From: a virus
IMG/VR virus record: IMGVR_UViG_3300035670_000068
Location: 46,317 to 110,316 of that record
Length of the DNA stretch: 64,000 bases
Strand: one strand, 5' to 3'
In this document: piece after piece, positions 1-64,000 of the stretch
Position numbering within the stretch: the stretch's first letter is position 1
Layout of the letters: every line of letters begins with the position of its first letter
Notes under the pieces: generated by a model
Database searches by the model: none
The model's input: only the letters and a program-made list of their open reading frames with translations
What the model was told of the DNA's origin: nothing
Made by a program: the position numbers and the translations under genes

Positions 1-393
1 CCGCTGGTCGTCGTTGGGCTCTGTTATCCAGGTGCCGTCTGCGCCGATCTCGTCCGTGCAGACGATCCAGACCATTCTCTCGGGCTCCCAGACTATCCAG
101 GCCGACCCTAGCCTCTTGCCATATTTGGCTACAGCCAGGGCGAACACACCGTCTTTGGCTACCGGCTCTTCAACCCTTCCAATGCTGTTCTCCCAGCTCT
201 CGTAGTAGGCAAAGCCTGTGGGCAGCACCAGCACCTCGTCGGAATACTCGAACGAGATCAGGTGAGGGCTGCGCTTCAATTTGGTCAGGAAGTTCGGGGT
301 GCCATCTACGCAGACCAGAAAGGCGGTTCTATCCCGGATTTCTTCGAACGATATGGCTCTGTTGACCAGGACGTTCTGGTATTTCTTGCTCAT
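1..393 (-). CDS. Hypothetical protein, 3' end outside window
   Basis: This open frame starts at ATG 393 and runs 131 codons off the left edge without a stop. The start overlaps the stop of the next gene upstream in an ATGA, so the two are probably translationally coupled. The visible part is rich in Trp and Tyr (AYYESWENS, SAWIVWEPERMVWIV) and has no signal peptide or membrane segment. I do not recognise the family. Its tail is not visible, so it cannot be scored for the shared C-terminal motif of its neighbours. Confidence 0.75.
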   Translation of the reverse strand, partial: MSKKYQNVLVNRAISFEEIRDRTAFLVCVDGTPNFLTKLKRSPHLISFEYSDEVLVLPTGFAYYESWENSIGRVEEPVAKDGVFALAVAKYGKRLGSAWIVWEPERMVWIVCTDEIGADGTWITEPNDDQR

Positions 394-878
394 GACCAGG
401 CTCCATAGAGTCTTGGCTTAGGTGTCTTGTCAGGCACTTTGCGAGGTGGCTCTTGAGCAGGTCGAGCCTCATCCCTGGCCAGGTAAACCAACATGGCCAT
501 CTTCATTTCAAACTCTTCGGAGCAAGAGCTGATCAGCTGGGAGAAGGTTGCCCAGGCATCGTGAAAATGGTCGTGGTATTCGTTCCCGGAGCACCAGCAG
601 TTGCCTGTCCAGTAGACCTGGGCGATCACCTCTTGGTCCCGCACCAGCATGGCGAATCTCTGCTTGGCAGCCATGTTTCTCGGGACATAAACCTCGCTGA
701 TCCGGGAGTGATCTCGAACCAGCTCCACGCCTTCTACGACCGTCAACCCCTCGTCGTTTCCGATGTGTGTCGTTACCGGCTTGAGGTTCACCGGCTTGTC
801 GTAGAGGTCTTGACCAGGCTCATTGACCAGCTTTGGAATCATGGAGTGGTTGATCTTGATCCACACCACTTCACTCAT
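390..878 (-). CDS. Hypothetical protein ending in YGAWS
   Basis: A 162-residue protein whose ATG overlaps the previous stop (ATGA). It contains WTGNCWCSGNEYHDHFHDAW, then a helical stretch, then a basic proline-rich linker (PRKVPDKTPKPR) leading to the C-terminal YGAWS. Its layout resembles the next gene upstream (Cys/Trp-rich centre, helix, basic linker, aromatic tail), so the two may be diverged paralogues. Function unknown. The tail belongs to a set shared by at least twelve proteins in this window. Confidence 0.8.
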   Translation of the reverse strand: MSEVVWIKINHSMIPKLVNEPGQDLYDKPVNLKPVTTHIGNDEGLTVVEGVELVRDHSRISEVYVPRNMAAKQRFAMLVRDQEVIAQVYWTGNCWCSGNEYHDHFHDAWATFSQLISSCSEEFEMKMAMLVYLARDEARPAQEPPRKVPDKTPKPRLYGAWS

Positions 879-1399
879 GAGAAGGCTCCAAAGCACTCAG
901 GCTTTTTGACGGTCTTGATCTTGGTTGGCTTCACGGCGGTCGTTTGAGCCTTGTAGATTCGCTTCATGATCCTGGCCTGGTCTGGCTCAAGTGAAACCAG
1001 GTCTGCGAACTCTTCCCAAGCCTGCATGAACAACGGGAAGGTCTCGACCTCCTTAGTGGGCACAGCGTTCTTGCTGCCGGCGCTGACGTTGTTTACAACC
1101 CAGCAGCAGCCGTCAGTGCGGTCAGGCTCGTAGTAGATCGAAAACGAGCTCCATGAGCCTTTGGCGTTCTCGAAGCGGATCAAGGCTACCGGGTTCCAGT
1201 GCTCGTCTTGAAGCCTGTCGAACGGGAAGTCCCTGCCCTCTTCCACCTCGACGTTCACGAAGTCCCGTAGGTAGAGAATCTGGTCGCTGTCGTAAGCGCC
1301 CATGCCCTCCATGATGACCTGGTAGCCTTTTACCTCTTGGTCTTCGTTAAGCCAGGTCTCAAGCGGCCCGAGCATCAGTTCGTAGGACTTGGTGGTCAT
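875..1399 (-). CDS. Hypothetical protein ending in FGAFS
   Basis: A 174-residue soluble protein. The start is taken at ATG 1399, which overlaps the upstream TGA; a GTG two codons earlier is less likely. It has YYEPDRTDGCCWVVNN in the middle, then a helical segment around QAWEEFADLV, and a basic linker (TTAVKPTKIKTVKKPE) before the C-terminal FGAFS. It may be a paralogue of the gene downstream. No catalytic motif seen. Probably in the short operon that starts near the palindrome at 1659. Confidence 0.8.
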   Translation of the reverse strand: MTTKSYELMLGPLETWLNEDQEVKGYQVIMEGMGAYDSDQILYLRDFVNVEVEEGRDFPFDRLQDEHWNPVALIRFENAKGSWSSFSIYYEPDRTDGCCWVVNNVSAGSKNAVPTKEVETFPLFMQAWEEFADLVSLEPDQARIMKRIYKAQTTAVKPTKIKTVKKPECFGAFS

Positions 1400-1620
1400 G
1401 CCCACTCCCCGAACGATTCAGGCTTCGGAGCTGGAATCCGGGATTGCTCGATCTTCTCCACATGGCGATCGATCGCTCGCTTCATGAGTTCGGTTTCGCT
1501 GGGTATCTGCTTCATCAGGGCTCTGACGGCGGCAGCTCCTACCTCTGGAGGCAGCGGCTTGTGCATGGCCGCCTCCCGACGCTCAACCTCTTTCATCAGG
1601 TAGTCAAAGTAGTCCGACAC
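1396..1620 (-). CDS. Small helical protein ending in FGEWA
   Basis: A 74-residue charged helical protein, first gene of a leftward operon. The longer open frame runs through the palindrome and promoter-like region, so I place the start at GTG 1620, where AGAGAGG sits about nine bases upstream. The body is amphipathic helix (MKEVERREAAM, METHIONINE-rich KRAIDRHVEKIEQ region) followed by a proline-containing linker (RIPAPKPES) and the tail FGEWA, a member of the shared tail family. Function unknown. Confidence 0.65.
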   Translation of the reverse strand: MSDYFDYLMKEVERREAAMHKPLPPEVGAAAVRALMKQIPSETELMKRAIDRHVEKIEQSRIPAPKPESFGEWA

Positions 1621-2026
1621 TTCCCAATGCCTCTCTGCGTTTATTAGTAAATGGTTAATAACTAACTCTCTAGTTAGTAGTATGACAGTGAGGACTTGGG
1701 AATGACAGATCACCTCGTCCGGGAGCCTGTCTCTGGAAACGCTCTATAAGCTCGTCTGACGCTTGCCCATTTCGAAGCGCTATCTGCGCTCGTCTTTTTC
1801 GAGATCGTTCGATACCGCGCAAATCTGAGCGCTTCCCGAGCGCTTCCCTGCTCAGTCATCAGCTCAGTTTTCGACTAGCGCGGGTCTATGAACAAAATCG
1901 CAACTTTTGTTGCGCTCCCGGCAGGCTGAGAGCGTGACTTGGTGCGGGGTTGGAGCTACCCGAGGTGGCATTTTGTGAAGTTCAAGTTCACAGAGGTTCA
2001 CGCCTCGGTTGATCATTTTTTGAGCA
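1621..2026. other. Non-coding promoter and leader region
   Basis: About 400 bases without a convincing gene. The left part holds the operator-like palindrome at 1659-1676 with a CATACT -10-like hexamer just upstream on the minus strand. The rest contains repeated AGCGCTTCC-like words near 1831-1850 and a short GCAAC/GTTGC hairpin near 1899-1914. A small RNA or leader is possible but nothing decides it. Confidence 0.4.
1659..1676 (-). promoter_or_regulatory. Operator-like palindrome, site 1
   Basis: TAACTAA-CTCT-CTAGTTA on the plus strand, one mismatch in the second arm. On the transcribed strand a CATACT hexamer lies directly upstream, so transcription toward the 1620 gene would start within the palindrome. 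Confidence 0.7.
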
Positions 2027-2052
2027 ATAAAAAGCCCTCACTAGGAGGGCTT
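2027..2052 (-). terminator. Rho-independent terminator
   Basis: On the minus strand AAGCCCTCC pairs with GGAGGGCTT-type arms around a short loop and is followed by TTTTTATT. It lies just after the stop of the 2056-2286 gene and ends that leftward operon. Confidence 0.8.
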
Positions 2053-2055
2053 GGA

Positions 2056-2286
2056 TCACATGGCCATCTTGTATTCGTGGTACAGATAGTCGAGCAGAAT
2101 GGCTTTCTTGGTGTCTCTGTCGAGAACCGACCACTGAGCTTCTGCTGGCGAGCCAGAGAAGAACATGGATGCGTTCATTCCGTCACCCTGGTCGATGAAG
2201 TCCTGGATCAGCCTTACGGAGTCATCGAGGTCGCTGTACTCACAGGCGTCGTCGATCAGCTGCTTGATCTTGGTCAGGTGACTCAT
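2056..2286 (-). CDS. Hypothetical small acidic protein
   Basis: A 76-residue acidic, mostly helical protein starting at ATG 2286 (MSHLTKIKQL), which overlaps the previous stop by ATGA. It is the last gene before the terminator at 2027-2052. No motif, membrane segment or cysteine cluster. Function unknown. Confidence 0.7.
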   Translation of the reverse strand: MSHLTKIKQLIDDACEYSDLDDSVRLIQDFIDQGDGMNASMFFSGSPAEAQWSVLDRDTKKAILLDYLYHEYKMAM

Positions 2287-2600
2287 TTCGGACCCCCAGC
2301 CTGCAGGCAAGCATAGACTTTGAGGCTGACTTCCAGATCACCGAACTCGTACAGACCGGCCTGGTATCCACCGGCGTCGTAGCTCTGCAGAACGTCCTCG
2401 TTGCGAATCTTGTCGCCAATTCGAACCACGTTCAGCACTCCGCTGATGTGGCGATCTGCATCGACGAAGGCAACCCGGTCGACATACACCATCGAGCCAT
2501 CGTCGCTCTTGTCTTCCTCGACCACCGTGTAGGCGATGCGCTGACCGTTGGTTAGGCAGTACATGCGGCCGGTGTTGAAGGCGTAGAACTTGTCGTTCAT
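2283..2600 (-). CDS. Hypothetical protein
   Basis: A 105-residue beta-rich protein. I choose the second ATG (2600, MNDKFYAF) because AACGGAG is seven bases before it; the first ATG at 2606 would leave only two bases. It is the first gene after the promoter-like inverted repeat at 2623-2662 and overlaps the next gene by ATGA. No recognised domain. Confidence 0.7.
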   Translation of the reverse strand: MNDKFYAFNTGRMYCLTNGQRIAYTVVEEDKSDDGSMVYVDRVAFVDADRHISGVLNVVRIGDKIRNEDVLQSYDAGGYQAGLYEFGDLEVSLKVYACLQAGGPK

Positions 2601-2622
2601 GGTCATACTCCGTTTACCCTTT

Positions 2623-2662
2623 CTCGCTTGTTTGTTGCTGTTGCGAGCATTTTACAAGCGAG
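2623..2662 (-). promoter_or_regulatory. Inverted repeat with extended -10 element
   Basis: Nine-base arms CTCGCTTGT (2623-2631) and ACAAGCGAG (2654-2662) flank a 22-base centre. On the minus strand the sequence TGTAAAAT reads as an extended -10 overlapping one arm, so this probably is the promoter and possible operator of the 2600 gene. It is unrelated to the 18-bp palindrome. No good -35 seen. Confidence 0.5.
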
Positions 2663-2682
2663 ATCGAGGCAGAAGGAGGCAA

Positions 2683-3099
2683 TTAGGACAGGCTAAGCGG
2701 GGGCCATTTGCTCAGATCGACACCGCACATGAGGCTCAGAACACCTTCGGGGATAGGCGAGAACCTGGGGAAAGACTCCTGGACCCAATACTCGAAGCGC
2801 TGCTGGTCTGGCCAGAACACTCCATGCTGAGCAGCTGGTCCCATCCACATGCGAGCCCGGTAGTCGATGTAGGTGCCATCCGGCAGTTCGATCCACCAGT
2901 GAGTGACGCCAACCAGGTCGTCACCGGACACCGCTTCGTCATCCATGAGCGCGCGGTCAGTGAGTAGGCCTGTGTTGATGTGGTGATCGATGCCGTTCTT
3001 GTCCAGGAGCAGCGATATCACCCTGGACATGCCGTCACATTCCATGTGCCTGATTGGATCGAGGGGATCGAGCCAGGCCTGCAGCTTATCCACGCCCAT
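2683..3099 (-). CDS. Putative papain/transglutaminase-like protein
   Basis: A 138-residue protein whose ATG shares a base with the upstream TGA (TGATG). The order Cys21 at the head of a helix (ECDGMSRVISLLL), then His67 in THWWIEL, then Asp79 in GTYIDYRARMW is the usual Cys-His-Asp arrangement of small papain-like and transglutaminase-like enzymes. This is inferred from motif order only. If active it could be a protease or amidase acting on host protein; a catalytically dead relative is also possible. Confidence 0.5.
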   Translation of the reverse strand: MGVDKLQAWLDPLDPIRHMECDGMSRVISLLLDKNGIDHHINTGLLTDRALMDDEAVSGDDLVGVTHWWIELPDGTYIDYRARMWMGPAAQHGVFWPDQQRFEYWVQESFPRFSPIPEGVLSLMCGVDLSKWPPLSLS

Positions 3100-3482
3100 C
3101 AGTCGTGATCCGCAGTCACCGCAGCGTACAGAATCCCTTCTGCGGTCTTCTTGGCCTCTTCCAGCTTGGCTTGCATCCGCGCAACCATCTGCCTGTGAGC
3201 AGCCTCTGCATCTGACCAGACTGACGTTCTGAATACCGGCTCGAAGTGGCTCGGTTTCAACCTGCCTTCTTCGTGCATGAACACCATAGTCTCGAAGAAC
3301 AGAGGCTCCTGACCAAACCTATGGGACAGGTCGTAGCCCATGAACACAGTGCTGACCCATACATTCTCTATCATGGTCTCAGCGACTCGCCGCTCTTCGC
3401 TTTGCATGAACAGCACCCATTCCTCTACGGATTCGCAGAGAACCGGCGCCTTGTCCTTGAGAATGTATCGGCCAAATCTCAC
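3099..3482 (-). CDS. Hypothetical phage protein
   Basis: A 127-residue protein. The start is placed at GTG 3482 (MRFGRYILKDK), giving a GTGA overlap with the upstream stop and a GAAGG about nine bases before it; the upstream frame inside the previous gene is unlikely. Mixed alpha/beta with a long C-terminal helix (AEAAHRQMVARMQAKLEEAK). Function unknown. Confidence 0.65.
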   Translation of the reverse strand: MRFGRYILKDKAPVLCESVEEWVLFMQSEERRVAETMIENVWVSTVFMGYDLSHRFGQEPLFFETMVFMHEEGRLKPSHFEPVFRTSVWSDAEAAHRQMVARMQAKLEEAKKTAEGILYAAVTADHD

Positions 3483-4015
3483 TGCTTCACACCTTCTACC
3501 CACCAGTCGATGCTGGAGAACTCATTGGCGTACAGAACAATGTCGTTGTTCGGCATGATCTGCGCCACCTGGAAGCCATCGGTCAGCCCCAGACCGAATT
3601 TTTCTGGCTTGTTGCTTGAGCCAGAGGATATCACCTGCAGCTCACCCGGCTTAAACCCGTTGTTCTCGATGCGCTCGAAGGCCGCATACTTGAACTTCGG
3701 CATCGCAATGAACGGGCAGACCTGGACAGCGTACTCGGCACATTCCTTGTGCATGGGCAGATCAGCGAACAGTCGGTTGGAAATACTGATCGGGCCGCCA
3801 ACGAAAGCCATTTGACCATCAAGCCTTTGACCGCAAATGCCGCACTTGTGGTTTTTGACCGCATCCACCCACTTGAGCTGATCGATCACCCGGAAGTCAG
3901 GCTTGCCGTTGACCCACTGAACAGTGTGCGGGATCGGATAACCCCGCTCGTCCTTCTGCAGATCAGCCACGCGAGCAGGCGTTTCAACCAGGTTCAGGTC
4001 TTTCCAGGTTTTCAT
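3479..4015 (-). CDS. Hypothetical zinc-ribbon protein
   Basis: A 178-residue protein with HKCGICGQ near residue 57 and a later MHKECAEYAVQVCPF, together a plausible four-Cys (or Cys/His) zinc site. The remainder is mixed alpha/beta. Similar Cys patterns occur in uncharacterised phage and actinobacterial proteins, from memory. It overlaps neighbours by ATGA and GTGA on both sides, so it is part of a co-translated run. Function unknown. Confidence 0.7.
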   Translation of the reverse strand: MKTWKDLNLVETPARVADLQKDERGYPIPHTVQWVNGKPDFRVIDQLKWVDAVKNHKCGICGQRLDGQMAFVGGPISISNRLFADLPMHKECAEYAVQVCPFIAMPKFKYAAFERIENNGFKPGELQVISSGSSNKPEKFGLGLTDGFQVAQIMPNNDIVLYANEFSSIDWWVEGVKQ

Positions 4016-4206
4016 GCTTCAAACCACTCGATCACGGACCAGTCGTAGCTCAGCTCAGAGCCATCCGGGAGGCGCCAGTTGCAGTCGCTTTCATCGACGG
4101 CGACCAGTTCGTGCTCCTGGACGTTCTTGGAGCTGCAGTGCTCAATTCGGCACAACACCTGAGAGCCCGGCTTCGGCTGTTTCTCAAGAGCCTTGACCCA
4201 GCCCAT
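4012..4206 (-). CDS. Small protein, possible DUF551-like
   Basis: A 64-residue protein starting at ATG 4206 (TGATG overlap upstream). It begins GWVKALEKQPKPGSQVLCR and ends SVIEWFEA; the opening W..ALE..P..GSQVL and the closing aromatic strand resemble DUF551-type small phage proteins. Weak resemblance only, and function is unknown in either case. Confidence 0.6.
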   Translation of the reverse strand: MGWVKALEKQPKPGSQVLCRIEHCSSKNVQEHELVAVDESDCNWRLPDGSELSYDWSVIEWFEA

Positions 4207-4676
4207 CACATGAACCTCGCAAGCATCGGCTGTACCTTGCCGAACTTCTCTTTCTCGTAGCCTTCCTGCCAGGGCAGTTTGCCTTTGGTGTCAGGCCACA
4301 CCCACTGCACAAACTCGGGCTTCTTCCAACCCATGTCCTCTGCGAAGGCGAAGGCTTGAACCGCATAGTCGTCAGCTCGACCGCTCTCGACGTTGACCAC
4401 GCTCATGGGCATGTTGAACCAGTCGTCTTCCGGGCTGAGCACACCAGGGCCGCCACAGCGAGTCTTCTGGTTGACGATCTCGTCGTAGTAGCGATTCAGG
4501 TACGGAGCCACCATTCGCATATCCAGGCCGAACACGATGACTTCCGGGAGTCCGTGCGCAGCGAAGCCGATGGTGTAGGTAAATGGCGGCGACTTCTCGT
4601 CACCGAAGATGCCGAACAGGTGCAGGCCGCAGCGGTCGACGTTCTGCTTGATATCGCCGTAGTAGGGGGAAATCAT
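4206..4676 (-). CDS. DUF4262 family protein
   Basis: A 156-residue protein with the DUF4262 pattern: VDRCGLHLFGIFGDEKSPPF, TYTIGFAAHGLPEVIVFGL, then a conserved aromatic C-terminal half ending in FAEDMGWKKPEFVQWVWPD. The family is common in actinobacteria and phages and has no assigned function. ATG 4676 is preceded by GAGAA and lies about 20 bases downstream of palindrome site 2, so it is the first gene of its unit. Confidence 0.75.
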   Translation of the reverse strand: MISPYYGDIKQNVDRCGLHLFGIFGDEKSPPFTYTIGFAAHGLPEVIVFGLDMRMVAPYLNRYYDEIVNQKTRCGGPGVLSPEDDWFNMPMSVVNVESGRADDYAVQAFAFAEDMGWKKPEFVQWVWPDTKGKLPWQEGYEKEKFGKVQPMLARFM

Positions 4677-4696
4677 TTTAGGTTCTCGCTTTCGAT

Positions 4697-4714
4697 TAAC
4701 TATGCGCTTAGTTT
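4697..4714 (-). promoter_or_regulatory. Operator-like palindrome, site 2
   Basis: TAACTAT-GCGC-TTAGTTT, one mismatch per arm. On the transcribed strand TTCGATAA abuts the first arm, a possible -10. It is directly upstream of the DUF4262 gene. Confidence 0.65.
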
Positions 4715-4746
4715 ATCGAAGCGCATCTGGCAAGTGCTGGGCTTTG

Positions 4747-5139
4747 TCAGGGGAAGTAGCTTATTGCCGCGTGAGCAGAGTATTTCTGGAGGGTGGCGTC
4801 GTGGGTCAGCAGGATCATGCCTTCGATCTGAGCCTGGCCAATCAGAGCGCGGTCGAAGGGATCGCCGTGAATGTGAGGAAGGCTGGAGGCAGCGATAGCG
4901 TGATCGGAGCTCATGGCGAGCTCCAGGTAGCCGGCACCAACGAGAGCCGTCCTGATCACCCCAGGGTCGTACATGAAGGCGATCTTGTTGAGCGCTCGTT
5001 TGATGCCGATCTCCCAGATGCTCATGGAGCTGAAATACAGCTCGCCGGGACCGTTGATGATCTGAGGCACGCCGTTCGGAAGAGCTCCTGGACATACGCA
5101 GGCCCAGAGCAGCAGGTGAGTGTCGAGAAGGTACTTCAT
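4747..5139 (-). CDS. PIN-domain toxin (VapC-like)
   Basis: A 130-residue PIN-domain protein. It opens with YLLDTHLLLW, which carries the first catalytic Asp, has SIWEIGIKRAL with the conserved Glu, and ends with DPFDRALIGQAQIEGMILLT followed by HD, the last acidic site. PIN toxins are RNases held inactive by a partner antitoxin. The partner lies immediately upstream with an ATGA overlap (5136-5139). On a phage-plasmid it would favour plasmid retention or block competing phage, which is inference. Confidence 0.88.
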   Translation of the reverse strand: MKYLLDTHLLLWACVCPGALPNGVPQIINGPGELYFSSMSIWEIGIKRALNKIAFMYDPGVIRTALVGAGYLELAMSSDHAIAASSLPHIHGDPFDRALIGQAQIEGMILLTHDATLQKYSAHAAISYFP

Positions 5140-5378
5140 AGACCGAACATTTCCTCGATCTCCTTCTGGAACGGCGTGTCGATATCATCAGGCACAGGTG
5201 GGTAAACCCCAACCAGCATACCCATGCGGCTCTTCTTCTCGGGCTCGTAAGCGACAACCTTGACCATAGGCTTGCCGGCTTTAGCGATGACGTACTCGCA
5301 GCCGCCGCTGACCACCTTCTCGATGACTTTGGACAGGTTTGTCTTGGCGTCGTGGATGTTCATGGTTTCGGTCTTCAT
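5136..5378 (-). CDS. Phd/YefM-type antitoxin
   Basis: An 80-residue antitoxin with the Phd/YefM N-terminal fold: TMNIHDAKTNLSKVIEKV, then GCEYVIAKAGKPMVKVVAY, then a C-terminal tail expected to wrap the toxin. GGAGG stands five bases before ATG 5378. The fold usually binds its own promoter, and a 9-bp inverted repeat sits just upstream (5395-5420), fitting autorepression. It overlaps the PIN toxin gene. Confidence 0.88.
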   Translation of the reverse strand: MKTETMNIHDAKTNLSKVIEKVVSGGCEYVIAKAGKPMVKVVAYEPEKKSRMGMLVGVYPPVPDDIDTPFQKEIEEMFGL

Positions 5379-5394
5379 GATGACCTCCGCTTGT

Positions 5395-5420
5395 GATTAG
5401 CTAAATCAGTCTAGCTAATC
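5395..5420 (-). promoter_or_regulatory. Inverted repeat, likely antitoxin operator
   Basis: Perfect 9-bp arms GATTAGCTA (5395-5403) and TAGCTAATC (5412-5420) with an 8-base centre, 17 bases upstream of the antitoxin start. Half-site and spacing differ from the genome-wide palindrome, so it is probably a separate operator for the Phd-like protein. Confidence 0.65.
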
Positions 5421-5449
5421 CATCGCGGCGCGTGAACAGCGTTTCGTCG

Positions 5450-5476
5450 CAAGAAAAAGCCACCCGTAGGTGGCTT
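5450..5476 (-). terminator. Rho-independent terminator
   Basis: Arms AGCCACC and GGTGGCT around a CGTA loop, followed on the minus strand by TTTTTCTT. It overlaps the stop codon of the 5475-5774 gene and ends that unit ahead of the toxin-antitoxin promoter. Confidence 0.8.
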
Positions 5477-5774
5477 ATTTGAACACTCGACTGACCGCAG
5501 CGTCTGCCGTGATCTCCATCAAGGCCTTGAAACCTGTAAAGACCCCGTTTCGGTGCAGAATCTGGTCGTACATGCCTTCGCTATCCCGGTACACAACCGG
5601 CGTGTTCGTCAGATCGAAAGCCTCATGAGCTACAGCGATCACATCCTCTGCATCGTTGGTCACGCTCATGGCGCCGCGATTCAGATCGACGATGATCAAG
5701 CAGCGGCCTTGATCGGTTTCCGCCAGTGTCCAGGTCCACTCAGACCGAGTTTTTCTTGGGCTTTTCAATGCCAA
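5475..5774 (-). CDS. Hypothetical protein, TTG start
   Basis: A 99-residue protein. The start is TTG 5774, five bases after an AGAGGAT ribosome site that lies inside the upstream gene, so the two genes overlap by 35 bases. Mixed alpha/beta (GRCLIIVDLNRGAMSVTN). No recognised family. It ends in the terminator at 5450-5476. Confidence 0.6.
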   Translation of the reverse strand: MALKSPRKTRSEWTWTLAETDQGRCLIIVDLNRGAMSVTNDAEDVIAVAHEAFDLTNTPVVYRDSEGMYDQILHRNGVFTGFKALMEITADAAVSRVFK

Positions 5775-6150
5775 TATCCTCTGGCTCGATGATCAGGTCG
5801 TGGAAGGGCTTGAAGTCTTCCGGGTTGTAAACGTGCATTCGCCGCATGACCTGCATCAGTTGGTTCTCGACGCCCAGCTTCTGCATCATGATCAGCGAGC
5901 CGGCGCATTGCTTCTCGTTGCCGCTCTGTTCGTAGACCTCGTTGCCGTCTTCGTCTTCCGTCCAGGTGCCACCAGTCTTTCGGTTGTGGACCGTCTTGTG
6001 ACAGGAGAAGCTGGTCGCTTCCCCCGTCAGCAGGTCTTTGACGATACCCGGAACCCGCTCGGGGTGAAGATCGATAGCCTTGCTCTTGTCCTTGAGGAAC
6101 GGGCAGTTGGCACACGGCTTCTTGAGCGAGTAGGGGTTCCATTTAGCCAT
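5740..6150 (-). CDS. Cys-rich DUF6283-like protein
   Basis: A 136-residue protein starting at ATG 6150 (MAKWNPYSLKKP). It has PCANCPFLKDKS, then TSFSCHKTVHN, then KQCAGSLIMMQKLG, which matches the Cx2CPF ... C-H ... CAG spacing of DUF6283, a phage and actinobacterial family expected to bind metal. A second gene with the same pattern occurs at 56598-57038. Function unknown. Confidence 0.7.
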   Translation of the reverse strand: MAKWNPYSLKKPCANCPFLKDKSKAIDLHPERVPGIVKDLLTGEATSFSCHKTVHNRKTGGTWTEDEDGNEVYEQSGNEKQCAGSLIMMQKLGVENQLMQVMRRMHVYNPEDFKPFHDLIIEPEDIGIEKPKKNSV

Positions 6151-6457
6151 GATCTTCGGCCTTGATCGTGTGAGATTCAGGGATTGGACCGCGAGCAAAC
6201 TCCCAGCGAGCAACCGGCTGACTTGGCCGCTCAATGCTGTCCAGCCAGTCCTCGACGTAGCCTAATTTCTTGCCGATGAAGTGGAACATCTGAGCGTCTT
6301 TGACGGTCATCCAGCGGAAGAAATTGAGCGGCGAGCCCCCGTAGGTGCTGCGGGTCATCACTGTATCAGACTGACCAACGTACTCGATCTCCATATAGCG
6401 GACCCAATCGTCCCCCCTGATCACGTCGTCTCGTTCAAGGATGCCGATGCTGATCAT
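6143..6457 (-). CDS. Hypothetical protein
   Basis: A 104-residue protein starting MISIGILERDDVIRG, overlapping both neighbours (ATGA upstream, eight bases downstream). Aromatic residues are frequent (LNFFRWMTVKDAQMFHFIG). No recognised domain. Confidence 0.7.
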   Translation of the reverse strand: MISIGILERDDVIRGDDWVRYMEIEYVGQSDTVMTRSTYGGSPLNFFRWMTVKDAQMFHFIGKKLGYVEDWLDSIERPSQPVARWEFARGPIPESHTIKAEDHG

Positions 6458-6864
6458 ACGCGGCCACCCTTGATATCGCCGCTCACAGTTCTGACATTGC
6501 CGGCGATGTTCCCACCAGCCTGCACGTCACCGCTCACGGTCTGTACGTCACCGAAGCAGCTCTGGTTCACGCGCACATCGCCGCTGGTGGTCTTGATATC
6601 GCCCACGTCACCCGCAACAGCGACGTAGCCGCTGACCGTGTTCAGGGAGTTGAGCGATCCAGTGACCTCGATGTTGATCGGCCCGATGTTGCAGAGGCTG
6701 TCGATCACGGTCTTGCCGTCGATGATCACGCTGTTGCCGACCACCAGATCACCACCAACGTAGGTGCCGCTGATGTTCACGCCTTTGATCTCGATCTTGG
6801 CTTTGGTGGAGCCGCACAACGATCGGTTAATTTTCGCGAGCAAGCTCTTGAGACGGTTTTCCAT
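6454..6864 (-). CDS. GDV-repeat beta-solenoid-like protein
   Basis: A 136-residue protein whose second half is a run of short repeats: TVSGYVAVAGDV, TTSGDVRV, TVSGDVQAG, GNIAGNVRTVSGDIKGG. The regular SGDV/GDI spacing is typical of short beta-solenoid folds such as DUF4097-like and bactofilin-like proteins. The N-terminus is a basic amphipathic helix (ENRLKSLLAKINRSL). First gene downstream of palindrome site 3. Role unknown; a scaffold or binding surface is a guess. Confidence 0.7.
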   Translation of the reverse strand: MENRLKSLLAKINRSLCGSTKAKIEIKGVNISGTYVGGDLVVGNSVIIDGKTVIDSLCNIGPINIEVTGSLNSLNTVSGYVAVAGDVGDIKTTSGDVRVNQSCFGDVQTVSGDVQAGGNIAGNVRTVSGDIKGGRV

Positions 6865-6912
6865 TTTCAGTTTCCGATTAGTTACTCGGCATGTAAACGC
6901 ATGGGTAGAACG

Positions 6913-6930
6913 TAAGTCACCCGTTAGTGA
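6913..6930 (-). promoter_or_regulatory. Operator-like palindrome, site 3
   Basis: TAAGTCA-CCCG-TTAGTGA, two mismatches in the left arm. It lies between the antirestriction-like gene and the GDV-repeat gene, upstream of the latter. Confidence 0.55.
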
Positions 6931-6957
6931 GCGTTTCGGACAAACTAAGGCTAGGCC

Positions 6958-7473
6958 TCAGTCGATGATCTCCGCGATCTCGGAGAGCTCCGGGTGCTTC
7001 GAAAGACGGGGGACAATCAAGTCCAGTTCCTCTTCCGTCAGATCACGGCAGCCCTCACCTTCCCCTTTCGTGATCATGAAGCGCACACGGCCGGCGAGCA
7101 TATCCAGCAGACCGTGATACTGGTCGTGGATGTAGTCGCGCAGAGGGTGGTCAGGCTTCTTCTCAGCCAGCTCCATCGAGATCATGGAGAGGGTCATGAG
7201 CCAGATTCCGTAGCTCACAGCTTCCATGCTGCAGGTGACGTAGTTGCCGTTGAAGGTGATCGGCTCGACTTCGGTGCTGTCCGGGAAGACCATGCACACA
7301 GCGCCATTCGGATACTTGCGGAACTCCCACATACCGCCCTTGTACTTCTCGCCGCACATCTTGGTCATGAAGTGGTAGGGGTAGGTGTCCAGAGGAACCG
7401 CTATGTCCTCGTAGTGAGTCAGCAGCGGGTTCGACTCATGCGGAAGAACGTCATACGGCTGGATGGTGCTCAT
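6958..7473 (-). CDS. ArdB/KlcA-like antirestriction protein
   Basis: A 171-residue protein with the ArdB/KlcA pattern: YPYHFMTKMCGEKYKGGMWE, FRKYPNGAVCMVFPD, then a conserved central segment TFNGNYVTCSMEAVSYGIWL and a C-terminal ELSEIAEIID. This family blocks type I restriction enzymes in vivo without mimicking DNA and is carried by conjugative plasmids. AAGGAG precedes ATG 7473. Here it would protect incoming phage or plasmid DNA; it fits either lifestyle. Assignment rests on motif recall, not a search. Confidence 0.72.
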   Translation of the reverse strand: MSTIQPYDVLPHESNPLLTHYEDIAVPLDTYPYHFMTKMCGEKYKGGMWEFRKYPNGAVCMVFPDSTEVEPITFNGNYVTCSMEAVSYGIWLMTLSMISMELAEKKPDHPLRDYIHDQYHGLLDMLAGRVRFMITKGEGEGCRDLTEEELDLIVPRLSKHPELSEIAEIID

Positions 7474-7548
7474 TGATCTCTCCTTGTGATTTTGTTTCTG
7501 AGCGTATTGTCTCGCGCTCAGCGCGGCAGCGATACGCTGTCCTTGCGG

Positions 7549-7803
7549 CTACCGTCTTGCGATCCAGCCTACCGGCTCGCTGTCACGGTCTTCGAGTCGG
7601 TCGAACTCGCTGTGAGCGAGCTCCACATTGTCGAAGCAGAACCTGTTGGCGTAACCGCAGTAGTCAACGTCGGTCACAATAGCGGTGGTGAACATCAGCT
7701 TGATCATGGCCACATAGGTTCCGTCTTCGAGCTGACGCCACCTGAAATACCCGTTGGACGGGTTCTCAAGCTGCCTCTCGATCTCCGGGACTCGATCAGC
7801 CAT
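7549..7803 (-). CDS. Hypothetical protein
   Basis: An 84-residue beta-rich protein (GYFRWRQLEDGTYVAMIKL) that starts inside the end of the lipoprotein gene upstream (eight-base overlap). No recognised family, no membrane segment. Confidence 0.65.
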   Translation of the reverse strand: MADRVPEIERQLENPSNGYFRWRQLEDGTYVAMIKLMFTTAIVTDVDYCGYANRFCFDNVELAHSEFDRLEDRDSEPVGWIARR

Positions 7804-8182
7804 CGCACTTGCCCGTCTGGAGCCTGTTCAGGAACTTCTGAGAGATAGGCGTTGCAAAGCTCTCGAAGGAGGAAAGGGTGAGCTTCGTGCCGCCATCACC
7901 CTCGGCTCTGCCTCGAATCAAATCAGTCGCTTGGCCGCCTGCAGAGAGTGGGGAGTTGGCGATGAAGCGAATCTCGAAAGACTGGCTGTAGCCGTCGAAC
8001 CGGCTATCCAGGCGCCAGTTGAAGCCGCAGTAAGGGTAGGCATTCAGATTGTCGTAGACCTGCTGAGCAGGCATATCGACAGTCACAACCTTGTAGGGCT
8101 CGCGATGCTCCAAAGGAGCGCCGGCGCAACCGGCTAGAACAGCCCCAACCACAGCAAATCCAAACAGTCGCGCCAGCACCAT
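7796..8182 (-). CDS. Putative lipoprotein
   Basis: A 128-residue protein starting at ATG 8182 (TGATG overlap). A hydrophobic signal sequence (LFGFAVVGAVLAGCAG) ends in the lipobox LAGC, so the mature protein should be lipid-anchored at a bacterial membrane. The mature part has PYKVVTVDMPAQQVYDNLN and reads as an alpha/beta domain. Phage lipoproteins often alter the infected or lysogenic cell surface; that role is inferred here. Confidence 0.75.
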   Translation of the reverse strand: MVLARLFGFAVVGAVLAGCAGAPLEHREPYKVVTVDMPAQQVYDNLNAYPYCGFNWRLDSRFDGYSQSFEIRFIANSPLSAGGQATDLIRGRAEGDGGTKLTLSSFESFATPISQKFLNRLQTGKCDG

Positions 8183-8502
8183 CAATTGATCTCCGATCTT
8201 TCAAGCAAAACGGCATTGCCGACGATCATATCATCGATGGGTAGAGCCCCCATAAGCGTGACCATCGACGTGGCCACCATGTTCAGAGGCAGCTTCATGA
8301 GCTTGCCTTCCTCGTTGCAGGCCAGGTAGGCGTACTCGACACCGGCGATCTTCAAAGGCTGGGCGAACGTCACAAGCTCCACCCAGCCACCGAAGAACTC
8401 GCGCAGCTTTTCCATGTTGATTAAGCCTTCCTCGAACCAGCCACCCGGAGAGCTCTGGTCGATCATGAAGGCGTTGCCGTTATGCGGGATTGCAAGCGCC
8501 AT
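8182..8502 (-). CDS. DUF3846-like protein
   Basis: A 106-residue protein. The C-terminal half, EYAYLACNEEGKLMKLPLNM, then VATSMVTLMG and PIDDMIVGNAVLLE, follows the DUF3846 pattern (a small phage and plasmid domain of unknown function). The ATG overlaps the previous gene by 23 bases. Assignment by pattern recall. Confidence 0.6.
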   Translation of the reverse strand: MALAIPHNGNAFMIDQSSPGGWFEEGLINMEKLREFFGGWVELVTFAQPLKIAGVEYAYLACNEEGKLMKLPLNMVATSMVTLMGALPIDDMIVGNAVLLERSEIN

Positions 8503-8674
8503 AAGTCACCCCACCATCCTTTGCGCCGATCACGTTCTTACGGAACACCGAGCGCTGTCCTTCGTCGAGCGGCCAGTCGATCTCATGACCACAGCCAGTA
8601 CACATCTTCTTGTCTTCACCGTGCAGCAGCACCAGCTCGGAGCACTTGCACTTAGGGCAAACCTTCGTCGTCAT
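8480..8674 (-). CDS. Small zinc-ribbon protein
   Basis: A 64-residue protein with CPKC near the N-terminus and CTGC about 20 residues later, a classical zinc ribbon. I place the start at ATG 8674 (MTTKVCPKC), which overlaps the stop of the 52-residue gene upstream; an ATG two codons earlier is an alternative. Likely a nucleic acid or protein-binding adaptor. Confidence 0.7.
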   Translation of the reverse strand: MTTKVCPKCKCSELVLLHGEDKKMCTGCGHEIDWPLDEGQRSVFRKNVIGAKDGGVTYGACNPA

Positions 8675-8829
8675 CCCCATGTCCCATACTTGCTTTTGAC
8701 TTCAAACTCTTCGAGCTCGGCGATGCCGTCCTCGATCTCCTGCAGTTCGTTGGCCCTGGCCTGCAGAACGCCGGCGAGCTCGGTCAGAACGAACTTGCGC
8801 AGCCGCTCTTCGAACGGCGGAAGGCTCAC
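8671..8829 (-). CDS. Small coiled-coil protein ending in YGTWG
   Basis: A 52-residue protein found by reading the gap. It starts at GTG 8829, overlapping the upstream stop (GTGA) with GAGGTGAG ahead, and ends in an ATGA overlap with the next gene. The body is one heptad-like helix (LQARANELQEIEDGIAELEE), followed by a short linker and the tail KYGTWG, which belongs to the shared tail family. Tight overlaps on both sides support it as a real gene. Confidence 0.7.
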   Translation of the reverse strand: MSLPPFEERLRKFVLTELAGVLQARANELQEIEDGIAELEEFEVKSKYGTWG

Positions 8830-9035
8830 AGCTCACCTCGCAGCTTGCGAATCCGAGCGACGTTGCGAGCGATGGCATCGATCATCACCTGCTCACGCTC
8901 CTTGAAGCGATCCAGCGGAAGACCCTGCTTCTCTGCGTCGGCGGTTTGTTCACGCGCAGCCTTGAGGCCCATGCCCAGGACGCCGCACTTGACGCTCAGA
9001 ACGAACGCCAGCGGCCAGGTAACAAGGCGGCGCAT
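8826..9035 (-). CDS. Small membrane or exported protein
   Basis: A 69-residue protein starting at ATG 9035 (TGATG overlap). The first 25 residues (RRLVTWPLAFVLSVKCGVLG) form a membrane anchor or signal sequence, followed by a charged helix rich in Arg, Lys and Glu. Function unknown. Confidence 0.65.
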   Translation of the reverse strand: MRRLVTWPLAFVLSVKCGVLGMGLKAAREQTADAEKQGLPLDRFKEREQVMIDAIARNVARIRKLRGEL

Positions 9036-9433
9036 CACTGCGCCGCCAGGCTTACGGAGATCGACCAGGTGTCGCCCTGGAGCAGCAGCTGCTTGGTGTC
9101 CAGGTCTACACCGCCGCAGTCATGACCGAACGAAGCAACGACCGTGTGGTTGTCGCCGCTCTTCGAGAAACTGAGGTGAGTCAGCTCGATCACGGTGCCG
9201 GCGTCGAAGTCACCCAGGAAGGGCTGAACGCCTTTCTCTCGGCTCAGCTCTTCGACCAGGCTCAGCGCCTCGATATCGGAGAACTTGAAGGTCTGCTTGT
9301 TGCCTGCCTCGTTGGGCACGAACAGCTTCTGGAAGGCTTCCTTCTCAGCAGTCCGGCCCTTGAAGATGATCTTGCCGCTGATCTCAGCAGGCCGGCTCTG
9401 GGTCGCAACCCGGAGTTGTCGTTTCTGTCGCAT
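9035..9433 (-). CDS. Hypothetical protein
   Basis: A 132-residue beta-rich protein. ATG 9433 has AGGAG five bases upstream, within the end of the previous gene. It contains DFDAGTVIELTHLSFSKSG and a C-terminal beta hairpin (LLLQGDTWSISVSLAAQ). No recognised domain. Confidence 0.7.
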   Translation of the reverse strand: MRQKRQLRVATQSRPAEISGKIIFKGRTAEKEAFQKLFVPNEAGNKQTFKFSDIEALSLVEELSREKGVQPFLGDFDAGTVIELTHLSFSKSGDNHTVVASFGHDCGGVDLDTKQLLLQGDTWSISVSLAAQ

Positions 9434-9441
9434 ATTGGCTC

Positions 9442-9720
9442 CTATGACCATGTTCCAAATTCTTGAGGTCTACTGACCTTCTTGACTTGCTTCGGCCTCG
9501 ATTCGAGGTCGCTGTTCTCAGCCAGGCTGTCGTATTCGTCCAGCGCCATCAGATCGACCTCCTTAGCCTTCTCCATCATCGTCTTGAAGGCCTCGATGGC
9601 TTTCTTCTCCTGCATGGCTTTCATGACAGCCTCATAGGCTTCCTTCTCCACTCCGAGCTTTTCGATGGAATCGATCAGCTCGGGCATACTGGAGAAAATG
9701 CTTTTGCCTTTCCCTCGCAT
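9442..9720 (-). CDS. Helical protein ending in FGTWS
   Basis: A 92-residue, almost entirely helical charged protein (KEAYEAVMKAMQEKKAIEAF) followed by a basic linker (RPKQVKKVSRPQE) and the C-terminal FGTWS. ATG 9720 overlaps the upstream TGA. It is the clearest case of the shared tail attached to a simple helical body. Function unknown. Confidence 0.75.
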   Translation of the reverse strand: MRGKGKSIFSSMPELIDSIEKLGVEKEAYEAVMKAMQEKKAIEAFKTMMEKAKEVDLMALDEYDSLAENSDLESRPKQVKKVSRPQEFGTWS

Positions 9721-10100
9721 CACGCAGCCTTCGGAAGCTGACCGCTCTCTTCCAGGAACTCGACGATCACCTGGATCGCTTTGTCCGTGAACGGAGTCGA
9801 GCGCTGATCGACTTCAACAGCCCAGGCACCGCAGCGAGAAAGGTTGCGTGCGTCATCGAGCGCTTCGGTCAGAGTGTTGAACTTCACCACGTCGAAGCGG
9901 ACACCCGGCTGCTGCTCGTCTCGGCTGACGCGATACCAGGTGTTCTTGAGCTTGCCGTCCACCGTGCGGATGTACAGGATGCCCTGGTCATCCGGGTTGA
10001 CGGTGCTGACAACGTGCGCGACGAAAGAGCCGTACAGCTTGTTCGTCGGGTCAAACTGGAGCGGTTTCGGGTCGCTCACACCATCGATCATCACTACCAT
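9720..10100 (-). CDS. Hypothetical protein
   Basis: A 126-residue mixed alpha/beta protein (DDQGILYIRTVDGKLKNTWY). ATG 10100 has GAGG eight bases upstream; a GTG three codons earlier sits on the ribosome site and is less likely. First gene after palindrome site 4. Confidence 0.7.
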   Translation of the reverse strand: MVVMIDGVSDPKPLQFDPTNKLYGSFVAHVVSTVNPDDQGILYIRTVDGKLKNTWYRVSRDEQQPGVRFDVVKFNTLTEALDDARNLSRCGAWAVEVDQRSTPFTDKAIQVIVEFLEESGQLPKAA

Positions 10101-10145
10101 CTGTTTCACCTCGTTGCTTTGTTTGTTCTGTTCACAGCATACAGC

Positions 10146-10163
10146 TAACTAAGCGGTTAGTCA
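10146..10163 (-). promoter_or_regulatory. Operator-like palindrome, site 4
   Basis: TAACTAA-GCGG-TTAGTCA. On the transcribed strand CAGAAT directly precedes the first arm, a good -10 position. It lies between the HNH gene and the 10100 gene. Confidence 0.75.
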
Positions 10164-10168
10164 TTCTG

Positions 10169-10810
10169 TCAGCTAAAAGACCCGAACCCTGGAACGCTGC
10201 TGGGAACGCTCTCTGAGCGCGTTTCTGTCTGAGCGCTACGCTTGCGCGTAATCGACTGGAGAACGTCACTAGCGAGCGTTTTGCGCGCTTCCCGACGCTG
10301 TTCCTGATCGACTTCTGCAGACTCGCGAACGTATCTGTCGCCGTTGTCCAACCAGGACAGATTGATCGACCATTCAAACTGGCTTCGCCACTCCCAGCGA
10401 TTCATTTCGACCTCTGCATAGGCTTCTGCCATGTGCAGCGGCCAATTGTTGACCTTCGCCATGTGCTTGAGCGTGGGTTCCAGGAAGCCCATGCGCGCAG
10501 CGTTGCCGATATGCTTAACCCGGTGGCAGCTCGGGCAAAGGCTGATCAGCCCGGTCAGGGTCTGGACCTTTTTGTCGTCGTCGTAGTGCCAGATTTCATG
10601 GCACTCGACAGGGTGCTTCTTCCCTACCCCGCCGCAGATTTCACAGCGATGACCGGCGTAGACAAAACAGGCTTTCTTGAGCAGACCCCACTGACTCTCT
10701 GTGATCCTGGCCCGCACGTTGTCGAACCACTGACCGAACGGGACCAGCTCGATGGTCAGCCTGGGCGGATCGAAGGGTTCGAATGGGTTTTCAGCGATCA
10801 TATTTGTCAT
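10169..10810 (-). CDS. HNH endonuclease-like protein ending in FGSFS
   Basis: A 213-residue protein with an HNH nuclease core: HRCEICGGVGKKHPVECHE, IWHY, then LISLCPSCHRVKHIG. Two Cx2C pairs bind structural zinc and the His-rich strand carries the catalytic site. The N-terminus (FEPFDPPRLTIELVPFG) lacks a recognisable partner domain. After a Ser/Arg-rich linker it ends in GFGSFS, a member of the shared tail family. Candidate for host DNA cutting or for a homing-type nuclease; no intron or intein context is seen. Confidence 0.75.
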   Translation of the reverse strand: MTNMIAENPFEPFDPPRLTIELVPFGQWFDNVRARITESQWGLLKKACFVYAGHRCEICGGVGKKHPVECHEIWHYDDDKKVQTLTGLISLCPSCHRVKHIGNAARMGFLEPTLKHMAKVNNWPLHMAEAYAEVEMNRWEWRSQFEWSINLSWLDNGDRYVRESAEVDQEQRREARKTLASDVLQSITRKRSAQTETRSESVPSSVPGFGSFS

Positions 10811-11054
10811 ACCAGCTCTTGTTGCAGAAGCCGCCGATGTGACCCTCTTCGTTCATTCGAGGGATGATTCCACCTGCAGGGTTGCCGACGTACTGACAGC
10901 CCGTCTTTGCGTCGGTGAACAGCATCAGACCACTGCGGCCGTTCTCCGGGTCAGTGTCGTCTTTGTCCTTGAAGTAGCCATGAAGGCTGGAAACTACGAT
11001 GGCGATGATCACCAGCCTGATCAGGTCTTTCTTCACCTGTTTGTAGACTTCCAT
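10791..11054 (-). CDS. Small membrane-anchored protein
   Basis: An 87-residue protein starting at ATG 11054 with GAGGTGG upstream. One N-terminal membrane helix (LIRLVIIAIVVSSLHGYF) is followed by a polar part with TGCQYVGNPAGGIIPRMNEE, a pattern seen in small uncharacterised phage proteins (DUF6440-like, weak). It overlaps the HNH gene by 20 bases. Confidence 0.65.
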   Translation of the reverse strand: MEVYKQVKKDLIRLVIIAIVVSSLHGYFKDKDDTDPENGRSGLMLFTDAKTGCQYVGNPAGGIIPRMNEEGHIGGFCNKSWYDKYDR

Positions 11055-11063
11055 AGCCACCTC

Positions 11064-11300
11064 TTACGACCAGGAGCCTACAACTTCGGATTCGGTCTTC
11101 ACGGCCTCTTCCTCTGCTGGCTTGTCTTCGATCAGAGCCAGCACATGCACCCGCCCGGCGATGTAATGCCAGTCGTGCTTGTAGCCGGTTCGCTTGGTTT
11201 CGGCAGCACAGTAGTCTTCTGCCTCCTGCTTGGACATGGCGAAGAGACCCATGCTCTTGCCCCGATCAAACACTTCCTGGTCACACTTTTCGGTACTCAT
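11064..11300 (-). CDS. Small protein ending in VGSWS
   Basis: A 78-residue acidic protein (QEAEDYCAAETKRTGYKHDW) with GGAG ahead of ATG 11300. A Glu-rich linker (KPAEEEAVKTESEV) leads to VGSWS, a shared-tail member with Val in place of the aromatic residue. Function unknown. Confidence 0.7.
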   Translation of the reverse strand: MSTEKCDQEVFDRGKSMGLFAMSKQEAEDYCAAETKRTGYKHDWHYIAGRVHVLALIEDKPAEEEAVKTESEVVGSWS

Positions 11301-11321
11301 TTCTGTTCTCCAAATGCCATG

Positions 11322-11341
11322 AAGCCTGCTTTCGCAGGCTT
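11322..11341. other. Strong hairpin without U-tract
   Basis: Perfect 8-bp arms AAGCCTGC and GCAGGCTT with a four-base loop, between the stop of the 12125 gene and the ribosome site of the 11300 gene. No T-run follows on either strand, so it could be an mRNA processing or stability element, or a weak terminator. Confidence 0.5.
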
Positions 11342-11357
11342 CGGGCTCTTCCGTTGA

Positions 11358-12125
11358 TTAGGCGGACAGCATCGGCAGCAGCAGACTGTCCGGGTTGGCG
11401 ACGAGCTTCCCACCGTCCTTGCGGGCGAGCTCCAGGACTTGCAGCACCTTCATCAGCTGGGTGCATTGCGAGTTGGCAGTGCCGACGCTGTACGGGCGAG
11501 CGATGTAGGCGTCACGCAGAGCCTTCGATGTGATCTCGCCTTGCTTGACGAGAATGTCCACCGCGATCTTGGTGTAGTTCGACAGCGAGGCGCCGTTGCT
11601 CAGGTGGGCGTAGAAGTTCACGACCTTCTCCTGAATCTTGATCGGCAGCGCATCGATCTCACCGAGCTTGGCGTCGATGACGGCTTTCAGATCGTCAGCC
11701 GGCAGCTCAGCGTTCTGCATCGTCAGAGCCAGGTAGTCGTTGAGCTTCGCGCCCAGCGCTTTCGACAGCGCTTCGGACTTCTTCACACCGGCGACGGTGA
11801 TGCGCTTGGTGGACGGAGCAGTGCGCTTGGGCTTGGTCGGCTCGATGCTGCCGGTAGCGATGCCTGCAGCGTCATCGACGGGCTCACCCACTTCGTCCAT
11901 TTCAGCCAGCGCTTCGTTGCGGGCTTCTTCGATGCTGGCCTGGATGCCAACTTCTTCCAGCTCGTCGTCGCTCAGCTCGGCAACGGGCTCTTCGATCACC
12001 AGTTCACCGGAGCCATCAGCTTCCAGTTCTTCGAACATGGCTTCCAGCTCGTCCAGTTGATCGAGCGGATCAACGGCAGCGGTGGTGGTAACAACTTCTT
12101 CTTGAACTTTCAGAGCAGCTTCCAT
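11358..12125 (-). CDS. Acidic protein with C-terminal helical domain
   Basis: A 255-residue protein. Residues 15-95 are very acidic (LEAMFEELEADGSGELVIEE), then a Lys/Thr-rich linker (PTKPKRTAPSTKR), then a folded helical domain (LTMQNAELPADDLKAVIDAK) ending KVLQVLELARKDGG. The C-terminal part looks like a winged-helix-type fold, by eye only. The layout, acidic tail plus domain, resembles the 36747-37664 product. Function unknown. Confidence 0.7.
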   Translation of the reverse strand: MEAALKVQEEVVTTTAAVDPLDQLDELEAMFEELEADGSGELVIEEPVAELSDDELEEVGIQASIEEARNEALAEMDEVGEPVDDAAGIATGSIEPTKPKRTAPSTKRITVAGVKKSEALSKALGAKLNDYLALTMQNAELPADDLKAVIDAKLGEIDALPIKIQEKVVNFYAHLSNGASLSNYTKIAVDILVKQGEITSKALRDAYIARPYSVGTANSQCTQLMKVLQVLELARKDGGKLVANPDSLLLPMLSA

Positions 12126-12250
12126 CTTGAGACACCTCGTATTGGTTTAAGCGTTCTGCGCTTCTTTTGTGTCGCGCTTCAACAGTTCAAATACTAAAGA
12201 TCATCCTGCGGCTGATATATAGCGCCGAAAGGAAGCCCGTAGGATTGCCG

Positions 12251-12853
12251 TTACAACACCGGAATCAACGGATCAGATATCACCAAGTTAGTGCCATCAG
12301 TCATGAAGTTAGCCGGATTCTGCAGGTCAAGAAGAACATCGTGGTCGCTCTTCTCGATGTAGTCGGATATCGCCAACAATGCCCAGGACACCGATGCCGA
12401 AAACATCCTTGAAGCCGTCAGGTCTTTCAGCGCTCTCGCATGGGAAAACTTGCCCAACTCCGGCTTCTCTCCAAGCTCGCGCGCTGCAAGCCTGAAATCA
12501 ACTGCGCTGGCTACGGCTTTACTCTCCAGAACCATAGTTTCATTTTCCCACTTATCCAGCGGGCGCAACTTGACCACTTCCAGCAGAGATATTTGACCGT
12601 AGTCCTGGCAGTTGAAACTTCCGTAGTCGTTCACCAACTTGGGAACACCTGGCACTCCAGACTTCAAACGAACAAAGTCTGGATATACCGGGTCGCAAGT
12701 TAGTTTGAGAACCGTATTGTCGGTGCATTCGTAGACGATTGAATAACAGCCGCGACCGACAATTTTCTTGCCGGTCAGAACTGGAAACTTCTCAATAATC
12801 AAATCCCGGTCTGGGTCGAATGACTCAGTGCCGGATTCACCGAATGCCATCAT
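12251..12853 (-). CDS. Minimal protein-kinase-like protein
   Basis: A 200-residue protein with kinase hallmarks: glycine loop GRGCYSIVYE (about residues 33-42), VLK with Lys50, and near the C-terminus LLDLQNPANFMTDGTNLVIS followed by DP. The last part resembles the catalytic loop and metal-binding Asp of phage kinases that end in a DP motif, as in T7 0.7-type proteins (from memory). The Asp-to-Asn spacing is one residue longer than usual, so activity is uncertain. It overlaps the upstream stop (TAATG). Confidence 0.6.
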   Translation of the reverse strand: MMAFGESGTESFDPDRDLIIEKFPVLTGKKIVGRGCYSIVYECTDNTVLKLTCDPVYPDFVRLKSGVPGVPKLVNDYGSFNCQDYGQISLLEVVKLRPLDKWENETMVLESKAVASAVDFRLAARELGEKPELGKFSHARALKDLTASRMFSASVSWALLAISDYIEKSDHDVLLDLQNPANFMTDGTNLVISDPLIPVL

Positions 12854-13344
12854 TACGACCAGCCCCCGATATTGATGCCTTTCGCGCTCGCTGCTTCCAG
12901 GAGCTCTTCGTCAACATCGATGGCCAGCTCCTTCATCACCGGCGCCAGCTCGTTGCCCTCTTCAACCAGCACCATTTCCCCGTCCTCGTCTTCGTCGAGG
13001 TAGGAGCCTGTGTATTTCAGGAGAACGTCTTCATAGGCAGCCATCGCTGCAGACTTGGTGCGGAAGGTTTCGGTGGCGCCGTGATCGATCACCCAGCCCT
13101 TGTCTTCCAGGACACTCTCTTCCTCCCACTCGCTCTTGCGAACCTGGAGGCGGGTGCGAACGAAGATGCCGTGCGAATGCCGGTATTCGGCGGGGAGCTT
13201 CTTGTCGTAGCGACCGATCCACTCAACCGCGATCCAGATGCGGTCGTTGCGGAACTCTTTGATGATCCAGTCCTTGCAGTGGCTCTTTTCCTCCCACTGC
13301 TTCTTCGACAGGCCTTTGCCGTCAATGTCCTGGTAGATGAACAT
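12853..13344 (-). CDS. Hypothetical protein ending in IGGWS
   Basis: A 163-residue protein, first gene after palindrome site 5, with GGAG ahead of ATG 13344. It is rich in Trp and charged residues (RIWIAVEWIGRYDKKLPAEY), then an acidic stretch (DEDEDGEMVLVEEGNE), then a helix and the tail IGGWS of the shared family. Function unknown. Confidence 0.75.
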   Translation of the reverse strand: MFIYQDIDGKGLSKKQWEEKSHCKDWIIKEFRNDRIWIAVEWIGRYDKKLPAEYRHSHGIFVRTRLQVRKSEWEEESVLEDKGWVIDHGATETFRTKSAAMAAYEDVLLKYTGSYLDEDEDGEMVLVEEGNELAPVMKELAIDVDEELLEAASAKGINIGGWS

Positions 13345-13360
13345 GATGTTTTAGCTCCTG

Positions 13361-13378
13361 TAACTAACGGTTTAGTTA
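13361..13378 (-). promoter_or_regulatory. Operator-like palindrome, site 5
   Basis: TAACTAA-CGGT-TTAGTTA, perfect arms. It sits between terminators at 13390-13471 and the ribosome site of the 13344 gene, so it marks the start of a transcription unit. Confidence 0.75.
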
Positions 13379-13389
13379 GCCATCCTCTC

Positions 13390-13416
13390 AAAAAAACGGG
13401 CCATATTTCATGCCCG
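13390..13416 (-). terminator. Rho-independent terminator
   Basis: On the minus strand CGGGC and GCCCG arms enclose a ten-base loop and are followed by seven T. Second of two tandem terminators after the exonuclease gene. Confidence 0.75.
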
Positions 13417-13438
13417 CAAGAGAGATCAAAAATCAGCT

Positions 13439-13471
13439 AAAACACACGGAAGACGATATTTCCGCGTGTTT
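13439..13471 (-). terminator. Hairpin terminator, first of two
   Basis: Twelve-base arms with one mismatch (AAACACACGGAA and TTCCGCGTGTTT) followed on the minus strand by TTTTAGC. Downstream of the exonuclease gene and 22 bases before a second terminator. Confidence 0.6.
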
Positions 13472-13521
13472 CAGTATGTCAATTTACCGCTAAATATTCA
13501 ACATCCTCCTGAATTGTGGTT

Positions 13522-14100
13522 CTAAATGCCAACAAATTGACAGGGCTTGTCGAACATGCCGAACTCGATGCCGTTCCAGTAGGCTTTTTCAAGCACCTCA
13601 ACGTCGTAATCGGCGGCGTGAGCAGCATCCGGGTCGTAATCAACGCCAGTTGCCCAGCAAAGCTCTCTCAGGTTCGGAACCTTACCGAACCCGGTAGATG
13701 GTCGGCCTTTCAGCATCGTATCGAACACCTTGATCGGCGGCACTCGATAGCCCAAACGAATCAACTCCAGGGCGATGAAGGGTGCGTCAAAACCTTCGCC
13801 ATTATGGGCGACAAAAATCTGACACATGGACATGATCTTGTGGACCTTCGGGGCAACATCCTCCCAAACCGGGCAGCCACGCAGGTCAGTGATCGAAATC
13901 CCATGCACTGCTTGAGCGCCTGGATCGATATCACGCATGGGGTTGATACGCTGATTCCAGGTCGAGCCGACCTTGCGCTTATCGCCCGTCGCCGGGTCGT
14001 ATTTCCAGACACCGAAAGCTACTTCGATGATGCGGTGGCCGGACTCCTGGCTCAAGCCAGTGGTCTCGATATCGCCAACGCAGATGTTGATGGTGCTCAT
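13522..14100 (-). CDS. DEDDh 3'-5' exonuclease (DnaQ/RNase T-like)
   Basis: A 192-residue exonuclease starting at ATG 14100 (MSTINICVGD), overlapping the next gene by ATGA. Exo I motif GDIETTGL supplies Asp and Glu, Exo II is VAHNGEGFDAPFIALEL, and Exo III is HAADYDVEVL with the His-Asp pair. The size fits a stand-alone proofreading or RNA-trimming enzyme. The window's C-family polymerase has no recognised exonuclease domain, so this could proofread for it (inference). Confidence 0.85.
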   Translation of the reverse strand: MSTINICVGDIETTGLSQESGHRIIEVAFGVWKYDPATGDKRKVGSTWNQRINPMRDIDPGAQAVHGISITDLRGCPVWEDVAPKVHKIMSMCQIFVAHNGEGFDAPFIALELIRLGYRVPPIKVFDTMLKGRPSTGFGKVPNLRELCWATGVDYDPDAAHAADYDVEVLEKAYWNGIEFGMFDKPCQFVGI

Positions 14101-14543
14101 ACCAGCTCCGTAAAGCCGCGCTTTGTCAGTCCTTCTGCCAGCTCGTTGAAGTGCTGGCAGGCCCATTTGTACTCGTCATCTGCCGAGTCGTTCTTGATTT
14201 CCTTCGTGGCCACGCGAACATCAGGCTGACGAACGATCGCAGTCATCAGCACTCGGCCAGACTCGCGATCCAGCTTGAGGATCACGATGCGCTCAGCGGT
14301 GTAGAAGGCACGAACATCGCCGGCATCGATGTGCGACAAGCTCATGCGGCGCTCAGACGCCCACCTGCTGTACTCGTCTGGAATCAGGCCAAGAAGAGCC
14401 ATATCCAGGGCGATCAAAGCATTGAAGAAGGCGTTGTCGCTCAAGCACCCGCGCTTGTACTGGTTATCGAGCCAGGAATAGGCCTCACCAGCTTTGCGAG
14501 TAAGCTCTTCGGACAAGCTGAAATCTTCTGCCTGCATGACCAT
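14097..14543 (-). CDS. Hypothetical protein
   Basis: A 148-residue helical protein starting at ATG 14543 (MVMQAEDFSLSEEL), two bases after the stop of the zinc-finger gene upstream; a longer frame from GTG 14588 would lie inside that gene. Contains GLIPDEYSRWASERRMSLSH. No recognised family. Confidence 0.65.
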   Translation of the reverse strand: MVMQAEDFSLSEELTRKAGEAYSWLDNQYKRGCLSDNAFFNALIALDMALLGLIPDEYSRWASERRMSLSHIDAGDVRAFYTAERIVILKLDRESGRVLMTAIVRQPDVRVATKEIKNDSADDEYKWACQHFNELAEGLTKRGFTELV

Positions 14544-14545
14544 GA

Positions 14546-14698
14546 TCACGCACTCGCCAGCCGACGCTTCTGACGAATCCGGCTGCACTTCGAATGGTTA
14601 GTGGTGGCGTTACGGTGCCTGCCGCAAACGTCGCAGTAGGAATTGCACGCCTTCACGATGCTGCGCATACGCAGCGGGACAACCTTGAACTCTTGCAT
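14546..14698 (-). CDS. Small zinc-finger protein
   Basis: A 50-residue basic protein found by reading the gap (MQEFKVVPLRMRSIVKA...). It contains CNSYCDVCGRHRNATTNH then SKC, a plausible Cys/His zinc site, and a basic tail KCSRIRQKRRLASA. First frame after palindrome site 6, ending two bases before the next start. Probably nucleic acid binding. Confidence 0.65.
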   Translation of the reverse strand: MQEFKVVPLRMRSIVKACNSYCDVCGRHRNATTNHSKCSRIRQKRRLASA

Positions 14699-14706
14699 AT
14701 TGGAAC

Positions 14707-14724
14707 TCACTCACTCGTTACTGA
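14707..14724 (-). promoter_or_regulatory. Operator-like palindrome, site 6
   Basis: TCACTCA-CTCG-TTACTGA. On the transcribed strand GTCATAATAAA directly precedes it, giving CATAAT as -10, so transcription would start in the palindrome. Upstream of the zinc-finger gene. Confidence 0.7.
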
Positions 14725-14759
14725 TTTATTATGACAGCGCTACGACGGCAGGGGTTGGG

Positions 14760-15116
14760 TCACAGCCCTGCCCTCTCTTCTGCTGCCAGGAGAGCGTCAC
14801 GACGCTTCGAGAAGCCGATGCAGGCGACGTTCTTGCCGCACGGCTCGCCCGTTGGGTAAACAGCCACGCTATCCGGGTCATCGACAGCCTGAGCGTTCTT
14901 GATCATCCAGTCGGGCAGACAGGAAATGCTCGGGCTCTGCTGGTTCTCGTCATAGACCCAGCAAGTGACCTGGCGAACCTTGTCGTGGCGCACACTGACG
15001 TAAGGGAACGGCTCGTTGATCGACTTGTGGCGAGCTTCACGAAGGCGCTCAGCGTCAGTTTGAGGCTTGCAGCCGGCGATAATCAGAGCAGCGGCGATCA
15101 GGATCAGGCGCTTCAT
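14760..15116 (-). CDS. Putative lipoprotein
   Basis: A 118-residue protein with a short signal sequence (KRLILIAAALIIAGCK) ending in the lipobox IAGC. The mature part has four Cys (TCWVYD, ISCLPDW, EPCGKNVACIG), which could form disulfides in the periplasm. Its ATG overlaps the upstream stop. Function unknown; likely made in the bacterial envelope. Confidence 0.78.
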   Translation of the reverse strand: MKRLILIAAALIIAGCKPQTDAERLREARHKSINEPFPYVSVRHDKVRQVTCWVYDENQQSPSISCLPDWMIKNAQAVDDPDSVAVYPTGEPCGKNVACIGFSKRRDALLAAEERAGL

Positions 15117-15508
15117 GAGAACATTCCTATGCCGAGCTTCTCGGCGTTCTGAGCGATTTCCAGTCGAACAGCTTCGACCAGGCGCTCCAGGGTTTGACGA
15201 TCCAGAGCCAGGTCTTTGCCGACTCGCTTCATGACCGCGATGAACTGGCCCTGCATAGCGTCACTGGACGCCAGCAGCGCTTCGCGAACCATGCTCTCGA
15301 TCATGGCCTCGTCGGAGATCACCTTTTCGAGAGCTCGACTCACCGCAGCCTTGATCACCAGCTCGTTGCCGGTGATCACCTGGTCGACCATTCGATTGAC
15401 CTGAACCTTGATCTGAGAACCGCTGCCGAGCATGGCGTCGCGGATTGCCTGGTGAGCAGCAGCCTCAACTGTGCTCTGCAGGCCGGTGATGGTCAGAGAA
15501 TCAGTCAT
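15113..15508 (-). CDS. Helical protein ending in IGMFS
   Basis: A 131-residue all-helical protein (VIKAAVSRALEKVISDEAMI, then RQTLERLVEAVRLEIAQNAE) ending LGIGMFS, a shared-tail member with Phe. It overlaps both neighbours. No recognised domain. Confidence 0.7.
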   Translation of the reverse strand: MTDSLTITGLQSTVEAAAHQAIRDAMLGSGSQIKVQVNRMVDQVITGNELVIKAAVSRALEKVISDEAMIESMVREALLASSDAMQGQFIAVMKRVGKDLALDRQTLERLVEAVRLEIAQNAEKLGIGMFS

Positions 15509-15770
15509 CAGCCCTGATCTCCAACTTGCCCCCGTTCTTCTCCATGCTCGACTTCGCGGCGAGGATCATGCAAACGTCCTCTTCGGTCTGGCTGTAGCCT
15601 GCAGCGCACTTCGCAGCCATCGGATCGATGCCAGCTTCGATTGCGCGGTTGATGGTGTTCAGCTCAGCTTCGGTTTCCTGGGACTTACAGGAAGCGATCT
15701 GACCCACAGCGATAGAGAGGGAGATAACGGCCGCGACACCGAATATCGTCCAGCCTTTCGTTTCGTCCAT
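15501..15770 (-). CDS. Small membrane-anchored protein
   Basis: An 89-residue protein with an N-terminal membrane helix (WTIFGVAAVISLSIAVGQIA) and a polar helical part with two Cys (AAKCAAGYSQTEEDVCMI). Overlaps the next gene by eight bases. Function unknown. Confidence 0.7.
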   Translation of the reverse strand: MDETKGWTIFGVAAVISLSIAVGQIASCKSQETEAELNTINRAIEAGIDPMAAKCAAGYSQTEEDVCMILAAKSSMEKNGGKLEIRADD

Positions 15771-15771
15771 T

Positions 15772-15990
15772 TCAGATGCCTTTACGGGTGTTGATGATTG
15801 CGCGGGCTTCGGTGCGATAGAAGCCGGCCGGGAGTTCGCGGATCAGGTCTTCCAGCTCGTCGTCAGGCTTGTCTGCCAGGTTCGCGACGATGGGCTCCAG
15901 GAGATCATCCTGAGCCGCATTGAGTTGGCTGATCAGCAGCTCGATCTTGCGAGCTTGATCGAGGCGCAGTTTGCGTTCTTGCAGTTCCAT
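15772..15990 (-). CDS. Small helical protein
   Basis: A 72-residue charged helical protein (MELQERKLRLDQARKIELLI) ending IINTRKGI. Its start shares a base with the upstream stop. No recognised family. Confidence 0.65.
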   Translation of the reverse strand: MELQERKLRLDQARKIELLISQLNAAQDDLLEPIVANLADKPDDELEDLIRELPAGFYRTEARAIINTRKGI

Positions 15991-16292
15991 CAGATCACCG
16001 CCGTCATTGTCTTGGAGCCATCGCCGCTCTCGGTGGTGATCATCATCGGAGCTGCGCGACCGCCACGACGCAGGAAGGTGACGCAGCCGGCGAACATCTT
16101 GTTGTGATTGCCATCGCCATCCGGCACCAGGGAGGTGCAGAGCAGGTTGGAGCAGTCCTCGCCGTTCGGGCCTTCGCCATCGTGAGCAATGTCGAAGCTG
16201 GCCATCATGGCGATGCCGTTCTCCTGGCAGATTTCGATGATCTGACGCATCAGCGGGCTGATTTGGGCGTCGTAGATTTGTTCCTTGTTCAT
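15990..16292 (-). CDS. Conserved phage hypothetical protein
   Basis: A 100-residue protein beginning MNKEQIYDAQISPLMRQIIE, then GIAMMASFDIAHDG, then a Cys pair (DCSNLLCTS). This ISPLM..II.IC....IA..ASF pattern recurs in small proteins of many phages, from memory, with no known function. Confidence 0.7.
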   Translation of the reverse strand: MNKEQIYDAQISPLMRQIIEICQENGIAMMASFDIAHDGEGPNGEDCSNLLCTSLVPDGDGNHNKMFAGCVTFLRRGGRAAPMMITTESGDGSKTMTAVI

Positions 16293-16993
16293 GCTACTTT
16301 GACCTCGATGGGCGCCAGGTCAGCGAGGAAGCTGCGGACCTGTTCGGCGTTGACGTTGGACGGGAGAGTGGCTGGTTGATGCTTGCCGACGACTTCCAGG
16401 ATCAAACCCTTGATCTCCGGCAGCTTCTCGATCAGCGACTCGACGTTGTGCGTGGACTTCACGACTTCATGAACGCCACGCAGCGCATCGAAGCTGGCCG
16501 GAGCTTTCGAGAATTTTTCGAAGACCTGGGAGCGGAAGTGAGCTGCGATCTTGGCCAGGTTCTCGCTGCCCTGCAGGCGAACAGCAACGTCTGCCATCAG
16601 ATCGGCCGGGTACTTGATATCGTCGGTCTCGAAATTGACCAACACGGTATGGAGAGTGCAGTCGCTCCAGAAAACACCCAGGTGCTCACCCAGGAAGCGC
16701 CAGTCGCCACTGCCGAAGCTCTGGTGCATATCGCGGAACGAGTCGTTGCCGCCGATGAAGGCGTCATCGAGGTTCAGGTGAGTGAGTGCTTTGACCAGAC
16801 CGGCTTTGTGCAGAGTCTGCCAGCTGTTGTGAAGCTCGCCGTGACCGTACAGCTCCTGGTAGAAGGCTTGGGTTTGATTGCGTACCGCCTGACGCAGAGC
16901 ATCGCGGTCAATCGCTTTGAGGATCGCGCTCTTGAAGATCGCCTGCATGATCGACTTCTTCATGGCGGCGCTGAGCTTGGTCTTTGCAGACAT
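16289..16993 (-). CDS. Possible Nmad5-like protein
   Basis: A 234-residue protein opening with AAMKKSIMQAIFKSAILKAI, which resembles the start of proteins in the nucleotide modification associated domain 5 group (K-R-I..A...H.F....). The centre contains HQSFGSGDWRFLGEHLGVFW. That group is linked to phage base hypermodification by genome context. Here it heads an operon just downstream of the nucleotide metabolism genes. Assignment is by recall and moderate at best. Confidence 0.5.
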   Translation of the reverse strand: MSAKTKLSAAMKKSIMQAIFKSAILKAIDRDALRQAVRNQTQAFYQELYGHGELHNSWQTLHKAGLVKALTHLNLDDAFIGGNDSFRDMHQSFGSGDWRFLGEHLGVFWSDCTLHTVLVNFETDDIKYPADLMADVAVRLQGSENLAKIAAHFRSQVFEKFSKAPASFDALRGVHEVVKSTHNVESLIEKLPEIKGLILEVVGKHQPATLPSNVNAEQVRSFLADLAPIEVKVA

Positions 16994-17021
16994 TGGCTTA
17001 CTCCTGATTGTGGTTTATGTG

Positions 17022-17039
17022 TAACTAACTGCTGACTGA
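17022..17039 (-). promoter_or_regulatory. Operator-like palindrome, site 7
   Basis: TAACTAA-CTGC-TGACTGA, upstream of the 16993 gene. On the transcribed strand GATAAT lies one base before its first arm. Confidence 0.7.
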
Positions 17040-17058
17040 GATTATCAGTCAGCAGTTA
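17026..17058. repeat. Perfect 14-bp inverted repeat spanning two operator sites
   Basis: TAACTGCTGACTGA (17026-17039) and its exact complement TCAGTCAGCAGTTA (17045-17058) with five bases between. It combines the arm of site 7 with that of site 8 and holds a GATAAT -10-like hexamer at its centre. Could act as operator, hairpin, or both. Confidence 0.75.
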
Positions 17059-17062
17059 CGGG
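17045..17062 (-). promoter_or_regulatory. Operator-like palindrome, site 8 (degenerate)
   Basis: TCAGTCA-GCAG-TTACGGG, a second, weaker copy facing site 7. Both flank the same -10-like GATAAT. Confidence 0.45.
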
Positions 17063-17072
17063 ACAGCAAGCG

Positions 17073-17639
17073 TTAAAGAGTCAACGCCCTGATCTCTTCC
17101 ACCCGCTGAGCCAGGTCAGAAGAGCGGATCGTGGAGAACTCGATGCCGTTGGCCGAGAGGATGCCGCGCAGGATAGTGTCCAGCTTATAGCTGTAACCCC
17201 AGGACAGATTCGCACGCATCTTGTCGGTGCTTCCTTCGACGAAGCACTGATTCGGCAGAACAACCAGCTTGTCGAAGAACTTGACGTAGTTGCCCAGACA
17301 GTTGCCCAGGTAGTAGGAAAGCATGGCCTCCTGCTTCTCGGTCAGCTTGTCGTAGGTGTCAACGTCAGCCAGCGTGTAACCCATCAGATCGATTGGGGTT
17401 CTATCAGTGATAGCGTTCTCGCCGGCGTAGCTCTGCCACTCGACACGCAGCTCGTTGAGGATCGCGTACTGGACCTCCAGGCGCTCGTCGAATGTCATGC
17501 GAACAGCCGGGTCTTTACCCAGGCGCTTGTAAACGTCGGAAGTCGAGGTCTTGCAGAAGTGGTAGCCGAGCTTGTCGGCTACCTCCTGAGCGAGAGTCGT
17601 CTTCCCGGTGCCGTGAACACCGATCAGACCGATCATCAT
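17073..17639 (-). CDS. P-loop nucleotide kinase-like protein
   Basis: A 188-residue protein with Walker A GVHGTGKTTLAQEVA at residues 8-22 and later TDRTPIDLMGYTLADV, as in small ATP-binding kinases that phosphorylate nucleotides or related substrates (AAA_28/dNMP kinase type). Position beside DHFR, ThyA and a Nudix gene supports a nucleotide role. The substrate cannot be told from sequence. ATGATG start overlaps the upstream stop. Confidence 0.75.
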   Translation of the reverse strand: MMIGLIGVHGTGKTTLAQEVADKLGYHFCKTSTSDVYKRLGKDPAVRMTFDERLEVQYAILNELRVEWQSYAGENAITDRTPIDLMGYTLADVDTYDKLTEKQEAMLSYYLGNCLGNYVKFFDKLVVLPNQCFVEGSTDKMRANLSWGYSYKLDTILRGILSANGIEFSTIRSSDLAQRVEEIRALTL

Positions 17640-18301
17640 GCCGAGACTTCCTCTACCAGCTTGGTGTTCTCGACGACAGCTTCCAGGACGATCTTCGTCC
17701 AGGGCTCCAGCTCCAGACCGGATTCGAGCAGTTCGGTGGCGGTCATCGGCGCCAGCACTTCCAGCTCTTCTTCGTTGGCCTTCACGGTCATGCCCTTCGG
17801 CAGCAGAGCGGTCAGGATCACACCGACGTGGACCCGACCCACTTCGTTGGAGTTGTCGATCAGCAGGCCGTTGTCGAACATGCTGATTTCTTCGGAAGAG
17901 GCACCTTCGAAGATCAGCTCTTCACCCAGCTCGCGGGTGGCGGCGTTGCCGATGGTCTGGAACAGATCGACCACGCTGTCCTGGTGGACGATATCAGCCA
18001 GGTCGATGTGGCCACCGAAACCTACGCTGACCTTGCCAGCGAGACGACTTTCACCGACGCCCTGGTTGCGACGATACGGGATGAAGACGGTCTTCTCTTC
18101 GTCAGCCACAGCCAGGCAGACGTAGGGGATGATCTGACGGTAGGCTTCGTCCTGCTCCAGCTGGGCGCGCTCACGGATGATCAGGTCGCTGTTGGCGTTC
18201 TGCACGAACGAAGCCATGCTGACCTGGCTCAGACCTTCCGGCAGTGTGTTCAGCGAGCCAGCGGCCATTGCGAGGATGAATTGCGGGTGTTTCTTCTGCA
18301 T
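17636..18301 (-). CDS. Nudix hydrolase-like protein
   Basis: A 221-residue protein with GFGGHIDLAD and NAATRELGEELIFEG, the RExxEE core of the Nudix box that binds metal and pyrophosphate. The stretch before RE has an insertion (DIVHQDSVVDLFQTIG) relative to the standard box, common in phage Nudix proteins. It probably cleaves a nucleoside diphosphate derivative. It lies between DHFR and the P-loop kinase in one operon. Confidence 0.78.
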   Translation of the reverse strand: MQKKHPQFILAMAAGSLNTLPEGLSQVSMASFVQNANSDLIIRERAQLEQDEAYRQIIPYVCLAVADEEKTVFIPYRRNQGVGESRLAGKVSVGFGGHIDLADIVHQDSVVDLFQTIGNAATRELGEELIFEGASSEEISMFDNGLLIDNSNEVGRVHVGVILTALLPKGMTVKANEEELEVLAPMTATELLESGLELEPWTKIVLEAVVENTKLVEEVSA

Positions 18302-18317
18302 TGGTAGATGCCTTGTG

Positions 18318-19133
18318 TTAGACCAGTTGGTCGAGGGTGTGATGAAGGAAGTTGATCTCAGCCAGGGATTCGAGCCGGATCAGGAACTCGTGACCGTTGG
18401 CGAGAATGCGGATCGCATTGCGCTCACGTTCACGGGTGTAGCGGGTGACAGTGCTCAGGTGGAAAGCGTGCTCACCATCCACAGCTTTGATCTTGAGGAA
18501 GCCAGCAGGCGTCACTCGAACAGCAGTCGGCGCGAACGACATGCGGTCGTAGATGAACTCGAAGCGGCATTTTGCCTTCAATGAGTCCGGCTTGCTCAGA
18601 ACAACGGTCTTCTCGACGACCTGGCTGTAGGTGCTGAGCATCTTGGCGTTGACCAGATCGCAGACGGTCTTGCCTTCCGGGAGATCGATCTTCACCTTCA
18701 AGTGTTCTTCCGCAAAGCATTCCTGGTTTGCGTCAACCGTCGCCACATAAGCCACGTCGATCTTGTGGTCGCTGGAGAAGAACTCCTGGTAGACCGACTT
18801 GCCGCCGATGATGGTGTAGCCACACAGACCAGCAGTGTTCGCGAAGACGCCGGCGTCGATGATCGCGTCGTCCAGGCTCTGCGCGTAATACACATGCGGG
18901 ATCGGCTCGTCATCGAGGCAGCCATTGGCGCTGATCACGATCATCGGACGCTCAGCAGTGGGCTTGAAACCCACGCCGATCATTTCGTTGGCAGTCACGC
19001 GGCCGACGATCAGGACGGTGCGCTTGGTGAACTTCTTGAAGTTCGCCATATCTTCTGCGGACCAGAAGGCGAGCTGGCCGTCGAAGCCGATCAGGCCGTC
19101 AGAGGTGCAGCAGATTGAGAGTTGTCGAATCAT
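18318..19133 (-). CDS. folA: Dihydrofolate reductase with C-terminal extension
   Basis: A 271-residue protein starting at ATG 19133. Residues 1-160 are DHFR: LSICCTSDGLIGFDGQLAFW, then KRTVLIVGRVT, then GYTIIGGKSVYQEFF. It recycles dihydrofolate made by ThyA, whose gene ends eight bases upstream. The last 100 or so residues (from about VVEKTVVLSKPDSL) are not part of DHFR and match nothing I know; they look beta-rich with a final helix. A bifunctional enzyme or a binding module is possible. Confidence 0.88.
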   Translation of the reverse strand: MIRQLSICCTSDGLIGFDGQLAFWSAEDMANFKKFTKRTVLIVGRVTANEMIGVGFKPTAERPMIVISANGCLDDEPIPHVYYAQSLDDAIIDAGVFANTAGLCGYTIIGGKSVYQEFFSSDHKIDVAYVATVDANQECFAEEHLKVKIDLPEGKTVCDLVNAKMLSTYSQVVEKTVVLSKPDSLKAKCRFEFIYDRMSFAPTAVRVTPAGFLKIKAVDGEHAFHLSTVTRYTRERERNAIRILANGHEFLIRLESLAEINFLHHTLDQLV

Positions 19134-19140
19134 GGCAGCC

Positions 19141-20121
19141 TCACACTGCAATCGGGGCTTTGATAGCCGGCAGCGGGCTGTAACCGATCAGCTCGATATC
19201 GTCGAAGGTGTAGTCCTCTAGGCGATCACGCTTGGTCTTGATCTTCACCTTCGGATAGATGCGAGGAATCTGACCCTCTTCCATCCGTTTCAGCTGTTCA
19301 GTCACCTGCTCCTGGTGATTGCCGTAGATGTGGCAGTCGCCGCCGACCCAATGAAGGTTCATCGGGTGCATATCGACCGTCTTGGCCATCAGGTAGGTCA
19401 GGAGCGAGTAGGAAGCGATGTTGAACGGGACGCCCAGGAAGAAGTCGGCCGACCGCTGATACATCTGGCAGGACAGACCCAGGCGCGGAACACCGGCCTC
19501 GTCCATCAGCTTCATTTCGTACTCTTCGGCTGCGATTCGAGTGTGGTTGCCCCAATCGATGCCGTACTCGCCAGAGATACGCAGCCTGGCGCGGTAGTCC
19601 AGCTGCTCGACGTAGAACTGGAACATGGCATGACAGGGCGGCAGCGCCTGCAGGCCGTTCTCAGCGTTCTCCTTCGGGCTGAACTTCGGATCGGGCAGAA
19701 CAGCCGGGTTCCAGGCGCTGACAATGTGACGACGGCTGAACGGGTCGTTCTTGAGGTTGTTCACCAGCTCAGCGATCTGGTCTACATGAACGCCGGCACC
19801 AGGGCATTCCCAATTGCGCCACTGAGCGCCGTAGACCGGGCCAAGCTCGCCCTCTTCCGTCGCCCACTCGTTCCAGATACGGACGCCGTTCTCCTGCAGA
19901 TACTTGACGTTGGTGTCGCCGCTCAGGAACCACAGCAGTTCGTGAACAACGGACGGCCAGTGAATGCTCTTGGACAGCAGCAGCGGGAAATCGCGGCTGA
20001 TGTTGAAATCCATGTTGCGGCTGAACACCGAGATAGTCCCGGTGCCAGTGCGATCTGGACGCTCGGAACCAATCATCTTGATTCCGTTGAGCGTGCCCAG
20101 GTATTCGATATCGTGGTGCAT
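19141..20121 (-). CDS. thyA: Thymidylate synthase
   Basis: A 326-residue ThyA converting dUMP to dTMP with methylene-tetrahydrofolate. Seen: [18 protein letters not shown] near the N-terminus, the active-site Cys in [29 protein letters not shown] and the C-terminal PAIKAPIAV. It is longer than the bacterial enzyme (about 264) because of insertions. ATG 20121 lies one base from palindrome site 9, so the only ribosome-site-like AAGGG is inside the palindrome, which suggests that a bound regulator would also affect this leader. Confidence 0.95.
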
Positions 20122-20122
20122 C

Positions 20123-20140
20123 TAACTAAGCCCTTAGTGA
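20123..20140 (-). promoter_or_regulatory. Operator-like palindrome, site 9
   Basis: TAACTAA-GCCC-TTAGTGA, perfect arms. It covers the stop codon of the upstream gene and the ribosome-binding region of thyA, whose ATG is one base away. Confidence 0.75.
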
Positions 20141-20439
20141 GTCATGGCGACAGGTTTATCGGAGCAAGCCTGAGCGATAGCCAGAGGCTTGCAGTATTCG
20201 TCGGCAATCCGCTGCTCGTCCTTGCCGTTGAAGATTGCTTTGCAGGCGTAGAAACGATCGTTCACCTGCTCAGCCTTGCCCTGGGGGCATTGAAACGTCA
20301 CCTGCTGGTCTGCGAGCGCCAGGGTGACAGTCTCGTACTTGTTGGCATCAGCAAGAGCTGCAATGGAGCTCAAGCCGATGCCAGCGATCAGGGTTACAAC
20401 TGCAGCCCGGTTGCAGGCCACTCGAACCAAACTACTCAT
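20134..20439 (-). CDS. Exported protein
   Basis: A 101-residue protein starting at ATG 20439 with AAGGAAG upstream. A signal peptide (VVTLIAGIGLSSIAALADA) is followed by a mature part with three or four Cys (TFQCPQGK, FYACKAIF, EYCKPLA, QACSDK), fitting periplasmic disulfides. Function unknown. Its stop lies inside palindrome site 9. Confidence 0.72.
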   Translation of the reverse strand: MSSLVRVACNRAAVVTLIAGIGLSSIAALADANKYETVTLALADQQVTFQCPQGKAEQVNDRFYACKAIFNGKDEQRIADEYCKPLAIAQACSDKPVAMTH

Positions 20440-20524
20440 AGTCGTCTTCCTTAATTTAACCAAAAAGACTCTTTGTTTGTTTCAAGGCCAAGCGCCAAAT
20501 CTCGGCCCGGTGTTTCTTCCAAAC

Positions 20525-20773
20525 TTAGCAGTCACAGCCGCTACCTTCTTCGCAGTAAGCCTGGTCGCAATCGCTATACTCTTCGTCAACCTCGAAGTCG
20601 TCGCTGTCTTCGCTCACCCATGTATCGTCTTGGTCGGGCTCGTCTTCGTCCAGCCGGGTCTCGTCAGCCTCTTCGTAGGAGATCGAGTAGTGCATCGTCT
20701 CAGCTTCTGCAGCCACAACTGCAGTATCAATAGACAGAACAAGAGCGATAGCAACCGCGACCCGCTTAATCAC
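20525..20773 (-). CDS. Exported highly acidic protein
   Basis: An 82-residue protein from GTG 20773, directly after the upstream stop with GAGG nine bases ahead. Signal peptide (KRVAVAIALVLSIDTAVVAA) then an extremely acidic mature chain (EADETRLDEDEPDQDDTW) ending in a Cys cluster (DCDQAYCEEGSGCDC). Possible metal binding outside the cytoplasm. No known family. Confidence 0.65.
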   Translation of the reverse strand: MIKRVAVAIALVLSIDTAVVAAEAETMHYSISYEEADETRLDEDEPDQDDTWVSEDSDDFEVDEEYSDCDQAYCEEGSGCDC

Positions 20774-21097
20774 TTACTTTTCCTCGTACACATGGAGAAC
20801 AAAACCCCCGTCCGAATAGAGAACGGTGTTCTTGAAGGTGTACTCGTCCCTGAGCATCTTGGCAGCTACCGGGTTCAGTATGACGCCGGTAGCTAGCAGA
20901 ACGAACTTGCGAACGGTCTTGTGCGGGGTGTGAGGGTCAACCCAGGCCCAGCAGCAGAGATCGTCACCTTGAGCTTCCACGCTGACTACTTCTGCCCCAA
21001 TTGGCATATCGACCAGCGTCACGCCCAGGCCGTTATGCTGACCAGGGCGCATGAAGCTGTTCATCGGGATTTGATACTTGAAGAGTGCCAGATTCAT
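20774..21097 (-). CDS. DUF7352-like protein
   Basis: A 107-residue protein with FKYQIPMNSFMRPG, VDMPIGAEVVSVEAQGDDL, CCWAWVDP, then a C-terminal VLHVYEEK. This order (MP.GA.+.SV..Q, W..VDP, FV.HVYE) is that of a small actinobacterial and phage family annotated as DUF7352, from memory. Function unknown. First gene after palindrome site 10. Confidence 0.65.
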   Translation of the reverse strand: MNLALFKYQIPMNSFMRPGQHNGLGVTLVDMPIGAEVVSVEAQGDDLCCWAWVDPHTPHKTVRKFVLLATGVILNPVAAKMLRDEYTFKNTVLYSDGGFVLHVYEEK

Positions 21098-21110
21098 ATT
21101 TACTCCAAAG

Positions 21111-21128
21111 CGTCTAAGCGCTTAGTTA
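21111..21128 (-). promoter_or_regulatory. Operator-like palindrome, site 10
   Basis: CGTCTAA-GCGC-TTAGTTA. On the transcribed strand TAGAAT ends one base before the first arm, a strong -10. It also covers the stop of the upstream gene. Confidence 0.7.
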
Positions 21129-21872
21129 GATTCTACGCAGAGAAGAACGGGCTGTCATCTGCTCCCGAGCTTTACCAATGAGCTGCCGGGTGACGATCTT
21201 CATGCCACGCCCGAACAGCATCATCGACTGCACCAGGAGCTCTTTCGGGCTTTCTTCGACGACCTGACGAGTAGCAGCGGCCATAGCCACATCAGATATC
21301 GGCTCTACAGTCTCAGCCTTAACTCTGGGCTTTCTGTTCATGATCCTGCGACCGTTAGACTGCTCGATGTAAGCCTGCTGAGCCGCCCCTTTGCAGACGG
21401 CCATAGAGGCGGCAACGTATGCGGAGCCATCAGCCACTTGCGTAACCTGGTCAGACTCCCACTCTGTAAAATCGATTGGCGTGACTACAGGCTCTTCTTT
21501 GCAACCGATGCTCTTAGCGACGTAGGCTGCAATTTGATCCACCTGGCTTTGCGGGATGAATTTGCTAGCGTAGAGCCACAACTCGCATTGCAGAGTCTCC
21601 CGATTCTCGTTCGGCTTTAGCAAAATCATGAAGTCGGGAATGTTCTGAGCCTCTTTACCCAGAACGCTTCTGAACGAAGCTGTCGCCTTGTTAGAGATCA
21701 CGCTTTGAGCTGGCGAGCGCTTGGTCAGTGGCCCGTGATCAAAATGAGGAAATTGAATCCGGTGGACAGCCGCGTCTTCTCCACTCTGGCGCGCACTCAT
21801 GTAGTTGAGCGCCGTGTACACGCGAGCGTGCGGAGTCATTACCGGCCAGGACATTCTTGCTTCTGTTGCCAT
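21126..21872 (-). CDS. Hypothetical protein
   Basis: A 248-residue basic protein (MATEARMSWPVMTPHARVYT) with a beta-rich middle (FMILLKPNENRETLQCELWL) and a basic C-terminal helix ending KAREQMTARSSLRRI. No recognised domain. Its stop codon is inside palindrome site 10. Confidence 0.65.
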   Translation of the reverse strand: MATEARMSWPVMTPHARVYTALNYMSARQSGEDAAVHRIQFPHFDHGPLTKRSPAQSVISNKATASFRSVLGKEAQNIPDFMILLKPNENRETLQCELWLYASKFIPQSQVDQIAAYVAKSIGCKEEPVVTPIDFTEWESDQVTQVADGSAYVAASMAVCKGAAQQAYIEQSNGRRIMNRKPRVKAETVEPISDVAMAAATRQVVEESPKELLVQSMMLFGRGMKIVTRQLIGKAREQMTARSSLRRI

Positions 21873-21931
21873 GTTTTCGATTCTCTGTGTAAGGGGAAGT
21901 TGGGACTTCGAAAAATTTTCGGCGGCGAAAA

Positions 21932-22132
21932 TCAGTTCCTGGGCTTGGGAATGAAGTCAGGCACGCACGACAGGTTTTCGCGGTACAGGTAGCAGCGAAC
22001 GCCATCGCCCTGAACCTCGTCGATATCCTTTTCACCGAACTCGATCATGACCTTACCGATCAGCGCGACCAGCTGGTACAGGATGAATAGCGTCAGCAGA
22101 ACGCCGAGAAGAATTTGGTTGAACTTGCTCAT
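21932..22132 (-). CDS. Small membrane protein
   Basis: A 66-residue protein with one membrane helix (ILLGVLLTLFILYQLVALIG) and a short tail with two Cys (VRCYLYRENLSCVPDF) that could form a disulfide. AGAGG precedes ATG 22132. Function unknown. Confidence 0.65.
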   Translation of the reverse strand: MSKFNQILLGVLLTLFILYQLVALIGKVMIEFGEKDIDEVQGDGVRCYLYRENLSCVPDFIPKPRN

Positions 22133-22148
22133 GTTTCACCTCTGAGAG

Positions 22149-22175
22149 AAAGGGCGACCGAAGTCGCCCTTTTTA
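22149..22175. terminator. Hairpin terminator after nrdB
   Basis: Arms AAGGGCGAC and GTCGCCCTT with a cgaa loop. TTTTT follows on the plus strand and TTTCTCTC on the minus strand, so it probably works in both directions, and lies just after the nrdB stop. Confidence 0.65.
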
Positions 22176-22178
22176 CGA

Positions 22179-23177
22179 TCAGTCGAAGGACAGCGGGGCG
22201 TCCTCGTACTCGATCACCTTGTCTTCGAAGAAGTTGGTCTCGATGCCGTGCTCGCGGAGATAGGTGTTGGTCCACTCCAGCGGGTCTTTGGTGACTTCCG
22301 GGAAGACCGGCTCCAGGCCGACAGCACTCACAACCATGTTGGCGTTGTGCATGACGTGGCCATCGACGATGTGGTCAGTCAGGCCCAGGATGCCACCTTC
22401 GATGATGTGCTTGCCCCAGGCCATTTCCATCAGCGCCGCTTCTTTGATGATCTGCCGGCAGTCTTTGAGGACTTGCGGGGTGAACAGCTCGGGGCGTTCG
22501 GCTTTCAGGTCGCGCCACATGCTGTTGAAGATACGCAGGTGGCTCATTTCATCGCGGTTGATGTAGCGGATGTTCTTGGCGGCGCCGGCCATCGAGCCAC
22601 GCTTGTGGACGACGTAGAACACCTTGAAGCCGAACTGGAAGTACACGCCTTCGAGAGCCTGGTTGGCAGCGATAGCGCGGACGAAGTTCTCGCCGCTGTA
22701 GTCGTCGCCCAGGATTTCAGCCATGCGGATGATGTGCTCGTTCTTCTTGCGGAGCAGTTCATCGGTCATGAACAGGTTGTAGGTCTCGACCGCATCCATT
22801 TCGAGGTTGGTGATCATGCGGTCGTAGGTCAGAACGTGGATTTCTTCATCGTAGGTCTGACGGACCAGAGCCATCCGGTATTCCGGCGCGGTGATGTAGC
22901 GACCGATGGAGTTGGCCAGGGTGTTGAGCTGGATGCCGTCCAGGTTGGACAGGAAGCCCAGGTCTTTCTGGATCGCTCGCTTGGTCTTGGCGTCGAGCTT
23001 CTTGTACTGGTTCAGGTCGTCCACAAGCGGCACGTCCCAATGGAACCAGTTATCACGCATGGATTTCTCCATGATCTCCAGCGGAGCGCGGTATTTCACC
23101 GGGCTCATTTGCATCAGCTTGTCTTGCGGGCCGTCGATGATGCGACGGTCTTCGAGGGAAATGAACTCAAGGGTCAT
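22179..23177 (-). CDS. nrdB: Ribonucleotide reductase small subunit
   Basis: A 332-residue class I small subunit starting at ATG 23177 (TAATG overlap upstream). Diiron ligands are visible in RQTYDEEIHVLTYDRM and NRDEMSHLRIFNSM, with an acidic C-terminal tail (DKVIEYEDAPLSFD) that should dock on NrdA. It generates the radical used to make dNTPs. The large subunit gene is at 24561-26801 with two unrelated genes between, so both belong to the same region but different promoters. Confidence 0.93.
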   Translation of the reverse strand: MTLEFISLEDRRIIDGPQDKLMQMSPVKYRAPLEIMEKSMRDNWFHWDVPLVDDLNQYKKLDAKTKRAIQKDLGFLSNLDGIQLNTLANSIGRYITAPEYRMALVRQTYDEEIHVLTYDRMITNLEMDAVETYNLFMTDELLRKKNEHIIRMAEILGDDYSGENFVRAIAANQALEGVYFQFGFKVFYVVHKRGSMAGAAKNIRYINRDEMSHLRIFNSMWRDLKAERPELFTPQVLKDCRQIIKEAALMEMAWGKHIIEGGILGLTDHIVDGHVMHNANMVVSAVGLEPVFPEVTKDPLEWTNTYLREHGIETNFFEDKVIEYEDAPLSFD

Positions 23178-23461
23178 TACTTCTTCTCGCACTTCTCGGT
23201 GTAGTTGAAATCACAGTCCTTCTCGGACGACCCGCCGATAAACAGCGGGAGCCAGGCGTTGCTCGGGGCATGAACCGGAGTGGCGCTGCTCGAAGATCGA
23301 GCCTTAACGATCGGAGGCTTCGCTTGAACTGCAGGAGCTGGTCGAGCGACTACCACCGGCCTGGGTGCAATCACCACAGGGCGAGCGACAACAACGGGTG
23401 CTGCTTGAGCAACCTGAACAAGAGCTGCGGTGATCACCGCAGCCAGAAATTTCATCTTCAT
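23177..23461 (-). CDS. Exported Pro/Ala/Val-rich protein
   Basis: A 94-residue protein with a signal peptide (KFLAAVITAALVQVAQA) and then a repeated VVVARPVVIAPRPVVVARP stretch, which looks like an extended rod. It ends with two Cys (DCDFNYTEKCEKK). It is between nrdB and a 309-residue gene. Role unknown; periplasmic location likely. Confidence 0.68.
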   Translation of the reverse strand: MKMKFLAAVITAALVQVAQAAPVVVARPVVIAPRPVVVARPAPAVQAKPPIVKARSSSSATPVHAPSNAWLPLFIGGSSEKDCDFNYTEKCEKK

Positions 23462-23472
23462 TGGCTTCTCGA

Positions 23473-24402
23473 TCAGTGAACGGTCTTGCTGGCCGGGAAC
23501 GGGATCACGTTGTCGGTGACAACCTGGCCGGTCGAGTTGCAGGCTTCGCAGTCGGGGTTGCCGCAGCCCTCCCCTTCTTCGAGCTTGTCTTCGGCGCTGA
23601 GAGTCGGGATCGGGCCGAGCACTTCGGTCAGCAACTGGCTGGAGCGCATGGCGAACAGGGTCTGGACAGGTGCCGGGCTTGCGATAGCGCTGATGACCGA
23701 GATATCGCGGGCGCCTACGATCAACTCGCGAACGCCGGTCATGGAGAAGGCGAAGTTGTCCGGGTCACACATGCGCTTGGTGGCGATAGCTGCGATAGCG
23801 CCGATGATGGCGGCCAAAACGGCAACCTGCGGGCCTTGAGCCTTCATATCTTCGCTCATTTGAGTAGCGACTTCGGCTTGCTCCAGGGCGAACGCTTCGG
23901 AGCCGCCAGCGATTGCGGACCAGTGTTCAACCAGCTTGGACAGCGGGCCTTCCACCTTGACCAGCTTGTAGCCGGTGACTTCTTCGCCGCCTTCGGTCGC
24001 GATCTTCTCGGCGCGAATCTTCTCGACCAGAGCCTTCGACTCTTCGTCGAGCTCGCTCTCTTCGCCTTCGAACTTGATGTGCTTGTCGATGCCATCGAGG
24101 GTGATGGCATGAGCCAGCTTGGCCATGCGCTTCGAGAAGAAGTCCATGTACAGGCCGGTCAGCTTGTGCTGAGCCTGAGCCAGCTCTTCGCCGTCGCTGC
24201 GAGCGTCAGCCTCTGCAGGCGTCTGGATGTAGTAGTTGACGTTGGCGATCAGCAGGTCGCGAGTCGCTTGAACGAAGGCAGGGCCGTCGCTGCTTGCGAT
24301 CAGGCGGTTCTGCATGAAGCCTGGAACCAGGAAGTCGATGACGATCTCCTGGATCGATTCGTTTTCTTTGGGCTGGAACATCGCCGGATCGGGCTTTTTC
24401 AT
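23473..24402 (-). CDS. Hypothetical protein
   Basis: A 309-residue helical protein with AGAGAG ahead of ATG 24402. A hydrophobic stretch (VAVLAAIIGAIAAIA) could be a buried or membrane helix, and near the end CGNPDCEAC forms a likely metal site. The tail reads NVIPFPASKTVH. No family recognised. Placed within the ribonucleotide reductase region. Confidence 0.68.
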   Translation of the reverse strand: MKKPDPAMFQPKENESIQEIVIDFLVPGFMQNRLIASSDGPAFVQATRDLLIANVNYYIQTPAEADARSDGEELAQAQHKLTGLYMDFFSKRMAKLAHAITLDGIDKHIKFEGEESELDEESKALVEKIRAEKIATEGGEEVTGYKLVKVEGPLSKLVEHWSAIAGGSEAFALEQAEVATQMSEDMKAQGPQVAVLAAIIGAIAAIATKRMCDPDNFAFSMTGVRELIVGARDISVISAIASPAPVQTLFAMRSSQLLTEVLGPIPTLSAEDKLEEGEGCGNPDCEACNSTGQVVTDNVIPFPASKTVH

Positions 24403-24417
24403 CTTGATCTCTCTAGA

Positions 24418-24435
24418 TAACTAAGTAGTTAGTGC
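24418..24435 (-). promoter_or_regulatory. Operator-like palindrome, site 11
   Basis: TAACTAA-GTAG-TTAGTGC, about 16 bases upstream of the 24402 start, over its leader. Confidence 0.7.
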
Positions 24436-24492
24436 TCGGGGGTATGTGAGGGTTCACGTCCCGCCCGCTCTTTTTTGCTTGCGTGAGAATTA

Positions 24493-24510
24493 TCACTCAG
24501 CAGTTAGTTA
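24493..24510 (-). promoter_or_regulatory. Operator-like palindrome, site 12
   Basis: TCACTCA-GCAG-TTAGTTA, just downstream of the nrdA terminator. On the transcribed strand GATAAT overlaps its far end, so it could cover a -35/-10 region driving the 24402 gene. Confidence 0.65.
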
Positions 24511-24542
24511 AAAGAAAGAGCGGGAGACTAGCCCCCGCTCTC
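24511..24542 (-). terminator. Rho-independent terminator after nrdA
   Basis: Arms AGAGCGGG and CCCGCTCT with a nine-base loop, followed on the minus strand by TTCTTTT. It ends the nrdA transcript. Confidence 0.82.
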
Positions 24543-24560
24543 TTGCCTATCAGCTACCGC

Positions 24561-26801
24561 TTACTGGCAGGCTTCGCACTCAAAACCCTCGACAGCCGGA
24601 GCCGGCGCTTTCTTGAGGATGTTGGCGTCTTGGCTCTGCTGCTCGGTGGCTTTCTGGATGCGCAGGTAGTAGGTCGTCTTGACGCCCTTCTTCCAGCAGC
24701 GGCGATACCAGGCGTCCAGGTCTTTGCCGTTCTTGCCCTTCGCCATGAAGATGTTGAGCGACTGAGACTGGTCGATCCACTTCTGACGCACAGCTGCGGC
24801 ATCGATGGAGTATTCCTGGCTCACTTCCCACACGGTCTTTTCCAGCTCCGGGCGGTTGTGCTTGCGCAGCGGGCTCACCTGGACGAACACACCGGACAGG
24901 TTCTCCTTCACGGTTTCGCGCTCGTTGATCGGCTCGATGCAGGCGGTGGTGCCAACTATGTTGGAGATCGTCGCGGTCGGCGCAATCGAGGTGATGTTCG
25001 AGTTGCGAATGCCGGTGGTCTTGACCTTGTGGCGCAGGAAGTCCCACTCGGTCTTGCCGAACACATGGCAAGTCTTGTCGCGGGCGTGGTCGATGGTCAG
25101 TAGACCCTGACTCCAGGTCGAACCCTTGAAGGTCGGGTAGGCGCCGCGCTCGATGGCCAGATCAGCGGAGGCGTCGATGGAGTAGTAGGAGATTTCTTCG
25201 AACAGGCGGTCAGCCCAATCGATATGCTCCTGGCTGTCCCAATCGATACCGCACTGAACCATCGCTTCCTGGTAGCCCATGACACCCAGGCCGACCGGGC
25301 GATGCTGCAGGTTCGACCGCTTGGCTTCTGCAGTCGGGTAGAAGTTGATATCCACCACGTTGTCGAGCATCCGAACAGCGGTGCGGACGGTCTTGCGCAG
25401 CTTCTTGCTGTCGATCTGACCGTTCGGCAGCACATGGCGAGCCAGGTTGATCGAGCCCAGGTTGCAGACGAACACCTCGTCCTTGCTGTTGTTCAGGGTG
25501 ATCTCGGTGCAGAGGTTGGAGTTATGGATCACACCAACGTGAGCCTGCGGGTTGCGGCGGTTGCACTCGTCCTTGAAGGTGATCCAGGGGTTGCCGGTGC
25601 GGAACAGCTTGTCCAGCAGGTAGCGCCACAGGTGCTGAGCCTTGACCACCTTGCGAGCCAGACCGGCAGCTTCTGCTTTCTCGTAGGCGGCCTTGAAGGC
25701 GCTGCCGTACAGATCGTGCAGGCTCGGCACATCGTTCGGGCAGAACAGAGACCAGTCGCCATCTTGATCCAGGCGCTCCATGAACAGGTCAGGAATCCAG
25801 CCAGCCGGGAAGATATCGTGAGTACGCAGGTGCTCGTCGCCGGTCTTGAGCTTGAGGTCGCAGAACTCGTAGATATCCGAGTGCCACATCTCCAGATACG
25901 GAGCGAAGGCGCCCTTGCGCTTGCCGCCCTGGTTCACCGCGACGGCCACGTCGTTGTAGATTTTCAGGAACGGAACCACGCCAGCGGATTCGCCGTTGGT
26001 GGACTCGATGATCGAGCCTGCAGAGCGAACCGGAGTCCAGGAGGTGCCGATGCCGCCTGCGAACTTGGACAGCATGGCGTTCTGCTTGAAGCCCAGGTCG
26101 AAGATTTGCTCCAGGTCGTCCGGCACCATGCCGCCGTAGCAGCTGGACAACTGCGGGAAGCGAGTCGCGGCGTTGAACAGTGTCGGAGTCGAAGCCATGT
26201 AGTCGAACTCGGACAGCACGTCATAGAACTCGACGGCGCGGTCGGTCGGGTTGTCTTCGTTCAGCGCCAGGCCCATCGCTACACGCATCAGGAAGTGCTG
26301 CGGCAGCTCGTAGGTCTTCTTGCGCTTACCGACGATGGCCGGCTCTTTCAGCAGGTAGCGGTCGTTCAGGGTACGAATGCCCTGGAAGGTGAAGTAGAAG
26401 TCGCGCTCGGGCTTGATAGCCTGGTTCAGCGCGCTCAGGTTGAAGCGACCGTCCACCAGGCGCTCGTCGATCTGGTTGAACGAACGGCCCTTGCTCAGAT
26501 AGGACATGAGGGTCGGGTACTCGATGCCACCGCCAGTCACCTCTTTGTAGATGGACTGCAGGGTCAGGCGAGCGGCCACGAAATCGAAGTCCGGCTGCTT
26601 GGCAGAGATCAGACCGGAGGCGGTCATGATCAGAGCGTCAGCGATCTCTTTGGTACTCATGCCGTCGTAGAACTGGATGTTCAGGTTGGCTTCGAGTTCG
26701 CTTTGGCTCACGTCCAGGCCCTCGCAGGCCCAGGCTGTGTGCGCTTGAATCTTGGTCGGGTCAAACGGCTTCACATCGCCGTTCGCTTTTACAACGTGCA
26801 T
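24561..26801 (-). CDS. nrdA: Ribonucleotide reductase large subunit
   Basis: A 746-residue class Ia large subunit. ATG 26801 has AAGGAG five bases ahead. Seen: N-terminal ATP-cone (VKANGDVKPFDPTKIQAHT), FPQLSSCYGGMVPDDLEQIF with a redox Cys, FKDECNRRNPQAHVGVIHNS, NLCTEITLNNSKDEVFVCNL with the radical-site and partner Cys, PTATISNIVGTTACIEP, and a C-terminal CEACQ for thioredoxin-type reduction. It makes dNTPs with NrdB for phage DNA synthesis. No intein or intron. Confidence 0.95.
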   Translation of the reverse strand: MHVVKANGDVKPFDPTKIQAHTAWACEGLDVSQSELEANLNIQFYDGMSTKEIADALIMTASGLISAKQPDFDFVAARLTLQSIYKEVTGGGIEYPTLMSYLSKGRSFNQIDERLVDGRFNLSALNQAIKPERDFYFTFQGIRTLNDRYLLKEPAIVGKRKKTYELPQHFLMRVAMGLALNEDNPTDRAVEFYDVLSEFDYMASTPTLFNAATRFPQLSSCYGGMVPDDLEQIFDLGFKQNAMLSKFAGGIGTSWTPVRSAGSIIESTNGESAGVVPFLKIYNDVAVAVNQGGKRKGAFAPYLEMWHSDIYEFCDLKLKTGDEHLRTHDIFPAGWIPDLFMERLDQDGDWSLFCPNDVPSLHDLYGSAFKAAYEKAEAAGLARKVVKAQHLWRYLLDKLFRTGNPWITFKDECNRRNPQAHVGVIHNSNLCTEITLNNSKDEVFVCNLGSINLARHVLPNGQIDSKKLRKTVRTAVRMLDNVVDINFYPTAEAKRSNLQHRPVGLGVMGYQEAMVQCGIDWDSQEHIDWADRLFEEISYYSIDASADLAIERGAYPTFKGSTWSQGLLTIDHARDKTCHVFGKTEWDFLRHKVKTTGIRNSNITSIAPTATISNIVGTTACIEPINERETVKENLSGVFVQVSPLRKHNRPELEKTVWEVSQEYSIDAAAVRQKWIDQSQSLNIFMAKGKNGKDLDAWYRRCWKKGVKTTYYLRIQKATEQQSQDANILKKAPAPAVEGFECEACQ

Positions 26802-26862
26802 TCGCACTCCTTACATCATGTGGGGGTTTATGGGTTTCTCTGAACCCAGATATTGTATCTGC

Positions 26863-26880
26863 TAACTAACGATTTAGTTA
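26863..26880 (-). promoter_or_regulatory. Operator-like palindrome, site 13
   Basis: TAACTAA-CGAT-TTAGTTA, perfect arms, with a further TTAGTTA half-site at 26885-26891. Here a TACAAT -10-like hexamer lies downstream on the transcribed strand, so the palindrome would cover the -35 region of nrdA. Confidence 0.75.
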
Positions 26881-26889
26881 GCAGGTTAG

Positions 26890-27057
26890 TTAAACGGGAT
26901 CGACTAAATTTTTCAGCCAGTCGATGACTTCCTTGTGAGCAGTCACCTTGCAGCCCGATTGCCAGTCGATGAACATGAACAGCGGAGTCAGAGCCAGTGC
27001 GAAGGGGAGCATGACCAGAGCCGCTACTACCCGCGCAAGCCTGTTCAGCGCTTTCAT
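26890..27057 (-). CDS. Small membrane protein
   Basis: A 55-residue protein found by reading the gap. ATG 27057 overlaps the stop of the RuvC-like gene (ATGA). One membrane helix (VVAALVMLPFALALTPLFMF) is followed by a short soluble tail (CKVTAHKEVIDWLKNLVDPV). Its stop is within the extra operator half-site. Function unknown. Confidence 0.65.
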   Translation of the reverse strand: MKALNRLARVVAALVMLPFALALTPLFMFIDWQSGCKVTAHKEVIDWLKNLVDPV

Positions 27058-27611
27058 GCTGCTACCCGCCGCATCATCGCAACGATGGCCTGGAACTCGC
27101 TGTTCTGCAGACCGGCGTTGATCGCGCCGATGGCGTCAGCCATGTGCTCGTTGTCATCGATCAGACGACCCCTGCTGGTCAGCCATCCGGCGTTCGGGAA
27201 CAGATTGAAAGCCCAATCGATCATTTCCCGCTTCGTGGCGTTCTTGTCGTCCACTGCGGCGATCTTGACCTCGTTTGGCGTCAGCTGGATCACCGGAATG
27301 TCGAGTGCAGCGACCAAGGCCATGCAGGCGCCGTAACTCATCATTGCCCGAGCAGACTGACTGCCCACGGGCATTTCAACGAATGCGATACGGGCGCTCT
27401 TCTCTGCCTCCTTCAAACCAAGATACTGCGCACGGCAGCGGTCGAGGTCATCGGAGTTTTTCCGCGTGGTCTTGGACTTTGCGGCAGAAGTCTTGACGAG
27501 GCTGACTTTTTCAACCTCAAAACTCATTGTATCTAAGTCCAATTTGGCATGTGCGAAACCGAAGTTTCGCAATGCCGGGTCAACACCTATTACCTGGATG
27601 ATATTGCTCAT
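27054..27611 (-). CDS. RuvC-like Holliday junction resolvase
   Basis: A 185-residue protein starting at ATG 27611 (MSNIIQVIGVDPALRNFGFA). RNase H-fold acidic residues are visible: Asp in IGVDPALRN, Glu in IAFVEMPVGS and Asp in NEHMADAIGAI. It should cut branched DNA during replication, recombination or packaging. It follows the recombination genes. Bacterial RuvC is similar in size. Confidence 0.78.
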   Translation of the reverse strand: MSNIIQVIGVDPALRNFGFAHAKLDLDTMSFEVEKVSLVKTSAAKSKTTRKNSDDLDRCRAQYLGLKEAEKSARIAFVEMPVGSQSARAMMSYGACMALVAALDIPVIQLTPNEVKIAAVDDKNATKREMIDWAFNLFPNAGWLTSRGRLIDDNEHMADAIGAINAGLQNSEFQAIVAMMRRVAA

Positions 27612-27615
27612 GCTC

Positions 27616-28401
27616 TTATCCAAACATGCCAATGGGATACTTCGCTTCTTCGGTTTCGATAACGCCCACGCCAACGTATGTGTCCTGTTCGCCACTTACG
27701 CCGAAGAAAGAGAAGCCGTTTTCAAATAGGAACTTCACGGCCTCTTCGATTGAGGCCAGATATTCCGAGTTGTGTGTCATGAACTCGATTACCGGGCCTC
27801 TGCGCTTTTGCAGCCAAGCCTTGTCGAGCATTTCCCCATAAGGGGCCATGTACATTTCTTCAAATACGGTGTCGGTTTGCGGATCACGACGCTTGCGGCC
27901 TTTGTAGAGAAGTCCGACGCCCTGTTTCTTGTCCGTCTCGAAGACCGAAATACCCTCAAGCCGGCACTCGCGAAGGTCCACGAACATCATGTTGCGGCGC
28001 TCAAGCGGGCCGGACACTTCGCCTTCCGAATCCAGCCAGCCGGCGTGCAGAGAAATCCGCTCGCGGTTGCCTTCCAGGTGAGCCAGGTTGGAGCTGGTCC
28101 CACGAACTGTCTGGAACCAGCTATAGCAGTCCTTGTGGCGCTCGATCATCTTGGAGAGAAGGTGCCGAACGTCTCGAACCTTCTCGGAGTCGGTGATCTC
28201 CGACAGCTTTGTCAGCACCTCTTCATGAGCGCTAACCAGGAACAGCGCGTAGTCGGAGAGAAACGTATTTTTGATCTCCATGCGCTGATCAATCACGTCG
28301 GCAATGAAGTCATCCGAAGCGTTGTCCAGTACGTCTCGCATGGAGGTCAAAAATGCGGGGAGAGTTTCCCCTTCGAGTAAATACCCCTTCAAACTAAGCA
28401 C
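27616..28401 (-). CDS. Hypothetical protein ending in IGMFG
   Basis: A 261-residue protein. The start at GTG 28401 lies inside palindrome site 14 and has a GGGGG before it; a TTG four codons later is an alternative. Mixed fold (NMMFVDLRECRLEGISVFET). It ends AKYPIGMFG, matching the shared tail. Function unknown. Confidence 0.65.
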   Translation of the reverse strand: MLSLKGYLLEGETLPAFLTSMRDVLDNASDDFIADVIDQRMEIKNTFLSDYALFLVSAHEEVLTKLSEITDSEKVRDVRHLLSKMIERHKDCYSWFQTVRGTSSNLAHLEGNRERISLHAGWLDSEGEVSGPLERRNMMFVDLRECRLEGISVFETDKKQGVGLLYKGRKRRDPQTDTVFEEMYMAPYGEMLDKAWLQKRRGPVIEFMTHNSEYLASIEEAVKFLFENGFSFFGVSGEQDTYVGVGVIETEEAKYPIGMFG

Positions 28402-28408
28402 TTAGTTA
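28391..28408 (-). promoter_or_regulatory. Operator-like palindrome, site 14
   Basis: AAACTAA-GCAC-TTAGTTA, exactly in the junction between two genes, covering the stop of one and the GTG start of the next. Confidence 0.65.
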
Positions 28409-29128
28409 CCCCCAAGTTCCAAAGTTTTCAACCTTCTCGTAGCGCTTATTCGCCTCTTCGAGAGCCTTCCGGCGCGCTTCTTTCGGTCTGAGCATCCGGT
28501 GTAGTTGCTCGAAGGCACCCTTCACGCGCTCGGCGTTATTCGCGTGAGCAACCAACTTCTGAACGTAAGCCTTCAACTCTGGCGAGTAGTCGCCCAGGTC
28601 AGAAAGGGCGATGGCCAATACTGCCGAGTTGTGCTTGTTGACCACGTTGACCTGGTGCGACGGGAAGTCCTTGTGCGGCCAGGCTCGGAAGGTAATCACG
28701 ACCTCGTAGCTCATGAGCTTCGCGGCGACCGGGTAGAACGCCCAATCTTCTGTGAAGGCGACGTTCACCGGGTTCAGCTTGGCGTCACCGCCGATCACGC
28801 TGAACTTGTGGTTCGGTTTACTGGGCGAGAAACCAACGCCAAGCGTTTTCTCGAAAACATTGGTCAGCTCGCAGACCAGGTTGATATAGGCGCTCTCGTT
28901 CAGCTCGATGATCTCGTCGCCTACATGAACGTCCTCTTCCGCCAGGGTTCTCAGCGCTTCAATCACCGGCGCTGAGCCAAGCTTCGATCTACCGACCCGG
29001 AACGAGGTGTCTCGCCCGGTGCGGTAGTGTCGGATCAGGTCTTTGTTCAGAAGAGCTCGGTTGAACTCTTCTTTGCGGTCCTCCCACTGCTGATCCAGTG
29101 GGATCGCTCCATGTCGAATCAGAGGCAT
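28406..29128 (-). CDS. Hypothetical protein ending in FGTWG
   Basis: A 240-residue protein overlapping the SbcC-like gene by ten bases. It includes FPSHQVNVVNKHNSAVLAIA and a C-terminal basic helix (KEARRKALEEANKRYEKVEN) before the tail FGTWG, a shared-tail member. The start of the SbcCD operon order suggests a recombination or replication link, but nothing shows activity. Confidence 0.7.
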   Translation of the reverse strand: MPLIRHGAIPLDQQWEDRKEEFNRALLNKDLIRHYRTGRDTSFRVGRSKLGSAPVIEALRTLAEEDVHVGDEIIELNESAYINLVCELTNVFEKTLGVGFSPSKPNHKFSVIGGDAKLNPVNVAFTEDWAFYPVAAKLMSYEVVITFRAWPHKDFPSHQVNVVNKHNSAVLAIALSDLGDYSPELKAYVQKLVAHANNAERVKGAFEQLHRMLRPKEARRKALEEANKRYEKVENFGTWG

Positions 29129-31056
29129 ACGGACTCCAGATAAGACTTGCCTCCCTTCTTGGTGATGGTGATCGAGTTGCGAATCCAGTCACGCAAGTCG
29201 CTGTGGCTAATTACAAGGACAGTCCCCTTGTCGTGGGACTTCTCTTCCAGGATCGTCATCAGTCGCTCCAGACCAGCCGGGTCCAGGGCGTGATCGATCT
29301 CGTCTGCGATGAAAATCTTGATCGGCTTGCTGGCTCTGCTCGACACCAGGTCTTGTAGCGCCATTGCGCAAGCCAGGCGAACCTTCCGCTTCTCGCCACC
29401 CGACAAGCCCTTGAACGACTCGGCGCCTGTTGCAGACACCACGTCGATGCTGAACTTCTCGCGCAGCTCACCCTTCGAGGTGGTGCTGATCGTCGACCAG
29501 ACGGCGGTGATGTTGCCGTCAGTGAGCGCAGACAGGTAGTGAGAGGTTCGGCTGTTCAGATACGGCGTCACTGTGTCCAGGATGTGCGCTCGAACACCTG
29601 CAGGGCCGAACACCCGGACGGCTTCTGCAGCAACGTCAGCCTTGATCTGAGCTGTCTCCTGGTGAGCCTCAAGCGCTTCGAGGTTTTTCTCAGCCTTGTC
29701 GATGGACTCGCGAACATGGCTCAGCATCTTGAGGTAGGGGTTTTCCTGTTCCTCGATCTGCTTGCACTCAGCTTGAGCCCGAGCGAGCCGAGCCTTCTTG
29801 TCCTGCTCGTTCCGAAGGGCGGTCTGGAGCTTCGTGCGCTTAGCGCTCAGAGCTTCGATTTCAGCGACGGTAGCGCTAACGTCTGTCATCGTAGCGACGA
29901 AAGCAGAAAGCGCATCAGAAGCGAGCCCAGCGCGTTTCTCAGCGTCTTCCAGCTCAGCTCTCAGACGTTTAGCTTCATGAGCTTTTTCCAGGGCGACTTT
30001 CTTGGCAGCATCTTTCGCACCGGCAACGTCAGTCGCCTCGATCACATGACCGCACTCACCGCAGGGCGAGCCCACTTTGGCGTCAGCGTGCTCGAAGGCG
30101 TGCTTGGCTTTCTGAGCGTCAGCCAGGGCGCGGTCGTAGTCACGCTTGGCGGTGATTACAGCCGAGCTGGTGTTGTGAGCATCCCGGCGAAGATCGGCTT
30201 CTTTCTTCTTCTCTTCTCCAACAGAAGCGATCTGCCCCTGCAGGTCCAGGATTTGAGAAGCGATCTCGACCAGCTTGCTCTCGATCTTGCCTTCCATAGC
30301 CGGGTCAATCGAGCCAGAGATATCGCGGAGCTCGATTGTCTTGGCTTCAACGTCGAGCTTGCGCTTCGCTTCGAAGGCGTCGCGGTTCTTCTCGGCTGTT
30401 TCCAGCTGATCATCCAGAGTGGTGATTGCAGCTCTGGCACTTGCGATCTTGCCGCTGATCTCTGCGAGGGCGTTCTTGGCGTCAGAGTGCTTGGTCTTGG
30501 CCGCTTCGAATGCAGCCTGCAGGCCGTTGATGCCAGCTGCTTCTTCGACCAGGAGCTTGAGCTGCTTGTCGGTCATGCCGGGTAGATCAGGCATTGCCTC
30601 CTGACCGGCATAAATTGCGCTCGCGAACACCTCATGAGTACAGCCGATGACCTTGTTGACGACTTCCTGGGTGAGCTTGTCGGTGCCTTTGGTGAGGTCT
30701 TTCCAGCTCTCCCCTTCCTGAATCTCCAGGCGCAGCATGTTCTTGTAGGCCTTGTCCTTGCGGTAGCGGCTCACTCGATACACGGCGCCGGCTTCGTCCA
30801 GGAGCTCGACGACAACCTGGGTGCCCTTCTTCTCGGTGCGGTTGACCACAGCATCGCCAGTTTCACCGCGAGCCGTCTCACCGTAGAACGCCCAGCAGAG
30901 CGCTTCGGCAACAGTAGACTTACCGGCTCCGTTCGAGGCCTGGCTGCTGTCGTCTTCGTTGTTGCCTTGAATCAGGATCAGACCCTTGTCGTTCAGCGGC
31001 AGAGCAGCTTCGCCAACGGCCATGAAGTTCTTGATGGACAGATTGAGGATTTTCAC
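29119..31056 (-). CDS. SbcC/gp46-like recombination ATPase
   Basis: A 645-residue SMC-type ATPase. Walker A SNGAGKSTVAEALCWAFYGE lies at residues 41-60, two long coiled coils flank a zinc hook GSPCGECGHVI near residue 332, and the C-terminus has the signature SGGEKRKVRLACAM and Walker B IKIFIADEIDHALD. It works with the nuclease encoded just upstream to process DNA ends. Size matches phage gp46 proteins rather than bacterial SbcC. GTG start overlaps the upstream stop. Confidence 0.92.
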   Translation of the reverse strand: MKILNLSIKNFMAVGEAALPLNDKGLILIQGNNEDDSSQASNGAGKSTVAEALCWAFYGETARGETGDAVVNRTEKKGTQVVVELLDEAGAVYRVSRYRKDKAYKNMLRLEIQEGESWKDLTKGTDKLTQEVVNKVIGCTHEVFASAIYAGQEAMPDLPGMTDKQLKLLVEEAAGINGLQAAFEAAKTKHSDAKNALAEISGKIASARAAITTLDDQLETAEKNRDAFEAKRKLDVEAKTIELRDISGSIDPAMEGKIESKLVEIASQILDLQGQIASVGEEKKKEADLRRDAHNTSSAVITAKRDYDRALADAQKAKHAFEHADAKVGSPCGECGHVIEATDVAGAKDAAKKVALEKAHEAKRLRAELEDAEKRAGLASDALSAFVATMTDVSATVAEIEALSAKRTKLQTALRNEQDKKARLARAQAECKQIEEQENPYLKMLSHVRESIDKAEKNLEALEAHQETAQIKADVAAEAVRVFGPAGVRAHILDTVTPYLNSRTSHYLSALTDGNITAVWSTISTTSKGELREKFSIDVVSATGAESFKGLSGGEKRKVRLACAMALQDLVSSRASKPIKIFIADEIDHALDPAGLERLMTILEEKSHDKGTVLVISHSDLRDWIRNSITITKKGGKSYLESVCL

Positions 31057-32126
31057 AGCTCGACCGCCTCTACTTCATTCATGATTTCCTCACAGAGCTT
31101 GGAAACTTCCTCTTTGTGAAGACCGATGTTGTGCGTCACCCACTCTTCGATGGACTGGCGAATAGTCGGGGCGCTGCTGACGGACACCGCTCGGGTGGTC
31201 GCTGCAGTCTTGGGAACCGGGATTGCTTGCACGACGCAACCAACTGCATCGAGAGCCATAACGTGATCGCGGATCATGGTCACTTCCTCGTCGGAAGCTG
31301 AGCCCAGGCGAACACGCACGAAGTTGCCGGCGCACTTGTCTGCCGCCTCTGCAACGTCCCAGGAGCTGTCGTAGTCGATGAACTTGGGCGCCTTGCTCTC
31401 GTAGAAGAAAACCCCCTCGTCGTTGACGATGGAGTAACCCGCTTTGGTGTTCACGTCGTTCCAGGTCTGGTGAGTCAGAGCGCCTACGCTGTAGACCTTC
31501 CCGCTCTCGAACGACTTGTGGTTGTGGTAGTGGCCACAGAAGACTCGCTTGAAGCCATGCTTGGCCAGCTCAGCAGCCCAGAAGCCATGATCAGGAAGCC
31601 CTGCAATCACGCCGTTCACCGGGACATGCAGAACCAGGGTCCACTCATGCTCAGCGCCACTCAGCTCGGTGAGGATCGATTCGATCTCGGCGCGTACCCG
31701 GTCCATGCTGTCGTACCAGGGAATCATGGCCACCTTCTCGTCACCGAACAGCTTGGGTTCAGAGACGACAATGACGCCATCGATCGTGCGCAGCGCTTCG
31801 CAGGCGCTCGACATAGCCTCAGAGTCACGCGACTCCAGGTCGTGATTGCCGGTCAGCACGCGAATGCACAAGCCATGCTTGTTGGTCAGCTTTCTGAATA
31901 GGTCGATAGCGGGGTTGAGGACGGTCGGGCTGACAGAGCCGCGAACGTGAAAGAGATCGCCCGCGATGTACAGCGTCTTGCCGCCATTCGCTTTCACCTT
32001 CATGCCGGCGTTTTCGATCTCGTCGAGAATGTGGCCGAGACGGCTGTTCAGCCCGTCAGCTGTCGTCGTTGCGAATTGGCTCCAGTTGTGCAGATGCACG
32101 TCGGAGCAGATACCGAACGGTTTCAT
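31053..32126 (-). CDS. SbcD/gp47-like nuclease
   Basis: A 357-residue metallophosphoesterase nuclease. Metal-binding motifs in order: GICSDVHLHNW, YIAGDLFHVRG, LTGNHDLES, LVLHVPVNG and FCGHYHNHKS. Pairs with the SbcC-like ATPase downstream (GTGA overlap) as the end-processing nuclease. ATG 32126 is about 35 bases from palindrome site 15, so these two genes probably share that promoter. Confidence 0.92.
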   Translation of the reverse strand: MKPFGICSDVHLHNWSQFATTTADGLNSRLGHILDEIENAGMKVKANGGKTLYIAGDLFHVRGSVSPTVLNPAIDLFRKLTNKHGLCIRVLTGNHDLESRDSEAMSSACEALRTIDGVIVVSEPKLFGDEKVAMIPWYDSMDRVRAEIESILTELSGAEHEWTLVLHVPVNGVIAGLPDHGFWAAELAKHGFKRVFCGHYHNHKSFESGKVYSVGALTHQTWNDVNTKAGYSIVNDEGVFFYESKAPKFIDYDSSWDVAEAADKCAGNFVRVRLGSASDEEVTMIRDHVMALDAVGCVVQAIPVPKTAATTRAVSVSSAPTIRQSIEEWVTHNIGLHKEEVSKLCEEIMNEVEAVEL

Positions 32127-32159
32127 TGGTTAGTGACTCCTGTTTGACTGCTGTCAGTG

Positions 32160-32177
32160 TAACTAACTTGTGAGTGA
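32160..32177 (-). promoter_or_regulatory. Operator-like palindrome, site 15
   Basis: TAACTAA-CTTG-TGAGTGA. On the transcribed strand TATACAAAA abuts its first arm, a good -10. Upstream of the SbcD-like gene. Confidence 0.75.
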
Positions 32178-32190
32178 TTTTGTATAGCGG

Positions 32191-32217
32191 AAAGACGGTA
32201 TCCGAGCAGATACCGTC
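32191..32217 (-). terminator. Hairpin terminator
   Basis: Perfect arms GACGGTATC and GATACCGTC with a six-base loop, followed on the minus strand by TTTCC. It ends the 32706 gene ahead of the site 15 promoter. Confidence 0.65.
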
Positions 32218-32223
32218 AGGTTG

Positions 32224-32706
32224 TTACTTGCGCTTGAGATAGATTACCGAGAACGAGTCAGCGTTCGCCAGGTAGTTCGGGCCGTACATATTGCGGATGC
32301 GTCGCTTGAGTTCGCTGGCGGGCTTTTCGTGCGGCTCAGCGATCATTAGGTGGTTGTGCTGCGCGTGCTCCTTGAGCATTTCATCCTTGTCGCCGCAGTG
32401 AACCGCTTTGACGATAGCCTCACCGACCTTCAAGCCTTCCCTGTTCAGGAGTCCAATCAACTGACCGGGTTTGACTCGACGGGACCAGGCTGAGCCCAGG
32501 CGGAAGGTGTTGAACTCGTCACCCATGCCGTCGAGCTTCTTGAACGGGATCACCGGCTGATAGTCGGTGCAGACCTGCACCTTGTCGCCTTTGATCGAGC
32601 AGGATTGGCAGTTGCCACAGGCGTCACACAGTCCACTTTTCATGTGGTAGAACTCGGCGTCAACGACCTTCAAATGGCGCAGATTACTGTTTATTGGTTG
32701 AGTCAT
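32224..32706 (-). CDS. Cys-rich hypothetical protein
   Basis: A 160-residue protein with LCDACGNCQSCSI and VCTDY near residue 30, a likely metal site, and a basic C-terminus (ELKRRIRNMYGPNY). It contains PGQLIGLLNREGLKVGEAIV, resembling a small beta-barrel. AGGTG precedes ATG 32706. Function unknown. Confidence 0.65.
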   Translation of the reverse strand: MTQPINSNLRHLKVVDAEFYHMKSGLCDACGNCQSCSIKGDKVQVCTDYQPVIPFKKLDGMGDEFNTFRLGSAWSRRVKPGQLIGLLNREGLKVGEAIVKAVHCGDKDEMLKEHAQHNHLMIAEPHEKPASELKRRIRNMYGPNYLANADSFSVIYLKRK

Positions 32707-32722
32707 GTTTCACCTACAAAGC

Positions 32723-32747
32723 AAAAGGGCGGAATGCCCGCCCTTTT
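32723..32747 (-). terminator. Hairpin terminator or attenuator
   Basis: Arms AAAAGGGCGG and CCGCCCTTTT with a short centre and T-rich ends on both strands. It lies after the 33141 gene but only 17 bases before the 32706 start and downstream of palindrome site 16, so it could also act as an attenuator. Confidence 0.65.
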
Positions 32748-32755
32748 GTTATAGG

Positions 32756-32773
32756 TGACTCACAGGTTAGTGA
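32756..32773 (-). promoter_or_regulatory. Operator-like palindrome, site 16
   Basis: TGACTCA-CAGG-TTAGTGA. On the transcribed strand CATAGAT lies a few bases upstream. Between the recA operon and the 32706 gene. Confidence 0.65.
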
Positions 32774-32778
32774 GTGAT

Positions 32779-33141
32779 CTATGCCTTACCAAACCGCGCT
32801 TCTGCCGCAGCGAGCCTTTTTTCGAGGCTCTGTCTCAGCTTGCTCGTCTTGGGCCTGTAACCCATTGCGCGACGAATGATGCGGACGGCGAAGAACAGGA
32901 AGATGCACAGTGCCCAGGTCTGCATGAAGCCAGGCGTCTGCCAGCCAACCGGCAGGAAGGTCAGGTACACGCCCAGGCCGAACTTGGTCAGCAGGGTCCA
33001 GTAGATGACTGCCGGGATCAGTGCGAGAGCGCAGATGACGCCCACGAAGATCGAGATCGCCAGTACGAAGGCGCCCAGGATCATCAGCAGTGCGCCAAGC
33101 GCCAGACCTACAACCTTCACACACTCAAGAAACGCCTTCAT
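32779..33141 (-). CDS. Membrane protein
   Basis: A 120-residue protein starting at ATG 33141 (MKAFLECVKVVGLALGALLM), one base after the recA stop. Three hydrophobic segments are visible (VGLALGALLMILGAFVLAIS, FVGVICALALIPAVIYW, WALCIFLFFAVRII). The C-terminus is basic. Function unknown. Confidence 0.7.
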   Translation of the reverse strand: MKAFLECVKVVGLALGALLMILGAFVLAISIFVGVICALALIPAVIYWTLLTKFGLGVYLTFLPVGWQTPGFMQTWALCIFLFFAVRIIRRAMGYRPKTSKLRQSLEKRLAAAEARFGKA

Positions 33142-33142
33142 T

Positions 33143-34240
33143 TCACTCACCTTTTGCCAGTTCGGTGGAGAGATCGGACTCAGCAACGTCTTCGGGAACG
33201 TCCTCGCTGCTGTCGTCCACCAGAGCCATGAGCTTCTTCATGGCGTCGGGATCGGTCTGCAGATGCGCAACCAGGGCGGCCTCGAAATACTTCTTGCCCT
33301 CCCACTCGATGCGCTTGCCGTCGCGAACCATGAAGCCTTTGCGCAGCAGAAAGTCCACAGTCGAGCCGATCACGTCGATCAGAGCGCCGCCACCTTCCTT
33401 GAACAGCACACGCCACTTCGCTTTCTGGAACGGGCGAGCGACCTTGTTCTTGACGATGTTGGCGGTGATCTCCTGGCCGCTGATCTGCTTCTCGTCGCCG
33501 GTCTTGCCGTTGGTGATCATCTTGCGACCCAGGCTGATGCGGATCGAGGCGTAGAACTCTGCAGCCTGGCCACCAGGAGTAGTGGTCGGATCGCCGAACA
33601 TCACACCCGGCTTCATGCGAATCTGGTTCAGCAGCAGGACGGTCATGTTGTAGTCCTCTGCGAACTGCGCCAGGATCGGGTAGCTCTGAGAGGTGGCGGT
33701 CGCCAGGGCCAGCTTGTCGCGCATGTTGTAGTCGCCAGCAGCGCGACGGTTGCCCTTCTCGTCGTACAGCTTGTCGTGCGGGATCATCGACGCCACAGAG
33801 TCGAATACCCACACCAGCGGGGCGTCGTCCGGGATCAGCTTGCGCTTGCGCACTTGCTCGGCGAAGGTCACAGCGATCTGGATCGACTCTTCGAAGGTCT
33901 GCGGACGCTTGTACACGAACAGACCAGTGTTCGGGTCGGTCTCCATACCCAGGCTGGCGGCGAGCTTCGGATCGAAGCTGCGTTCGTGGTCGCTGAAACC
34001 GGCGATACCGCCAGCTTCTTGGGCCGCCTTCATGATCATGGTGGCGATGAAGGTCTTACCAGAAGAGGCTGGACCGAAAATCTCGATCACTCGACCACCA
34101 GGGATGCCGTTCTCGTAGCTAGCAGACAGAGCCTTGTTCAGCTCCGGGATGCCGGTGTCGAGCCAGTTCTTGATGCCTACTTGCTCAGCGTTCTCACCGA
34201 TGATGCCGGCGAGAGCTGCAGCCAATGCAGTCTTGGTCAT
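33143..34240 (-). CDS. RecA-like recombinase
   Basis: A 365-residue strand-exchange protein with bacterial RecA motifs: Walker A IFGPASSGKTFIATM (about residues 54-68), FSDHERSFDPKLAASLGM, Walker B LVWVFDSVASMIP, and the L2-region LLLNQIRMKPGVMFGDP plus TTPGGQAAEFYASIRISL. Usually EHA appears where DHE stands here. It should pair homologous DNA in phage recombination and might also affect host LexA-type repressors, which is inference. Third of the 5' nuclease-RecA operon. Confidence 0.93.
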   Translation of the reverse strand: MTKTALAAALAGIIGENAEQVGIKNWLDTGIPELNKALSASYENGIPGGRVIEIFGPASSGKTFIATMIMKAAQEAGGIAGFSDHERSFDPKLAASLGMETDPNTGLFVYKRPQTFEESIQIAVTFAEQVRKRKLIPDDAPLVWVFDSVASMIPHDKLYDEKGNRRAAGDYNMRDKLALATATSQSYPILAQFAEDYNMTVLLLNQIRMKPGVMFGDPTTTPGGQAAEFYASIRISLGRKMITNGKTGDEKQISGQEITANIVKNKVARPFQKAKWRVLFKEGGGALIDVIGSTVDFLLRKGFMVRDGKRIEWEGKKYFEAALVAHLQTDPDAMKKLMALVDDSSEDVPEDVAESDLSTELAKGE

Positions 34241-34258
34241 TTTCTTGATCTCTCAGGT

Positions 34259-35224
34259 TTATTTGGCGAACTTTTCGAACGCCTGTTTCCATGCAGCCTC
34301 GTTCTTCACGATGCTCGCGAAGCTCAGCTCATGGCATTTATCGATGAAGCCATCCATGTCCATTGGGGAATGGGACTTGACGATCTTCTCGATGATCTCG
34401 GTAGAGCGGTGGCGCTTGGACAGGAGGTTCATCAGCTGCATGTTGCGCTTGAAGATTTCCAGGCCATCGCCATAGGCGAAGTTGCTCAGCTTCTTGCGCC
34501 AGCGAGACAGCTCTTCCGGCAGGTCGCCCTTCTCGAACTCGCCGCTTGCATGGCTAGCGTGAGCGCCGGACCACTGGATGAACTTGGGGATGCTGCCGTA
34601 CAGCTGGAACAGCAGAGCAAGGCACTTCTCCCCTACCCCTTCGACGCCGTTGATGTTGTCGCTGGAGTCGCCCAGGACAGCTTTCGCTTGGCTGAACAGA
34701 ACGGGGTTGGCGTAGCCGGTCTTCTCTTCGAAGCTCATGGCAGTGATCAACCGGCCCTCTTCGCGAGGATCGAACCAGATCACGTCGGGGCATACGAGCT
34801 GGAGCCAGTCCTTGTCGCCGCTGACCAGGACGATCTTCTGACCAGGCTCGCGGTTGTGAACGATGGCAGCGCCCAGGTCGTCAGCTTCTTCACCTTGAGC
34901 CATCCACTGAGCTACGCCCAGCATCGAGAGCATCTTGCGAATGACCGGCGTCTGCTCCTTGTACGCAGCGCGAGACTTGACCTTCTCAGGACTGTCGTCG
35001 CGTTTGCCTTTGTACTCGGGGAAGATTTCGTAGCGCCACTTGGCTCGGGAGTCCCACAGAACGATCAGCTCGGAGGCGTCTTGACCGAAACGATCGATCA
35101 CCGCCTTGATCATCTTGAGGGTGAAGAAAATTGCTTGGACTTGCTTGCCGTGAACGGTCAGCTCGCGAACGCTATGGGCTGCATAGCCGATGGAGTTGCC
35201 GTCGATGACAATCTTGGTGCTCAT
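34259..35224 (-). CDS. 5'-3' exonuclease (FEN/RNase H type)
   Basis: A 321-residue flap nuclease starting at ATG 35224. Acidic site motifs: IVIDGNSIGY, LIVLWDSRAKWR, YKGKRDDSPE, QGEEADDLGAAIV, VLVSGDKDWLQLV and LGDSSDNINGVEGVGEK (helix-hairpin-helix). It removes RNA primers and flaps in lagging-strand synthesis, as in T5 and T4 RNase H. A strong leader hairpin (35243-35266) precedes its ribosome site. Confidence 0.9.
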   Translation of the reverse strand: MSTKIVIDGNSIGYAAHSVRELTVHGKQVQAIFFTLKMIKAVIDRFGQDASELIVLWDSRAKWRYEIFPEYKGKRDDSPEKVKSRAAYKEQTPVIRKMLSMLGVAQWMAQGEEADDLGAAIVHNREPGQKIVLVSGDKDWLQLVCPDVIWFDPREEGRLITAMSFEEKTGYANPVLFSQAKAVLGDSSDNINGVEGVGEKCLALLFQLYGSIPKFIQWSGAHASHASGEFEKGDLPEELSRWRKKLSNFAYGDGLEIFKRNMQLMNLLSKRHRSTEIIEKIVKSHSPMDMDGFIDKCHELSFASIVKNEAAWKQAFEKFAK

Positions 35225-35242
35225 ACTCGACTCCTGGATGAA

Positions 35243-35266
35243 GTGAGGGGCCGTTAAGCCCCTCAC
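35243..35266 (-). other. Leader hairpin before 5' nuclease gene
   Basis: Perfect 9-bp arms GTGAGGGGC and GCCCCTCAC with a six-base loop, about 20 bases before the start codon and without a T-run. It lies between palindrome site 17 and the ribosome site, so it would be at the 5' end of the message, where it could stabilise the transcript. Confidence 0.55.
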
Positions 35267-35277
35267 ATTGCTTTGCC

Positions 35278-35295
35278 TAACTCACTTGTTAGTGA
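35278..35295 (-). promoter_or_regulatory. Operator-like palindrome, site 17
   Basis: TAACTCA-CTTG-TTAGTGA. On the transcribed strand TAATACC directly precedes it, giving TAATAC as -10. Drives the 5' nuclease-RecA unit. Confidence 0.75.
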
Positions 35296-35299
35296 GGTA

Positions 35300-36115
35300 T
35301 TAGCCCAGCAGTTCATCCAGCTCGTCGAGGTCGTCCATGTCCAGGTCAGCAGGCTTGGAAGCCGAGCCGCTTACCGGGATATAGTCGGCGTCTTCCGCGT
35401 CGGACATATCAGCCAGAGCAGCGCTGCTGCGCGAAGCAGGCAGAGCAGTGGCCGGCGCCGAGACGCCGATGATAGTGCCGATTGCGTTCAGAGCTTTCAG
35501 CTGGCCAGCGGAGTTTTCCTGAGCAACGAACTCGTCCAGGTTCACCAGGTTCACCAGAACCGCTTTGTTCACCGGAGTGGACTTCGCGCTCGGGAGAACG
35601 GTGTAGCTGGTATCCAGACCAGAGCCTTCACGCTTGATCTTGATATCGATGCCGCTGTCCAGGTCGGTGATATCACCGTATTCCTTGACCAGTTCGCAGA
35701 TGGACTCGAACACACCCTGACCAACTTCGAGCACCTGGACTTTGGTCGGCTCGGAGCCGGTCAGGTGCAGGACGTTCATCAGGTAGCGCTGGGCGGAACC
35801 AGCTTTCTTGAGGTATTCGGTCATCTTGTCGTCGGTGGAAACACCGAGCGACTTCTTGATGCACTCGCAGACTTCACAGGGCTTACCGAAGGTCTTCTCG
35901 GTGCAGACGTAGACCGCTTCCGGCTTGTCACCGGAGGCCGGCGACTTGATGAAGTGGATCGCCCAGTCGTGCCAGAACTGCTTGTCGTCACCACCGCGCC
36001 AGCCAGGCAGGATGCGATAGCGATGATCACCGGCTGCCGGTTTCAGAGTCGCTTGACGCGACTTCTTGGCTGCCATTTCTTTCTGCTTGTTCTGGATCAG
36101 TGCGAGAATATCCAT
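35300..36115 (-). CDS. gp32-like ssDNA-binding protein
   Basis: A 271-residue protein from ATG 36115 (MDILALIQNKQKEMAAKKSR). The core has HRYRILPGWRG, a Cys cluster CTEKTFGKPCEVCECIKK that could bind zinc as in T4 gp32, and YLMNVLHL. The C-terminus is Ser/Ala-rich and then acidic (DLDMDDLDELDELLG), the usual protein-docking tail of ssDNA-binding proteins. It coats ssDNA and recruits partners. Role inferred from pattern and location among replication genes. Confidence 0.78.
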   Translation of the reverse strand: MDILALIQNKQKEMAAKKSRQATLKPAAGDHRYRILPGWRGGDDKQFWHDWAIHFIKSPASGDKPEAVYVCTEKTFGKPCEVCECIKKSLGVSTDDKMTEYLKKAGSAQRYLMNVLHLTGSEPTKVQVLEVGQGVFESICELVKEYGDITDLDSGIDIKIKREGSGLDTSYTVLPSAKSTPVNKAVLVNLVNLDEFVAQENSAGQLKALNAIGTIIGVSAPATALPASRSSAALADMSDAEDADYIPVSGSASKPADLDMDDLDELDELLG

Positions 36116-36146
36116 AGTTTTTACGCCTCGTTTCGGATGTTGGGAT

Positions 36147-36176
36147 TTTTCGAATCTTCGAATCTTCGGATTTTTC
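36147..36176. repeat. Short tandem TCGAATCT repeats
   Basis: CGAATCTT is repeated in tandem (third copy CGGATTTT) inside the leader of the ssDNA-binding protein gene, flanked by GGATTTTTC. Could be a regulatory or slippage-prone stretch. Confidence 0.4.
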
Positions 36177-36202
36177 AGACTCACCAACTAAGCAGCTCGC
36201 CG

Positions 36203-36220
36203 TAACTAACTGCTTAGTGA
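36203..36220 (-). promoter_or_regulatory. Operator-like palindrome, site 18
   Basis: TAACTAA-CTGC-TTAGTGA, perfect arms, with an extra AACTAAGCAG half-site at 36186-36195. TAGACT lies seven bases upstream on the transcribed strand. Upstream of the ssDNA-binding protein gene. Confidence 0.75.
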
Positions 36221-36237
36221 TGTTTGTAGTCTAACAG

Positions 36238-36750
36238 TCAGTCGCACGAACTGCTAGAGGTAGAACAAGAGCTGCCGCTATCGCTGCTCGAACTGCCGCC
36301 CCAGGAGCTCGAACTGCCGCAACTGCGGGAGCTTTCGTAGCTGCTGGAAGAGCTGTACGACGGCTCACAGGAGCTGCTGCGCGAAGAGCGGTCGTCGTCC
36401 AGGTTCAGCGGGTTTGCCGGGTTCAACGGATGCGACACGCTCATGGGGTTCAGCGGGTTGCTCAGATCGTTGTCATAGCGACGTGCCGGCGTTGCGTGCG
36501 CGGTCGGCTTCGGTTCGCGTCGAGTCGCAGGTGCAGCCTTTGCGACCGGCTTCGGTCGGCTGATCTGATCAACACGAACAGGCGGAACAACCAGATCGCT
36601 GGCGAAGGTAGGAGCTCGACGAGCCTCGATCTTCTTCTCCAGCTCACGGATCGCCTGTTGGCGCACGCGGTTGGTGTCGCGATAGATGGCATAGCCAACA
36701 GCTACAACAGTGAGCAGTGTGGCGCCGCCCAGGATCAGTTCAGTGTTCAT
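36238..36750 (-). CDS. Membrane protein with Ser/Cys-rich tail
   Basis: A 170-residue protein. An N-terminal membrane helix (LILGGATLLTVVAVGYAIY) is followed by a basic coiled-coil (VRQQAIRELEKKIEARR), a Pro/Arg linker, NPLNPMSVSHPLNPANPLN repeats, and a final 50 residues nearly all Ser with scattered Cys, Gly and Tyr (SSSWGGSSSSDSGSSCSTS). Low complexity makes homology hard to judge. ATGA overlap with the 37664 gene. Confidence 0.68.
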   Translation of the reverse strand: MNTELILGGATLLTVVAVGYAIYRDTNRVRQQAIRELEKKIEARRAPTFASDLVVPPVRVDQISRPKPVAKAAPATRREPKPTAHATPARRYDNDLSNPLNPMSVSHPLNPANPLNLDDDRSSRSSSCEPSYSSSSSYESSRSCGSSSSWGGSSSSDSGSSCSTSSSSCD

Positions 36751-37664
36751 GCGGTTTTACCCAATGCTGCGAGGGCGGCTGCGCCCGGATGTTCTTTGGT
36801 ACGGACGCTGCCCTGCGCTTCTGCACGCAGATCGGCGCCAACTTGGATCAGCATGTCCCGGCGATGGCGGAAGCTGTCAGCGGCAGACTTGACCATTTCG
36901 GCAATAGCCTTCGCTTCGTGCTTGCGCATCAGGGTCTTCTGATACTTGGTGTCCTTGATGATCGCGGACTTGATCATGTTCTCGGTCGCTTTCGTACCGG
37001 CGCTGGCGAAGGCGTCGCGATACTTCTGATCCAACTGAGCTTCAACCAGGTCAACCTGTTGATCTGCGCGGTCAGCCTGGAACTGAGCCTTGTGTGCGAG
37101 CATCGAGTAGTGGGCGAACAGTGAGGCTTGGCGGGTCATCGCCAGACTGATGTTGGTCTGAGTGAACGCCAGGTCTTCGCGAAGCTGATCCGGGTCAATG
37201 TAGGTCCGCAGGTCAGAGCTGGGGGAGAAATCGTCCACCACCTCTTCACGCTTCGGTTCGACCGGCTCGGGCTTGGTCGGCTCAGCAGCTTCGACGGAGG
37301 CGAGTAGAGCTTCGACTTCATCGACCTCTTCACCGATGCCTTCTTCGATCAGCGCCAGCTCTTCGGCTTGCTGTTCTTCGGTCAGCTCGCGGGCGGCGAT
37401 CACGTTGTCCTGGGGCAGCTCGGTCAGAGCTTCTTGAGCCAGGTCTTCTGCAGTCACCTTCTCGGCGACTTCCGACTGCGGCTGCTCGATCTCTTCCAGG
37501 GCGGCCAGATCAGCCTCGTCCAGCTCGATCTCCGCTACCGGCTCTGCAGCCTTCGGCGCTTCAACTACGGGCGTGGTTTCGGCTGCAGCGATTGCCTCGA
37601 TATCTTCATCGAGACCGGCAAGCAGCGCCTCCAGCTCGTCGATTTCTACTTCGGGTTTGGACAT
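36747..37664 (-). CDS. Acidic hypothetical protein
   Basis: A 305-residue protein. The first 130 residues are strongly acidic (EIDELEALLAGLDEDIEAIA, and VDEVEALLASVEAAEPTKPE), then a folded helical part (RTYIDPDQLREDLAFTQTNI) with a basic C-terminal third (YQKTLMRKHEAKAIAEMV). The acidic-plus-domain layout resembles the 11358-12125 product. It is one unit with the Ser-rich membrane protein. Function unknown. Confidence 0.68.
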   Translation of the reverse strand: MSKPEVEIDELEALLAGLDEDIEAIAAAETTPVVEAPKAAEPVAEIELDEADLAALEEIEQPQSEVAEKVTAEDLAQEALTELPQDNVIAARELTEEQQAEELALIEEGIGEEVDEVEALLASVEAAEPTKPEPVEPKREEVVDDFSPSSDLRTYIDPDQLREDLAFTQTNISLAMTRQASLFAHYSMLAHKAQFQADRADQQVDLVEAQLDQKYRDAFASAGTKATENMIKSAIIKDTKYQKTLMRKHEAKAIAEMVKSAADSFRHRRDMLIQVGADLRAEAQGSVRTKEHPGAAALAALGKTA

Positions 37665-37698
37665 TTCTGTGCCTCGTTCTCGTTGTTTCTGCGACTAT

Positions 37699-37716
37699 TA
37701 ACTAACTATTTAGTGA
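37699..37716 (-). promoter_or_regulatory. Operator-like palindrome, site 19
   Basis: TAACTAA-CTAT-TTAGTGA, perfect arms, between the polymerase stop and the 37664 gene, upstream of the latter. Confidence 0.75.
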
Positions 37717-37721
37717 GGGGC

Positions 37722-40700
37722 TCAAGTAAAAATCTCTGCTACCTGAGCGAATACCGCATCGAGCAGTCCTTGTTTCGAACCGTCGAAGGCGATTTGTGCA
37801 GGGTTGAGTCCAAAGACGATGGTGCAATCCATCTTCGGGTCATAGTGGCTCTTGCCCACCAGCTCTTCCCATCCACCTTTCACCTCCGGGACCAGGTGTC
37901 GAATCGTCTTCGTACCCAGCGCCACGATGACAGGCGGTTTAAGCAGCTCGATCTCTCGACGCAAGTATCCTGCGCAGCCGTTGATCATGGAGTTCTCAAG
38001 CTCCATTTCCTTCGGCTTGCGGGCCTTTATCAGAGAGGTCATGTAAACGTCCTTCATCTTGAAGCCATGCTTGTCCATCGCTTCTTTGATGTAGCCGGCC
38101 GTATCGCCCACGCCGAACATGCCCTTCTCTTCCTCTTTCCAGGTCGGCATGTCGGTGATCAGCATCATGCGGGGCTTCTTACCCAGCGAGGGGTTCGGGT
38201 GCGTCAGACCGCCCAGCGGGCAAGCAGAGCAAGCGCACGTCTCGTCCACGATCTTGACCAGCTCACCCGCGACATACGGGTCAACCATGATCACCCGCTC
38301 AGCCTTCACGTTGTTCGTGACGATACCCGGCAAGAGCTCCTTCTGATCACGAAGTCGATCAGGGTGCCTGGCGTCAGGCTGAGTAGGCTCGATCTCTGCG
38401 AAGGCGCCCACTTTGTCCAGGGACTCTTGGACCCTGACGTTGCAGGATCGTCTGTTCACCCGCGCAATGAAGTCAGCCTTGTCTTTGAACGGGCCGCCCT
38501 TTCTCGCCTCCAGGATCGCCTGCGCGCCTGTTTCGGATAGACCCTTGATCGCTTGGAACGGCGCGTACAGCACCTTCTGCCCGCGACGGTGGTCATAGCC
38601 AATCTCGTAGCGGTCGGAAGACTTGTTGATGCTCGGCGGCACGATGTTGATTTCGTGCTCCAGGGCGTCTTTAGCCAGGCCCTGCAGGCGGTCTTCTGCC
38701 AGGATGCTCATGCAAGCGGCGAAGAAAGCCTCCGGGTGGTAGGTCTTCACCCACATCGTAATGTAGGAGATCAGGGTGTAAGCGGTTGCGTGCGACTTGT
38801 TGAAGGCGTAGCCGGCGAACTTCTCGATCTGCTCGAACAGGTTGGTGGCCACCAGGCGGTCCAGGCCCGAGACAGATTCACAGCCATCGACGAACTTGTC
38901 GCGCTGCTCGGCCATCTTGATCGGGTCTTTCTTACCCATGATCTTGCGCAGCCCGTCCGCTTCGGCCATCGAGTAGCCTGCCAGGTCTCGGGCCACCTGC
39001 ATCACCTGCTCCTGGTACACGATGACCGAGTAGGTTTCGCGAAGTGCAGGCTCTACGCTCGGGTGGATGTACTCGGGCGACTCGAAGCCTCGCTTGATCT
39101 TGACGTACTGATCCATCAGACCGGATTGCATCGGGCCTGGTCGATAGAGCGCTGTGGCAGCTGTTAGGTCGTCGAAGGTCAAGTTGCCCTCGCTGCCCAG
39201 GTCTTTCAGCAGCCGTCGCATACCGCCCGACTCGAACTGGAATACACCGAACGTCTTGCCGGCTGCGAACGAGTCGAGAACCTTTCTGTCATCCAGGCGC
39301 AGCGTCGTGAAGTCGACCTCGACCCCCGTCTGTTCCTTGATGTAGCTCTTGGCCAGGCGCATCACGTCCAGGTTGGAAAGACCCAGCACGTCGAGCTTGA
39401 TCAGACCGAAGTCCTCGACCACGCGCTTGTCCCAATTCACGACGTTCATGCCTTTGTCGTTCTTGAGGACGGCTCGATTCGCTACCGGCTCGCCGGCGAC
39501 GATCACGCCCGCTGCGTGCTGAGCGAAGTTACGGAAGCAGCCCTGCAGACCGACAGCCGTTTTCCAGACGGTCGGGTTGGCAATGGCGAAGCTCTCCAGC
39601 TCGGGCACCATCGCGACCGCTTCTTCAATCGGGATCGGCTGACCCGCTTCTTTCGGGACCAGCTTGGAGCAGTCGTAGTCGGACTCGCTCAGACCGTGCG
39701 CCTTGCCAGTCTCGCGAATCGCGCCCGCGCCCGCGATGGTGTTGTAGTTGGCGATACAGGCTACCCGGTCCTCACCGAAGTGCTCGACCAGGTGCTCAAC
39801 CACGTCCTGACGGCGGCTCGACATAAAGTCGAGGTCGATATCGGGAAGGTCGATACGCTCCGGGTTCAGGAAGCGCTCGAAGATCAGGCCGAAACGGATC
39901 GGGTCCACGTCAGTGATGCCCATCAGGTAGGCGACAAGCGAACCGCCGACAGAGCCCCGACCTGGACCTACTGTGATCTCGTTGCTCTTCGACCAGTCCA
40001 CGATGTAGCTCACCAGGAGGAAGTAGTCCTCAAAGCCCATGCGGTTCAGAACGCCCAGCTCGTACTTGAGGCGATCTCGATAGACCGGAATCTGCGATGC
40101 GTCAGGCTTGTAGCCAAACACCTCTTTCGTCAGGCGCTTCGACCAGCCCTTTCTGCACTGCTCAACCAGGGCAGCCAGCGGATTCGGGGCCATTTGCGGT
40201 AGGCTGACGGGCATCTTGTCCCACTTGTAGGTGGTGCAGATGAAATACTGGTCGGTGGCGTCTTCTGCGCGATCAAAGACCACTTTCAGATCGGACTCGG
40301 CGTAACCGAACTTGGTCAGGCGCTCGATGGTCTGGTTGATCTCGTAGCGCATTTCACCCGGCGTCAGAACGTGCAGGTCTTCTGCTGGCTCACGGCGGAA
40401 GGTGTCAGTGACCTTCTGGTGATCCAGGATGCAGTTCATCGTGTTGCGGAAAGCCACCTCGCCTTTGCTGTTCAGCGTGGGCCTGGTGATGATCGATCCA
40501 AAGCCCCAGCGGCCAATCGCCTCGCAGGCCTTTGCGTTGTGTCTGTCGTAGTACAGCGAGTTCACGGGAACGAGCTCTACGCACGCGGCAACGTCGCTAC
40601 AAGCGTCGGCAATCTTCTTGCACTTGTCGTATGCGTCTTTCATGGAGAACACGCTGTACGCACTTCCCAGCGTCATCCCGATGTTGCCCCGCTTGAAGAC

Positions 40701-41096
40701 CTCAAGCACCTCGTCGAGCGAGAGCTGGGGTCGCGCCGGCTTCTTGCAGCGATGATCCTCTCTGTTCGCCAGGGTCAGCAGACCGATAATGTCCTTGAAG
40801 CCTTCTTCGTTGTTCGCCATCAGGGTTGGCATGAAGAACGGGTTCGGTGCTTTGCGCGGCTCACCACGCTTCGCTGCCACCCAATTCAGATCGTCCACGA
40901 CATACACCTGGACGGCCAGGCCGATATCGACACCATCAGCCTTCTGACTCAGGATCGGCATCGCGTCGATACTGTGAACGTCACTGACAACCAGGCCTTC
41001 CCAGCCCGCTTTCGCTACGTCCTTGACCAGATGCTCGGGATTGCAGATCGACTCCCCGAGCGAGAAGTGCGTCTTGGCTCCGATCAGAACCTTCAT
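37722..41096 (-). CDS. DNA polymerase III alpha-like, with C-terminal UDG-like domain
   Basis: An 1124-residue C-family replicative polymerase. The N-terminus is a degenerate PHP domain (KTHFSLGES, VVSDVHSIDA). The palm has PGRGSVGGSLVAYLMGITDV and the catalytic Asp motif LPDIDLDF near residue 418; later GVFQFESGGMRRLL and YRPGPMQSGLMDQYVKI. The usual beta-binding/OB/tau part is absent. Residues about 945-1124 instead match the Fe-S uracil-DNA glycosylase superfamily: CACSACPLGG, KGMFGVGDTAGYI, DVYMTSLIKARKPKE, PPVIVALGTKTIRHL. Motif 1 is MPT rather than EAPG and the His-Pro motif reads LNPAQIA, so base excision is doubtful. Confidence 0.92.
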   Translation of the reverse strand: MKVLIGAKTHFSLGESICNPEHLVKDVAKAGWEGLVVSDVHSIDAMPILSQKADGVDIGLAVQVYVVDDLNWVAAKRGEPRKAPNPFFMPTLMANNEEGFKDIIGLLTLANREDHRCKKPARPQLSLDEVLEVFKRGNIGMTLGSAYSVFSMKDAYDKCKKIADACSDVAACVELVPVNSLYYDRHNAKACEAIGRWGFGSIITRPTLNSKGEVAFRNTMNCILDHQKVTDTFRREPAEDLHVLTPGEMRYEINQTIERLTKFGYAESDLKVVFDRAEDATDQYFICTTYKWDKMPVSLPQMAPNPLAALVEQCRKGWSKRLTKEVFGYKPDASQIPVYRDRLKYELGVLNRMGFEDYFLLVSYIVDWSKSNEITVGPGRGSVGGSLVAYLMGITDVDPIRFGLIFERFLNPERIDLPDIDLDFMSSRRQDVVEHLVEHFGEDRVACIANYNTIAGAGAIRETGKAHGLSESDYDCSKLVPKEAGQPIPIEEAVAMVPELESFAIANPTVWKTAVGLQGCFRNFAQHAAGVIVAGEPVANRAVLKNDKGMNVVNWDKRVVEDFGLIKLDVLGLSNLDVMRLAKSYIKEQTGVEVDFTTLRLDDRKVLDSFAAGKTFGVFQFESGGMRRLLKDLGSEGNLTFDDLTAATALYRPGPMQSGLMDQYVKIKRGFESPEYIHPSVEPALRETYSVIVYQEQVMQVARDLAGYSMAEADGLRKIMGKKDPIKMAEQRDKFVDGCESVSGLDRLVATNLFEQIEKFAGYAFNKSHATAYTLISYITMWVKTYHPEAFFAACMSILAEDRLQGLAKDALEHEINIVPPSINKSSDRYEIGYDHRRGQKVLYAPFQAIKGLSETGAQAILEARKGGPFKDKADFIARVNRRSCNVRVQESLDKVGAFAEIEPTQPDARHPDRLRDQKELLPGIVTNNVKAERVIMVDPYVAGELVKIVDETCACSACPLGGLTHPNPSLGKKPRMMLITDMPTWKEEEKGMFGVGDTAGYIKEAMDKHGFKMKDVYMTSLIKARKPKEMELENSMINGCAGYLRREIELLKPPVIVALGTKTIRHLVPEVKGGWEELVGKSHYDPKMDCTIVFGLNPAQIAFDGSKQGLLDAVFAQVAEIFT

Positions 41097-41668
41097 TGAT
41101 TGCCCCTTACTACAAAGCAGCCATCTTGCTCCAGGATGATCCCGAGCTTCTGAACTGCCGCGATAACAATCGACGCCTGGGAAGACGCCGTTCCGTTGGT
41201 GTAATCGAACGCTCGCTTCAAAGCCTCGATGAAGGCCTGGCGAGTCGTTGGGCCGGCGATCAGCAGATCGAACAGAACCTCGACAGTCGCTGGCTTTTGA
41301 CCGCGCATCGAGTTCACACCGGCGAGCAGACTCTTACGATGGTTGACCCCCACCTGGATCATCGCTCGCGCTGTGCGGGCCGCATGATTCGGCAGGCTGG
41401 AGATCAGGGCCTCGACTGCTTCTGGCAGTTTTGGCTTGTTGCTGGCGGCTTGTTGAGCCTTCTCTTCACGCTTTGCGGCCTTTCTCTTGACCGCCTCTTC
41501 TTGCATGAGCTTTACCAAGCTGTCAGTTCCGACAATCTGCGACAGCTGGGCAATGGATTCTTTGGCGGCTTCTCCGCACGCCTCTTTGTAGCTGCAGGTT
41601 TGGCAAACCTGGGAGCGCACGTTGTAGGTCACTGCAAAACCGAAACAACCTGGCTTTTCAAACTGCAT
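41093..41668 (-). CDS. Hypothetical protein with N-terminal Cys cluster
   Basis: A 191-residue protein from ATG 41668 (MQFEKPGCFGFAVTYN), which lies inside the end of the sigma-like gene. VCQTCSYKEACGEA looks like a zinc or Fe-S site, a Lys-rich helix follows (EEAVKRKAAKREEKAQQAA), and the C-terminal 100 residues (RAMIQVGVNHRKSLLAGVNS) are a winged-helix-like domain. It sits between a sigma factor and the polymerase; DNA binding is likely. ATGA overlap with the polymerase. Confidence 0.65.
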   Translation of the reverse strand: MQFEKPGCFGFAVTYNVRSQVCQTCSYKEACGEAAKESIAQLSQIVGTDSLVKLMQEEAVKRKAAKREEKAQQAASNKPKLPEAVEALISSLPNHAARTARAMIQVGVNHRKSLLAGVNSMRGQKPATVEVLFDLLIAGPTTRQAFIEALKRAFDYTNGTASSQASIVIAAVQKLGIILEQDGCFVVRGNQ

Positions 41669-42257
41669 GGTCAAGCTCCAGGCGCTTAACCTCTTCCTTC
41701 GCCCTGGACAACTCGCTGCTGCTAACACCAATCGCTGCCATCAGAGAGGCTACGAAGTTCAGGTTCAGCTCTGGCGGGTAGCGCTCGTCGATACCCAAGC
41801 TGCTTGCCATCTTTCGCTTTGCCTCAACTGCTGCGAACTGGTCTTTGATCTCCTTCGGCGGGTTCAGCAGAAGCTCTGCCATCAACTTCGCTACCGGAGA
41901 CAGCGCGTTCATTGCCTCTTCAACTCGCTTCCCGGCTTGGAACTCAAGCTCAGGGTTTTGGCTCTCGTCTTCCACGAAATCCAGAACCGAAAGGTCGTCA
42001 TCGATCTCCAGGCTCTGCGTGCGTTCATCGATCATTCGACCAAGCATGTTGTGGAAGTGGTGGTTCGCTGCGACGTTGAAGTAGGTGGAAAAGGCCCAGC
42101 CCTTTGTTGGATCGAACTTCTTGAATGCGTAGATGAAAACCATGAAGCCCTCTTGAACCAGGTCGTTGTAGTCCATCGACACACCAGCCTTCTCAAAACT
42201 CTTCGCCCACTTTCGTGCAACGTAGTGGACAAGCGCTTGATGGTTCAGAGGGTTCAT
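41658..42257 (-). CDS. Sigma-70 region 2 protein (gp55-like)
   Basis: A 199-residue protein. I use ATG 42257 (MNPLNHQALVHYV) because AAGGA is eight bases before it. Residues about 25-80 carry sigma region 2: DYNDLVQEGFMVFIYAFKKF, DPTKGWAFSTYFNVAANHHF. No region 4 helix-turn-helix is recognisable, the layout of T4 gp55, a late-gene sigma that needs a co-activator. It would redirect host RNA polymerase to phage promoters; which promoters is not visible here. Confidence 0.82.
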   Translation of the reverse strand: MNPLNHQALVHYVARKWAKSFEKAGVSMDYNDLVQEGFMVFIYAFKKFDPTKGWAFSTYFNVAANHHFHNMLGRMIDERTQSLEIDDDLSVLDFVEDESQNPELEFQAGKRVEEAMNALSPVAKLMAELLLNPPKEIKDQFAAVEAKRKMASSLGIDERYPPELNLNFVASLMAAIGVSSSELSRAKEEVKRLELDHAV

Positions 42258-42272
42258 GGGCAGCATCCTTGC

Positions 42273-42290
42273 TATTTCACCGATTAGTTA
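42273..42290 (-). promoter_or_regulatory. Operator-like palindrome, site 20 (half-site)
   Basis: TATTTCA-CCGA-TTAGTTA; the right arm is perfect and the left poor. It lies between the CobS-like gene and the sigma-like gene, so it may tune the sigma unit. Confidence 0.5.
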
Positions 42291-42295
42291 GAGCA

Positions 42296-43513
42296 TCAGC
42301 CGAAGATACGCTTCGCGATACCCAGCGCTGCTTCACGCTCTGCATCCGGCAGGCGGTTGGCGTAGGCGTACTGCACGCCCTCAACGAAGTCACCCTTCAT
42401 CATGCCGACGCGAGCCATGTTGATCGCTACACGCGGGCCGATGGTCAGAGACACTTGGTTCGGGAACGCCTTCACGCGAATCTCGTCAGCGAACTGGCGA
42501 ATCTTCTTGGCGTCGTCAGCGTGCAGACCAGTGGCTGCGCTGATCATCGCGACTTCCTGCTTCTCTGGCGGATAGTCCACCTTCGCTACCAGGCCGAAGC
42601 GCTCGATGGTCGCAGCGTCTTGCACCAGGGTCGCTTGATACAGGCCGGTCTGGTCGCCAGTACCGTTGGTGTTGCCGGTTGCAGCGAAGCAGAACAGCGG
42701 GTGCGGCTTGATCATGCGCAGATGGGCCGGAGCGTTCTTGATGATCAGCGGCTCACCTTCGAGGATCGCTTGATAGGCCGACAGGACGGTCGGGCTGGAG
42801 CGGTCCATTTCGTCAGCCAGGTAGAGCCAGCCGTTCATCATTGCCAGCGGCAGCGGGCCAAGCTCGAACTCGGTGACGCTGATCGCATTGCCGTTCACGT
42901 CGATGTGCTTCTTGACCACCCACTGACCGACGATGTGGCTTTCTTCGGTATCGACAGTGTGCTGGAAGCGGAACAGACGACGGTTGGTGCCTGCGCAGAT
43001 TTGCTTGAACACAGAGGACTTGCCGACGCCCGAGTGACCGTACAGGAAGATCGGCGAGCGCAGCTCAAGGCCCATCATGATGGTCTTGGTGAGTTCCGGG
43101 TTCAGGATGTAGTTCTCGTTCCACTCCGGGACCAGGTAGTCGTGCTCGTCGGAGCGGTTGTCGCGGCTGATCGGGATCGGGTTGCCGGTCTTGGTGAAGG
43201 CCGACTTGGTGGATTTCGGGAAGCGGAAGGCTTCGTGGAAGAACACCTTCTCGATATCAGCGTGACCGCTTGCAGCCGGCTTGGCAGCAGGTGCAGCTTC
43301 TTCACCGCTAGCAGCCTTCTCTTTCTCTGCGCGCTTTTCGCGGGCGATGCGCTCAGCGGTTTCGCTCAGCAGCGTGGCTTCCGGGAAGCGCTCGCGATAC
43401 TCAGCCAGGGTGCAGGTTTCGCTCGCACCGTCGCCGTGTGCGGACTTGAGGTGGGTTGGGATGCTGTGTACTTCTTCGCCACAGATTTGGCACTTGATCT
43501 TATCGGTAGACAT
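42296..43513 (-). CDS. MoxR/CobS-like AAA+ ATPase with zinc finger
   Basis: A 405-residue protein. The N-terminal 45 residues are a Ros/MucR-like Cys2His2 finger (KCQICGEEVHSIPTHLKSAH). The rest is a MoxR/CobS-type AAA+ domain: Walker A LYGHSGVGKSSVFKQI, Walker B GWLYLADEMDRSSPTVLSAY, and FCFAATGNTNGTGD (sensor 1). Such ATPases work with a VWA-domain partner, and that partner is the next gene upstream. In phages, CobST-like pairs are common and their role is not established. Confidence 0.87.
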   Translation of the reverse strand: MSTDKIKCQICGEEVHSIPTHLKSAHGDGASETCTLAEYRERFPEATLLSETAERIAREKRAEKEKAASGEEAAPAAKPAASGHADIEKVFFHEAFRFPKSTKSAFTKTGNPIPISRDNRSDEHDYLVPEWNENYILNPELTKTIMMGLELRSPIFLYGHSGVGKSSVFKQICAGTNRRLFRFQHTVDTEESHIVGQWVVKKHIDVNGNAISVTEFELGPLPLAMMNGWLYLADEMDRSSPTVLSAYQAILEGEPLIIKNAPAHLRMIKPHPLFCFAATGNTNGTGDQTGLYQATLVQDAATIERFGLVAKVDYPPEKQEVAMISAATGLHADDAKKIRQFADEIRVKAFPNQVSLTIGPRVAINMARVGMMKGDFVEGVQYAYANRLPDAEREAALGIAKRIFG

Positions 43514-43544
43514 TTCGGTGAAGCTCCTTGATTGCGTTTAAAAG

Positions 43545-43562
43545 TCACTAATTAGTTAGTGA
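43545..43562 (-). promoter_or_regulatory. Operator-like palindrome, site 21
   Basis: TCACTAA-TTAG-TTAGTGA, perfectly symmetric arms. Between the CobT-like and CobS-like genes, upstream of the CobS-like gene. Confidence 0.8.
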
Positions 43563-43607
43563 TGCTGCGCATGATAAGCACAGCATCACGGGAAAACAAC
43601 ACTGTTT

Positions 43608-45755
43608 TCAGGCGGACATGAGGGCATCGCGCAGCTGATTCAGGACGATGCCTGGCAGCTCTTCCACGTTGTCCAGCTTGACGTTCTTGCGGTAGAAGTG
43701 GGACACCGAGTCGGAGCAGATGCCGATGCCGACGATGTTGGTGCCTTCCTTCTCGATGCGGGCGACGGTCTGCTTCAAGTGGTTGTTCAGCTTGGAGCTC
43801 GACACGCTCGCAGCCGGCATACCATCGGAGAAGACGATCATCATCTTGCCTTTCGGCTTGCCCTTGTTCGCGGCTTTGCACAGCCGTTCGTAGGCGTACT
43901 GCACAGACTCGCCATCGACGTTGTTCTGGAGCGCACCGCGAATGTGGTAGTACGAGGCCATCCGCTTCTTCTGCTCAATGCCGAAGCGTTCGTCGAAGGA
44001 CTTGAACACTGGCATACGGATGGGCTCGGTTCGATCCCAGCTGCGACCGTGACTCCACTCGTCGCTCAGCTCCCGATACAGCTTGCGGCCTTCGTCGCTG
44101 TCGTAGTCGCCAGTAGTGAAGCCGATCACTTCGTTCGCCACGCCCAAGCGAGTCAGAACCTCGCTCACTACCCAGGCCGCGCACATGGCGGTGAAAATCT
44201 TCCGCCCTCTCATGGAGCCAGAGCAGTCAACCACCAGGGAGACGGCAACGTCTCGGGTGCGGTGCTCGATCTTCTTCTTGAAAATCTTGTCGTCACCGGC
44301 AGTCAGGCGATAGAGGTTGTTCGCGGACATTTTCCCCTTGTTCTGACCCTGCTGCCAAAGCGACTTGTTGCGCGCAGTGAAGGCACGCTCCAGCTGACGT
44401 GCGACCGGGCCAACCATACCGTCGATAGCCTTCTCGATCTCGGTCATCCAGGCAGGGCTGTAGCTGCTAGGGATTTTCGGGGGCTCGATCTGGTCCCACT
44501 CGCGGGTAAAGATCGTGTAGGTCTCGTTCTCCATTTCGGAGGTACACAGCTCAGTGACGTGCTGGGCGAACTCGGTGCCCATATCCTGAACCTTGTTCCA
44601 GTCGAACTCGGCCAGCATCGAGGCGCCGCCTCGCTCGGACTGGATGACCTCTTCGTCTTCTTCCATGTCCTTGCGCTCGGACTGGTCGGAGTGACCGTCA
44701 GCGCCTTCTTCGAGCTTGTGCGGCTCGTCGTCGGACTCTTCATCGTCAGACTTGCCTTCGGCTTCTTCACCTTCGTCTTCCGACTCTTCGCCCTCTTCCT
44801 CGCCTTCCTCGCGCTCTTCGGGGGCCTCTTCGCCCTCTCCTTCCTCACCGGAAGAGCCTTCTTCGTCGCGCTCTTCCTCTTCACCAGAGCCACTGCCAGA
44901 GCCCTTACCGCCCGAGCTCGAACCTTCCTCTTCTTCGTCAGATTCGCCCGAGCCACCGCCCTCCCCTTCTTCGCTACCAGCGGGAGACTTGTTCTTGCGA
45001 CCGCTGGAACGCCCGCCAGCAGCTTTCATTCCGCCCTTGCCCTTGCCGCTCTTCGACTTGTTCTCGTCGCCGAACGGGTTGTGACCGTCGCCCTCCAGGG
45101 GCTCGCCTTCTACGACGTTGCGAATCTGCTTCGCCATTTCGTAGGCATCTTCGGGCTTGGTCATGCTGCCAATCTTGGAAGCAATCGGGTCGAGCTCCTT
45201 CTGGATGCCGGCGATCAGCGACCACTTGTCGCTCATGTAGTCCTTGAAGAACTCTTGACCGCCCCAGGCGCGCAGAGCGGGAATCGCGAGCACCTGGAAC
45301 AGCTGCTGCTCACTGGCGCCGTTCGCGAGCGCTTCTTTCAGCTTGGGCTCGATGAACTTGTCCACGAAGGCCTGGTGCATGTGGTTCAGGTTCTGACGCG
45401 AACCCGGAAACGCCTTCGTCATGCTCTTTTCACAGAACAGCGATTCGATGGGCTTGTAGATGCCTTCCAGCTTCTCGTACTTGGAGCGCAGAGCAGAGCG
45501 CGGGTCTGCGTATAGAACTTTGGCGATCTCGCCATCCAGGAAGCCCTGAACGGCATCGATCAGCTCGTCGGAGGCGTCGTCCGGGATCATCGGGAGATTG
45601 ACTCGCGACGGCTTCATGGTGTGCTCGTCGTACTTGACGAAGGCCTGAACACCGGCCTGAGTCACAGAAACTTTGTCGTCGGTCAGGATTTTCGCGATCT
45701 TGGTGATCGATTCGCGAATCACCTGGATGCGCTTGGCTTTGGCGCTGCTGCTCAT
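43608..45755 (-). CDS. CobT-like VWA-domain protein
   Basis: A 715-residue protein. Residues about 1-215 are helical. About 215-390 is a long low-complexity acidic Ser/Glu region (SGEEGEGEEAPEEREEGEEE). The C-terminus is a VWA domain with a MIDAS motif SLVVDCSGSMRGRKIFTAMC and MMIVFSDGMPAASV. Same layout as CobT, partner of the CobS ATPase in cobaltochelatase. Here the pair lacks a chelatase gene nearby, so it probably remodels another target. Site 22 is upstream. Confidence 0.85.
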   Translation of the reverse strand: MSSSAKAKRIQVIRESITKIAKILTDDKVSVTQAGVQAFVKYDEHTMKPSRVNLPMIPDDASDELIDAVQGFLDGEIAKVLYADPRSALRSKYEKLEGIYKPIESLFCEKSMTKAFPGSRQNLNHMHQAFVDKFIEPKLKEALANGASEQQLFQVLAIPALRAWGGQEFFKDYMSDKWSLIAGIQKELDPIASKIGSMTKPEDAYEMAKQIRNVVEGEPLEGDGHNPFGDENKSKSGKGKGGMKAAGGRSSGRKNKSPAGSEEGEGGGSGESDEEEEGSSSGGKGSGSGSGEEEERDEEGSSGEEGEGEEAPEEREEGEEEGEESEDEGEEAEGKSDDEESDDEPHKLEEGADGHSDQSERKDMEEDEEVIQSERGGASMLAEFDWNKVQDMGTEFAQHVTELCTSEMENETYTIFTREWDQIEPPKIPSSYSPAWMTEIEKAIDGMVGPVARQLERAFTARNKSLWQQGQNKGKMSANNLYRLTAGDDKIFKKKIEHRTRDVAVSLVVDCSGSMRGRKIFTAMCAAWVVSEVLTRLGVANEVIGFTTGDYDSDEGRKLYRELSDEWSHGRSWDRTEPIRMPVFKSFDERFGIEQKKRMASYYHIRGALQNNVDGESVQYAYERLCKAANKGKPKGKMMIVFSDGMPAASVSSSKLNNHLKQTVARIEKEGTNIVGIGICSDSVSHFYRKNVKLDNVEELPGIVLNQLRDALMSA

Positions 45756-45788
45756 GCTTGAGACTCCTGGTTGTGTTTAATCGCCTAG

Positions 45789-45806
45789 TAACTAAGCGCT
45801 TCGTTA
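45789..45806 (-). promoter_or_regulatory. Operator-like palindrome, site 22
   Basis: TAACTAA-GCGC-TTCGTTA. On the transcribed strand CATACT overlaps the start of the first arm. Upstream of the CobT-like gene. Confidence 0.7.
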
Positions 45807-45816
45807 GTATGATGCA

Positions 45817-45847
45817 GAAATAGAAACGGGAGCGCAATGCTCCCGTT
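45817..45847 (-). terminator. Rho-independent terminator
   Basis: Perfect arms AACGGGAGC and GCTCCCGTT with a five-base loop, followed on the minus strand by TTTCTATTT. Ends the 46047 gene. Confidence 0.82.
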
Positions 45848-45864
45848 AGGCCAACCGCTAATGC

Positions 45865-46047
45865 CTATAAGGCGATGACAGCTGCGCCAGAGTCAGCGTC
45901 CAGCTCGTTCAGAACCACCAGGCTGGCGTTTCCTTCGTCACCGCTCGTCTTGAAGATGGTGAGTCCACCAAGATGAAACTCGCCAGCAGCATTCTCCAAG
46001 AGATCAAGGGCGTCCTCGTAGGACACCTTGTTTACGCACAAGCTCAT
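45865..46047 (-). CDS. Small hypothetical protein
   Basis: A 60-residue protein from ATG 46047 with GGAGAAGTG ahead. Opens MSLCVNKVSYEDALDLLENA and ends DSGAAVIAL. A lone gene between a terminator and palindrome site 23, divergently placed from the XRE regulator gene. Function unknown; a small partner or antagonist of the regulator is a guess. Confidence 0.68.
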   Translation of the reverse strand: MSLCVNKVSYEDALDLLENAAGEFHLGGLTIFKTSGDEGNASLVVLNELDADSGAAVIAL

Positions 46048-46137
46048 CACTTCTCCATAGCCCTTCTATGGGGCTTCCAGTTTCAGCTGATTGCTTCGAT
46101 GTGAAGCGCTACGCATTTTGACAGATCGCCCAGCAAG

Positions 46138-46155
46138 TAACTAGATGGTTAGTTG
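46138..46155 (-). promoter_or_regulatory. Operator-like palindrome, site 23
   Basis: TAACTAG-ATGG-TTAGTTG, extended outward by CAGCAA and TTGCTG arms so that the symmetry spans 46131-46159. TATCCC is the nearest -10-like element. Upstream of the 46047 gene. Confidence 0.7.
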
Positions 46156-46342
46156 CTGGGGATAGCGAAATCCATAACGAACCCCCTATCTGTGTGAAGA
46201 ATGGTAGCAATGAGCCAGCGGGCGATTCAAGCGGTGACACCTGTAACAAATGTGAAATTTTTGGTCCGATATCGGGTTGACAGGCGACGAATGACCTTGA
46301 TTTTTCTGATTTTTTCCATTTTTAGGCTTTGGAACCTGTGAT

Positions 46343-46360
46343 TCATTGATTAGTTAGTCA
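46343..46360 (+). promoter_or_regulatory. Operator-like palindrome, site 24
   Basis: TCATTGA-TTAG-TTAGTCA. It overlaps the -35-like TTGATT (46346-46351) of the XRE regulator promoter. Confidence 0.65.
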
Positions 46361-46374
46361 CCACGCTATATCTT
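46346..46374 (+). promoter_or_regulatory. Predicted promoter of XRE regulator gene
   Basis: TTGATT (46346-46351), 17 bases, then TATCTT (46369-46374), with an overlapping TATATC. Site 24 covers its -35 and site 25 its start point, which is the arrangement expected of an autorepressed promoter. Confidence 0.6.
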
Positions 46375-46391
46375 TACTAAGCCCTTAGTTA
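46374..46391 (+). promoter_or_regulatory. Operator-like palindrome, site 25
   Basis: TTACTAA-GCCC-TTAGTTA, one deviation from perfect symmetry. It starts at the end of the -10-like TATCTT and would cover the transcription start of the XRE gene. Confidence 0.75.
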
Positions 46392-46457
46392 GACCCTACA
46401 GGGCTCACAATAATAGAAAGCACTAAGCTGAACCAGAAAACTTGTGGAGAAAATGCG

Positions 46458-46994
46458 ATGACCAACACCAGACAAGCCCGAGTAGTCTTCAAAAGCGAGA
46501 CTGCAGACCTGGTACGCCAGATGATCGATGCTCAGGTTCGCAAGAACCAGGACGAGATCGCGAAGGAAACCGGGTTCGAGCGCTCGAACGTACTGACCAT
46601 GATCAAGCAGGGCCGTACCAAGATGCCGCTCGACAAGATCGAGGCTTTCGCAAAAGCGTGTGGTCAGAAGCCCGACAAATTGTTTCGTACCGCCATGCGT
46701 GAATACAACCCGGTCGTGGCCAGACTGATAGGCACCATCTACAAAACCCCGATGTTCGAAGGCGCCGAAGATATCGTGCAGACCTTCAACGAAGCCCTGA
46801 CCGAAGCCCTGACCGAAGCCAAGCGCGAGCACCGCGATGCAGCTGCAAGCCCGAGCGATGCGGCTCAAGTGCTCCGACTGAACGCCTCCCTGGATATCTC
46901 GGGTAGCAAGAAGGCGGACCTAAAACGGTTCGTAAAAACCAATTTGGTGAAGGTGATGGCAGGCGATGAAGAGGTTGCTAAGTTCACTTCCTGA
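46458..46994 (+). CDS. XRE-type regulator, candidate repressor
   Basis: A 178-residue protein with a helix-turn-helix at about residues 31-62 (KNQDEIAKETGFERSNVLTM, then IKQGRTKMPLDKIEAFAKAC), followed by a helical C-terminal half (EDIVQTFNEALTEALTEAKR). GGAGA precedes ATG 46458. First rightward gene and just downstream of two operator-like palindromes, so probably autoregulated. It is the best candidate for the protein that binds all 32 sites, though no direct link is seen. It has no Ser-Lys protease domain of the LexA type, so induction by RecA is not expected. Confidence 0.8.
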   Translation: MTNTRQARVVFKSETADLVRQMIDAQVRKNQDEIAKETGFERSNVLTMIKQGRTKMPLDKIEAFAKACGQKPDKLFRTAMREYNPVVARLIGTIYKTPMFEGAEDIVQTFNEALTEALTEAKREHRDAAASPSDAAQVLRLNASLDISGSKKADLKRFVKTNLVKVMAGDEEVAKFTS

Positions 46995-47010
46995 TACCAA
47001 ACCAGGACCG

Positions 47011-47042
47011 AAAGCCCGCTTCTAAACAGAGCGGGCTTTTTT
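47011..47042 (+). terminator. Rho-independent terminator
   Basis: AAGCCCGCT and AGCGGGCTT arms with a nine-base loop followed by TTTT. It ends the XRE regulator gene and separates it from parA. Confidence 0.85.
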
Positions 47043-47063
47043 ATGCGCGCCTGTCAGACTTGC

Positions 47064-47108
47064 GCGTAGCTGCGATTTCTACCAGAATCGTGAAAACGGC
47101 AGCTACGC
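47064..47108 (+). promoter_or_regulatory. Inverted repeat, likely parAB operator
   Basis: Perfect 10-bp arms GCGTAGCTGC (47064-47073) and GCAGCTACGC (47099-47108) with 25 bases between, including a nested GATT/AATC pair. It is 34 bases before parA. ParA proteins with an N-terminal DNA-binding part bind such repeats and repress their own operon, so this is a natural candidate. Confidence 0.6.
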
Positions 47109-47141
47109 CGTATGAAACGAAATCAACAATCTGGGGGAGTC

Positions 47142-48341
47142 ATGACCGAGATCGGTAATGAAACTGAGCTGCTGGCTATTGAGCAGAGTATGGGCACAAA
47201 CAACGCCGGTCTGTTGTTTGAGCAGTTTGCCATAGACGGCAACGCAGACCTGGATGCAGCCAGAACCCTTATCACCCACCCAGAAGACCGCAAGAAAGCT
47301 CGCACCTGGGGCATCAACGAAGCGGCCCCGATGATTGGGCGCTCTATCAGCTATATCCGTCAGAACGAAGCCGACAGTGTAATCCGGGATGAACAGGGCC
47401 GCTGGCACTTCACACTGGGCGATATCAACCGTCTTCGCGAAAAGTACGGCACCCTCTACAAGCGCCCAGCCGGCTCCAAGGCTATGGTCCTCGCGATCAG
47501 CAACTTTAAGGGCGGCGTAGCCAAGACCACCACTTGCATTCACCTAGCTCAGAAGGCCGCGATGGAAGGTCTTCGCGTCCTGGTTGTCGACCTCGATCCG
47601 CAGGCCTCGACCACCTTCAACATGGGCAGCGTGATCCCGGATATCGAAGTAGGCAAGCGGGACATTATCAACGACTCGATGATCGTTGACCCGCAGATGA
47701 TCCAGACGGCCGTCGTTCACACCTACTTCCACAACATTCACCTGATCCCCTCGAACCTGCACCTGCAGGAGCTCGACGTTGTTTTGCCCAATGCGGAAGT
47801 CAACAACAGCGCGCAGCTTGGCCACCCAGCTTATCGCCTGGCCAACGCCCTGGATGTGATTCGCGAGGACTACGACCTGATCATCCTGGACTGCGGCCCG
47901 AACATGGCTTCGGTTTCGGTCAACGCAATGACCGCTTGTAACGGCCTGATCGTTCCGCTTCCCCCACAGACCTTCGACCACGCCTCTTTCGTGATGCTCA
48001 GCTCTTCCCTGGCCAGCTACTTCAAAGCGACAGGCAAGGAGCTGGACTACCTGCGTCTGCTGATCACTAAGCATCCGGGTAGCCAGAGCAAGGGCGCTGC
48101 GCTGATCGAGCAGAAGATTCGCCGCATGTATGGCAGCTACGTCCTGAACAACGTGGTCAGCATGACCGCCGAGATTCAGAAGGCCAGCTCTGAAATGTCC
48201 ACTGTGTACGACCAGGCTGCAAACAAGAACAGCCGTCGTACCTACCAGCGCGCAATCGAAATCCTGGACGCCGTGAACAACGAGATCATCGGCGACCTCA
48301 AGATCATCTGGGCGCGTCAGGCTCGGGAGGCAGCTAAATGA
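47142..48341 (+). CDS. parA: Type Ia partition ATPase ParA
   Basis: A 399-residue ParA. The start is ATG 47142 (MTEIGNETEL) with GGGGGAG before it. The first 110 residues are an added DNA-binding part (KARTWGINEAAPMIGRSISY, a helix-turn-helix), and the Walker ATPase follows: ISNFKGGVAKTTTCIHLAQK at about 120, VLVVDLDPQASTTFNMGS, LIILDCGPNMASVSVNAM. The extra N-terminus marks type Ia, as in P1 and F. It moves parS-ParB complexes over the nucleoid so each daughter receives a copy. Stop overlaps parB. Confidence 0.95.
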   Translation: MTEIGNETELLAIEQSMGTNNAGLLFEQFAIDGNADLDAARTLITHPEDRKKARTWGINEAAPMIGRSISYIRQNEADSVIRDEQGRWHFTLGDINRLREKYGTLYKRPAGSKAMVLAISNFKGGVAKTTTCIHLAQKAAMEGLRVLVVDLDPQASTTFNMGSVIPDIEVGKRDIINDSMIVDPQMIQTAVVHTYFHNIHLIPSNLHLQELDVVLPNAEVNNSAQLGHPAYRLANALDVIREDYDLIILDCGPNMASVSVNAMTACNGLIVPLPPQTFDHASFVMLSSSLASYFKATGKELDYLRLLITKHPGSQSKGAALIEQKIRRMYGSYVLNNVVSMTAEIQKASSEMSTVYDQAANKNSRRTYQRAIEILDAVNNEIIGDLKIIWARQAREAAK

Positions 48342-49330
48342 TCGGGAACGAAGAAGAGAGAGCCCCCGGAGTCTTCGGCATTTTTGCCCAGGAGATTCAA
48401 CAGGGGCAGCCCCCGAAGGGCGGAAAAGGACTCCAGAAAGTCCACAGAGATTTGCCGGCCACTGCGCCGGTTTCTGTCATTACGCCGCCCTCCCCTACCG
48501 TCAAGCCGAAGCCTGCTCAGAAGGTAGAGGCTGATGCTTCGGACGATACGGTCTATCTGCTCGACCCGAATGACATTGAGCCCTGGGCCTTCGCAGACCG
48601 TCCCGAGCATGAGTTCGGAGACCTGACGAGCCTGACCGAGAAGATTCGCGTTCACGGCCAGGAAGTCCCTGCTCTGGTTCGTCCAGGCAAGGTGAAGGGC
48701 AAATACGAGCTGATCTACGGTCGCCGTCGCTGGACCGTCTGTAAAGACCTGGGTATCAAGCTCAAAGCCTTCGTCCGCTCCATCGATGACCAGGAAGCAC
48801 ACGCTCGGATGGTCATCGAGAACGAGCGCGACCCGGTTTCTACCTGGGCGAAGGCCATGAACTACAAGAAGGTCATCGAGGCCGGGGTCTACCCGTCCGA
48901 GTCTGCTCTTGCTGCGAAGCTGGGCATTCACCGGGCGTCCCTGAGCAACATCATGGCCTACAACCGCATTCCTGAGCCCGTCGTTGAAGCTCTCGGCCCT
49001 CAGTGTATGTCCGGGATGGGCATTCACACGGCTAAAGCGATCCTGGCCGCTTCGAAGTCGCCAGAGGACGTTGAAGTCCTGGTCAGCAACGCGAACAAGA
49101 TCGTCTCTGGCTCTTTGACTGGCGACAACATCCTCAAGCTGGTCAACAAAGCGAAGGAGTCCAAGCCTCGCGAGACCAAGATCGTCACCGACGACAGCGG
49201 CCGCAAGCTGTTTTCCCTGCGTACAACGGGTCGCGGCATGACCGAAGTGATGTTCTACCAGGAAGCGGTCAAACAGTTCGGTGGCGACGAAGCCTTTGTT
49301 AGTAAAATCAAGGGGTTATTCTCTAAATGA
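48338..49330 (+). CDS. parB: Partition protein ParB
   Basis: A 330-residue ParB. The N-terminal 80 residues are a linker that should touch ParA. The ParB fold follows: HGQEVPALVRPGKVKGKYEL, IYGRRRWTVCKD (box II, here GRRR), MVIENERDPVSTWAKAMNYK, then a helix-turn-helix (SALAAKLGIHRASLSNIMAY). The C-terminal part is for dimerisation. Its ATG overlaps the parA stop. Three identical palindromes directly after the stop are its likely target. Confidence 0.93.
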   Translation: MIGNEEERAPGVFGIFAQEIQQGQPPKGGKGLQKVHRDLPATAPVSVITPPSPTVKPKPAQKVEADASDDTVYLLDPNDIEPWAFADRPEHEFGDLTSLTEKIRVHGQEVPALVRPGKVKGKYELIYGRRRWTVCKDLGIKLKAFVRSIDDQEAHARMVIENERDPVSTWAKAMNYKKVIEAGVYPSESALAAKLGIHRASLSNIMAYNRIPEPVVEALGPQCMSGMGIHTAKAILAASKSPEDVEVLVSNANKIVSGSLTGDNILKLVNKAKESKPRETKIVTDDSGRKLFSLRTTGRGMTEVMFYQEAVKQFGGDEAFVSKIKGLFSK

Positions 49331-49344
49331 GAATCATTCTCTCA

Positions 49345-49365
49345 ATGTTGTACCCCCTACAACAT
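49345..49365 (+). repeat. parS-like palindrome 1
   Basis: ATGTTGTA, five C, TACAACAT: exact inverted arms of eight bases. Fifteen bases after the parB stop. First of three identical copies. Confidence 0.8.
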
Positions 49366-49377
49366 GGTCCCTGGTCG

Positions 49378-49398
49378 ATGTTGTACCCCCTACAACAT
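49378..49398 (+). repeat. parS-like palindrome 2
   Basis: Identical 21-bp copy, starting 33 bases after the first, so roughly three helical turns apart and on the same face. Confidence 0.8.
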
Positions 49399-49413
49399 CT
49401 ACCTGGACCCCCA

Positions 49414-49434
49414 ATGTTGTACCCCCTACAACAT
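49414..49434 (+). repeat. parS-like palindrome 3
   Basis: Identical 21-bp copy, 36 bases after the second. No further perfect copy was noticed elsewhere in the window by eye. Confidence 0.8.
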
Positions 49435-49489
49435 CGAACTGAGACCCCTCACCCGCTAGACCGAAACCCACAAGACACCAACCACACAG

Positions 49490-49514
49490 AACCCGCCCCC
49501 AGGCGGGTTTTTTT
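49490..49514 (+). terminator. Rho-independent terminator after parAB
   Basis: ACCCGCC and GGCGGGT arms with a four-base loop followed by TTTTTT. Only 18 bases separate it from the Rep start, so Rep must be reached by read-through or have its promoter upstream of the hairpin. Confidence 0.85.
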
Positions 49515-49532
49515 ATGCCTGGAGAAAAGTGC

Positions 49533-50777
49533 ATGAAGAGCCGGAATGTTATCTGCTCACCGCAAGCGCTTACTTATCTGAAAGATCGGAAAGAGTTTCG
49601 AATCGTCCCTGCTCCAATCTGGCGTCATGTTCAGATGAATGACCAACTCAGTATCGAGAGCCGCTTTTTGTGGGGAGTTCTATGGGAACTCTGCGCGCTG
49701 GAAAAAGATTACGAGCGCCGACTGACTTGGGGTTTTCTGAGCAAGCGTCTTGGTAAGAGTGAGTCGTCGATCAGACGGTGGGCTCGCCAACTTCAAGCTG
49801 ACGGATATTTGCAGGTCACTCAGGTATTCAACAAAGACGGCGGTCAACTTCCGAGTGTTTTCAGAATCGGCGTACCGAATGGAATTGCTCAAGAGATCGC
49901 AATGAACTCTCCAGATCGGCGCGTGAAAGTAATTGAGCCTGAAACTTCCGACACTGAATCGGCAGATCAGATTCCGGCGTGTGTTGAACCTGATGAACTT
50001 GGTTCGGCTTCTTCGCAAGAAGATCGGCGCGAAGATAACGGTTCGATCATGAATGCCGAAATTGAATCTAGTGCGCCGACTTCTAACGATCATGTTTCGG
50101 ATTGCGGCGCAAAACAGCGCGAGGAAGTTCAAGCGCCGGAATTTCGATCAGCTGGCGGCGTTCATGCCGAAATTACAGACAGTGACTCGAATGCGCCGGC
50201 GTATCGCGCCGAATCTCAGACAGCGTGCATGAAAATCGGCGCAGAAAATGGCACCTCTAGACTGCAATCGATCTTGTCCAAGGACAGAAGCAGGGGCGGG
50301 AAGGGGTCTGGGAGCTCGCACAATGCGAGATCGGAAGAAAAACGTCTCGACGTACAGGGTCAACCCGGATCGTCGTATGAGCGCGAAATTGAAGAGATCA
50401 GGAAACGGGCTTTGAAGCTCGAAAAAGAGGGTCAGAAGAGGGCAGGGGAGGGGGCTTTCAAAGTCGAGCTACCCCAGGGTTTCAAATCTGGCACCCAAAA
50501 CAAAGATTCTTCTGAGCAAGTAAATAACAACAACACCCCCGCGAATGTGGATAGAACCATGCTCAGGGTGAAAGGCGAGCTGCAGAACAAAATCGGAATC
50601 GGCGGCCAGATCGACAAGCTCGCGAAGGAGTTCACCTTCGCGATCCTGTTTGGGGCTTTCAAGAAAATGGAGTTTGCTAAGGCGATCAACGTGGGGGTGA
50701 AGCTAGTGCGCGAAGGTCGTTGGCAGTCTCCGCGCTACTCAATCGATGGTCAGACGGTGTGCGTTCTCAATGGTTAG
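49533..50777 (+). CDS. Winged-helix replication initiator-like protein
   Basis: A 414-residue protein from ATG 49533 (MKSRNVICSPQALTYLKD) with GGAG ahead. Residues about 20-120 form a winged helix (SKRLGKSESSIRRWARQLQA, DGYLQVTQVF) like replication initiators of plasmids and phages. Residues 130-300 are a low-complexity linker rich in Ser, Glu and Asn. The last 80 residues (IGGQIDKLAKEFTFAILFGA) look like an interaction domain. The order parA-parB-parS-this gene is typical of plasmid replicons. A general transcription regulator is the alternative. Confidence 0.68.
   Translation: MKSRNVICSPQALTYLKDRKEFRIVPAPIWRHVQMNDQLSIESRFLWGVLWELCALEKDYERRLTWGFLSKRLGKSESSIRRWARQLQADGYLQVTQVFNKDGGQLPSVFRIGVPNGIAQEIAMNSPDRRVKVIEPETSDTESADQIPACVEPDELGSASSQEDRREDNGSIMNAEIESSAPTSNDHVSDCGAKQREEVQAPEFRSAGGVHAEITDSDSNAPAYRAESQTACMKIGAENGTSRLQSILSKDRSRGGKGSGSSHNARSEEKRLDVQGQPGSSYEREIEEIRKRALKLEKEGQKRAGEGAFKVELPQGFKSGTQNKDSSEQVNNNNTPANVDRTMLRVKGELQNKIGIGGQIDKLAKEFTFAILFGAFKKMEFAKAINVGVKLVREGRWQSPRYSIDGQTVCVLNG
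49866..50243. repeat. Clustered CGGCGC words inside rep, possible iterons
   Basis: Within the linker-coding part of rep, the word CGGCGC (or its complement GCGCCG) occurs at about 49917, 50025, 50074, 50105, 50133, 50193, 50206 and 50237, often as ATCGGCGCG/A, with a CGGCGT at 49868. Phage initiators such as lambda O carry iterons of their origin in the matching part of the gene. Codon bias could produce some of these. Confidence 0.4.
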
Positions 50778-51426
50778 CCGATTCCAGGACGAACATCGTC
50801 GCGAACTCCTTCGCGTCTTCGTGGGTATCGACCGGGATCAGGTTCGAGCACAGATCAGCGAAGACTTGCCAGGATGCTTTGGTGACAGCCCTGAATCGAG
50901 CGTCGAAACCAACCATCGCGGTCGCACACTTCTTGTTGTCCAGTTCCCAGAAGACGAACGGGCAAGTGATGTGTCGAGGGATGCCAGCAATGAAGCGCCG
51001 AAGTTCGCCAGACCAATTGTTGATGTTGGCTTCTTTCTTGATTTCTTTGTGTTGAAGGAAAGAGCACTCGGTCAAGTTCTTTCCCGTAGCCAGAGCGAAT
51101 ACGATCAGCCGGCGTTCCTCGATGGTGAACTTCATCAGGATCGTCCTGAACTCACCAAGAGTCAGCTTCGGGACCGGCAGTTGGTATTCGGTAGCAGGGC
51201 AGGGGTCTACCAGGCCAAGTATCTGGGCGCGTGCCAGTTCGGTGACGATCTTCTTCATCACGCACCGGCCATGCTTACGCCCAAGTTTGGACTCGACTGT
51301 TTTGTTCAGGATCATCATTTCGAAACCAGTGACGGACTTCACCGGCTTCGAGAAAACATCCATCGGATCAACCCCAGCTTCTGCCAGGATCGATCTGATT
51401 TCTCCTACTTCAATAAAAAGGGTCAT
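50767..51426 (-). CDS. Degenerate tyrosine recombinase-like protein
   Basis: A 219-residue protein starting at ATG 51426 with GGAGG ahead. The middle reads EERRLIVFALATGKNLTECS, similar to the TGLRxSE box of tyrosine recombinases, but Lys-Asn stands where the catalytic Leu-Arg is expected, and no HxxR or final Tyr motif is clear (PFVFWELD follows). It may be an inactive relative with a DNA-binding role, or unrelated. Its stop overlaps that of rep by 11 bases tail to tail. Its start lies in a hairpin. Confidence 0.5.
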   Translation of the reverse strand: MTLFIEVGEIRSILAEAGVDPMDVFSKPVKSVTGFEMMILNKTVESKLGRKHGRCVMKKIVTELARAQILGLVDPCPATEYQLPVPKLTLGEFRTILMKFTIEERRLIVFALATGKNLTECSFLQHKEIKKEANINNWSGELRRFIAGIPRHITCPFVFWELDNKKCATAMVGFDARFRAVTKASWQVFADLCSNLIPVDTHEDAKEFATMFVLESANH

Positions 51427-51468
51427 GCTTACCTCCGCTGATGCCGCGAAGACTAGCACGACCCTTTT
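51416..51468 (-). promoter_or_regulatory. Hairpin covering ribosome site and start codon
   Basis: Arms at 51416-51428 and 51456-51468 match at 12 of 13 positions (AAAAGGGTC-TGC and complement) and enclose the GGAGG of the 51426 gene, one arm including its ATG. On the minus strand it also ends in TTTTT, so it could be a terminator for the 51488 gene and a translational switch for the next. Confidence 0.55.
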
Positions 51469-51487
51469 GGGTGGCTTCAAGAAGGCC

Positions 51488-51667
51488 TTAATCGAAGTCG
51501 AAGTCGCCTCCGGTGGCGATATTGCTGATCAGCCAGTAGGTGAGGGCGTCGGTGACGAAGGCCAAGAAGATGCTCAGCGGCCAGCTCAACTCGAACAGGT
51601 AGTGAAACAGGCAAGCCTCGATCACCCACAGAACTACGAACAGGAGCACCTCTCCTACAGTTCTCAT
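51488..51667 (-). CDS. Small membrane protein
   Basis: A 59-residue protein found by reading the gap. ATG 51667 overlaps the ligase stop (ATGA). Two membrane helices are visible (EVLLFVVLWVIEACLFHYLF and WPLSIFLAFVTDALTYWLIS) and an acidic tail (GGDFDFD). Function unknown; coupled to the ligase gene. Confidence 0.7.
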   Translation of the reverse strand: MRTVGEVLLFVVLWVIEACLFHYLFELSWPLSIFLAFVTDALTYWLISNIATGGDFDFD

Positions 51668-53043
51668 TCGACGCCCACCATGTTGATCGCGTTCTCGAAC
51701 TGTTCCTCGATGCGAGTCAGGTCATCAGCGACAGTCTTGTCCAGGCGCTCTTCGACAAAGCGAGGCAGGAACAGACTGTGCGGCTTCTTCTCCGAAGACG
51801 AATAGAGGATAGAGTTCGAGCGAACGGTGATGATCGTACCTGGGTAAGTCTCGCGCTTGAGGTGAATCTCCATGCGCTTCTCCAGGGTGAAGCCGGAAAC
51901 ATCGACCACCAGCTGACGACAGGAACTGGCGCAGCGCAAAGAACCGAAGGTGTCCTTGTGCATACCCGTCTCGTCACCTGGCACGAAGTCGATCACTTCC
52001 AGCTCGCACTCGGCTTCCAGCTTGAGCTTCACCTGGTCCTTGCTAGTGTGGTCCTTCCAGATCATCTGCCGGCGTTTGATGATCGTGCCTTCCTTGCCCT
52101 GCAGCAGCAGCTCTTTATAGTGGGCGTAGGCGTCCTTCAAGGACTTGACCACTCGCGTCTCAATCAGAGAGACGGTCTTGCTCGCGCCATTCTTGAGCTG
52201 CGCGTACAGGGCAGACAGGCGCTTGTCGTAGGGCACTTCGTACTTGCCCTTCTTGACCACGCACTTGAGCGGGATTTGATCCCATACCTTTAAGATCGGC
52301 TTATAGCCTTCCTCCCAGGCGCCGCCCTGAATCACGCTGTTCAACATGCCGTTGCCGATCTCGCGGGCGAGAACCTTGCCGTTAGCGTCGATAACCAGGA
52401 GCTCGCCATGAGTCTGCGAGTCGCGATAGAACAGGCGTTCGCACTCGGTCAGAAGCTCTTCGAAGCCTTCGTAAGGTAGGGGAGTGCCCTGGCGGCTGGA
52501 CATAGAAGCGGAGCCGGCGCTGTCGATGTTCGTGTTGACGAACATGCCATCAGCCTTCTCCTGGGAGAAAATGCCGTTCGCCCAATCCCACTTGTTCAGA
52601 TCGGTGTGGCTGGGCAGCGAGCAGCGCATATAAGGAAAGGACGGGATCAGGCCTTTGCAGACCTTGTTGATCGTGCTTTCACCGAAGCCGGCCTTGAGGT
52701 CTTTGCGAATGATCCGGCGTAGCAGCTCTGCAGACTCACCGTTCAAGGCCTCCAGCTCGTACTGGATTGCCTCTTGGGCGCCATTGCCGGACAGGTTGCG
52801 TAGAGCCAGGTTGTCCAGAAGCGAGTAGGTCTCGGAGGTGAAGCCTTGTTCTCCAACAAAGCCTGGCGTTGGTAGCTTTTTGACGCCGTAGGTCTTGAAG
52901 GGGTTGTAGGTGTAGTCGAGAACCTTTTTCAGCTCGTCGCCAATCGGAAGCTGCATAGCCTCCGAGAGAATGGCGATCTTGTCGTTCTTGCCTGGCGTGG
53001 CTGCGATCTTCTCGATCAGCTGGAAGACGGTCACGGAGTTCAT
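51664..53043 (-). CDS. ATP-dependent DNA ligase
   Basis: A 459-residue ligase. Nucleotidyltransferase motifs: lysine motif EKADGMFVNT near residue 163, THGELLVIDANGKVLARE, GKEGTIIKRRQMIWKDHTSK and DQVKLKLEAECELEVIDFVP (motif V). The C-terminal OB part has MEIHLKRETYPGTIITVRSN. Seals nicks using ATP, as in T4 and T7. Placed in the replication block with primase and helicase. Confidence 0.9.
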   Translation of the reverse strand: MNSVTVFQLIEKIAATPGKNDKIAILSEAMQLPIGDELKKVLDYTYNPFKTYGVKKLPTPGFVGEQGFTSETYSLLDNLALRNLSGNGAQEAIQYELEALNGESAELLRRIIRKDLKAGFGESTINKVCKGLIPSFPYMRCSLPSHTDLNKWDWANGIFSQEKADGMFVNTNIDSAGSASMSSRQGTPLPYEGFEELLTECERLFYRDSQTHGELLVIDANGKVLAREIGNGMLNSVIQGGAWEEGYKPILKVWDQIPLKCVVKKGKYEVPYDKRLSALYAQLKNGASKTVSLIETRVVKSLKDAYAHYKELLLQGKEGTIIKRRQMIWKDHTSKDQVKLKLEAECELEVIDFVPGDETGMHKDTFGSLRCASSCRQLVVDVSGFTLEKRMEIHLKRETYPGTIITVRSNSILYSSSEKKPHSLFLPRFVEERLDKTVADDLTRIEEQFENAINMVGVE

Positions 53044-53681
53044 TGGGCTTCCTTCATTGCTTGCATGGCTTGAGCCCGACGCTTCGCGAACGCCAGCGGG
53101 CTTTCACCCGGTTCCGGCTTGAGAGCGAGCGGGGCAGGGGAGGGTTTCTTTTCTTCCTTCATCAGCACGTTCACCAGGTCAGCCATCCCCTCAGTGACGT
53201 ACCCGTCTGCAGGCTTGGGCTTCTGGGCCGGGTTCTTGAACGCAGGCTTGTGCTGGACGGCTTTGCGACCAGACTCTTGATCAGACTTTTTGGTGGAGCC
53301 GACCTGCGCCCATCCCCGTGCGTAACTCGGGTTGTTCAGGTCGTACTTGCCAGAGCTGACGGAGAGGGCAGAGGCCTGAGCCTCAGTCTCCGACCTGGTG
53401 TTGGCCGGGTTGATGTTCGTGCGTTCCTTGAAGTACAGCGCCTTGCCCGCAGCCTTTTCCTCTGCGCGCATCTTCTTGGCCGGGCAGGTGTCGTGAGTAC
53501 AGGCCCGCTGGCATTCGATGAACTGGTCACTCTTGATCCGGTTCTCTTCGATTGCGGTGATGGTGTGCAGACAGACCGCATAGCTCGCGTGAGCCCCGCG
53601 CGTGTCGCAGAAGTGGTAGAAGGCGTTGCGCCCACTCATGCTGTCCTTGAGCGGGTGAATGATCTCGGCTTGTTCGCTCAT
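53040..53681 (-). CDS. Hypothetical protein
   Basis: A 213-residue protein. The N-terminal part has a Cys cluster (QFIECQRACTHDTCPAKKMR) and the rest is a low-complexity linker (KNPAQKPKPADGYVTEG) with a basic helix at the end (AFAKRRAQAMQAMKEAQ). Start at ATG 53681, GAGAGG upstream, just after site 26. Overlaps the ligase by ATGA. Possible adaptor for a replication protein. Confidence 0.65.
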   Translation of the reverse strand: MSEQAEIIHPLKDSMSGRNAFYHFCDTRGAHASYAVCLHTITAIEENRIKSDQFIECQRACTHDTCPAKKMRAEEKAAGKALYFKERTNINPANTRSETEAQASALSVSSGKYDLNNPSYARGWAQVGSTKKSDQESGRKAVQHKPAFKNPAQKPKPADGYVTEGMADLVNVLMKEEKKPSPAPLALKPEPGESPLAFAKRRAQAMQAMKEAQ

Positions 53682-53709
53682 AACGAACCTCTCTGGTTTA
53701 GGTTTTGTT

Positions 53710-53727
53710 TAACTAACTGCTGAGTGA
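53710..53727 (-). promoter_or_regulatory. Operator-like palindrome, site 26
   Basis: TAACTAA-CTGC-TGAGTGA. On the transcribed strand a perfect TATAAT (53728-53733) abuts it, so the start site should lie in the palindrome. Drives the ligase unit. Confidence 0.8.
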
Positions 53728-53730
53728 ATT

Positions 53731-53761
53731 ATAAGCGCACTTGAAAGGGAAGTGCGCTTAT
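53731..53761 (-). terminator. Hairpin after the 54604 gene
   Basis: Arms ATAAGCGCACTT and AAGTGCGCTTAT with a short loop. No long T-run follows, but it lies right at the end of the 53780-54604 gene and overlaps the TATAAT of site 26. Confidence 0.55.
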
Positions 53762-53779
53762 CCGTTTGGCGATCGATCG

Positions 53780-54604
53780 TCAGCCAAACGCACCCCAGGC
53801 CGAGTAGACCTGCTCAGGCATCTTCACCTCTTTCACCGGCTTGGCTTCTTTGGGCGCGTAGACTCGGGAGGCGGTATAGACTTCGCCAGACGCCTCGTCG
53901 TCGAACCCTTTGCTGGAGAGGGTGGCGGTCAGAAGACTTCGAACGGCCGGCAACATCACCGAGAGAGTCATGTTCTCGGTTCTTTCTACGCCTACCAGGT
54001 AATCGGCTTCTTTCAGAGCCTGTTCGAGCAGACCAGCGCGGCTGATTCGACGGATCAGTCCCGAGACTACGGGGTTCGCCATCATGCTATTCGCGATCTT
54101 CTCACCAACTTCCTCGAAGCCGTTTTTAGCGACCATATCGCGAAGCTCGCCGGTGCTGATGCCAAGCTGATGAATCGCCACGTCTTTCTTGTGAAGCTCA
54201 GAGCACCAGGACTGGTTTCGATTCCATCCGGTTTCGCGACCGCAGTAGGCGAGGACTTCGTAGCCTTTGGCAATCACCTTCGAGCCAACGGTCGCATACC
54301 ACTGCTGTGAGGACTCGGCTTTCACGTTGACCTGGCCGGGTAGACCGGGTTTGCGGTTCCACCAGGTAATGCTGACGCCGTTCATCGAGCTGGAGTTGGT
54401 CGGCAGGAAGATCGACTGCCAGGACTTGCCCTCAGAATGAGTACAGATGATGGCCGATATTTCGAGCGAGACCACGTTGATCTCGGAAACCACCGTCTTG
54501 TGCAGGTAGTTCTTAACATTGTCGCCGACGCTCAGGAAACCAGGCGCGACCTCACGGTCGTAATCTGGAAGGTCTCGACTCGGGAAGAGAGGGGTAAATT
54601 TCAT
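53780..54604 (-). CDS. Hypothetical protein ending in WGAFG
   Basis: A 274-residue protein (MKFTPLFPSRDLPDYDREVA) with beta-rich N-terminal half (GVSITWWNRKPGLPGQVNVK) and helical C-terminal half. A basic linker (PKEAKPVKEVKMPEQV) leads to YSAWGAFG, which fits the shared tail. It lies between ligase and primase, so a replication link is possible. Ribosome site is inside palindrome site 27. Confidence 0.7.
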   Translation of the reverse strand: MKFTPLFPSRDLPDYDREVAPGFLSVGDNVKNYLHKTVVSEINVVSLEISAIICTHSEGKSWQSIFLPTNSSSMNGVSITWWNRKPGLPGQVNVKAESSQQWYATVGSKVIAKGYEVLAYCGRETGWNRNQSWCSELHKKDVAIHQLGISTGELRDMVAKNGFEEVGEKIANSMMANPVVSGLIRRISRAGLLEQALKEADYLVGVERTENMTLSVMLPAVRSLLTATLSSKGFDDEASGEVYTASRVYAPKEAKPVKEVKMPEQVYSAWGAFG

Positions 54605-54611
54605 GGTTCAG

Positions 54612-54629
54612 TAACTCACCGATTAGTGA
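54612..54629 (-). promoter_or_regulatory. Operator-like palindrome, site 27
   Basis: TAACTCA-CCGA-TTAGTGA. It covers the primase stop and the GGTGAG ribosome site of the next gene, eight bases before its ATG. Confidence 0.7.
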
Positions 54630-55729
54630 TTCAACAGTCTGTATTTTGACAGCAGACGGATGGCGTTGATAGTCGTTACCTCCTGAGCTTTGATGAATGC
54701 CTCACGAACTACCTGGGGCGGCACTTCGTTAGGGTCACAGTTCAGAGGCAGCTCGGCGACCTTCGTCTTGAAGCCGTATCGACGCAGCTCCAGGGCAGCC
54801 TCGACAGCGGCGCAAAGGGTAGAGGGCTCACCGTCCCACATCATCGTGATCTCTTTCAAGCCCGCCGCCTTGAGCTTCTTCAAGTCGGACAGCTGATCGT
54901 TGTCGCCACCAGATTCGGCCATCGACAGCGACTTACCGAAAGAGCCAATCGGGGCGATATCGCGGAAGGTAGGGTCTTCGTCGAACGCCTGCTTGATCGC
55001 TGCAACGTCGAGCGCACCTTCACCCATCACCACCTTGTCGAAACCCACAGCATTGTTGGCGTTGTAGATGTACCGGCCTGCACCTGGAAGACCTGGAGGG
55101 AAGATGTACTTCCGCAACGGGTTCGGCTCGATGCTTCGGCCCTGGAACGTCACCAGCTTGCCTTCAATGTCGTAGACCGGGATCACGACTCGATTGGAGT
55201 AGTCCTGAGCTTTCTGCTCGCCGGCCAGGGTGTAGCGGTAGGCGCCTTCCTTGCAGAATCGCCAACCAAAGAACTCGGCCGTCTCTGCAGTGAACCCGCG
55301 ATCAGACAGATACTTGAGGTTCTTACCCTTGATCGGCAGCTCGTAGCTCGGGGGGAGGGCAACGTCAGTTGTCACCTCGTCTACCGGCTTCGACTTGACC
55401 TTCGGACGCCAGCCAGTCGATGCGGCGTAGCTCTTGAGCTCGTTGATGGTTGCCTTGTAGTCGCGACCAAGTAGGTTGAATGCGTAGGAGAACTTGTTGA
55501 AGCCAGGTTCGCCCACACAAGCGCCATGAAAGCAGTTGCCCAGGCCTGTCTCTGCGTTCAGGTAGACCTTCCAGTCTCGACCGCCGCAGCGAGGGCACTC
55601 ACGAAGGTTCAGCTGTGTTCCGCTGCGCCCGCGAGTGACCTTGTAATCGACAGCCTCGAAGACCAGAAAGTCCTCGATCTCGACTCGATCCAGGAGCTCG
55701 TCCAGCTCTTCACTGCTCAGCTTTGCCAT
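54623..55729 (-). CDS. DNA primase
   Basis: A 368-residue primase. The N-terminus has a zinc-binding site (LRECPRCGGRDWKVYLN, then NCFHGACVGEPG) and a TOPRIM catalytic domain in KVVMGEGALDVAAIKQAF and GSFGKSLSMAESGGDND. Makes RNA primers for the DnaB helicase encoded nearby. Similar in size to T7-type primases without helicase domain. TGATG overlap with the upstream gene. Confidence 0.87.
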   Translation of the reverse strand: MAKLSSEELDELLDRVEIEDFLVFEAVDYKVTRGRSGTQLNLRECPRCGGRDWKVYLNAETGLGNCFHGACVGEPGFNKFSYAFNLLGRDYKATINELKSYAASTGWRPKVKSKPVDEVTTDVALPPSYELPIKGKNLKYLSDRGFTAETAEFFGWRFCKEGAYRYTLAGEQKAQDYSNRVVIPVYDIEGKLVTFQGRSIEPNPLRKYIFPPGLPGAGRYIYNANNAVGFDKVVMGEGALDVAAIKQAFDEDPTFRDIAPIGSFGKSLSMAESGGDNDQLSDLKKLKAAGLKEITMMWDGEPSTLCAAVEAALELRRYGFKTKVAELPLNCDPNEVPPQVVREAFIKAQEVTTINAIRLLSKYRLLNH

Positions 55730-56052
55730 CAGATAGCCGCCATCGCTTCTTCGATCTTCTTGAGCTTGTCCTGGACGAACTCGAACTCGGTCTTACTGAG
55801 GAAGGCGCACTCCGCGAACATCGGGTATCCGTTGATACCGCGAGGCATCGCCTTGCTCATATCGCAGAAGACCAGGTGAGGGGTGTCTTTCTTCCAGGCT
55901 TCGCGCAGCTCTTCGCCGGCGAACAGCAGCGGCATGAAAATCGAGCCGAGTAGGTGAGTGTCGTTCGGATGAACCGACATGCTAGAGAAGATCGCACCGG
56001 AGTGAATCTTCTTCGCGATTTCAGTCAGCTCTTCTGGCGTGCGCTCAGTCAT
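55729..56052 (-). CDS. Hypothetical protein
   Basis: A 107-residue protein (ELTEIAKKIHSGAIFSSMSV) with HLVFCDMSKAMPRGINGYPM and a C-terminal helix. Overlaps both neighbours. No recognised domain. Confidence 0.65.
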   Translation of the reverse strand: MTERTPEELTEIAKKIHSGAIFSSMSVHPNDTHLLGSIFMPLLFAGEELREAWKKDTPHLVFCDMSKAMPRGINGYPMFAECAFLSKTEFEFVQDKLKKIEEAMAAI

Positions 56053-56254
56053 TGGTCAGACCCTGATCGATCTGCGACAGCAGGTAGATCATCTGGCCTT
56101 CGTCAGCGATGACTTCCTCGTCTTCGCCGTTTGGCGACTCAGCGATCTTCTCGTTTAGATAGGCGGCAGCCTTCGATTCCTTTCCGAATACGACTTCGGT
56201 CAGTTTCAGGTAGTTGCCCAGGGTGGAGTTGTGGCCGGTGGAGAGCTTCTTCAT
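56045..56254 (-). CDS. Small hypothetical protein
   Basis: A 69-residue acidic protein (KKLSTGHNSTLGNYLKLTEV, then EDEEVIADEGQMIYLLSQID). No recognised domain. Possible helix-turn-helix-like packing, not certain. Confidence 0.6.
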   Translation of the reverse strand: MKKLSTGHNSTLGNYLKLTEVVFGKESKAAAYLNEKIAESPNGEDEEVIADEGQMIYLLSQIDQGLTND

Positions 56255-56257
56255 GGT

Positions 56258-56542
56258 TCAACCCTTTCTGTCTTCGACGATGGATACATGGATGAACTCG
56301 AAGCCTTCGAAGCGATTCTTCACCGCTTCCTCTGGACCCCACCAGCACTCCATGCCGTAGACAGTGTTGCCGTCGTCGAGTCGAATGCAGGGGTTCTTGA
56401 AGCCAGCGGCTTTGAGGCCTTCATTGTGCTCGAAAAGCTGTTCGCCTTCGTAGACCCCGGAGCCGTAGACGAAGACTTTCTTGGCGTTGTTGTCTGCGCT
56501 ACGCAGCGCCATTACGCGATCACCGATCTGTGCAGATGGCAT
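56258..56542 (-). CDS. Hypothetical protein
   Basis: A 94-residue beta-rich protein (IGDRVMALRSADNNAKKVFV, YGSGVYEGEQ) with RLDDGNTVYGMECWWGPEEA. AAGGGG precedes ATG 56542, and an AT-rich leader with ACATAATGT lies just upstream. No recognised domain. Confidence 0.65.
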   Translation of the reverse strand: MPSAQIGDRVMALRSADNNAKKVFVYGSGVYEGEQLFEHNEGLKAAGFKNPCIRLDDGNTVYGMECWWGPEEAVKNRFEGFEFIHVSIVEDRKG

Positions 56543-56597
56543 ATCAAACCCCTTTTTTATTCCGATTTAACATAATGTTGATTATGCGAACTGGTTA

Positions 56598-57038
56598 TCA
56601 GTCGCGTTTGGGTGTGCGATCCGCGTTCAGGAACCGCATTTCGGCCTTGCTCATTTCGATCCTGAGCAATTCAGCTGGATTCTGGTGCATCAGCTGATTC
56701 ATCGCCTCGAAGAGCGTGATCTGCTTGTGGTGCGCCAGGAACTCGACCGGGCTGGAGAAGACTTCTTCGTGATCAGCCGGCAGCTTGTTCACGCCTTTGG
56801 GCATCGCTTTGTCCCAGCCGCAGTTGGCCCGGAAGATTGCAGAGCCCGCGCAGCCACCTGTGCAGTGCAGATTCTGCCGCAGCTCTTCGTTGTTCTCTTC
56901 GTAGGTCATGTGGCAAGGAATGAAGAACGGCCCGAAGCATTGGCCGATGTAGACCTCTGCTGGCGATCCACCAAGAGCTCCTGGTGTCGAGCTGCGCGAG
57001 AAGGCGCACTCCTTACACGGCTTCTGCAGGTCTTTCAC
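56598..57038 (-). CDS. Cys-rich DUF6283-like protein
   Basis: A 146-residue protein from GTG 57038 with AGAGGA ahead. PCKECAFSRSSTPGALGG, then FFIPCHMTYEEN, then HCTGGCAGSAIFRANC follow the Cx2C ... C-H ... CAG spacing of DUF6283. It is a second copy of the motif seen at 5740-6150, in a different operon. The two differ greatly outside the Cys positions. Metal binding likely, function unknown. Confidence 0.68.
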   Translation of the reverse strand: MKDLQKPCKECAFSRSSTPGALGGSPAEVYIGQCFGPFFIPCHMTYEENNEELRQNLHCTGGCAGSAIFRANCGWDKAMPKGVNKLPADHEEVFSSPVEFLAHHKQITLFEAMNQLMHQNPAELLRIEMSKAEMRFLNADRTPKRD

Positions 57039-57267
57039 GAACGTCCTCTCCGTCTTTGATTACCTGGTAGGCATCAGCTGGCGAATACCAGCGGATCACC
57101 GGGTAGGTTTCGTTGAATGTGTCCCGAGCGCCGCACTTCGGGCAGATGTGCGGGTATCGAGGCGGGTTGGTTAAGTAGGCCTGACCAGCGGGGACCATGT
57201 TGGTCCCGCACTTGTCACAGCCGTAGTTCACTAGCAGCGGAGTGATGGGCGCGAACGTCTCGGGCAT
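57013..57267 (-). CDS. Small zinc-ribbon protein
   Basis: An 84-residue protein with GCDKCGTNMV and PHICPKCGARDTF, a zinc ribbon. It overlaps the next gene by 26 bases. Likely a nucleic acid or protein adaptor. Confidence 0.68.
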   Translation of the reverse strand: MPETFAPITPLLVNYGCDKCGTNMVPAGQAYLTNPPRYPHICPKCGARDTFNETYPVIRWYSPADAYQVIKDGEDVRERPAEAV

Positions 57268-57282
57268 TGTCTCGTCCTCTAC

Positions 57283-57300
57283 TAACTATCTACTGACTTA
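57283..57300 (-). promoter_or_regulatory. Operator-like palindrome, site 28
   Basis: TAACTAT-CTAC-TGACTTA. On the transcribed strand CAATAAG abuts the first arm. Upstream of the 57267 gene. Confidence 0.6.
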
Positions 57301-57322
57301 TTGTCGCACGCGAAAAGCGGGA

Positions 57323-57646
57323 TTACTCGAAGACCAACTTGGTTGCCAGCGAGAGCATGTAGGCCACACCTTCCATCTTGCGCTCATGTTCGGGCTCGAA
57401 CGATTTCAGGTGAGCAGTAACAACCTTGCCCATCTGAGCGCTGCGACCCTCGAAGCCCTCGCGCATTACCAGTGTGCCTGCAGGGTGAGGACTGCCGTAG
57501 AACATCGCTGCCACGAACTGCTCGTAGAAATCCCGGTGGTCGTAGTTCGGGATATCAGAGCGCTCGGGCAGCAACTTCATGGTGCCGAACGCCGCCTCAA
57601 CATCGGTGACGGTATCCAGGTCTTCTGGTTTCAGTGTGTAGGTCAT
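57323..57646 (-). CDS. Hypothetical protein
   Basis: A 107-residue helical protein (MTYTLKPEDLDTVTDVEAAF) between helicase and a palindrome. No recognised domain. Confidence 0.65.
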   Translation of the reverse strand: MTYTLKPEDLDTVTDVEAAFGTMKLLPERSDIPNYDHRDFYEQFVAAMFYGSPHPAGTLVMREGFEGRSAQMGKVVTAHLKSFEPEHERKMEGVAYMLSLATKLVFE

Positions 57647-57657
57647 CTTCTCGTTTC

Positions 57658-59139
57658 TCAGGTTACGTCCAGGATGCCGGTCATGAAGCGCATCTTCGAC
57701 AGGTCTTGACCGATTCGCAGGGTGAACTCGCCTTGCTGGTTACGGGATGCGGCGAAGAACAGTCGAGCTTCGCCCTTCTTCCGTTCGTCTTCCGAGCGGT
57801 TGATGGTCAGCACCAGGTCAGCGATACGAATCTTGTTGAAGTCTTCGGAGGCGTGTTCCGCTTTCGCCACGTCAGCCTTGAAGCCTTCTCGGTTGGTCTG
57901 GGTCGCGGTCAGAACAGCTGCGTTTTCCTCGAAAGCGATTGCTCGCAAACCGAGCCAGATTTGCTTGCTGTCGTTGATCTCGTTACCCGTCTTGATCTCA
58001 GGAGCCATAATGTCGGCGTAGTCCACGACGATCATGCCGAAGACGATGCCTTGAGCCCGGTAGAACTCGATGACTCGACGCAGCTCGGTCGGTGTCAGGG
58101 TGCCGGATGCGAACTCGGTGACTTTCAGAACGCCAGGCTTGCGCAGCTTTGCCCGCTCAGCGATGCCGGTGTTGACCTCGTTGAGCTTCGCGTTCAGCTC
58201 GTTCATATCGATGCCAGAAATGTTGGCATCCATACGATCCTGGATGATCTGGCGCGATACTTCGAGGGTCACATACAGCACGTTGTAACCGGCGACCGAT
58301 GCAGCCAGGGCGAAGTGCAGCAAGCCCGTAGACTTACCCTTCTTGGCGCCGCCCATGATGACGCTCAGCTCTTTCCGGCCCCAGCCGTTGTGGTAGAGCA
58401 TCTTGTCGAGCTTCGGAATGCCGGTCGTGATGCCCTGCTTGGTGATCAAGCCGGCCTCTACGTCGCGACGGTACTGTGTCCGCTTCTCGATATCGTTCCA
58501 GTAGTCGCTGTCCTCGACGACCGCTTTCGCGCCAACCTGGAAGGCCTGAGCCATGCGACGCTCTGCCTTCTCGAACTCGCCCTTCTCGATCATGGGCAAG
58601 GTTTCGAGGTAGGCCAGCTGCACAGCCTGGTTCTTCGCGAACTGGCCGATCTTGTCAGCTGCGTAGTCGCCGCCTTCGTATGCAGCGCCCTTCAACTTCT
58701 TGAAGGTGGCCACCATGTCAGGCAGATCGTCTTCGCGGATTACGCGCTGCTCGCGTGCGTCCTTGAACAGCTCTTTCCACTCGCCAGTTGTCACCGGCAG
58801 CCGGCGATAGCGAGAGTGGAACTGCTGGGTTACATGAACCAGAGCCGCTTCGGACTTGTTCTCGAAATACTCCGGCTTGACCAGGCCATCGACGCGCCGA
58901 TAGAACTTCTCGTCCTTGATCAGCAGCGAGGCGATCTGGGTTTGGAACTCGGCTTCGAAGGTGAAGACCGCCCCGCCCTCTTCTCTTTCCGGCATCGGCG
59001 CCATTCGGCTGGCCAGGCTCAGGATGCTCTCGATCTGATCGTCTTCATCCTGCTCGACAGCGGCAGGCTCTTCGGCCATGCCCATCTGTCGAGCCATCTG
59101 ATCGACCAGGGAATCCTTGATCTCTTCTTCCGCCGACAC
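57658..59139 (-). CDS. DnaB-type replicative helicase
   Basis: A 493-residue DnaB-like helicase from GTG 59139 with GAGGAC ahead. The N-terminal 200 residues are helical (collar). The RecA-type core has Walker A IMGGAKKGKSTGLLHFALAA near residue 262, LYVTLEVSRQIIQDRMDANI, Walker B GMIVVDYADIMAP and VLTATQTNREG. It unwinds DNA ahead of the fork and should work with the primase encoded upstream in the order of transcription. Confidence 0.9.
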   Translation of the reverse strand: MSAEEEIKDSLVDQMARQMGMAEEPAAVEQDEDDQIESILSLASRMAPMPEREEGGAVFTFEAEFQTQIASLLIKDEKFYRRVDGLVKPEYFENKSEAALVHVTQQFHSRYRRLPVTTGEWKELFKDAREQRVIREDDLPDMVATFKKLKGAAYEGGDYAADKIGQFAKNQAVQLAYLETLPMIEKGEFEKAERRMAQAFQVGAKAVVEDSDYWNDIEKRTQYRRDVEAGLITKQGITTGIPKLDKMLYHNGWGRKELSVIMGGAKKGKSTGLLHFALAASVAGYNVLYVTLEVSRQIIQDRMDANISGIDMNELNAKLNEVNTGIAERAKLRKPGVLKVTEFASGTLTPTELRRVIEFYRAQGIVFGMIVVDYADIMAPEIKTGNEINDSKQIWLGLRAIAFEENAAVLTATQTNREGFKADVAKAEHASEDFNKIRIADLVLTINRSEDERKKGEARLFFAASRNQQGEFTLRIGQDLSKMRFMTGILDVT

Positions 59140-59141
59140 GA

Positions 59142-59453
59142 TCAGTCCTCGCGCACAGAACTGGTTGCCTGGGTGAAGCTGCGCATGTCGTGCTTGAAGA
59201 AGGTCTCGGGCATCCCGTCGTTGTCGTCCGGGTAGATCGTGATGGTGAAGTTGTCGAACTGACTGATCCGGCCGTAGACCTGGGTGCCGTCGCGGAAGGT
59301 GATTGCTATCTCAGCCTTCTTCTTGATCAGCGTGCGCAGAATGGCCTCATGACCGTTGCGCGGGTCCAGCGGTTTGCTGGTCGAGCGGGCGGCTTCGTAG
59401 GCTTCGGATACGCGAGGGCGAAGGCTAAGAACATTGGATTTGGGGGTTTGCAT
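59142..59453 (-). CDS. Hfq/Sm-like RNA-binding protein
   Basis: A 103-residue protein. Residues about 49-93 match the Hfq (Sm) fold: AEIAITFRDGTQVYGRISQF then DNFTITI as Sm1, and ETFFKHDMRSF as Sm2, close to the FVYKHAIS of Hfq. The N-terminal 45 residues are a disordered basic extension. Hfq rings bind small RNAs and AU-rich RNA. A phage copy next to the helicase is unusual. The first gene of its unit after site 29. Confidence 0.72.
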   Translation of the reverse strand: MQTPKSNVLSLRPRVSEAYEAARSTSKPLDPRNGHEAILRTLIKKKAEIAITFRDGTQVYGRISQFDNFTITIYPDDNDGMPETFFKHDMRSFTQATSSVRED

Positions 59454-59497
59454 AGGGGTGTCCTGTTTTACTGCTTTGATGCAGATGATATTACAAC

Positions 59498-59515
59498 TAA
59501 CTAAGCGGATAGTGA
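59498..59515 (-). promoter_or_regulatory. Operator-like palindrome, site 29
   Basis: TAACTAA-GCGG-ATAGTGA. On the transcribed strand TGTAATAT, an extended -10, lies downstream, so here the palindrome would occupy the -35 and spacer. Upstream of the Hfq-like gene and helicase. Confidence 0.7.
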
Positions 59516-59516
59516 A

Positions 59517-60257
59517 TCAACCGTTTAGAACTTCCGCTTGGTTAATCAGCGATTCACCTGTTCTCGGGAAAATCTGTCTGACGATCTCATGGCTTATTTG
59601 CCCCTTCTCAAGCACGCTGGCCAGGACTGCTGCCGGGTAATTCGACTCCCTGATCTTGTCGCCCAGGTAGTTCAGGTAAGCAATCTGCTCCGGGCCGCCC
59701 TGGAAGTTCTCCACCAGGTAGGCTTCGTGAGTCGCGTATGGGATCGAGGTCTGAATCCTGTCGAGCCACTTGGAGCCGATGAACGTCAGCATCGAGACTG
59801 CGAAGTCTGTGGTTTTCAGGTGCTCGGGAATGTTGTCGCTGTAGAGCTGAATCGGCGTCGGCAGGTTTTCCCATCGAGCTACGTCCGCGAACAGCATGGC
59901 CGCCTCGCAGTAGAAGTCGTAGGGCATACCCATGCGATCAGCCATCTGACGGCCTTTCCAGAAGCCTGTGATCGTTCTGGCGTCCAGGGTGTAGATCACC
60001 GGGTCTTTCAAGCCCTTCATGTTCCGCCCTACCCAGATATCCGTGCGCCGCTCGACAGCGTGCTTCTTAGCTTGCGCATAGCAGTGAGCGAAAAGCTGAG
60101 TGGCTTGAGCTGGGTGAAGGAAGCGATAGTCCCAGTGCTTCGTGCGGAAAAGCTCCCCTTCTTCCGGCAGCAGATTCAGCGGGGCGAACCGAATAGCCAG
60201 AGCTTCGCACTCGTGCCGGGTCCATTCTGCGCCAGGGAAAGAGGTGTGGTTGATCAT
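59517..60257 (-). CDS. Hypothetical protein
   Basis: A 246-residue helical protein with aromatic-rich N-terminus (EGELFRTKHWDYRFLHPAQA) and YDFYCEAAMLFADVARWENL. No recognised motif. Start ATG 60257 follows palindrome site 30 by six bases. Possibly a DNA-related protein by location only. Confidence 0.65.
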   Translation of the reverse strand: MINHTSFPGAEWTRHECEALAIRFAPLNLLPEEGELFRTKHWDYRFLHPAQATQLFAHCYAQAKKHAVERRTDIWVGRNMKGLKDPVIYTLDARTITGFWKGRQMADRMGMPYDFYCEAAMLFADVARWENLPTPIQLYSDNIPEHLKTTDFAVSMLTFIGSKWLDRIQTSIPYATHEAYLVENFQGGPEQIAYLNYLGDKIRESNYPAAVLASVLEKGQISHEIVRQIFPRTGESLINQAEVLNG

Positions 60258-60263
60258 GCCGTT

Positions 60264-60281
60264 CTACTAACTGATTAGTGA
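60264..60281 (-). promoter_or_regulatory. Operator-like palindrome, site 30
   Basis: CTACTAA-CTGA-TTAGTGA, six bases upstream of the 60257 start. TAACATTAA lies just before it on the transcribed strand. Confidence 0.65.
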
Positions 60282-60401
60282 GTTAATGTTAGCGATCAGT
60301 TTGCTTGGCAGCAACAGGAATCTCTGGGTCCGGGATGGTTGGAAAGCTCCGTCCCAATGCCACGCTGCGTATATCTTATATCTAAGGTAAAAACTTTTAT
60401 C

Positions 60402-60419
60402 TAACTAACTTGTTAGAGA
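60402..60419 (-). promoter_or_regulatory. Operator-like palindrome, site 31
   Basis: TAACTAA-CTTG-TTAGAGA. ATAAGATATAC follows downstream on the transcribed strand as a possible -10, so it may mark a second promoter for the 60257 gene. Confidence 0.65.
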
Positions 60420-60463
60420 GCCGGGTGGCGCTGGGCTTACTCTTCCCAACACCACCCCTACCC

Positions 60464-61228
60464 TTACGCTGCCTTCCGGTAGCCTTTGACGATCTCGCGG
60501 ACCAATGGATCGCGCTGGATATCGTCCTCAGTGAACTCGACCACGCCGAAGCTCGACTTGCCTCTGAATCGAGCCAGGGCATCCACCAAGCCAGATTTCT
60601 TGCCGGCCGGCAGGTCGGTCTGCTCAACGTCGCCATCAACCACAACGCGAGAGCCTGCGCCGAGACGGGTCAGGAACATCTTCATCTGGCCTTCGGTGGT
60701 GTTCTGCGCTTCGTCCAGGATCACGAAGGCGTTACGGAAGGTGGAGCCTCGCATCATCATCAGCGGCTTGGCGACGATCTTGCCGTACTTGAAGTAGGTC
60801 TCGACCTTCTTCTTGCCCAGCTTACCTTCCAGAACATCCATGAACGGGTCGAGCCAGGGTGCGTACTTCTCCTGCTCAGTGCCCGGCAGGAAGCCGATCT
60901 CTTCTTCACAGCCCACCATCGGTCGGGCGATCACCAGACGCTCGATCTCGCCGGCTTCCAGCATTTCGGCGGCCAAGCTGGTCGCTACGAAGGTCTTGCC
61001 GGTGCCAGCAGGTCCGGTGACGAAGGTCACGCGCTTGCTCTTGATCGTGGAGATCATCTGACCCTGAGCCTCGTTTTGAGCTTGCAGCGGACCAAAGATG
61101 ATCCGGCTCATTTCGTGCTCGATCTTGGCTTCGAAGTCGTCCCGAACCGCTACCAGTTCGGGATGGCGATTGGCGTTGCGGCGCTGTTGACGCGCTTCAC
61201 GCTTGTGCTGACCTTTGCCTCTGCTCAT
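60464..61228 (-). CDS. PhoH-like ATPase
   Basis: A 254-residue PhoH-type protein from ATG 61228 with GAGAGG ahead. The core has FVTGPAGTGKTFVATSLAAE (Walker A near residue 75), RLVIARPMVGCEEEIGFLPG, FVILDEAQNTTEGQMKMFLT (Walker B) and VVDGDVEQTDLP. The first 45 residues are basic and disordered. PhoH proteins are ATPases or RNA helicase-like and common in phages; exact role unclear. Confidence 0.87.
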   Translation of the reverse strand: MSRGKGQHKREARQQRRNANRHPELVAVRDDFEAKIEHEMSRIIFGPLQAQNEAQGQMISTIKSKRVTFVTGPAGTGKTFVATSLAAEMLEAGEIERLVIARPMVGCEEEIGFLPGTEQEKYAPWLDPFMDVLEGKLGKKKVETYFKYGKIVAKPLMMMRGSTFRNAFVILDEAQNTTEGQMKMFLTRLGAGSRVVVDGDVEQTDLPAGKKSGLVDALARFRGKSSFGVVEFTEDDIQRDPLVREIVKGYRKAA

Positions 61229-61238
61229 ACAGCCTCTC

Positions 61239-62534
61239 TTACTCACCGGGCGCACGGTGGAAATACACGCCACCTACTACAGCCATGTCAGTCACCGGGA
61301 CGTACTCCATGTTCACGGACTTGGTGACGGTGTTGACGTGACAGATGTTGAAACCCATCGACCAGAACTCGCCTTCGGTGTACGGCGCTTTCAGGTGGTG
61401 GCCACAGCCGAGTTGCATCCAGGGATAGGCGCCGCGCAGAGCGTGCTTGCAGTGATCGACCTTCCAGGAATGGTGGTGGCCGTTCCAGCCAGGCAGACCC
61501 CAGTTCTTCGCGTGCGGGTGGTGATGAACTAGGACGGCATCGTCGTAGATCACATAGGACTTCTGGACTTCCTTCTCTTGGCTAGACTTGTCCCAAGCGG
61601 CCAGGTCGGCGCGGGCGATGTAGTTCACTTCGAACTGGTCGAGACCCAGGAGCTTCGGAACGGTCAGACCCAGGAGATCGCTCAGCAGGGCTTTGAGTGC
61701 CGGCGTAGCGTCAGCCAGATGACGGAGCAGGCGGAACTCATGGTTTCCTTCCACGAAGTCGATCTGAGCATTCGGGCAGGCTTCGCGCAGCGGCTTGAGG
61801 ATGTGTTCGTGGACGAACTTGATGCGGCCTACAACGTCCCACTCACGAGGATCGACGCTGTACTTGCCGAACTCCGGGAGGTCGAAGATATCCCCACCCA
61901 GGTTGATGATATCGGGCTGAACCAGACGGCAGCCTTCGATCAGTGTGCGCAGATAGAAACGATCGATCTCCACGTCATGCAGGTCGGAGCAGCCTACGAT
62001 GACCTTGATCTTCTTGTCCGTGTTGCGCAAGTAGCGGCGGTCCAGCTCGCTTCGCTGGTTGAACTCGCGGTAGTGGTCGACCGAAACATGCTTGGCGATC
62101 TGGCGCTCAACAGCATGTTGGTTGCGGTTCATTTCCAGGCCTGCCTGGCGCTTGAACTCCAGGAAGGTGCCGAAGTATTTGTTCCAGGACGAGTCGCTGA
62201 TGTTGGTGTGAGCGCGGAAGCGATCTCGGGTGATCGGCGTATCCGGGTTGGCTCGCCACATTTCTTTGAGGGTTTCGATCAGCTCGGCCTGGGTCAGCTC
62301 TTTGTACTCATGCTGCATTTCCGGCAGAGTCGAGCGTTCGGACGGAGCGACGGTTCGATCAAGCAGCCTGGGCAGCTTCTCCCCGCTTTCGAGTCGAGTG
62401 CGATGCCGGCGTGCGCGGTTCTTGATCGTCTGATAGGCCATGCCGGTGTGCTCGGCAATGTCTTTCAGAGTGGGGAATTTTTCGCTGTTGTTCCACAGCG
62501 AGGCGAATTGCTGGTCAGTCAGGCTCATTGGCAT
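61239..62534 (-). CDS. Helix-turn-helix plus metallophosphoesterase fusion
   Basis: A 431-residue protein. The first 45 residues are a helix-turn-helix (PTLKDIAEHTGMAYQTIKNR). The C-terminal half is calcineurin-like: IVGCSDLHDVEIDRFYLR, IINLGGDIFDL, FVEGNHEFRLLRHLA, ILVHHHPHAKN and GHHHSWKVDH, with the expected metal residues. The DNA-binding plus phosphoesterase layout suggests a nuclease or phosphatase aimed at DNA or a DNA-bound target, which is inference. A different start (62528) is possible. Confidence 0.78.
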   Translation of the reverse strand: MPMSLTDQQFASLWNNSEKFPTLKDIAEHTGMAYQTIKNRARRHRTRLESGEKLPRLLDRTVAPSERSTLPEMQHEYKELTQAELIETLKEMWRANPDTPITRDRFRAHTNISDSSWNKYFGTFLEFKRQAGLEMNRNQHAVERQIAKHVSVDHYREFNQRSELDRRYLRNTDKKIKVIVGCSDLHDVEIDRFYLRTLIEGCRLVQPDIINLGGDIFDLPEFGKYSVDPREWDVVGRIKFVHEHILKPLREACPNAQIDFVEGNHEFRLLRHLADATPALKALLSDLLGLTVPKLLGLDQFEVNYIARADLAAWDKSSQEKEVQKSYVIYDDAVLVHHHPHAKNWGLPGWNGHHHSWKVDHCKHALRGAYPWMQLGCGHHLKAPYTEGEFWSMGFNICHVNTVTKSVNMEYVPVTDMAVVGGVYFHRAPGE

Positions 62535-62555
62535 CGAAGAAGCTCGGCTAATGAT

Positions 62556-62583
62556 ATGAGAAAGGCGCCCTTTCGAGCGCCTT
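62556..62583 (-). terminator. Hairpin terminator after lysis genes
   Basis: AAGGCGC and GCGCCTT arms with an eight-base loop, followed on the minus strand by TCTCAT. It lies between the 62596 membrane gene and the phosphoesterase gene and ends the lysis cassette. Confidence 0.7.
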
Positions 62584-62595
62584 GTGGTAGGGGTG

Positions 62596-62940
62596 TTAAG
62601 TGCTCTTGAGCTTGAGCTTGAGCTTGCTGGCCACAGCCAACGCTGTGTCCTTGTTCAAGGCACTGTCGCCGGCGTAGCCGATGGTGAACACAGTGATCAG
62701 GCCCGCGAACGAACTCAGGTCGAGCTGTCCTGCCGTGAACATGGCGAACACGGTGCTGATCACGGCCAGGACCGCTTGCACAGTGGACTTCCAGGACTCG
62801 GCGCCGAACAGGTAGGTGAACAGCGATTCGTGAATCTCGCCGCGCAGCCACTTCTTGACGTAGTGGGCAAACATGCCCAAGAGGGCGATACCCAGCGCCA
62901 GTGCAAGCGCCAGGAAGTTCAGAGCTTTGAGCTCTTCCAT
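62596..62940 (-). CDS. Holin-like membrane protein
   Basis: A 114-residue protein with three hydrophobic segments (FLALALALGIALLGMFAHYV, VQAVLAVISTVFAMFTAG, FAGLITVFTIGYAGDSAL) and a basic C-terminus (VASKLKLKLKST), the layout of a class I holin. It follows the endolysin gene by three bases. Holins open the inner membrane so the endolysin reaches the cell wall. Function inferred from topology and location. Confidence 0.7.
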   Translation of the reverse strand: MEELKALNFLALALALGIALLGMFAHYVKKWLRGEIHESLFTYLFGAESWKSTVQAVLAVISTVFAMFTAGQLDLSSFAGLITVFTIGYAGDSALNKDTALAVASKLKLKLKST

Positions 62941-62943
62941 AGG

Positions 62944-63408
62944 TTAAATCTCCGCTACTCGATACAGGGTTTTCCCGGAAACCTTCTCCGCATAGAGGAA
63001 CTGGTTTCTGGGTCTTGCTTTGGCCAGGCCCACATGGACCCAACGGCCAAATTCGTGGATCACCTGATCAGCAGGCATGTCCCACATGAGTTCGTCGATC
63101 AGCTTGAACAGCGCATCCACGCTCAGCCCCGGCACGCGAATGTCAGCTGCCAGTGCGCTCATGTGGGAGGAAGTTTTCGAGCCGCCAATCGCCTTGTTCA
63201 GCGCCGGGCAGCGATACCCGGACGAGACGACGATCTGGACTTCTTTACCCAGGTGCTTGCAGAGACGGTTCCGCAGTACCTGGAGCCAGGAGGCCAGAGC
63301 TGTGACGTTGGGGATCAGGTCTTTCGGGATCGAGTTGTCCACACCCAGACGCGCAGCTGTGTCAGAGGCTTCGAACTCGCGAATCGAGAAGTTGTCAGTC
63401 AGTTTCAT
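62944..63408 (-). CDS. Endolysin, M15 peptidase
   Basis: A 154-residue cell-wall peptidase of the Peptidase_M15_3 type: FSIREFEASDTAARLGVDNS, SSGYRCPALNKAIGGSKTSS, then HMSALAADIRVPG (His and Asp zinc ligands) and RWVHVGLAKARP (third His). Cuts cross-links of peptidoglycan. No signal peptide, so it needs the holin. ATGA overlap with the next gene. Confidence 0.9.
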   Translation of the reverse strand: MKLTDNFSIREFEASDTAARLGVDNSIPKDLIPNVTALASWLQVLRNRLCKHLGKEVQIVVSSGYRCPALNKAIGGSKTSSHMSALAADIRVPGLSVDALFKLIDELMWDMPADQVIHEFGRWVHVGLAKARPRNQFLYAEKVSGKTLYRVAEI

Positions 63409-63878
63409 TTCGGCGTCTCCAGTTGCTGATACTGAGCGCCACGATCTGCCGGCTTGCTGACGATAAGCGGGAGGTCTTTTGCGTTGTTACCCAGCCAACC
63501 TGCCAGGCCGATGACTGCAACCGCCTTGATGATGTTGGTCCAGATGGTTCGATTGACCGTCCGGTATCCATCGATCACTTCTGCGATCTGGCGGTGCTGC
63601 TGAACATGATCGTCGCGGTTCATGCCCAGGTTCTCTTTGATGGCGTTCTCCATGCGGTCGCCGAGCTCGTCGCGCAGACGGAGCTCCATTTCGCGCATTT
63701 GCGTCTGTACCTGGGAAGACAGACGGGTGGCCATCACCTCTGCGGTGCTTTCAGCCACTGAACGCATTTCGTGTCTGAGGGTGCCGGCCTGTTTCTCAAC
63801 AGCTCTCGACGCGGCGGCCTCGGCAATAAGCTGCATCACCTGCATGTCCTTATCGTTGAGGGTGTGAGTAGTTGTCAT
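63405..63878 (-). CDS. Coiled-coil membrane protein
   Basis: A 157-residue protein with a long N-terminal coiled coil (QVQTQMREMELRLRDELGDR) and a single C-terminal membrane helix (TNIIKAVAVIGLAGWLG). Encoded just before the endolysin, so it may be an additional lysis protein such as a spanin-like or holin-regulating protein. Start at ATG 63878. Confidence 0.65.
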   Translation of the reverse strand: MTTTHTLNDKDMQVMQLIAEAAASRAVEKQAGTLRHEMRSVAESTAEVMATRLSSQVQTQMREMELRLRDELGDRMENAIKENLGMNRDDHVQQHRQIAEVIDGYRTVNRTIWTNIIKAVAVIGLAGWLGNNAKDLPLIVSKPADRGAQYQQLETPK

Positions 63879-63933
63879 CGCTCTTCGGCGCTCTCTTGCG
63901 AAGTGGCTGAATCGGAAGGCTTTATTTTACCAC

Positions 63934-63951
63934 TAACTAACCAGTTAGTTA
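63934..63951 (-). promoter_or_regulatory. Operator-like palindrome, site 32
   Basis: TAACTAA-CCAG-TTAGTTA, perfect arms. It overlaps the stop of the edge gene; TGGTAAAAT lies just downstream on the transcribed strand as an extended -10. Upstream of the lysis cassette. Confidence 0.75.
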
Positions 63952-64000
63952 CACCCGAGAAGGCAAAAGTGTCTTCGCAAGGTTCTTCCAGGACTGCCCC
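63949..64000 (-). CDS. C-terminus of an edge gene
   Basis: A frame entering from the right edge reads GQSWKNLAKTLLPSRV then stop (TAA 63949-63951). Its stop is inside palindrome site 32. Too short to identify. Confidence 0.5.
   Translation of the reverse strand, partial: GQSWKNLAKTLLPSRV

Follow-up and report, generated by a model that had tools for sequence, protein, structure and literature searches.

The window, a stretch of 64,000 nucleotides, was taken from a record of 110,316 bases (110 kb) that belongs to a relative of the Pseudomonas phage nickie. Twelve of its genes, all on the minus strand, encoded proteins ending in the pattern hydrophobic-G-x-[WF]-[SGA]. These C-termini had been listed in a sequence-only reading and each was verified, with the letters as given. 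Two more lay just outside the window, FGAFS (window coordinates -652 to -164) and YGTWS (-167 to 393). The first cluster comprised YGAWS at 393-407 (gene 390-896, 168 aa, no known domain and no PHROG match), FGAFS at 878-892 (gene 875-1405, 176 aa) and FGEWA at 1399-1413 (gene 1396-1713, 105 aa), the last on a protein whose C-terminal half weakly resembled the Mu Gam-like protein of hairong. A 52-aa ORF (8671-8829) ended in YGTWG at 8674-8688, and its relatives ended in YGKWA in genome G004 and MGGWA in nickie. FGTWS was found at 9445-9459 (gene 9442-9723, 93 aa). FGSFS at 10172-10186 belonged to an HNH endonuclease gene (10169-10810), which matched PHROG 5200 with E = 7e-49 and Pfam HNH with E = 0.0033, the latter under the Pfam cut-off; its six clade orthologues were without the tail. 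VGSWS at 11067-11081 (gene 11064-11300, 78 aa) corresponded to relaxed endings (..WA) in five relatives. IGGWS at 12856-12870 was located on a PHROG 5241 gene (12853-13344, 163 aa) adjoining DnaQ, with the tail present in all seven clade genomes. IGMFS at 15116-15130 (gene 15113-15508, 131 aa) was retained in five of five relatives. Around SbcC, IGMFG at 27619-27633 terminated a 261-aa protein encoded between SbcC and RuvC (27616-28401), whose positional counterparts retained a tail at 22% identity. FGTWG at 28409-28423 was held by the gene directly after SbcC (28406-29128, 240 aa), again in all seven clade genomes; no related loci were found with this protein as the sole query. The last tail, WGAFG at 53783-53797, was carried by a WGR-like protein of 274 aa encoded between primase and ligase (53780-54604).

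The enrichment of the tail was calculated against the internal frequency of the motif within the same proteins. In the record, 12 of 143 called genes were tailed, against 0.09 expected (Poisson P ~6e-22). Among ORFs of at least 30 aa, 14 of 1,068 ended in G-x-[WF]-[SGAT]; all 14 also fitted the stricter pattern given above and all were on the gene-bearing strand. In seven nickie-clade genomes, 70 of 923 called genes held the tail against 0.35 expected, an enrichment of about 200-fold over the internal rate. Genes for this survey were called with a simple codon-usage caller built for the analysis, which misses short genes, so the tail counts per genome are lower bounds. Four related phages with similar ORF numbers had 0, 1, 0 and 0 matches to the strict pattern; three of them showed a register-shifted tail instead and the fourth two WATW ends. 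In metagenomic relatives, the tail was present at 111 coding-strand ORF ends versus 5 antisense ends.

An origin by chance, as a DNA-level repeat or as a by-product of overlapping start or ribosome-binding sites was also considered. Overlap with the called start of the downstream gene was indeed seen for 64 of 126 tails, and ends such as TGG-TCA-TGA include a start codon. However, 50 of the 126 tails were followed by a gap of more than 20 nt or by no called gene, the tails comprised 113 distinct DNA sequences and all four Gly codons were used. Together with the 200-fold enrichment, the antisense control and the retention in orthologues, this makes such an origin extremely improbable; the tail is neither a DNA repeat nor a gene-overlap by-product.

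The 87 tailed proteins of the seven genomes fell into 39 body families. The figure is a maximum, since a few proteins of the 390-1713 cluster show a distant relationship to one another, and the earlier description of the carriers as unrelated holds with that exception. The same short motif was found right at the C-terminal end of proteins from up to 39 unrelated body families, more often than expected by chance. Orthologues with 22-30% identity in their bodies retained the tail, and the motif was conserved while linker and body diverged. Across the superfamily, the consensus was a variable, often Pro- or charge-rich linker, followed by aromatic (or aliphatic)-[G/A]-x-[W/F] and then the end or one S/A/G. 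Gain or loss on single proteins was observed for the HNH nuclease and for DNA ligase, where one of 79 was tailed.

The most widely conserved carrier was the WGR-like protein of gene 53780-54604. In a profile search with the C-terminus left out of the profile, 65 of 66 unique WGR-like members had the tail, and all 38 WGR-like proteins with bodies 10-29% identical to that of the window ended in it. A Pfam WGR match was obtained for the counterpart in Rhizobium phage X66 (E = 1.1e-11) and not for the 53780 protein itself; one profile links the two. The AF2 model of the WGR-like protein had no significant match in the PDB and showed low confidence over the last ~35 residues. Domains recognised on tailed proteins were WGR (10), ExoX-like_C (6), ATP DNA ligase, BRCT, Mu Gam-like and HNH. 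These carriers act on DNA or are likely to do so, a characterisation that rests on a minority, because most carriers have no recognised domain. Recurring positions were between primase and ligase, after SbcC and next to DnaQ. Core replication enzymes were untailed except for one DNA ligase, and no tail was present on genes of the structural or lysis block.

The absence from the structural and lysis block bears on a role as a virion cargo signal, by which the tail would load proteins into the capsid for injection with the DNA, like encapsulin cargo peptides. C-terminal cargo peptides are a known kind of signal. The Mu Gam-like end-protection protein and nucleases among the carriers would be useful on entry, and the median carrier length was 157 aa. 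In contrast, the conserved carriers are in replication operons and none of the structural-block genes has a tail, which speaks against the packaging signal proposed in the sequence-only reading and renders cargo loading improbable.

The tail extended beyond the nickie genus, and relatives carried register-shifted dialects at their C-termini: NPNFGRF in Rhizobium phages, ENYGxW in Stenotrophomonas phages, WATW in SSU5 phage-plasmids and, across dozens of metagenomic lineages, DRGxxWGSW and NPxWGxF. The dialect was uniform within one phage and diverged with the phage backbone (r = 0.75), a correlation that is expected from plain vertical inheritance too and is therefore no proof of a phage-encoded reader. 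One genome, G015, had no recognisable tail though it kept almost all core genes, and its comparison with tailed genomes revealed no convincing reader candidate by gene absence. The family at 14097-14588 was missing in G015, but likewise in tailed N1_10 and G005, and was rejected as the reader. The ANB28 member of this family itself ends in GSW.

A protease signal, also suggested in the sequence-only reading, would make the tail a degron through which early accessory proteins are destroyed at a set time, either by a host protease or by way of a phage adaptor whose specificity shifts with the lineage. The tail is C-terminal, follows flexible linkers and occurs on many small proteins encoded in the early region, and a gene for an HslV-like peptidase is present in the nickie clade. 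Several relatives were enriched in another C-terminal signal, -AA, and C-terminal codes may therefore be employed. However, the HslV-like gene, which is also present in many other phages, was not found in the tailed Rhizobium and Stenotrophomonas phages. The peptidase was therefore rejected as the general reader, being present in the nickie-clade genomes examined and not found in tailed X66, N1_10 and ANB28. The highly conserved WGR-like protein and the one tailed DNA ligase would be odd targets for constitutive degradation, and the dialects would require a co-drifting adaptor. Overall, a degron is considered unlikely, and a replication or recombination hub fits better than a protease or packaging signal.

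The best reading is that of a short docking motif for one partner, as had been proposed, in view of its strictly C-terminal position, the variable linkers, the many bodies, its gain or loss on single proteins and its conservation where bodies diverge; for the partner itself, the analysis yielded candidates. Neither of the outcomes named beforehand as contradicting this reading, a lack of enrichment or a loss from orthologues, was observed. We give about an even chance to the tail being a C-terminal docking peptide for one shared hub, most likely phage-encoded, in or attached to the replication or recombination machinery. The tail would plug many exchangeable accessory proteins into this hub in the infected cell, among them DNA-end and nick handlers, nucleases and ORFans that may serve host takeover. 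That the tail binds anything, and that the hub is single, phage-encoded and part of the replisome, is what we infer. A broader proposal, put forward tentatively and with somewhat less than even confidence, is a superfamily-wide C-terminal address code that is specific to each lineage, its reader being a core protein of the phage that belongs to a new class of peptide binders. Such a code would let accessory proteins and those for host takeover be attached in a plug-and-play manner, and is putatively used by nickie, Rhizobium N1_10/X66, Stenotrophomonas ANB28, SSU5 and dozens of metagenomic lineages. Possible readers would be the PHROG 2500 protein, with its helical model, or the phage DnaE through its UDG-like domain.

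All candidate hubs were encoded on the minus strand. DnaE (DNA polymerase III alpha) with its UDG-like C-terminal domain, an untailed core enzyme, was located at 37722-41096. The PHROG 2500 protein (59517-60257) was present in 23 of 23 superfamily genomes compared; its AF2 model was all-helical with a pLDDT of 96 and had no match in the PDB, and its divergence did not track the dialect. Untailed candidates were also the single-strand DNA-binding protein of PHROG 1192 (35300-36187), the PHROG 1069 protein (36747-37664), annotated as UvsY-like in phage Cyrano, and a CobT-like protein (43608-45755) paired with CobS at 42296-43513. Partial correlations over all core families singled out no core protein as the reader. 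PHROG 3932 was rejected as a sliding clamp, its alignment being acidic and variable at the N-terminus and conserved over a short C-terminal stretch.

The CobS/CobT pair could alternatively act as a MoxR-type AAA+/VWA remodelling machine to which the tail brings clients or adaptors. Both genes were present in all 23 superfamily genomes compared, but CobT divergence did not track the dialect (partial correlation -0.25), and this role appears very unlikely. CobT as a sufficient reader was rejected, as CobT also occurs in ICP2 and in Gordonia phage Kvothe, where no tails were recognisable; a CobT-linked reading of the tail may apply inside the superfamily. Docking to a host hub (beta clamp, SSB or RNA polymerase) instead of a phage protein was judged quite unlikely. 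C-terminal clamp peptides exist, and use of the host clamp is plausible because a DQxELLPG segment resembling a clamp-binding motif is conserved in the DnaE of the superfamily. The tails, however, lack the QLxLF pattern, and their dialects differ among phages, a variation not expected of tails that dock on a strongly conserved surface of the host.

Among the papers searched, no published description of a C-terminal motif shared by phage proteins was found, and nothing relevant came up on phage proteins with WGR domains or on virion proteomes. The tag offers a sequence-only handle on dozens of phage proteins in which no domain is recognised: whatever its reader, these proteins have a location or a fate in common. 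Should the reader be a hub of the replisome, the tag would list accessory replication factors, along with those for protection and takeover, across many proteobacterial phages and phage-plasmids, and would represent a general port for grafting new functions, as was seen for a single HNH nuclease and a single DNA ligase. Because of the dialects, the docking idea can be tested through tag exchange between lineages.

Several known systems resemble the tail in part. Like ssrA -LAA and similar C-terminal degrons, it is a short C-terminal signal on unrelated proteins, but it is not of the -AA type and occurs on a protein conserved across the superfamily. HbYX and HslU tails, which dock on proteasome-like peptidases, share the penultimate or last aromatic residue at the C-terminus; however, the phage tail has dozens of different carriers, unlike an activator tail, and no HslV-like gene was found in tailed relatives. 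Encapsulin cargo-loading peptides and T4 internal-protein targeting sequences likewise place one short terminal peptide on unrelated proteins and give entry to a shell, whereas the phage tail differs in sequence and has its carriers in replication regions, with none in the structural block. The bacterial SSB also has an aromatic-containing C-terminal tip, through which it recruits partners to replication forks. In the phages the arrangement is reversed, with the tip on accessory proteins and not on the phage SSB, and the tail is not acidic. Clamp-binding peptides are represented by the PIP box on PCNA, QLxLF on the beta clamp and C-terminal peptides on T4 gp45. They are similarly short and hydrophobic or aromatic, often C-terminal after a flexible linker, and found on unrelated proteins of DNA metabolism including DNA ligase. 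In contrast to these, the phage tail reads aromatic-[GA]-x-[WF], where x is unrestricted and neither Q nor L is conserved, and the tails showed no QLxLF or QxxhxxFF consensus. A further difference from clamp systems is the phage polymerase, which is untailed and carries an internal segment resembling a clamp motif instead.

The window spans bases 46,317-110,316 of a 110,316-base IMG/VR virus record. Its DNA polymerase III alpha shared 64-65% identity with that of the P. syringae phages hairong, Nican01 and nickie of the genus Nickievirus, 42-45% with Rhizobium and Stenotrophomonas phages and 37-39% with the phage-plasmid SSU5 and Klebsiella phage-plasmid-like records. The sequence-only reading had listed twelve proteins ending in a common tail, hydrophobic-G-x-[WF]-[SGA] (strict pattern), and all twelve C-termini were present as written. 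In the whole record, G-x-[WF]-[SGAT] ends were found on 14 of 1,068 ORFs of at least 30 aa; all 14 lay on the gene-bearing strand, closed with S, G or A and had a hydrophobic residue preceding the Gly. The ORF scan added two tailed ORFs to the earlier list, at -652..-164 and -167..393 in window coordinates, both on the gene-bearing strand. Taking the internal frequency of the pattern in these proteins as null, 12 tails were seen against 0.09 expected among the 143 called genes of the record (P ~6e-22). The enrichment was borne out across seven nickie-clade genomes, with 70 tails against 0.35 expected in 923 called genes, these counts being lower bounds because our gene caller skips a few short genes. 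After orientation by a core gene, metagenomic relatives had 111 unique ORF ends of the form [WFY][GA]x[WF][SGA]? among 5,550 ORFs on the coding strand versus 5 among 6,734 antisense. A DNA repeat as the origin of the tail was ruled out by 113 distinct DNA sequences among 126 tails and the use of all four Gly codons. About half of the 126 tails overlapped a downstream called start. Translational coupling was ruled out as an origin by the 50 of 126 tails that had more than 20 nt to the next gene or no called gene after them.

The tailed proteins had been called unrelated. This mostly stood: in seven genomes of nickie type, the 87 tailed proteins formed 39 body families, an upper bound because the 390-1713 cluster includes a few distant relatives. 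The tail was kept in orthologous or positionally equivalent proteins at 22-30% identity. Within a family the tail can also be gained, lost or altered. An extension ending FGSFS was present on the HNH nuclease at 10169 and missing from its six clade orthologues, and the protein at 11064 ended VGSWS, with relaxed forms such as VSDWA and NPWA in its relatives.

Four relatives picked first as controls contained 0, 1, 0 and 0 strict-pattern matches, and an unbiased survey of residue pairs at the C-terminus detected a register-shifted tail in three of them. The Rhizobium phages N1_10 and X66 carried terminal [HN]PNFGRF and similar ends on approximately seven to nine proteins each. Stenotrophomonas phage ANB28 carried ENYGxW on approximately ten, mostly in one cluster. 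SSU5 ended in GWATW on the protein after primase and TWATW on the protein after SbcC, and a Klebsiella record showed the same two ends. Metagenomic relatives showed WGSW, WGxF, YGSW, NPLFGRF, NPxEGxW and other forms. In a genome collection, contigs with the titles Vibrio, Magnetospirillum, Roseospira and Ectothiorhodospira also had the tail, and Xenorhabdus and Morganella contigs had a MAGMF end at the equivalent gene position. The superfamily consensus was an aromatic or aliphatic residue, [G/A]-x-[W/F], and finally the terminus itself or a single small residue. The distribution of the tail far exceeds the genus Nickievirus.

The most constant carrier was the WGR-like protein beside primase (53780-54604). 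Among 38 aligned members, bodies were 10-29% identical to the window protein and all 38 ended in the motif. These had been selected for being tailed, so the search was repeated with a profile limited to the pre-tail part. Within the loci fetched for this analysis, it retrieved 66 unique members, 65 of which ended [WFY][GA]x[WF][SGA]?; the remaining one ended VGDFA, still within the originally described pattern. In the counterpart from X66, Pfam recognised a WGR domain (E 1.1e-11). The 53780 protein itself had no Pfam WGR match and its AlphaFold model no significant PDB match, so its assignment as WGR-like rests on profile homology and position.

Pfam domains in 137 non-redundant tailed proteins were WGR (10), ExoX-like_C (6), BRCT (1) and ATP-dependent DNA ligase (1), plus one weak unrelated match; PHROGs added Mu Gam-like end protection and HNH. 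Most carriers had no recognisable domain. The ligase (L117:2848-4233, ending GFGEWA) was the only tailed one among 79 ligase C-termini. No tail was present on sampled C-termini of DnaE, DnaB, primase, SSB, RecA, exonuclease, RuvC, SbcC, SbcD, DnaQ, CobS, CobT, UvsY-like, PHROG 2500 and PHROG 3932 proteins, nor on any of 81 structural or lysis-block genes of the record, nickie and hairong. The tag therefore marks accessory proteins, not the core machine or virion block, and carriers with recognisable domains are DNA-related. The protein at 12251-12853, adjoining the tailed gene at 12853, had PHROG 3809 (E=1e-18) as its match and PHROG 15752 as a weak one, annotated as a protein kinase of T7 type and host transcription inhibitor. 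A small family beside DnaQ (14097-14588) was present in most superfamily genomes and may be a theta-like DnaQ partner; in ANB28 the family member has a QGSW end of its own.

The peptide is modular, sits strictly at the C-terminus behind a linker and persists where the body sequence has diverged, and a docking tag is its best explanation. We infer both the binding and a single hub, onto which the tail would dock its carriers, as well as the candidates for its identity. The hub is probably phage-encoded. Tails within a phage shared one dialect and dialects differed between phages, dialect distance correlating over 20 genomes with the mean distance of core proteins (r=0.75); this suits a phage-encoded reader, though the correlation would equally follow from plain vertical inheritance. 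Carrier positions (primase-ligase interval, after SbcC, beside DnaQ) and DNA-related domains point to a hub in the replication/recombination machinery. An HslV-like, proteasome-beta-type peptidase (record positions 36972-37442, minus strand; L002:17972-18442; PHROG 1040, E=2e-38) was present in the nickie-type genomes examined. It was not found in the tailed Rhizobium and Stenotrophomonas relatives and was therefore rejected as general reader. Between the window record and the nickie-type genomes, this peptidase diverged far more than DnaE. CobT was present in ICP2 and Gordonia Kvothe, where no tails were seen. PHROG 2500 (59517-60257) was present in all 23 superfamily genomes, with a confident, all-helical AF2 model without PDB match, and is a candidate hub only. 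Another candidate is the C-terminal UDG-like domain of DnaE (37722-41096), in which the expected HPS motif reads [FIL]NP. DnaE also contains a conserved segment, DQxELLPG, that is similar to a beta-clamp-binding motif. Partial correlations over core proteins favoured no reader convincingly. One relative, G015 (L195-L200), held a nearly full core gene set without recognisable tails, and no WGR-like gene was found between its primase and ligase. Hence, G015 has either lost the tail system or kept a hub with a role that does not depend on tails. G015 represents a natural negative control within the superfamily.

A further C-terminal pattern was observed. Ends in -AA comprised 10-19% of called genes in X66, N1_10 and five other relatives (G006, G008, G009, G014 and G018; e.g., 26/138 in G009 and 23/131 in X66; loci L044-L049, L056-L061, L154-L159, L165-L176, L189-L194 and L207-L212), compared with 3-5% of 325 genes from the chromosomes of two alphaproteobacteria. 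The -AA ends may constitute another C-terminal code, perhaps a degron of the ClpXP type.

The tag makes a large set of uncharacterised phage proteins experimentally addressable. The open-licence PubMed Central papers searched contained no match to this consensus, its superfamily-wide spread or its dialects. SSB tips, clamp-binding peptides and encapsulin cargo are known examples of short C-terminal docking peptides, and the tail, with its presumed docking, would be of the same kind.

Follow-up and report, generated by a model that had tools for sequence, protein, structure and literature searches.

Dispersed palindromes and a putative XRE-type master repressor in a candidate SSU5-like phage-plasmid related to Pseudomonas phage nickie

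An 18-bp palindrome, TAACTAA-N4-TTAGTTA (layout 7-N4-7), is dispersed through a virus record of 110,316 bp, and the XRE-type regulator encoded within it (46458–46994, plus strand, 178 aa) very probably serves as master repressor of lysogeny, as judged from comparisons of sequence. It is highly likely that this repressor would act as a dimer to occlude promoters at about 60 sites, regulate its own gene, and leave the par and rep genes on. The first-pass annotation had proposed binding of these sites by the XRE protein, which would regulate its own gene and silence the phage genes. This is supported by the co-occurrence of the gene and the palindrome, by the palindrome-free phage nickie, and by the conserved operators at the promoter of the HTH gene. 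For this element we infer binding, dimerisation, repression, immunity, and an inducing signal.

Gene content of the record

The window, a stretch of 64,000 nucleotides, is positions 46317–110316 of the record, and coordinates given here are those of the window. At the ends of the record there is a 127-bp direct terminal repeat. The closest named relatives at the DNA level are nickie-type Pseudomonas phages. A siphovirus-type backbone is encoded, which includes cobS, cobT, DNA polymerase III alpha (DnaE), ligase, primase, helicase, and ribonucleotide reductase (NrdAB), and the region 46458–50777 contains the XRE regulator, parA, parB, and a replication initiator. This content is best explained if the record is an SSU5-like phage-plasmid in the broad sense, with Pseudomonas phage nickie as a relative, and the presence of parA, parB, and rep suggests that the lysogen would replicate as a plasmid.

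The siphovirus-type backbone together with par and rep places the record in the SSU5-like supergroup, with par and rep from a different family. In common with the SSU5-like elements (SSU5/pHCM2, pLF82/Cyrano, pKpn) and the Acinetobacter 107-kb plasmids are 37–40 of the 154 genes as backbone, based on tblastn, and the XRE homologue. However, the par and rep genes of those elements have no sequence match to those found here and are mostly located elsewhere, and the operator sequence differs. SSU5-like phage-plasmids occur commonly in Enterobacteria and in Acinetobacter, and resistance genes are found on some of them.

Between cobS and DNA polymerase III, a sigma-factor-like protein is encoded on the minus strand (41658–42266; phrog_351, 1.2e-12). 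In a Rhizobium relative, a gene annotated as sigma-70 occupies the equivalent position. A small divergent ORF (45865–46050, minus strand) lies between the XRE gene and cobT; several relatives have a small gene there, without sequence similarity.

Copy number and placement of the palindrome

Near-perfect copies of the motif (two or fewer mismatches out of 14) number 41 in the record and 0 in the Markov control. In the window, allowing up to three mismatches, there are 35 matches, against 0.23 ± 0.47 in shuffled sequence. With a refined matrix, the count over the full record is 61 sites, and 59 of these are in intergenic sequence, which makes up only 11 % of the record (p = 2e-53). With a PWM score above 15, 52 sites are found in the record and four when it is reversed, whereas five Markov genomes have none; the median site score in the record is 22.1. 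There are therefore many copies across the genome, mostly in promoter regions, as is expected of a dispersed operator.

The predicted operators in the window, with their scores, are at 1659–1676 (23.3), 4697–4714 (21.1), 6913–6930 (18.1), 10146–10163 (25.2), 13361–13378 (24.4), 14707–14724 (20.5), 17022–17039 (21.6), 20123–20140 (26.6), 21111–21128 (17.1), 24418–24435 (20.3), 24493–24510 (23.8), upstream of nrdA at 26863–26880 (24.6), 28391–28408 (23.0), 32160–32177 (23.5), 32756–32773 (19.4), 35278–35295 (21.7), 36203–36220 (23.7), 37699–37716 (25.0), 42273–42290 (19.3), upstream of cobS at 43545–43562 (23.5), and upstream of cobT at 45789–45806 (24.9). Next to the XRE gene are those at 46138–46155 (19.4), on its divergent (leftward) side, 46339–46356 (17.8), and 46374–46391 (20.7). 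Beyond the plasmid genes, predicted operators are found upstream of the ligase operon at 53710–53727 (24.7), which is the right edge of an operator-free stretch, and at 54612–54629 (24.9), 57283–57300 (22.1), 59498–59515 (25.9), 60268–60285 (22.3), and 60402–60419 (23.0). The strongest operator (63934–63951, score 31.4) falls inside the 127-bp terminal repeat.

A −10-like hexamer lies directly against one end of the operator in five genomes, with p from 2e-4 to 3e-16. The hexamer starts at +6/+7 or −14 from the operator centre, offsets that were picked on four genomes with Klebsiella held out. In this record, 8 of 48 sites have an abutting hexamer (p = 6e-6). The proposal is that an XRE dimer would bind the 18-bp palindrome, with one or two in each occupied intergenic gap, and that the bound protein would block RNA polymerase, since its site lies against or over the −10 element.

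An alternative is that the sites are mainly stoperators, at which bound repressor stops elongation through short gaps rather than initiation. This would suit the finding that six of the eight upstream gaps of 15–40 nt carry a site and that many sites are 10–30 nt ahead of a start codon. However, −10-like hexamers adjoin the operators far more often than in controls, which implies control of initiation, and the stoperators of L5 are asymmetric and oriented (PMC6550527), whereas the sites here are palindromic. It is therefore unlikely that stopping elongation is the main function of the sites; a stoperator role additional to the promoter block is possible at those in very short gaps.

The XRE protein and its promoter

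The XRE protein matches named HTH families (Pfam HTH_26 and HTH_37) under the curated cut-offs, and its PHROG matches, including a sub-threshold match to phrog_8, are HTH-type regulators. The AlphaFold2 model is all-helical (mean pLDDT 87.6) with a confident N-terminal HTH, in which the HTH helices are residues 31–38 and 44–50 and the block-mean pLDDT is >90 over residues 11–90. On superposition with Foldseek, the HTH domain matches those of P22 c2 (TMt about 0.76), 434, and lambda. The protein thus has the helical HTH fold with recognition helix that is typical of the XRE/Cro-CI HTH superfamily. With the full-length protein, Foldseek matches are insignificant, with only a low-confidence resemblance to Stl (TMq about 0.36), and a PDB profile search gave no match. 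No peptidase-type C-terminal domain was recognised; the C-terminal part (about 90–178) could serve dimerisation. The gene had been described as the only regulator-like HTH gene here. It is the sole HTH_26 match in the whole record, although the sigma-like protein, and Rep and ParB with their HTH-type domains, narrow that description.

The predicted promoter sequence reported upstream of the XRE gene, TTGATT-17-TATCTT, is confirmed, with the −35-like TTGATT at 46346–46351 and the −10-like TATCTT at 46369–46374, both on the plus strand and separated by a 17-bp spacer; an alternative −10-like TATATC is two bases upstream. The relative L031 has an identical −35-like hexamer at the equivalent place. 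The two motif copies that had been reported there, as sites 24 and 25, were also found: 46339–46356 (TGATTCATTGATTAGTTA, three of 14 mismatched) covers the −35, and 46374–46391 (TTACTAAGCCCTTAGTTA, one of 14 mismatched) covers the expected transcription start. A putative repressor gene with sites at its own promoter is thus present, and this arrangement is kept in relatives. The third operator, 46138–46155, is farther upstream and probably belongs to the divergent promoter; L030 has an equivalent operator (−321 versus −311 from the ATG).

Two operators are found at the HTH promoter in each of this record, L030, L031, Acinetobacter, pHCM2, E. coli GS04, and Klebsiella, with one in each of pHCM2 and GS04 being below the site threshold. 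Cyrano has weaker operators at this promoter and Rhizobium has a single one. The operators are 35 bp apart in both this record and L031, the proteins of which are 53 % identical. Two somewhat weaker operators over the −35 and the start would allow the XRE protein to regulate its own gene, and scores of 17.8 and 20.7, below the median, would be expected of an autoregulated gene. The weakness of 46339–46356 nevertheless counts against the master-repressor reading, as does the sub-threshold level of the HTH family matches.

XRE homologues and their palindromes

Homologues of the XRE protein are present in Rhizobium phages, the Escherichia phage-plasmid Cyrano, the Acinetobacter 107-kb plasmids, and several hundred enteric plasmids, and the gene adjoins the cobT region where this was examined (Cyrano, pHCM2, Acinetobacter). 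Among viral contigs, no relatives were found by single-protein or ParB searches, and among genome contigs none were found with a three-sequence alignment; an alignment search of the viral contigs identified 74 loci with XRE relatives.

Every fully examined XRE-bearing relative (Acinetobacter, Klebsiella, E. coli, Salmonella, Rhizobium) has its own 7-N4-7 palindrome in the frame TxAyTxA, and for full genomes these palindromes came from unbiased de novo palindrome counts. The half-sites are TCAGTCA in Acinetobacter, TAAGTAA in the enterics, and TCAATCA/TCAGTCA in Rhizobium. Compared with the 41 copies with two or fewer mismatches in this record, there are 30 in Acinetobacter, 14–21 in the enterics, and 23/21 (TCAATCA/TCAGTCA) in Rhizobium. 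Of the 74 viral loci, most of those that are long enough and have sufficient sites show a clade-specific TxAyTxA half-site; since the scan of short loci tried only TxAyTxA half-sites, the frame is no independent result there. Some loci with XRE homologues are too short or have too few sites for a motif to be seen, a further point against the master-repressor reading; among them are L058, L061, and L103, which have few or no TxAyTxA palindromes. L058 has instead a palindrome centred on GCTAGC, present in six copies in 20 kb.

In a set of 21 different recognition segments, base 6 of the half-site is associated with the recognition-helix residue at the aligned position of R42 (MI p = 0.005, uncorrected for kinship). 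Asparagine at this position is paired with A6 in eight of eight cases (Fisher p = 0.007, likewise uncorrected). This record is an exception to the trend of K/R with C, having R42 with A6 rather than C6.

The phage nickie serves as a natural experiment. It has 78 of the 154 genes in common with this record, including the flanking cobT (66 % identity) and ligase (47 %), and lacks XRE, parA, parB, and rep; the palindrome is present in 0 copies. When the 24 genes of this record that are found in all five compared phage-plasmids are considered, XRE alone is missing from nickie. The Nickievirus psageB1 has no lysogeny genes and no temperate behaviour was seen (PMC8537276). Based on this comparison of sequences, nickie looks like a version without the cassette and the operators.

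These comparisons also bear on which protein reads the palindromes. Another phage protein could do so, such as the sigma-like protein (41658–42266), ParB, or another DNA-binding protein, with the XRE gene merely one of the targets. A sigma-like gene is indeed present, and the sites adjoin −10-like hexamers as a promoter element would. However, a two-fold palindrome in which the frame is kept and the bases vary by clade is characteristic of dimeric HTH proteins, and no gene but XRE shows the required profile of presence and absence. With tblastn, the sigma-like protein is unmatched in Rhizobium, Klebsiella, pHCM2, and Cyrano, all of which bear palindromes, and a phage sigma factor was rejected as the reader on this phylogenetic profile. 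A reader other than XRE is thus improbable. Least probable of all, and hardly to be expected, is that the phage makes use of the binding site of a host protein, either a global regulator or a nucleoid protein: AT-rich intergenic palindromes could in general be host sites, but the motif varies by phage clade along with the XRE helix, with one half-site in the Klebsiella, E. coli, and Salmonella elements and others in this record, Acinetobacter, and Rhizobium, and nickie, a related Pseudomonas phage, has none. The XRE protein is therefore preferred as the reader.

The homologue in Cyrano, CYRAN_45, is transcribed 10-fold above the prophage background in E. coli LF82 with the Cyrano plasmid (PMC9928086). 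It is annotated as a 'putative repressor', and this label is all that accompanies the one homologue with data in the literature searched, in which lysogeny control of SSU5-like elements is not worked out. Comparison of the Cyrano operators with the published lysogen transcriptome (PMC9928086) shows an upstream site at 1 of 12 expressed genes versus 22 of 86 silent genes, a difference that is in the predicted direction and not significant (p = 0.17).

Plasmid genes and the operator-free stretch

Downstream of the XRE gene are, all on the plus strand, parA (47112–48341; AAA_31, 3.9e-37), parB (48338–49330; ParB_N, 4.1e-10), and the plasmid replication initiator rep (49515–50777; phrog_270, 3.3e-5). 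There is no operator upstream of parA or rep, which would thus stay on, so that the element could persist as a plasmid while the lytic genes are silent. Between parB and rep (49345–49448) there are three palindromes, ATGTTGTACCCCCTACAACAT, with starts 33 and 36 bp apart. These are distinct from the operator and are likely to be parS or Rep iterons.

The absence of motif copies reported from 46392 to 53709 is confirmed; no position inside scores higher than 2.5, where the threshold is 8.7. As stand-alone evidence, however, this 7.3-kb gap was rejected, because there are only three intergenic stretches inside and a free span of at least 7.3 kb is present in 93.5 % of random placements (P = 0.935); in this genome alone the gap is uninformative. 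Comparisons across genomes say more. The 500 bp upstream of parA in seven genomes, and of rep in six, are free of sites except for one weak match at parA of pHCM2. The joint probability of rep and parA being operator-free is 7e-4 if the genomes are independent, and 6e-3 with the enterics counted as one. In L030 and L031, the syntenic XRE-parA-parB-rep-ligase block is free of sites for about 7.1 kb. The suggestion that plasmid functions escape repression is therefore supported in part, by seven phage-plasmids and two close relatives and not by the gap in this genome.

Comparison with known repressors

The repressor C1 of the phage-plasmid P1 has 22 widely dispersed operators and represses lytic genes as well as its own promoters (PMC8546580). 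The predicted system here resembles it in having a single repressor with dispersed operators that include its own promoter. The C1 operator is an asymmetric 17-mer (ATTGCTCTAATAAATTT), whereas here there is an 18-bp palindrome, a small XRE/HTH protein, and about 60 sites. Repressors of the L5/Bxb1 kind have 20–30 genome-wide stoperators with a clade-specific consensus, the specificity of which defines immunity groups, and some members are extrachromosomal parABS phages (PMC6550527). The L5 sites are 13–14 bp without dyad symmetry, follow the direction of transcription, and are each bound by a repressor monomer, whereas the sites here are palindromic with −10-like hexamers abutting. Because both P1 C1 and L5 Rep use asymmetric sites, the XRE protein is set apart from these families by the shape of its sites, and on that basis it belongs to neither. 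It is like the lambdoid repressors CI, 434, and P22 c2 in its XRE/HTH fold and in having short palindromic operators that are paired at an autoregulated promoter; lambdoid repressors, however, have few operators in one switch region, rather than about 60 sites genome-wide. No previous account of these operators came up in the literature searched.

With a repressor named and its operator readable from sequence, predictions become possible on the genes kept silent in the plasmid state, on mutual immunity between elements, and on why elements can coexist. The scheme also bears on how temperate and virulent relatives differ. A broader reading, offered tentatively and rather doubtful as a whole, is that SSU5-like phage-plasmids of both Alpha- and Gammaproteobacteria are controlled by a single lineage of repressors via TxAyTxA (7-N4-7), with a few residues of the helix setting positions 2, 4, and 6, and that the repressor would be bound everywhere as promoter blocker and elongation roadblock, sparing only the plasmid genes. 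If helix residues do set the half-site bases, immunity groups would be readable from sequence.

A second palindrome in enteric elements

The enteric SSU5-like elements (L012, L018, L019 = Cyrano; L024–L029 = Klebsiella, pHCM2, and E. coli GS04) have a second dispersed palindrome, AAACAA-N-TTGTTT, with 9–14 exact copies per element. In Cyrano, it is found almost entirely at promoters without the TAAGTAA motif, including those of parA, primase, helicase, and terminase, which suggests a second regulator sharing out the promoters of the genome. The annotation of E. coli plasmid pGS04EC-1 shows an internal stop in the gene for DNA ligase (L028, 19105–20427), and there are insertion sequences in the element; this is possibly a decaying phage-plasmid.
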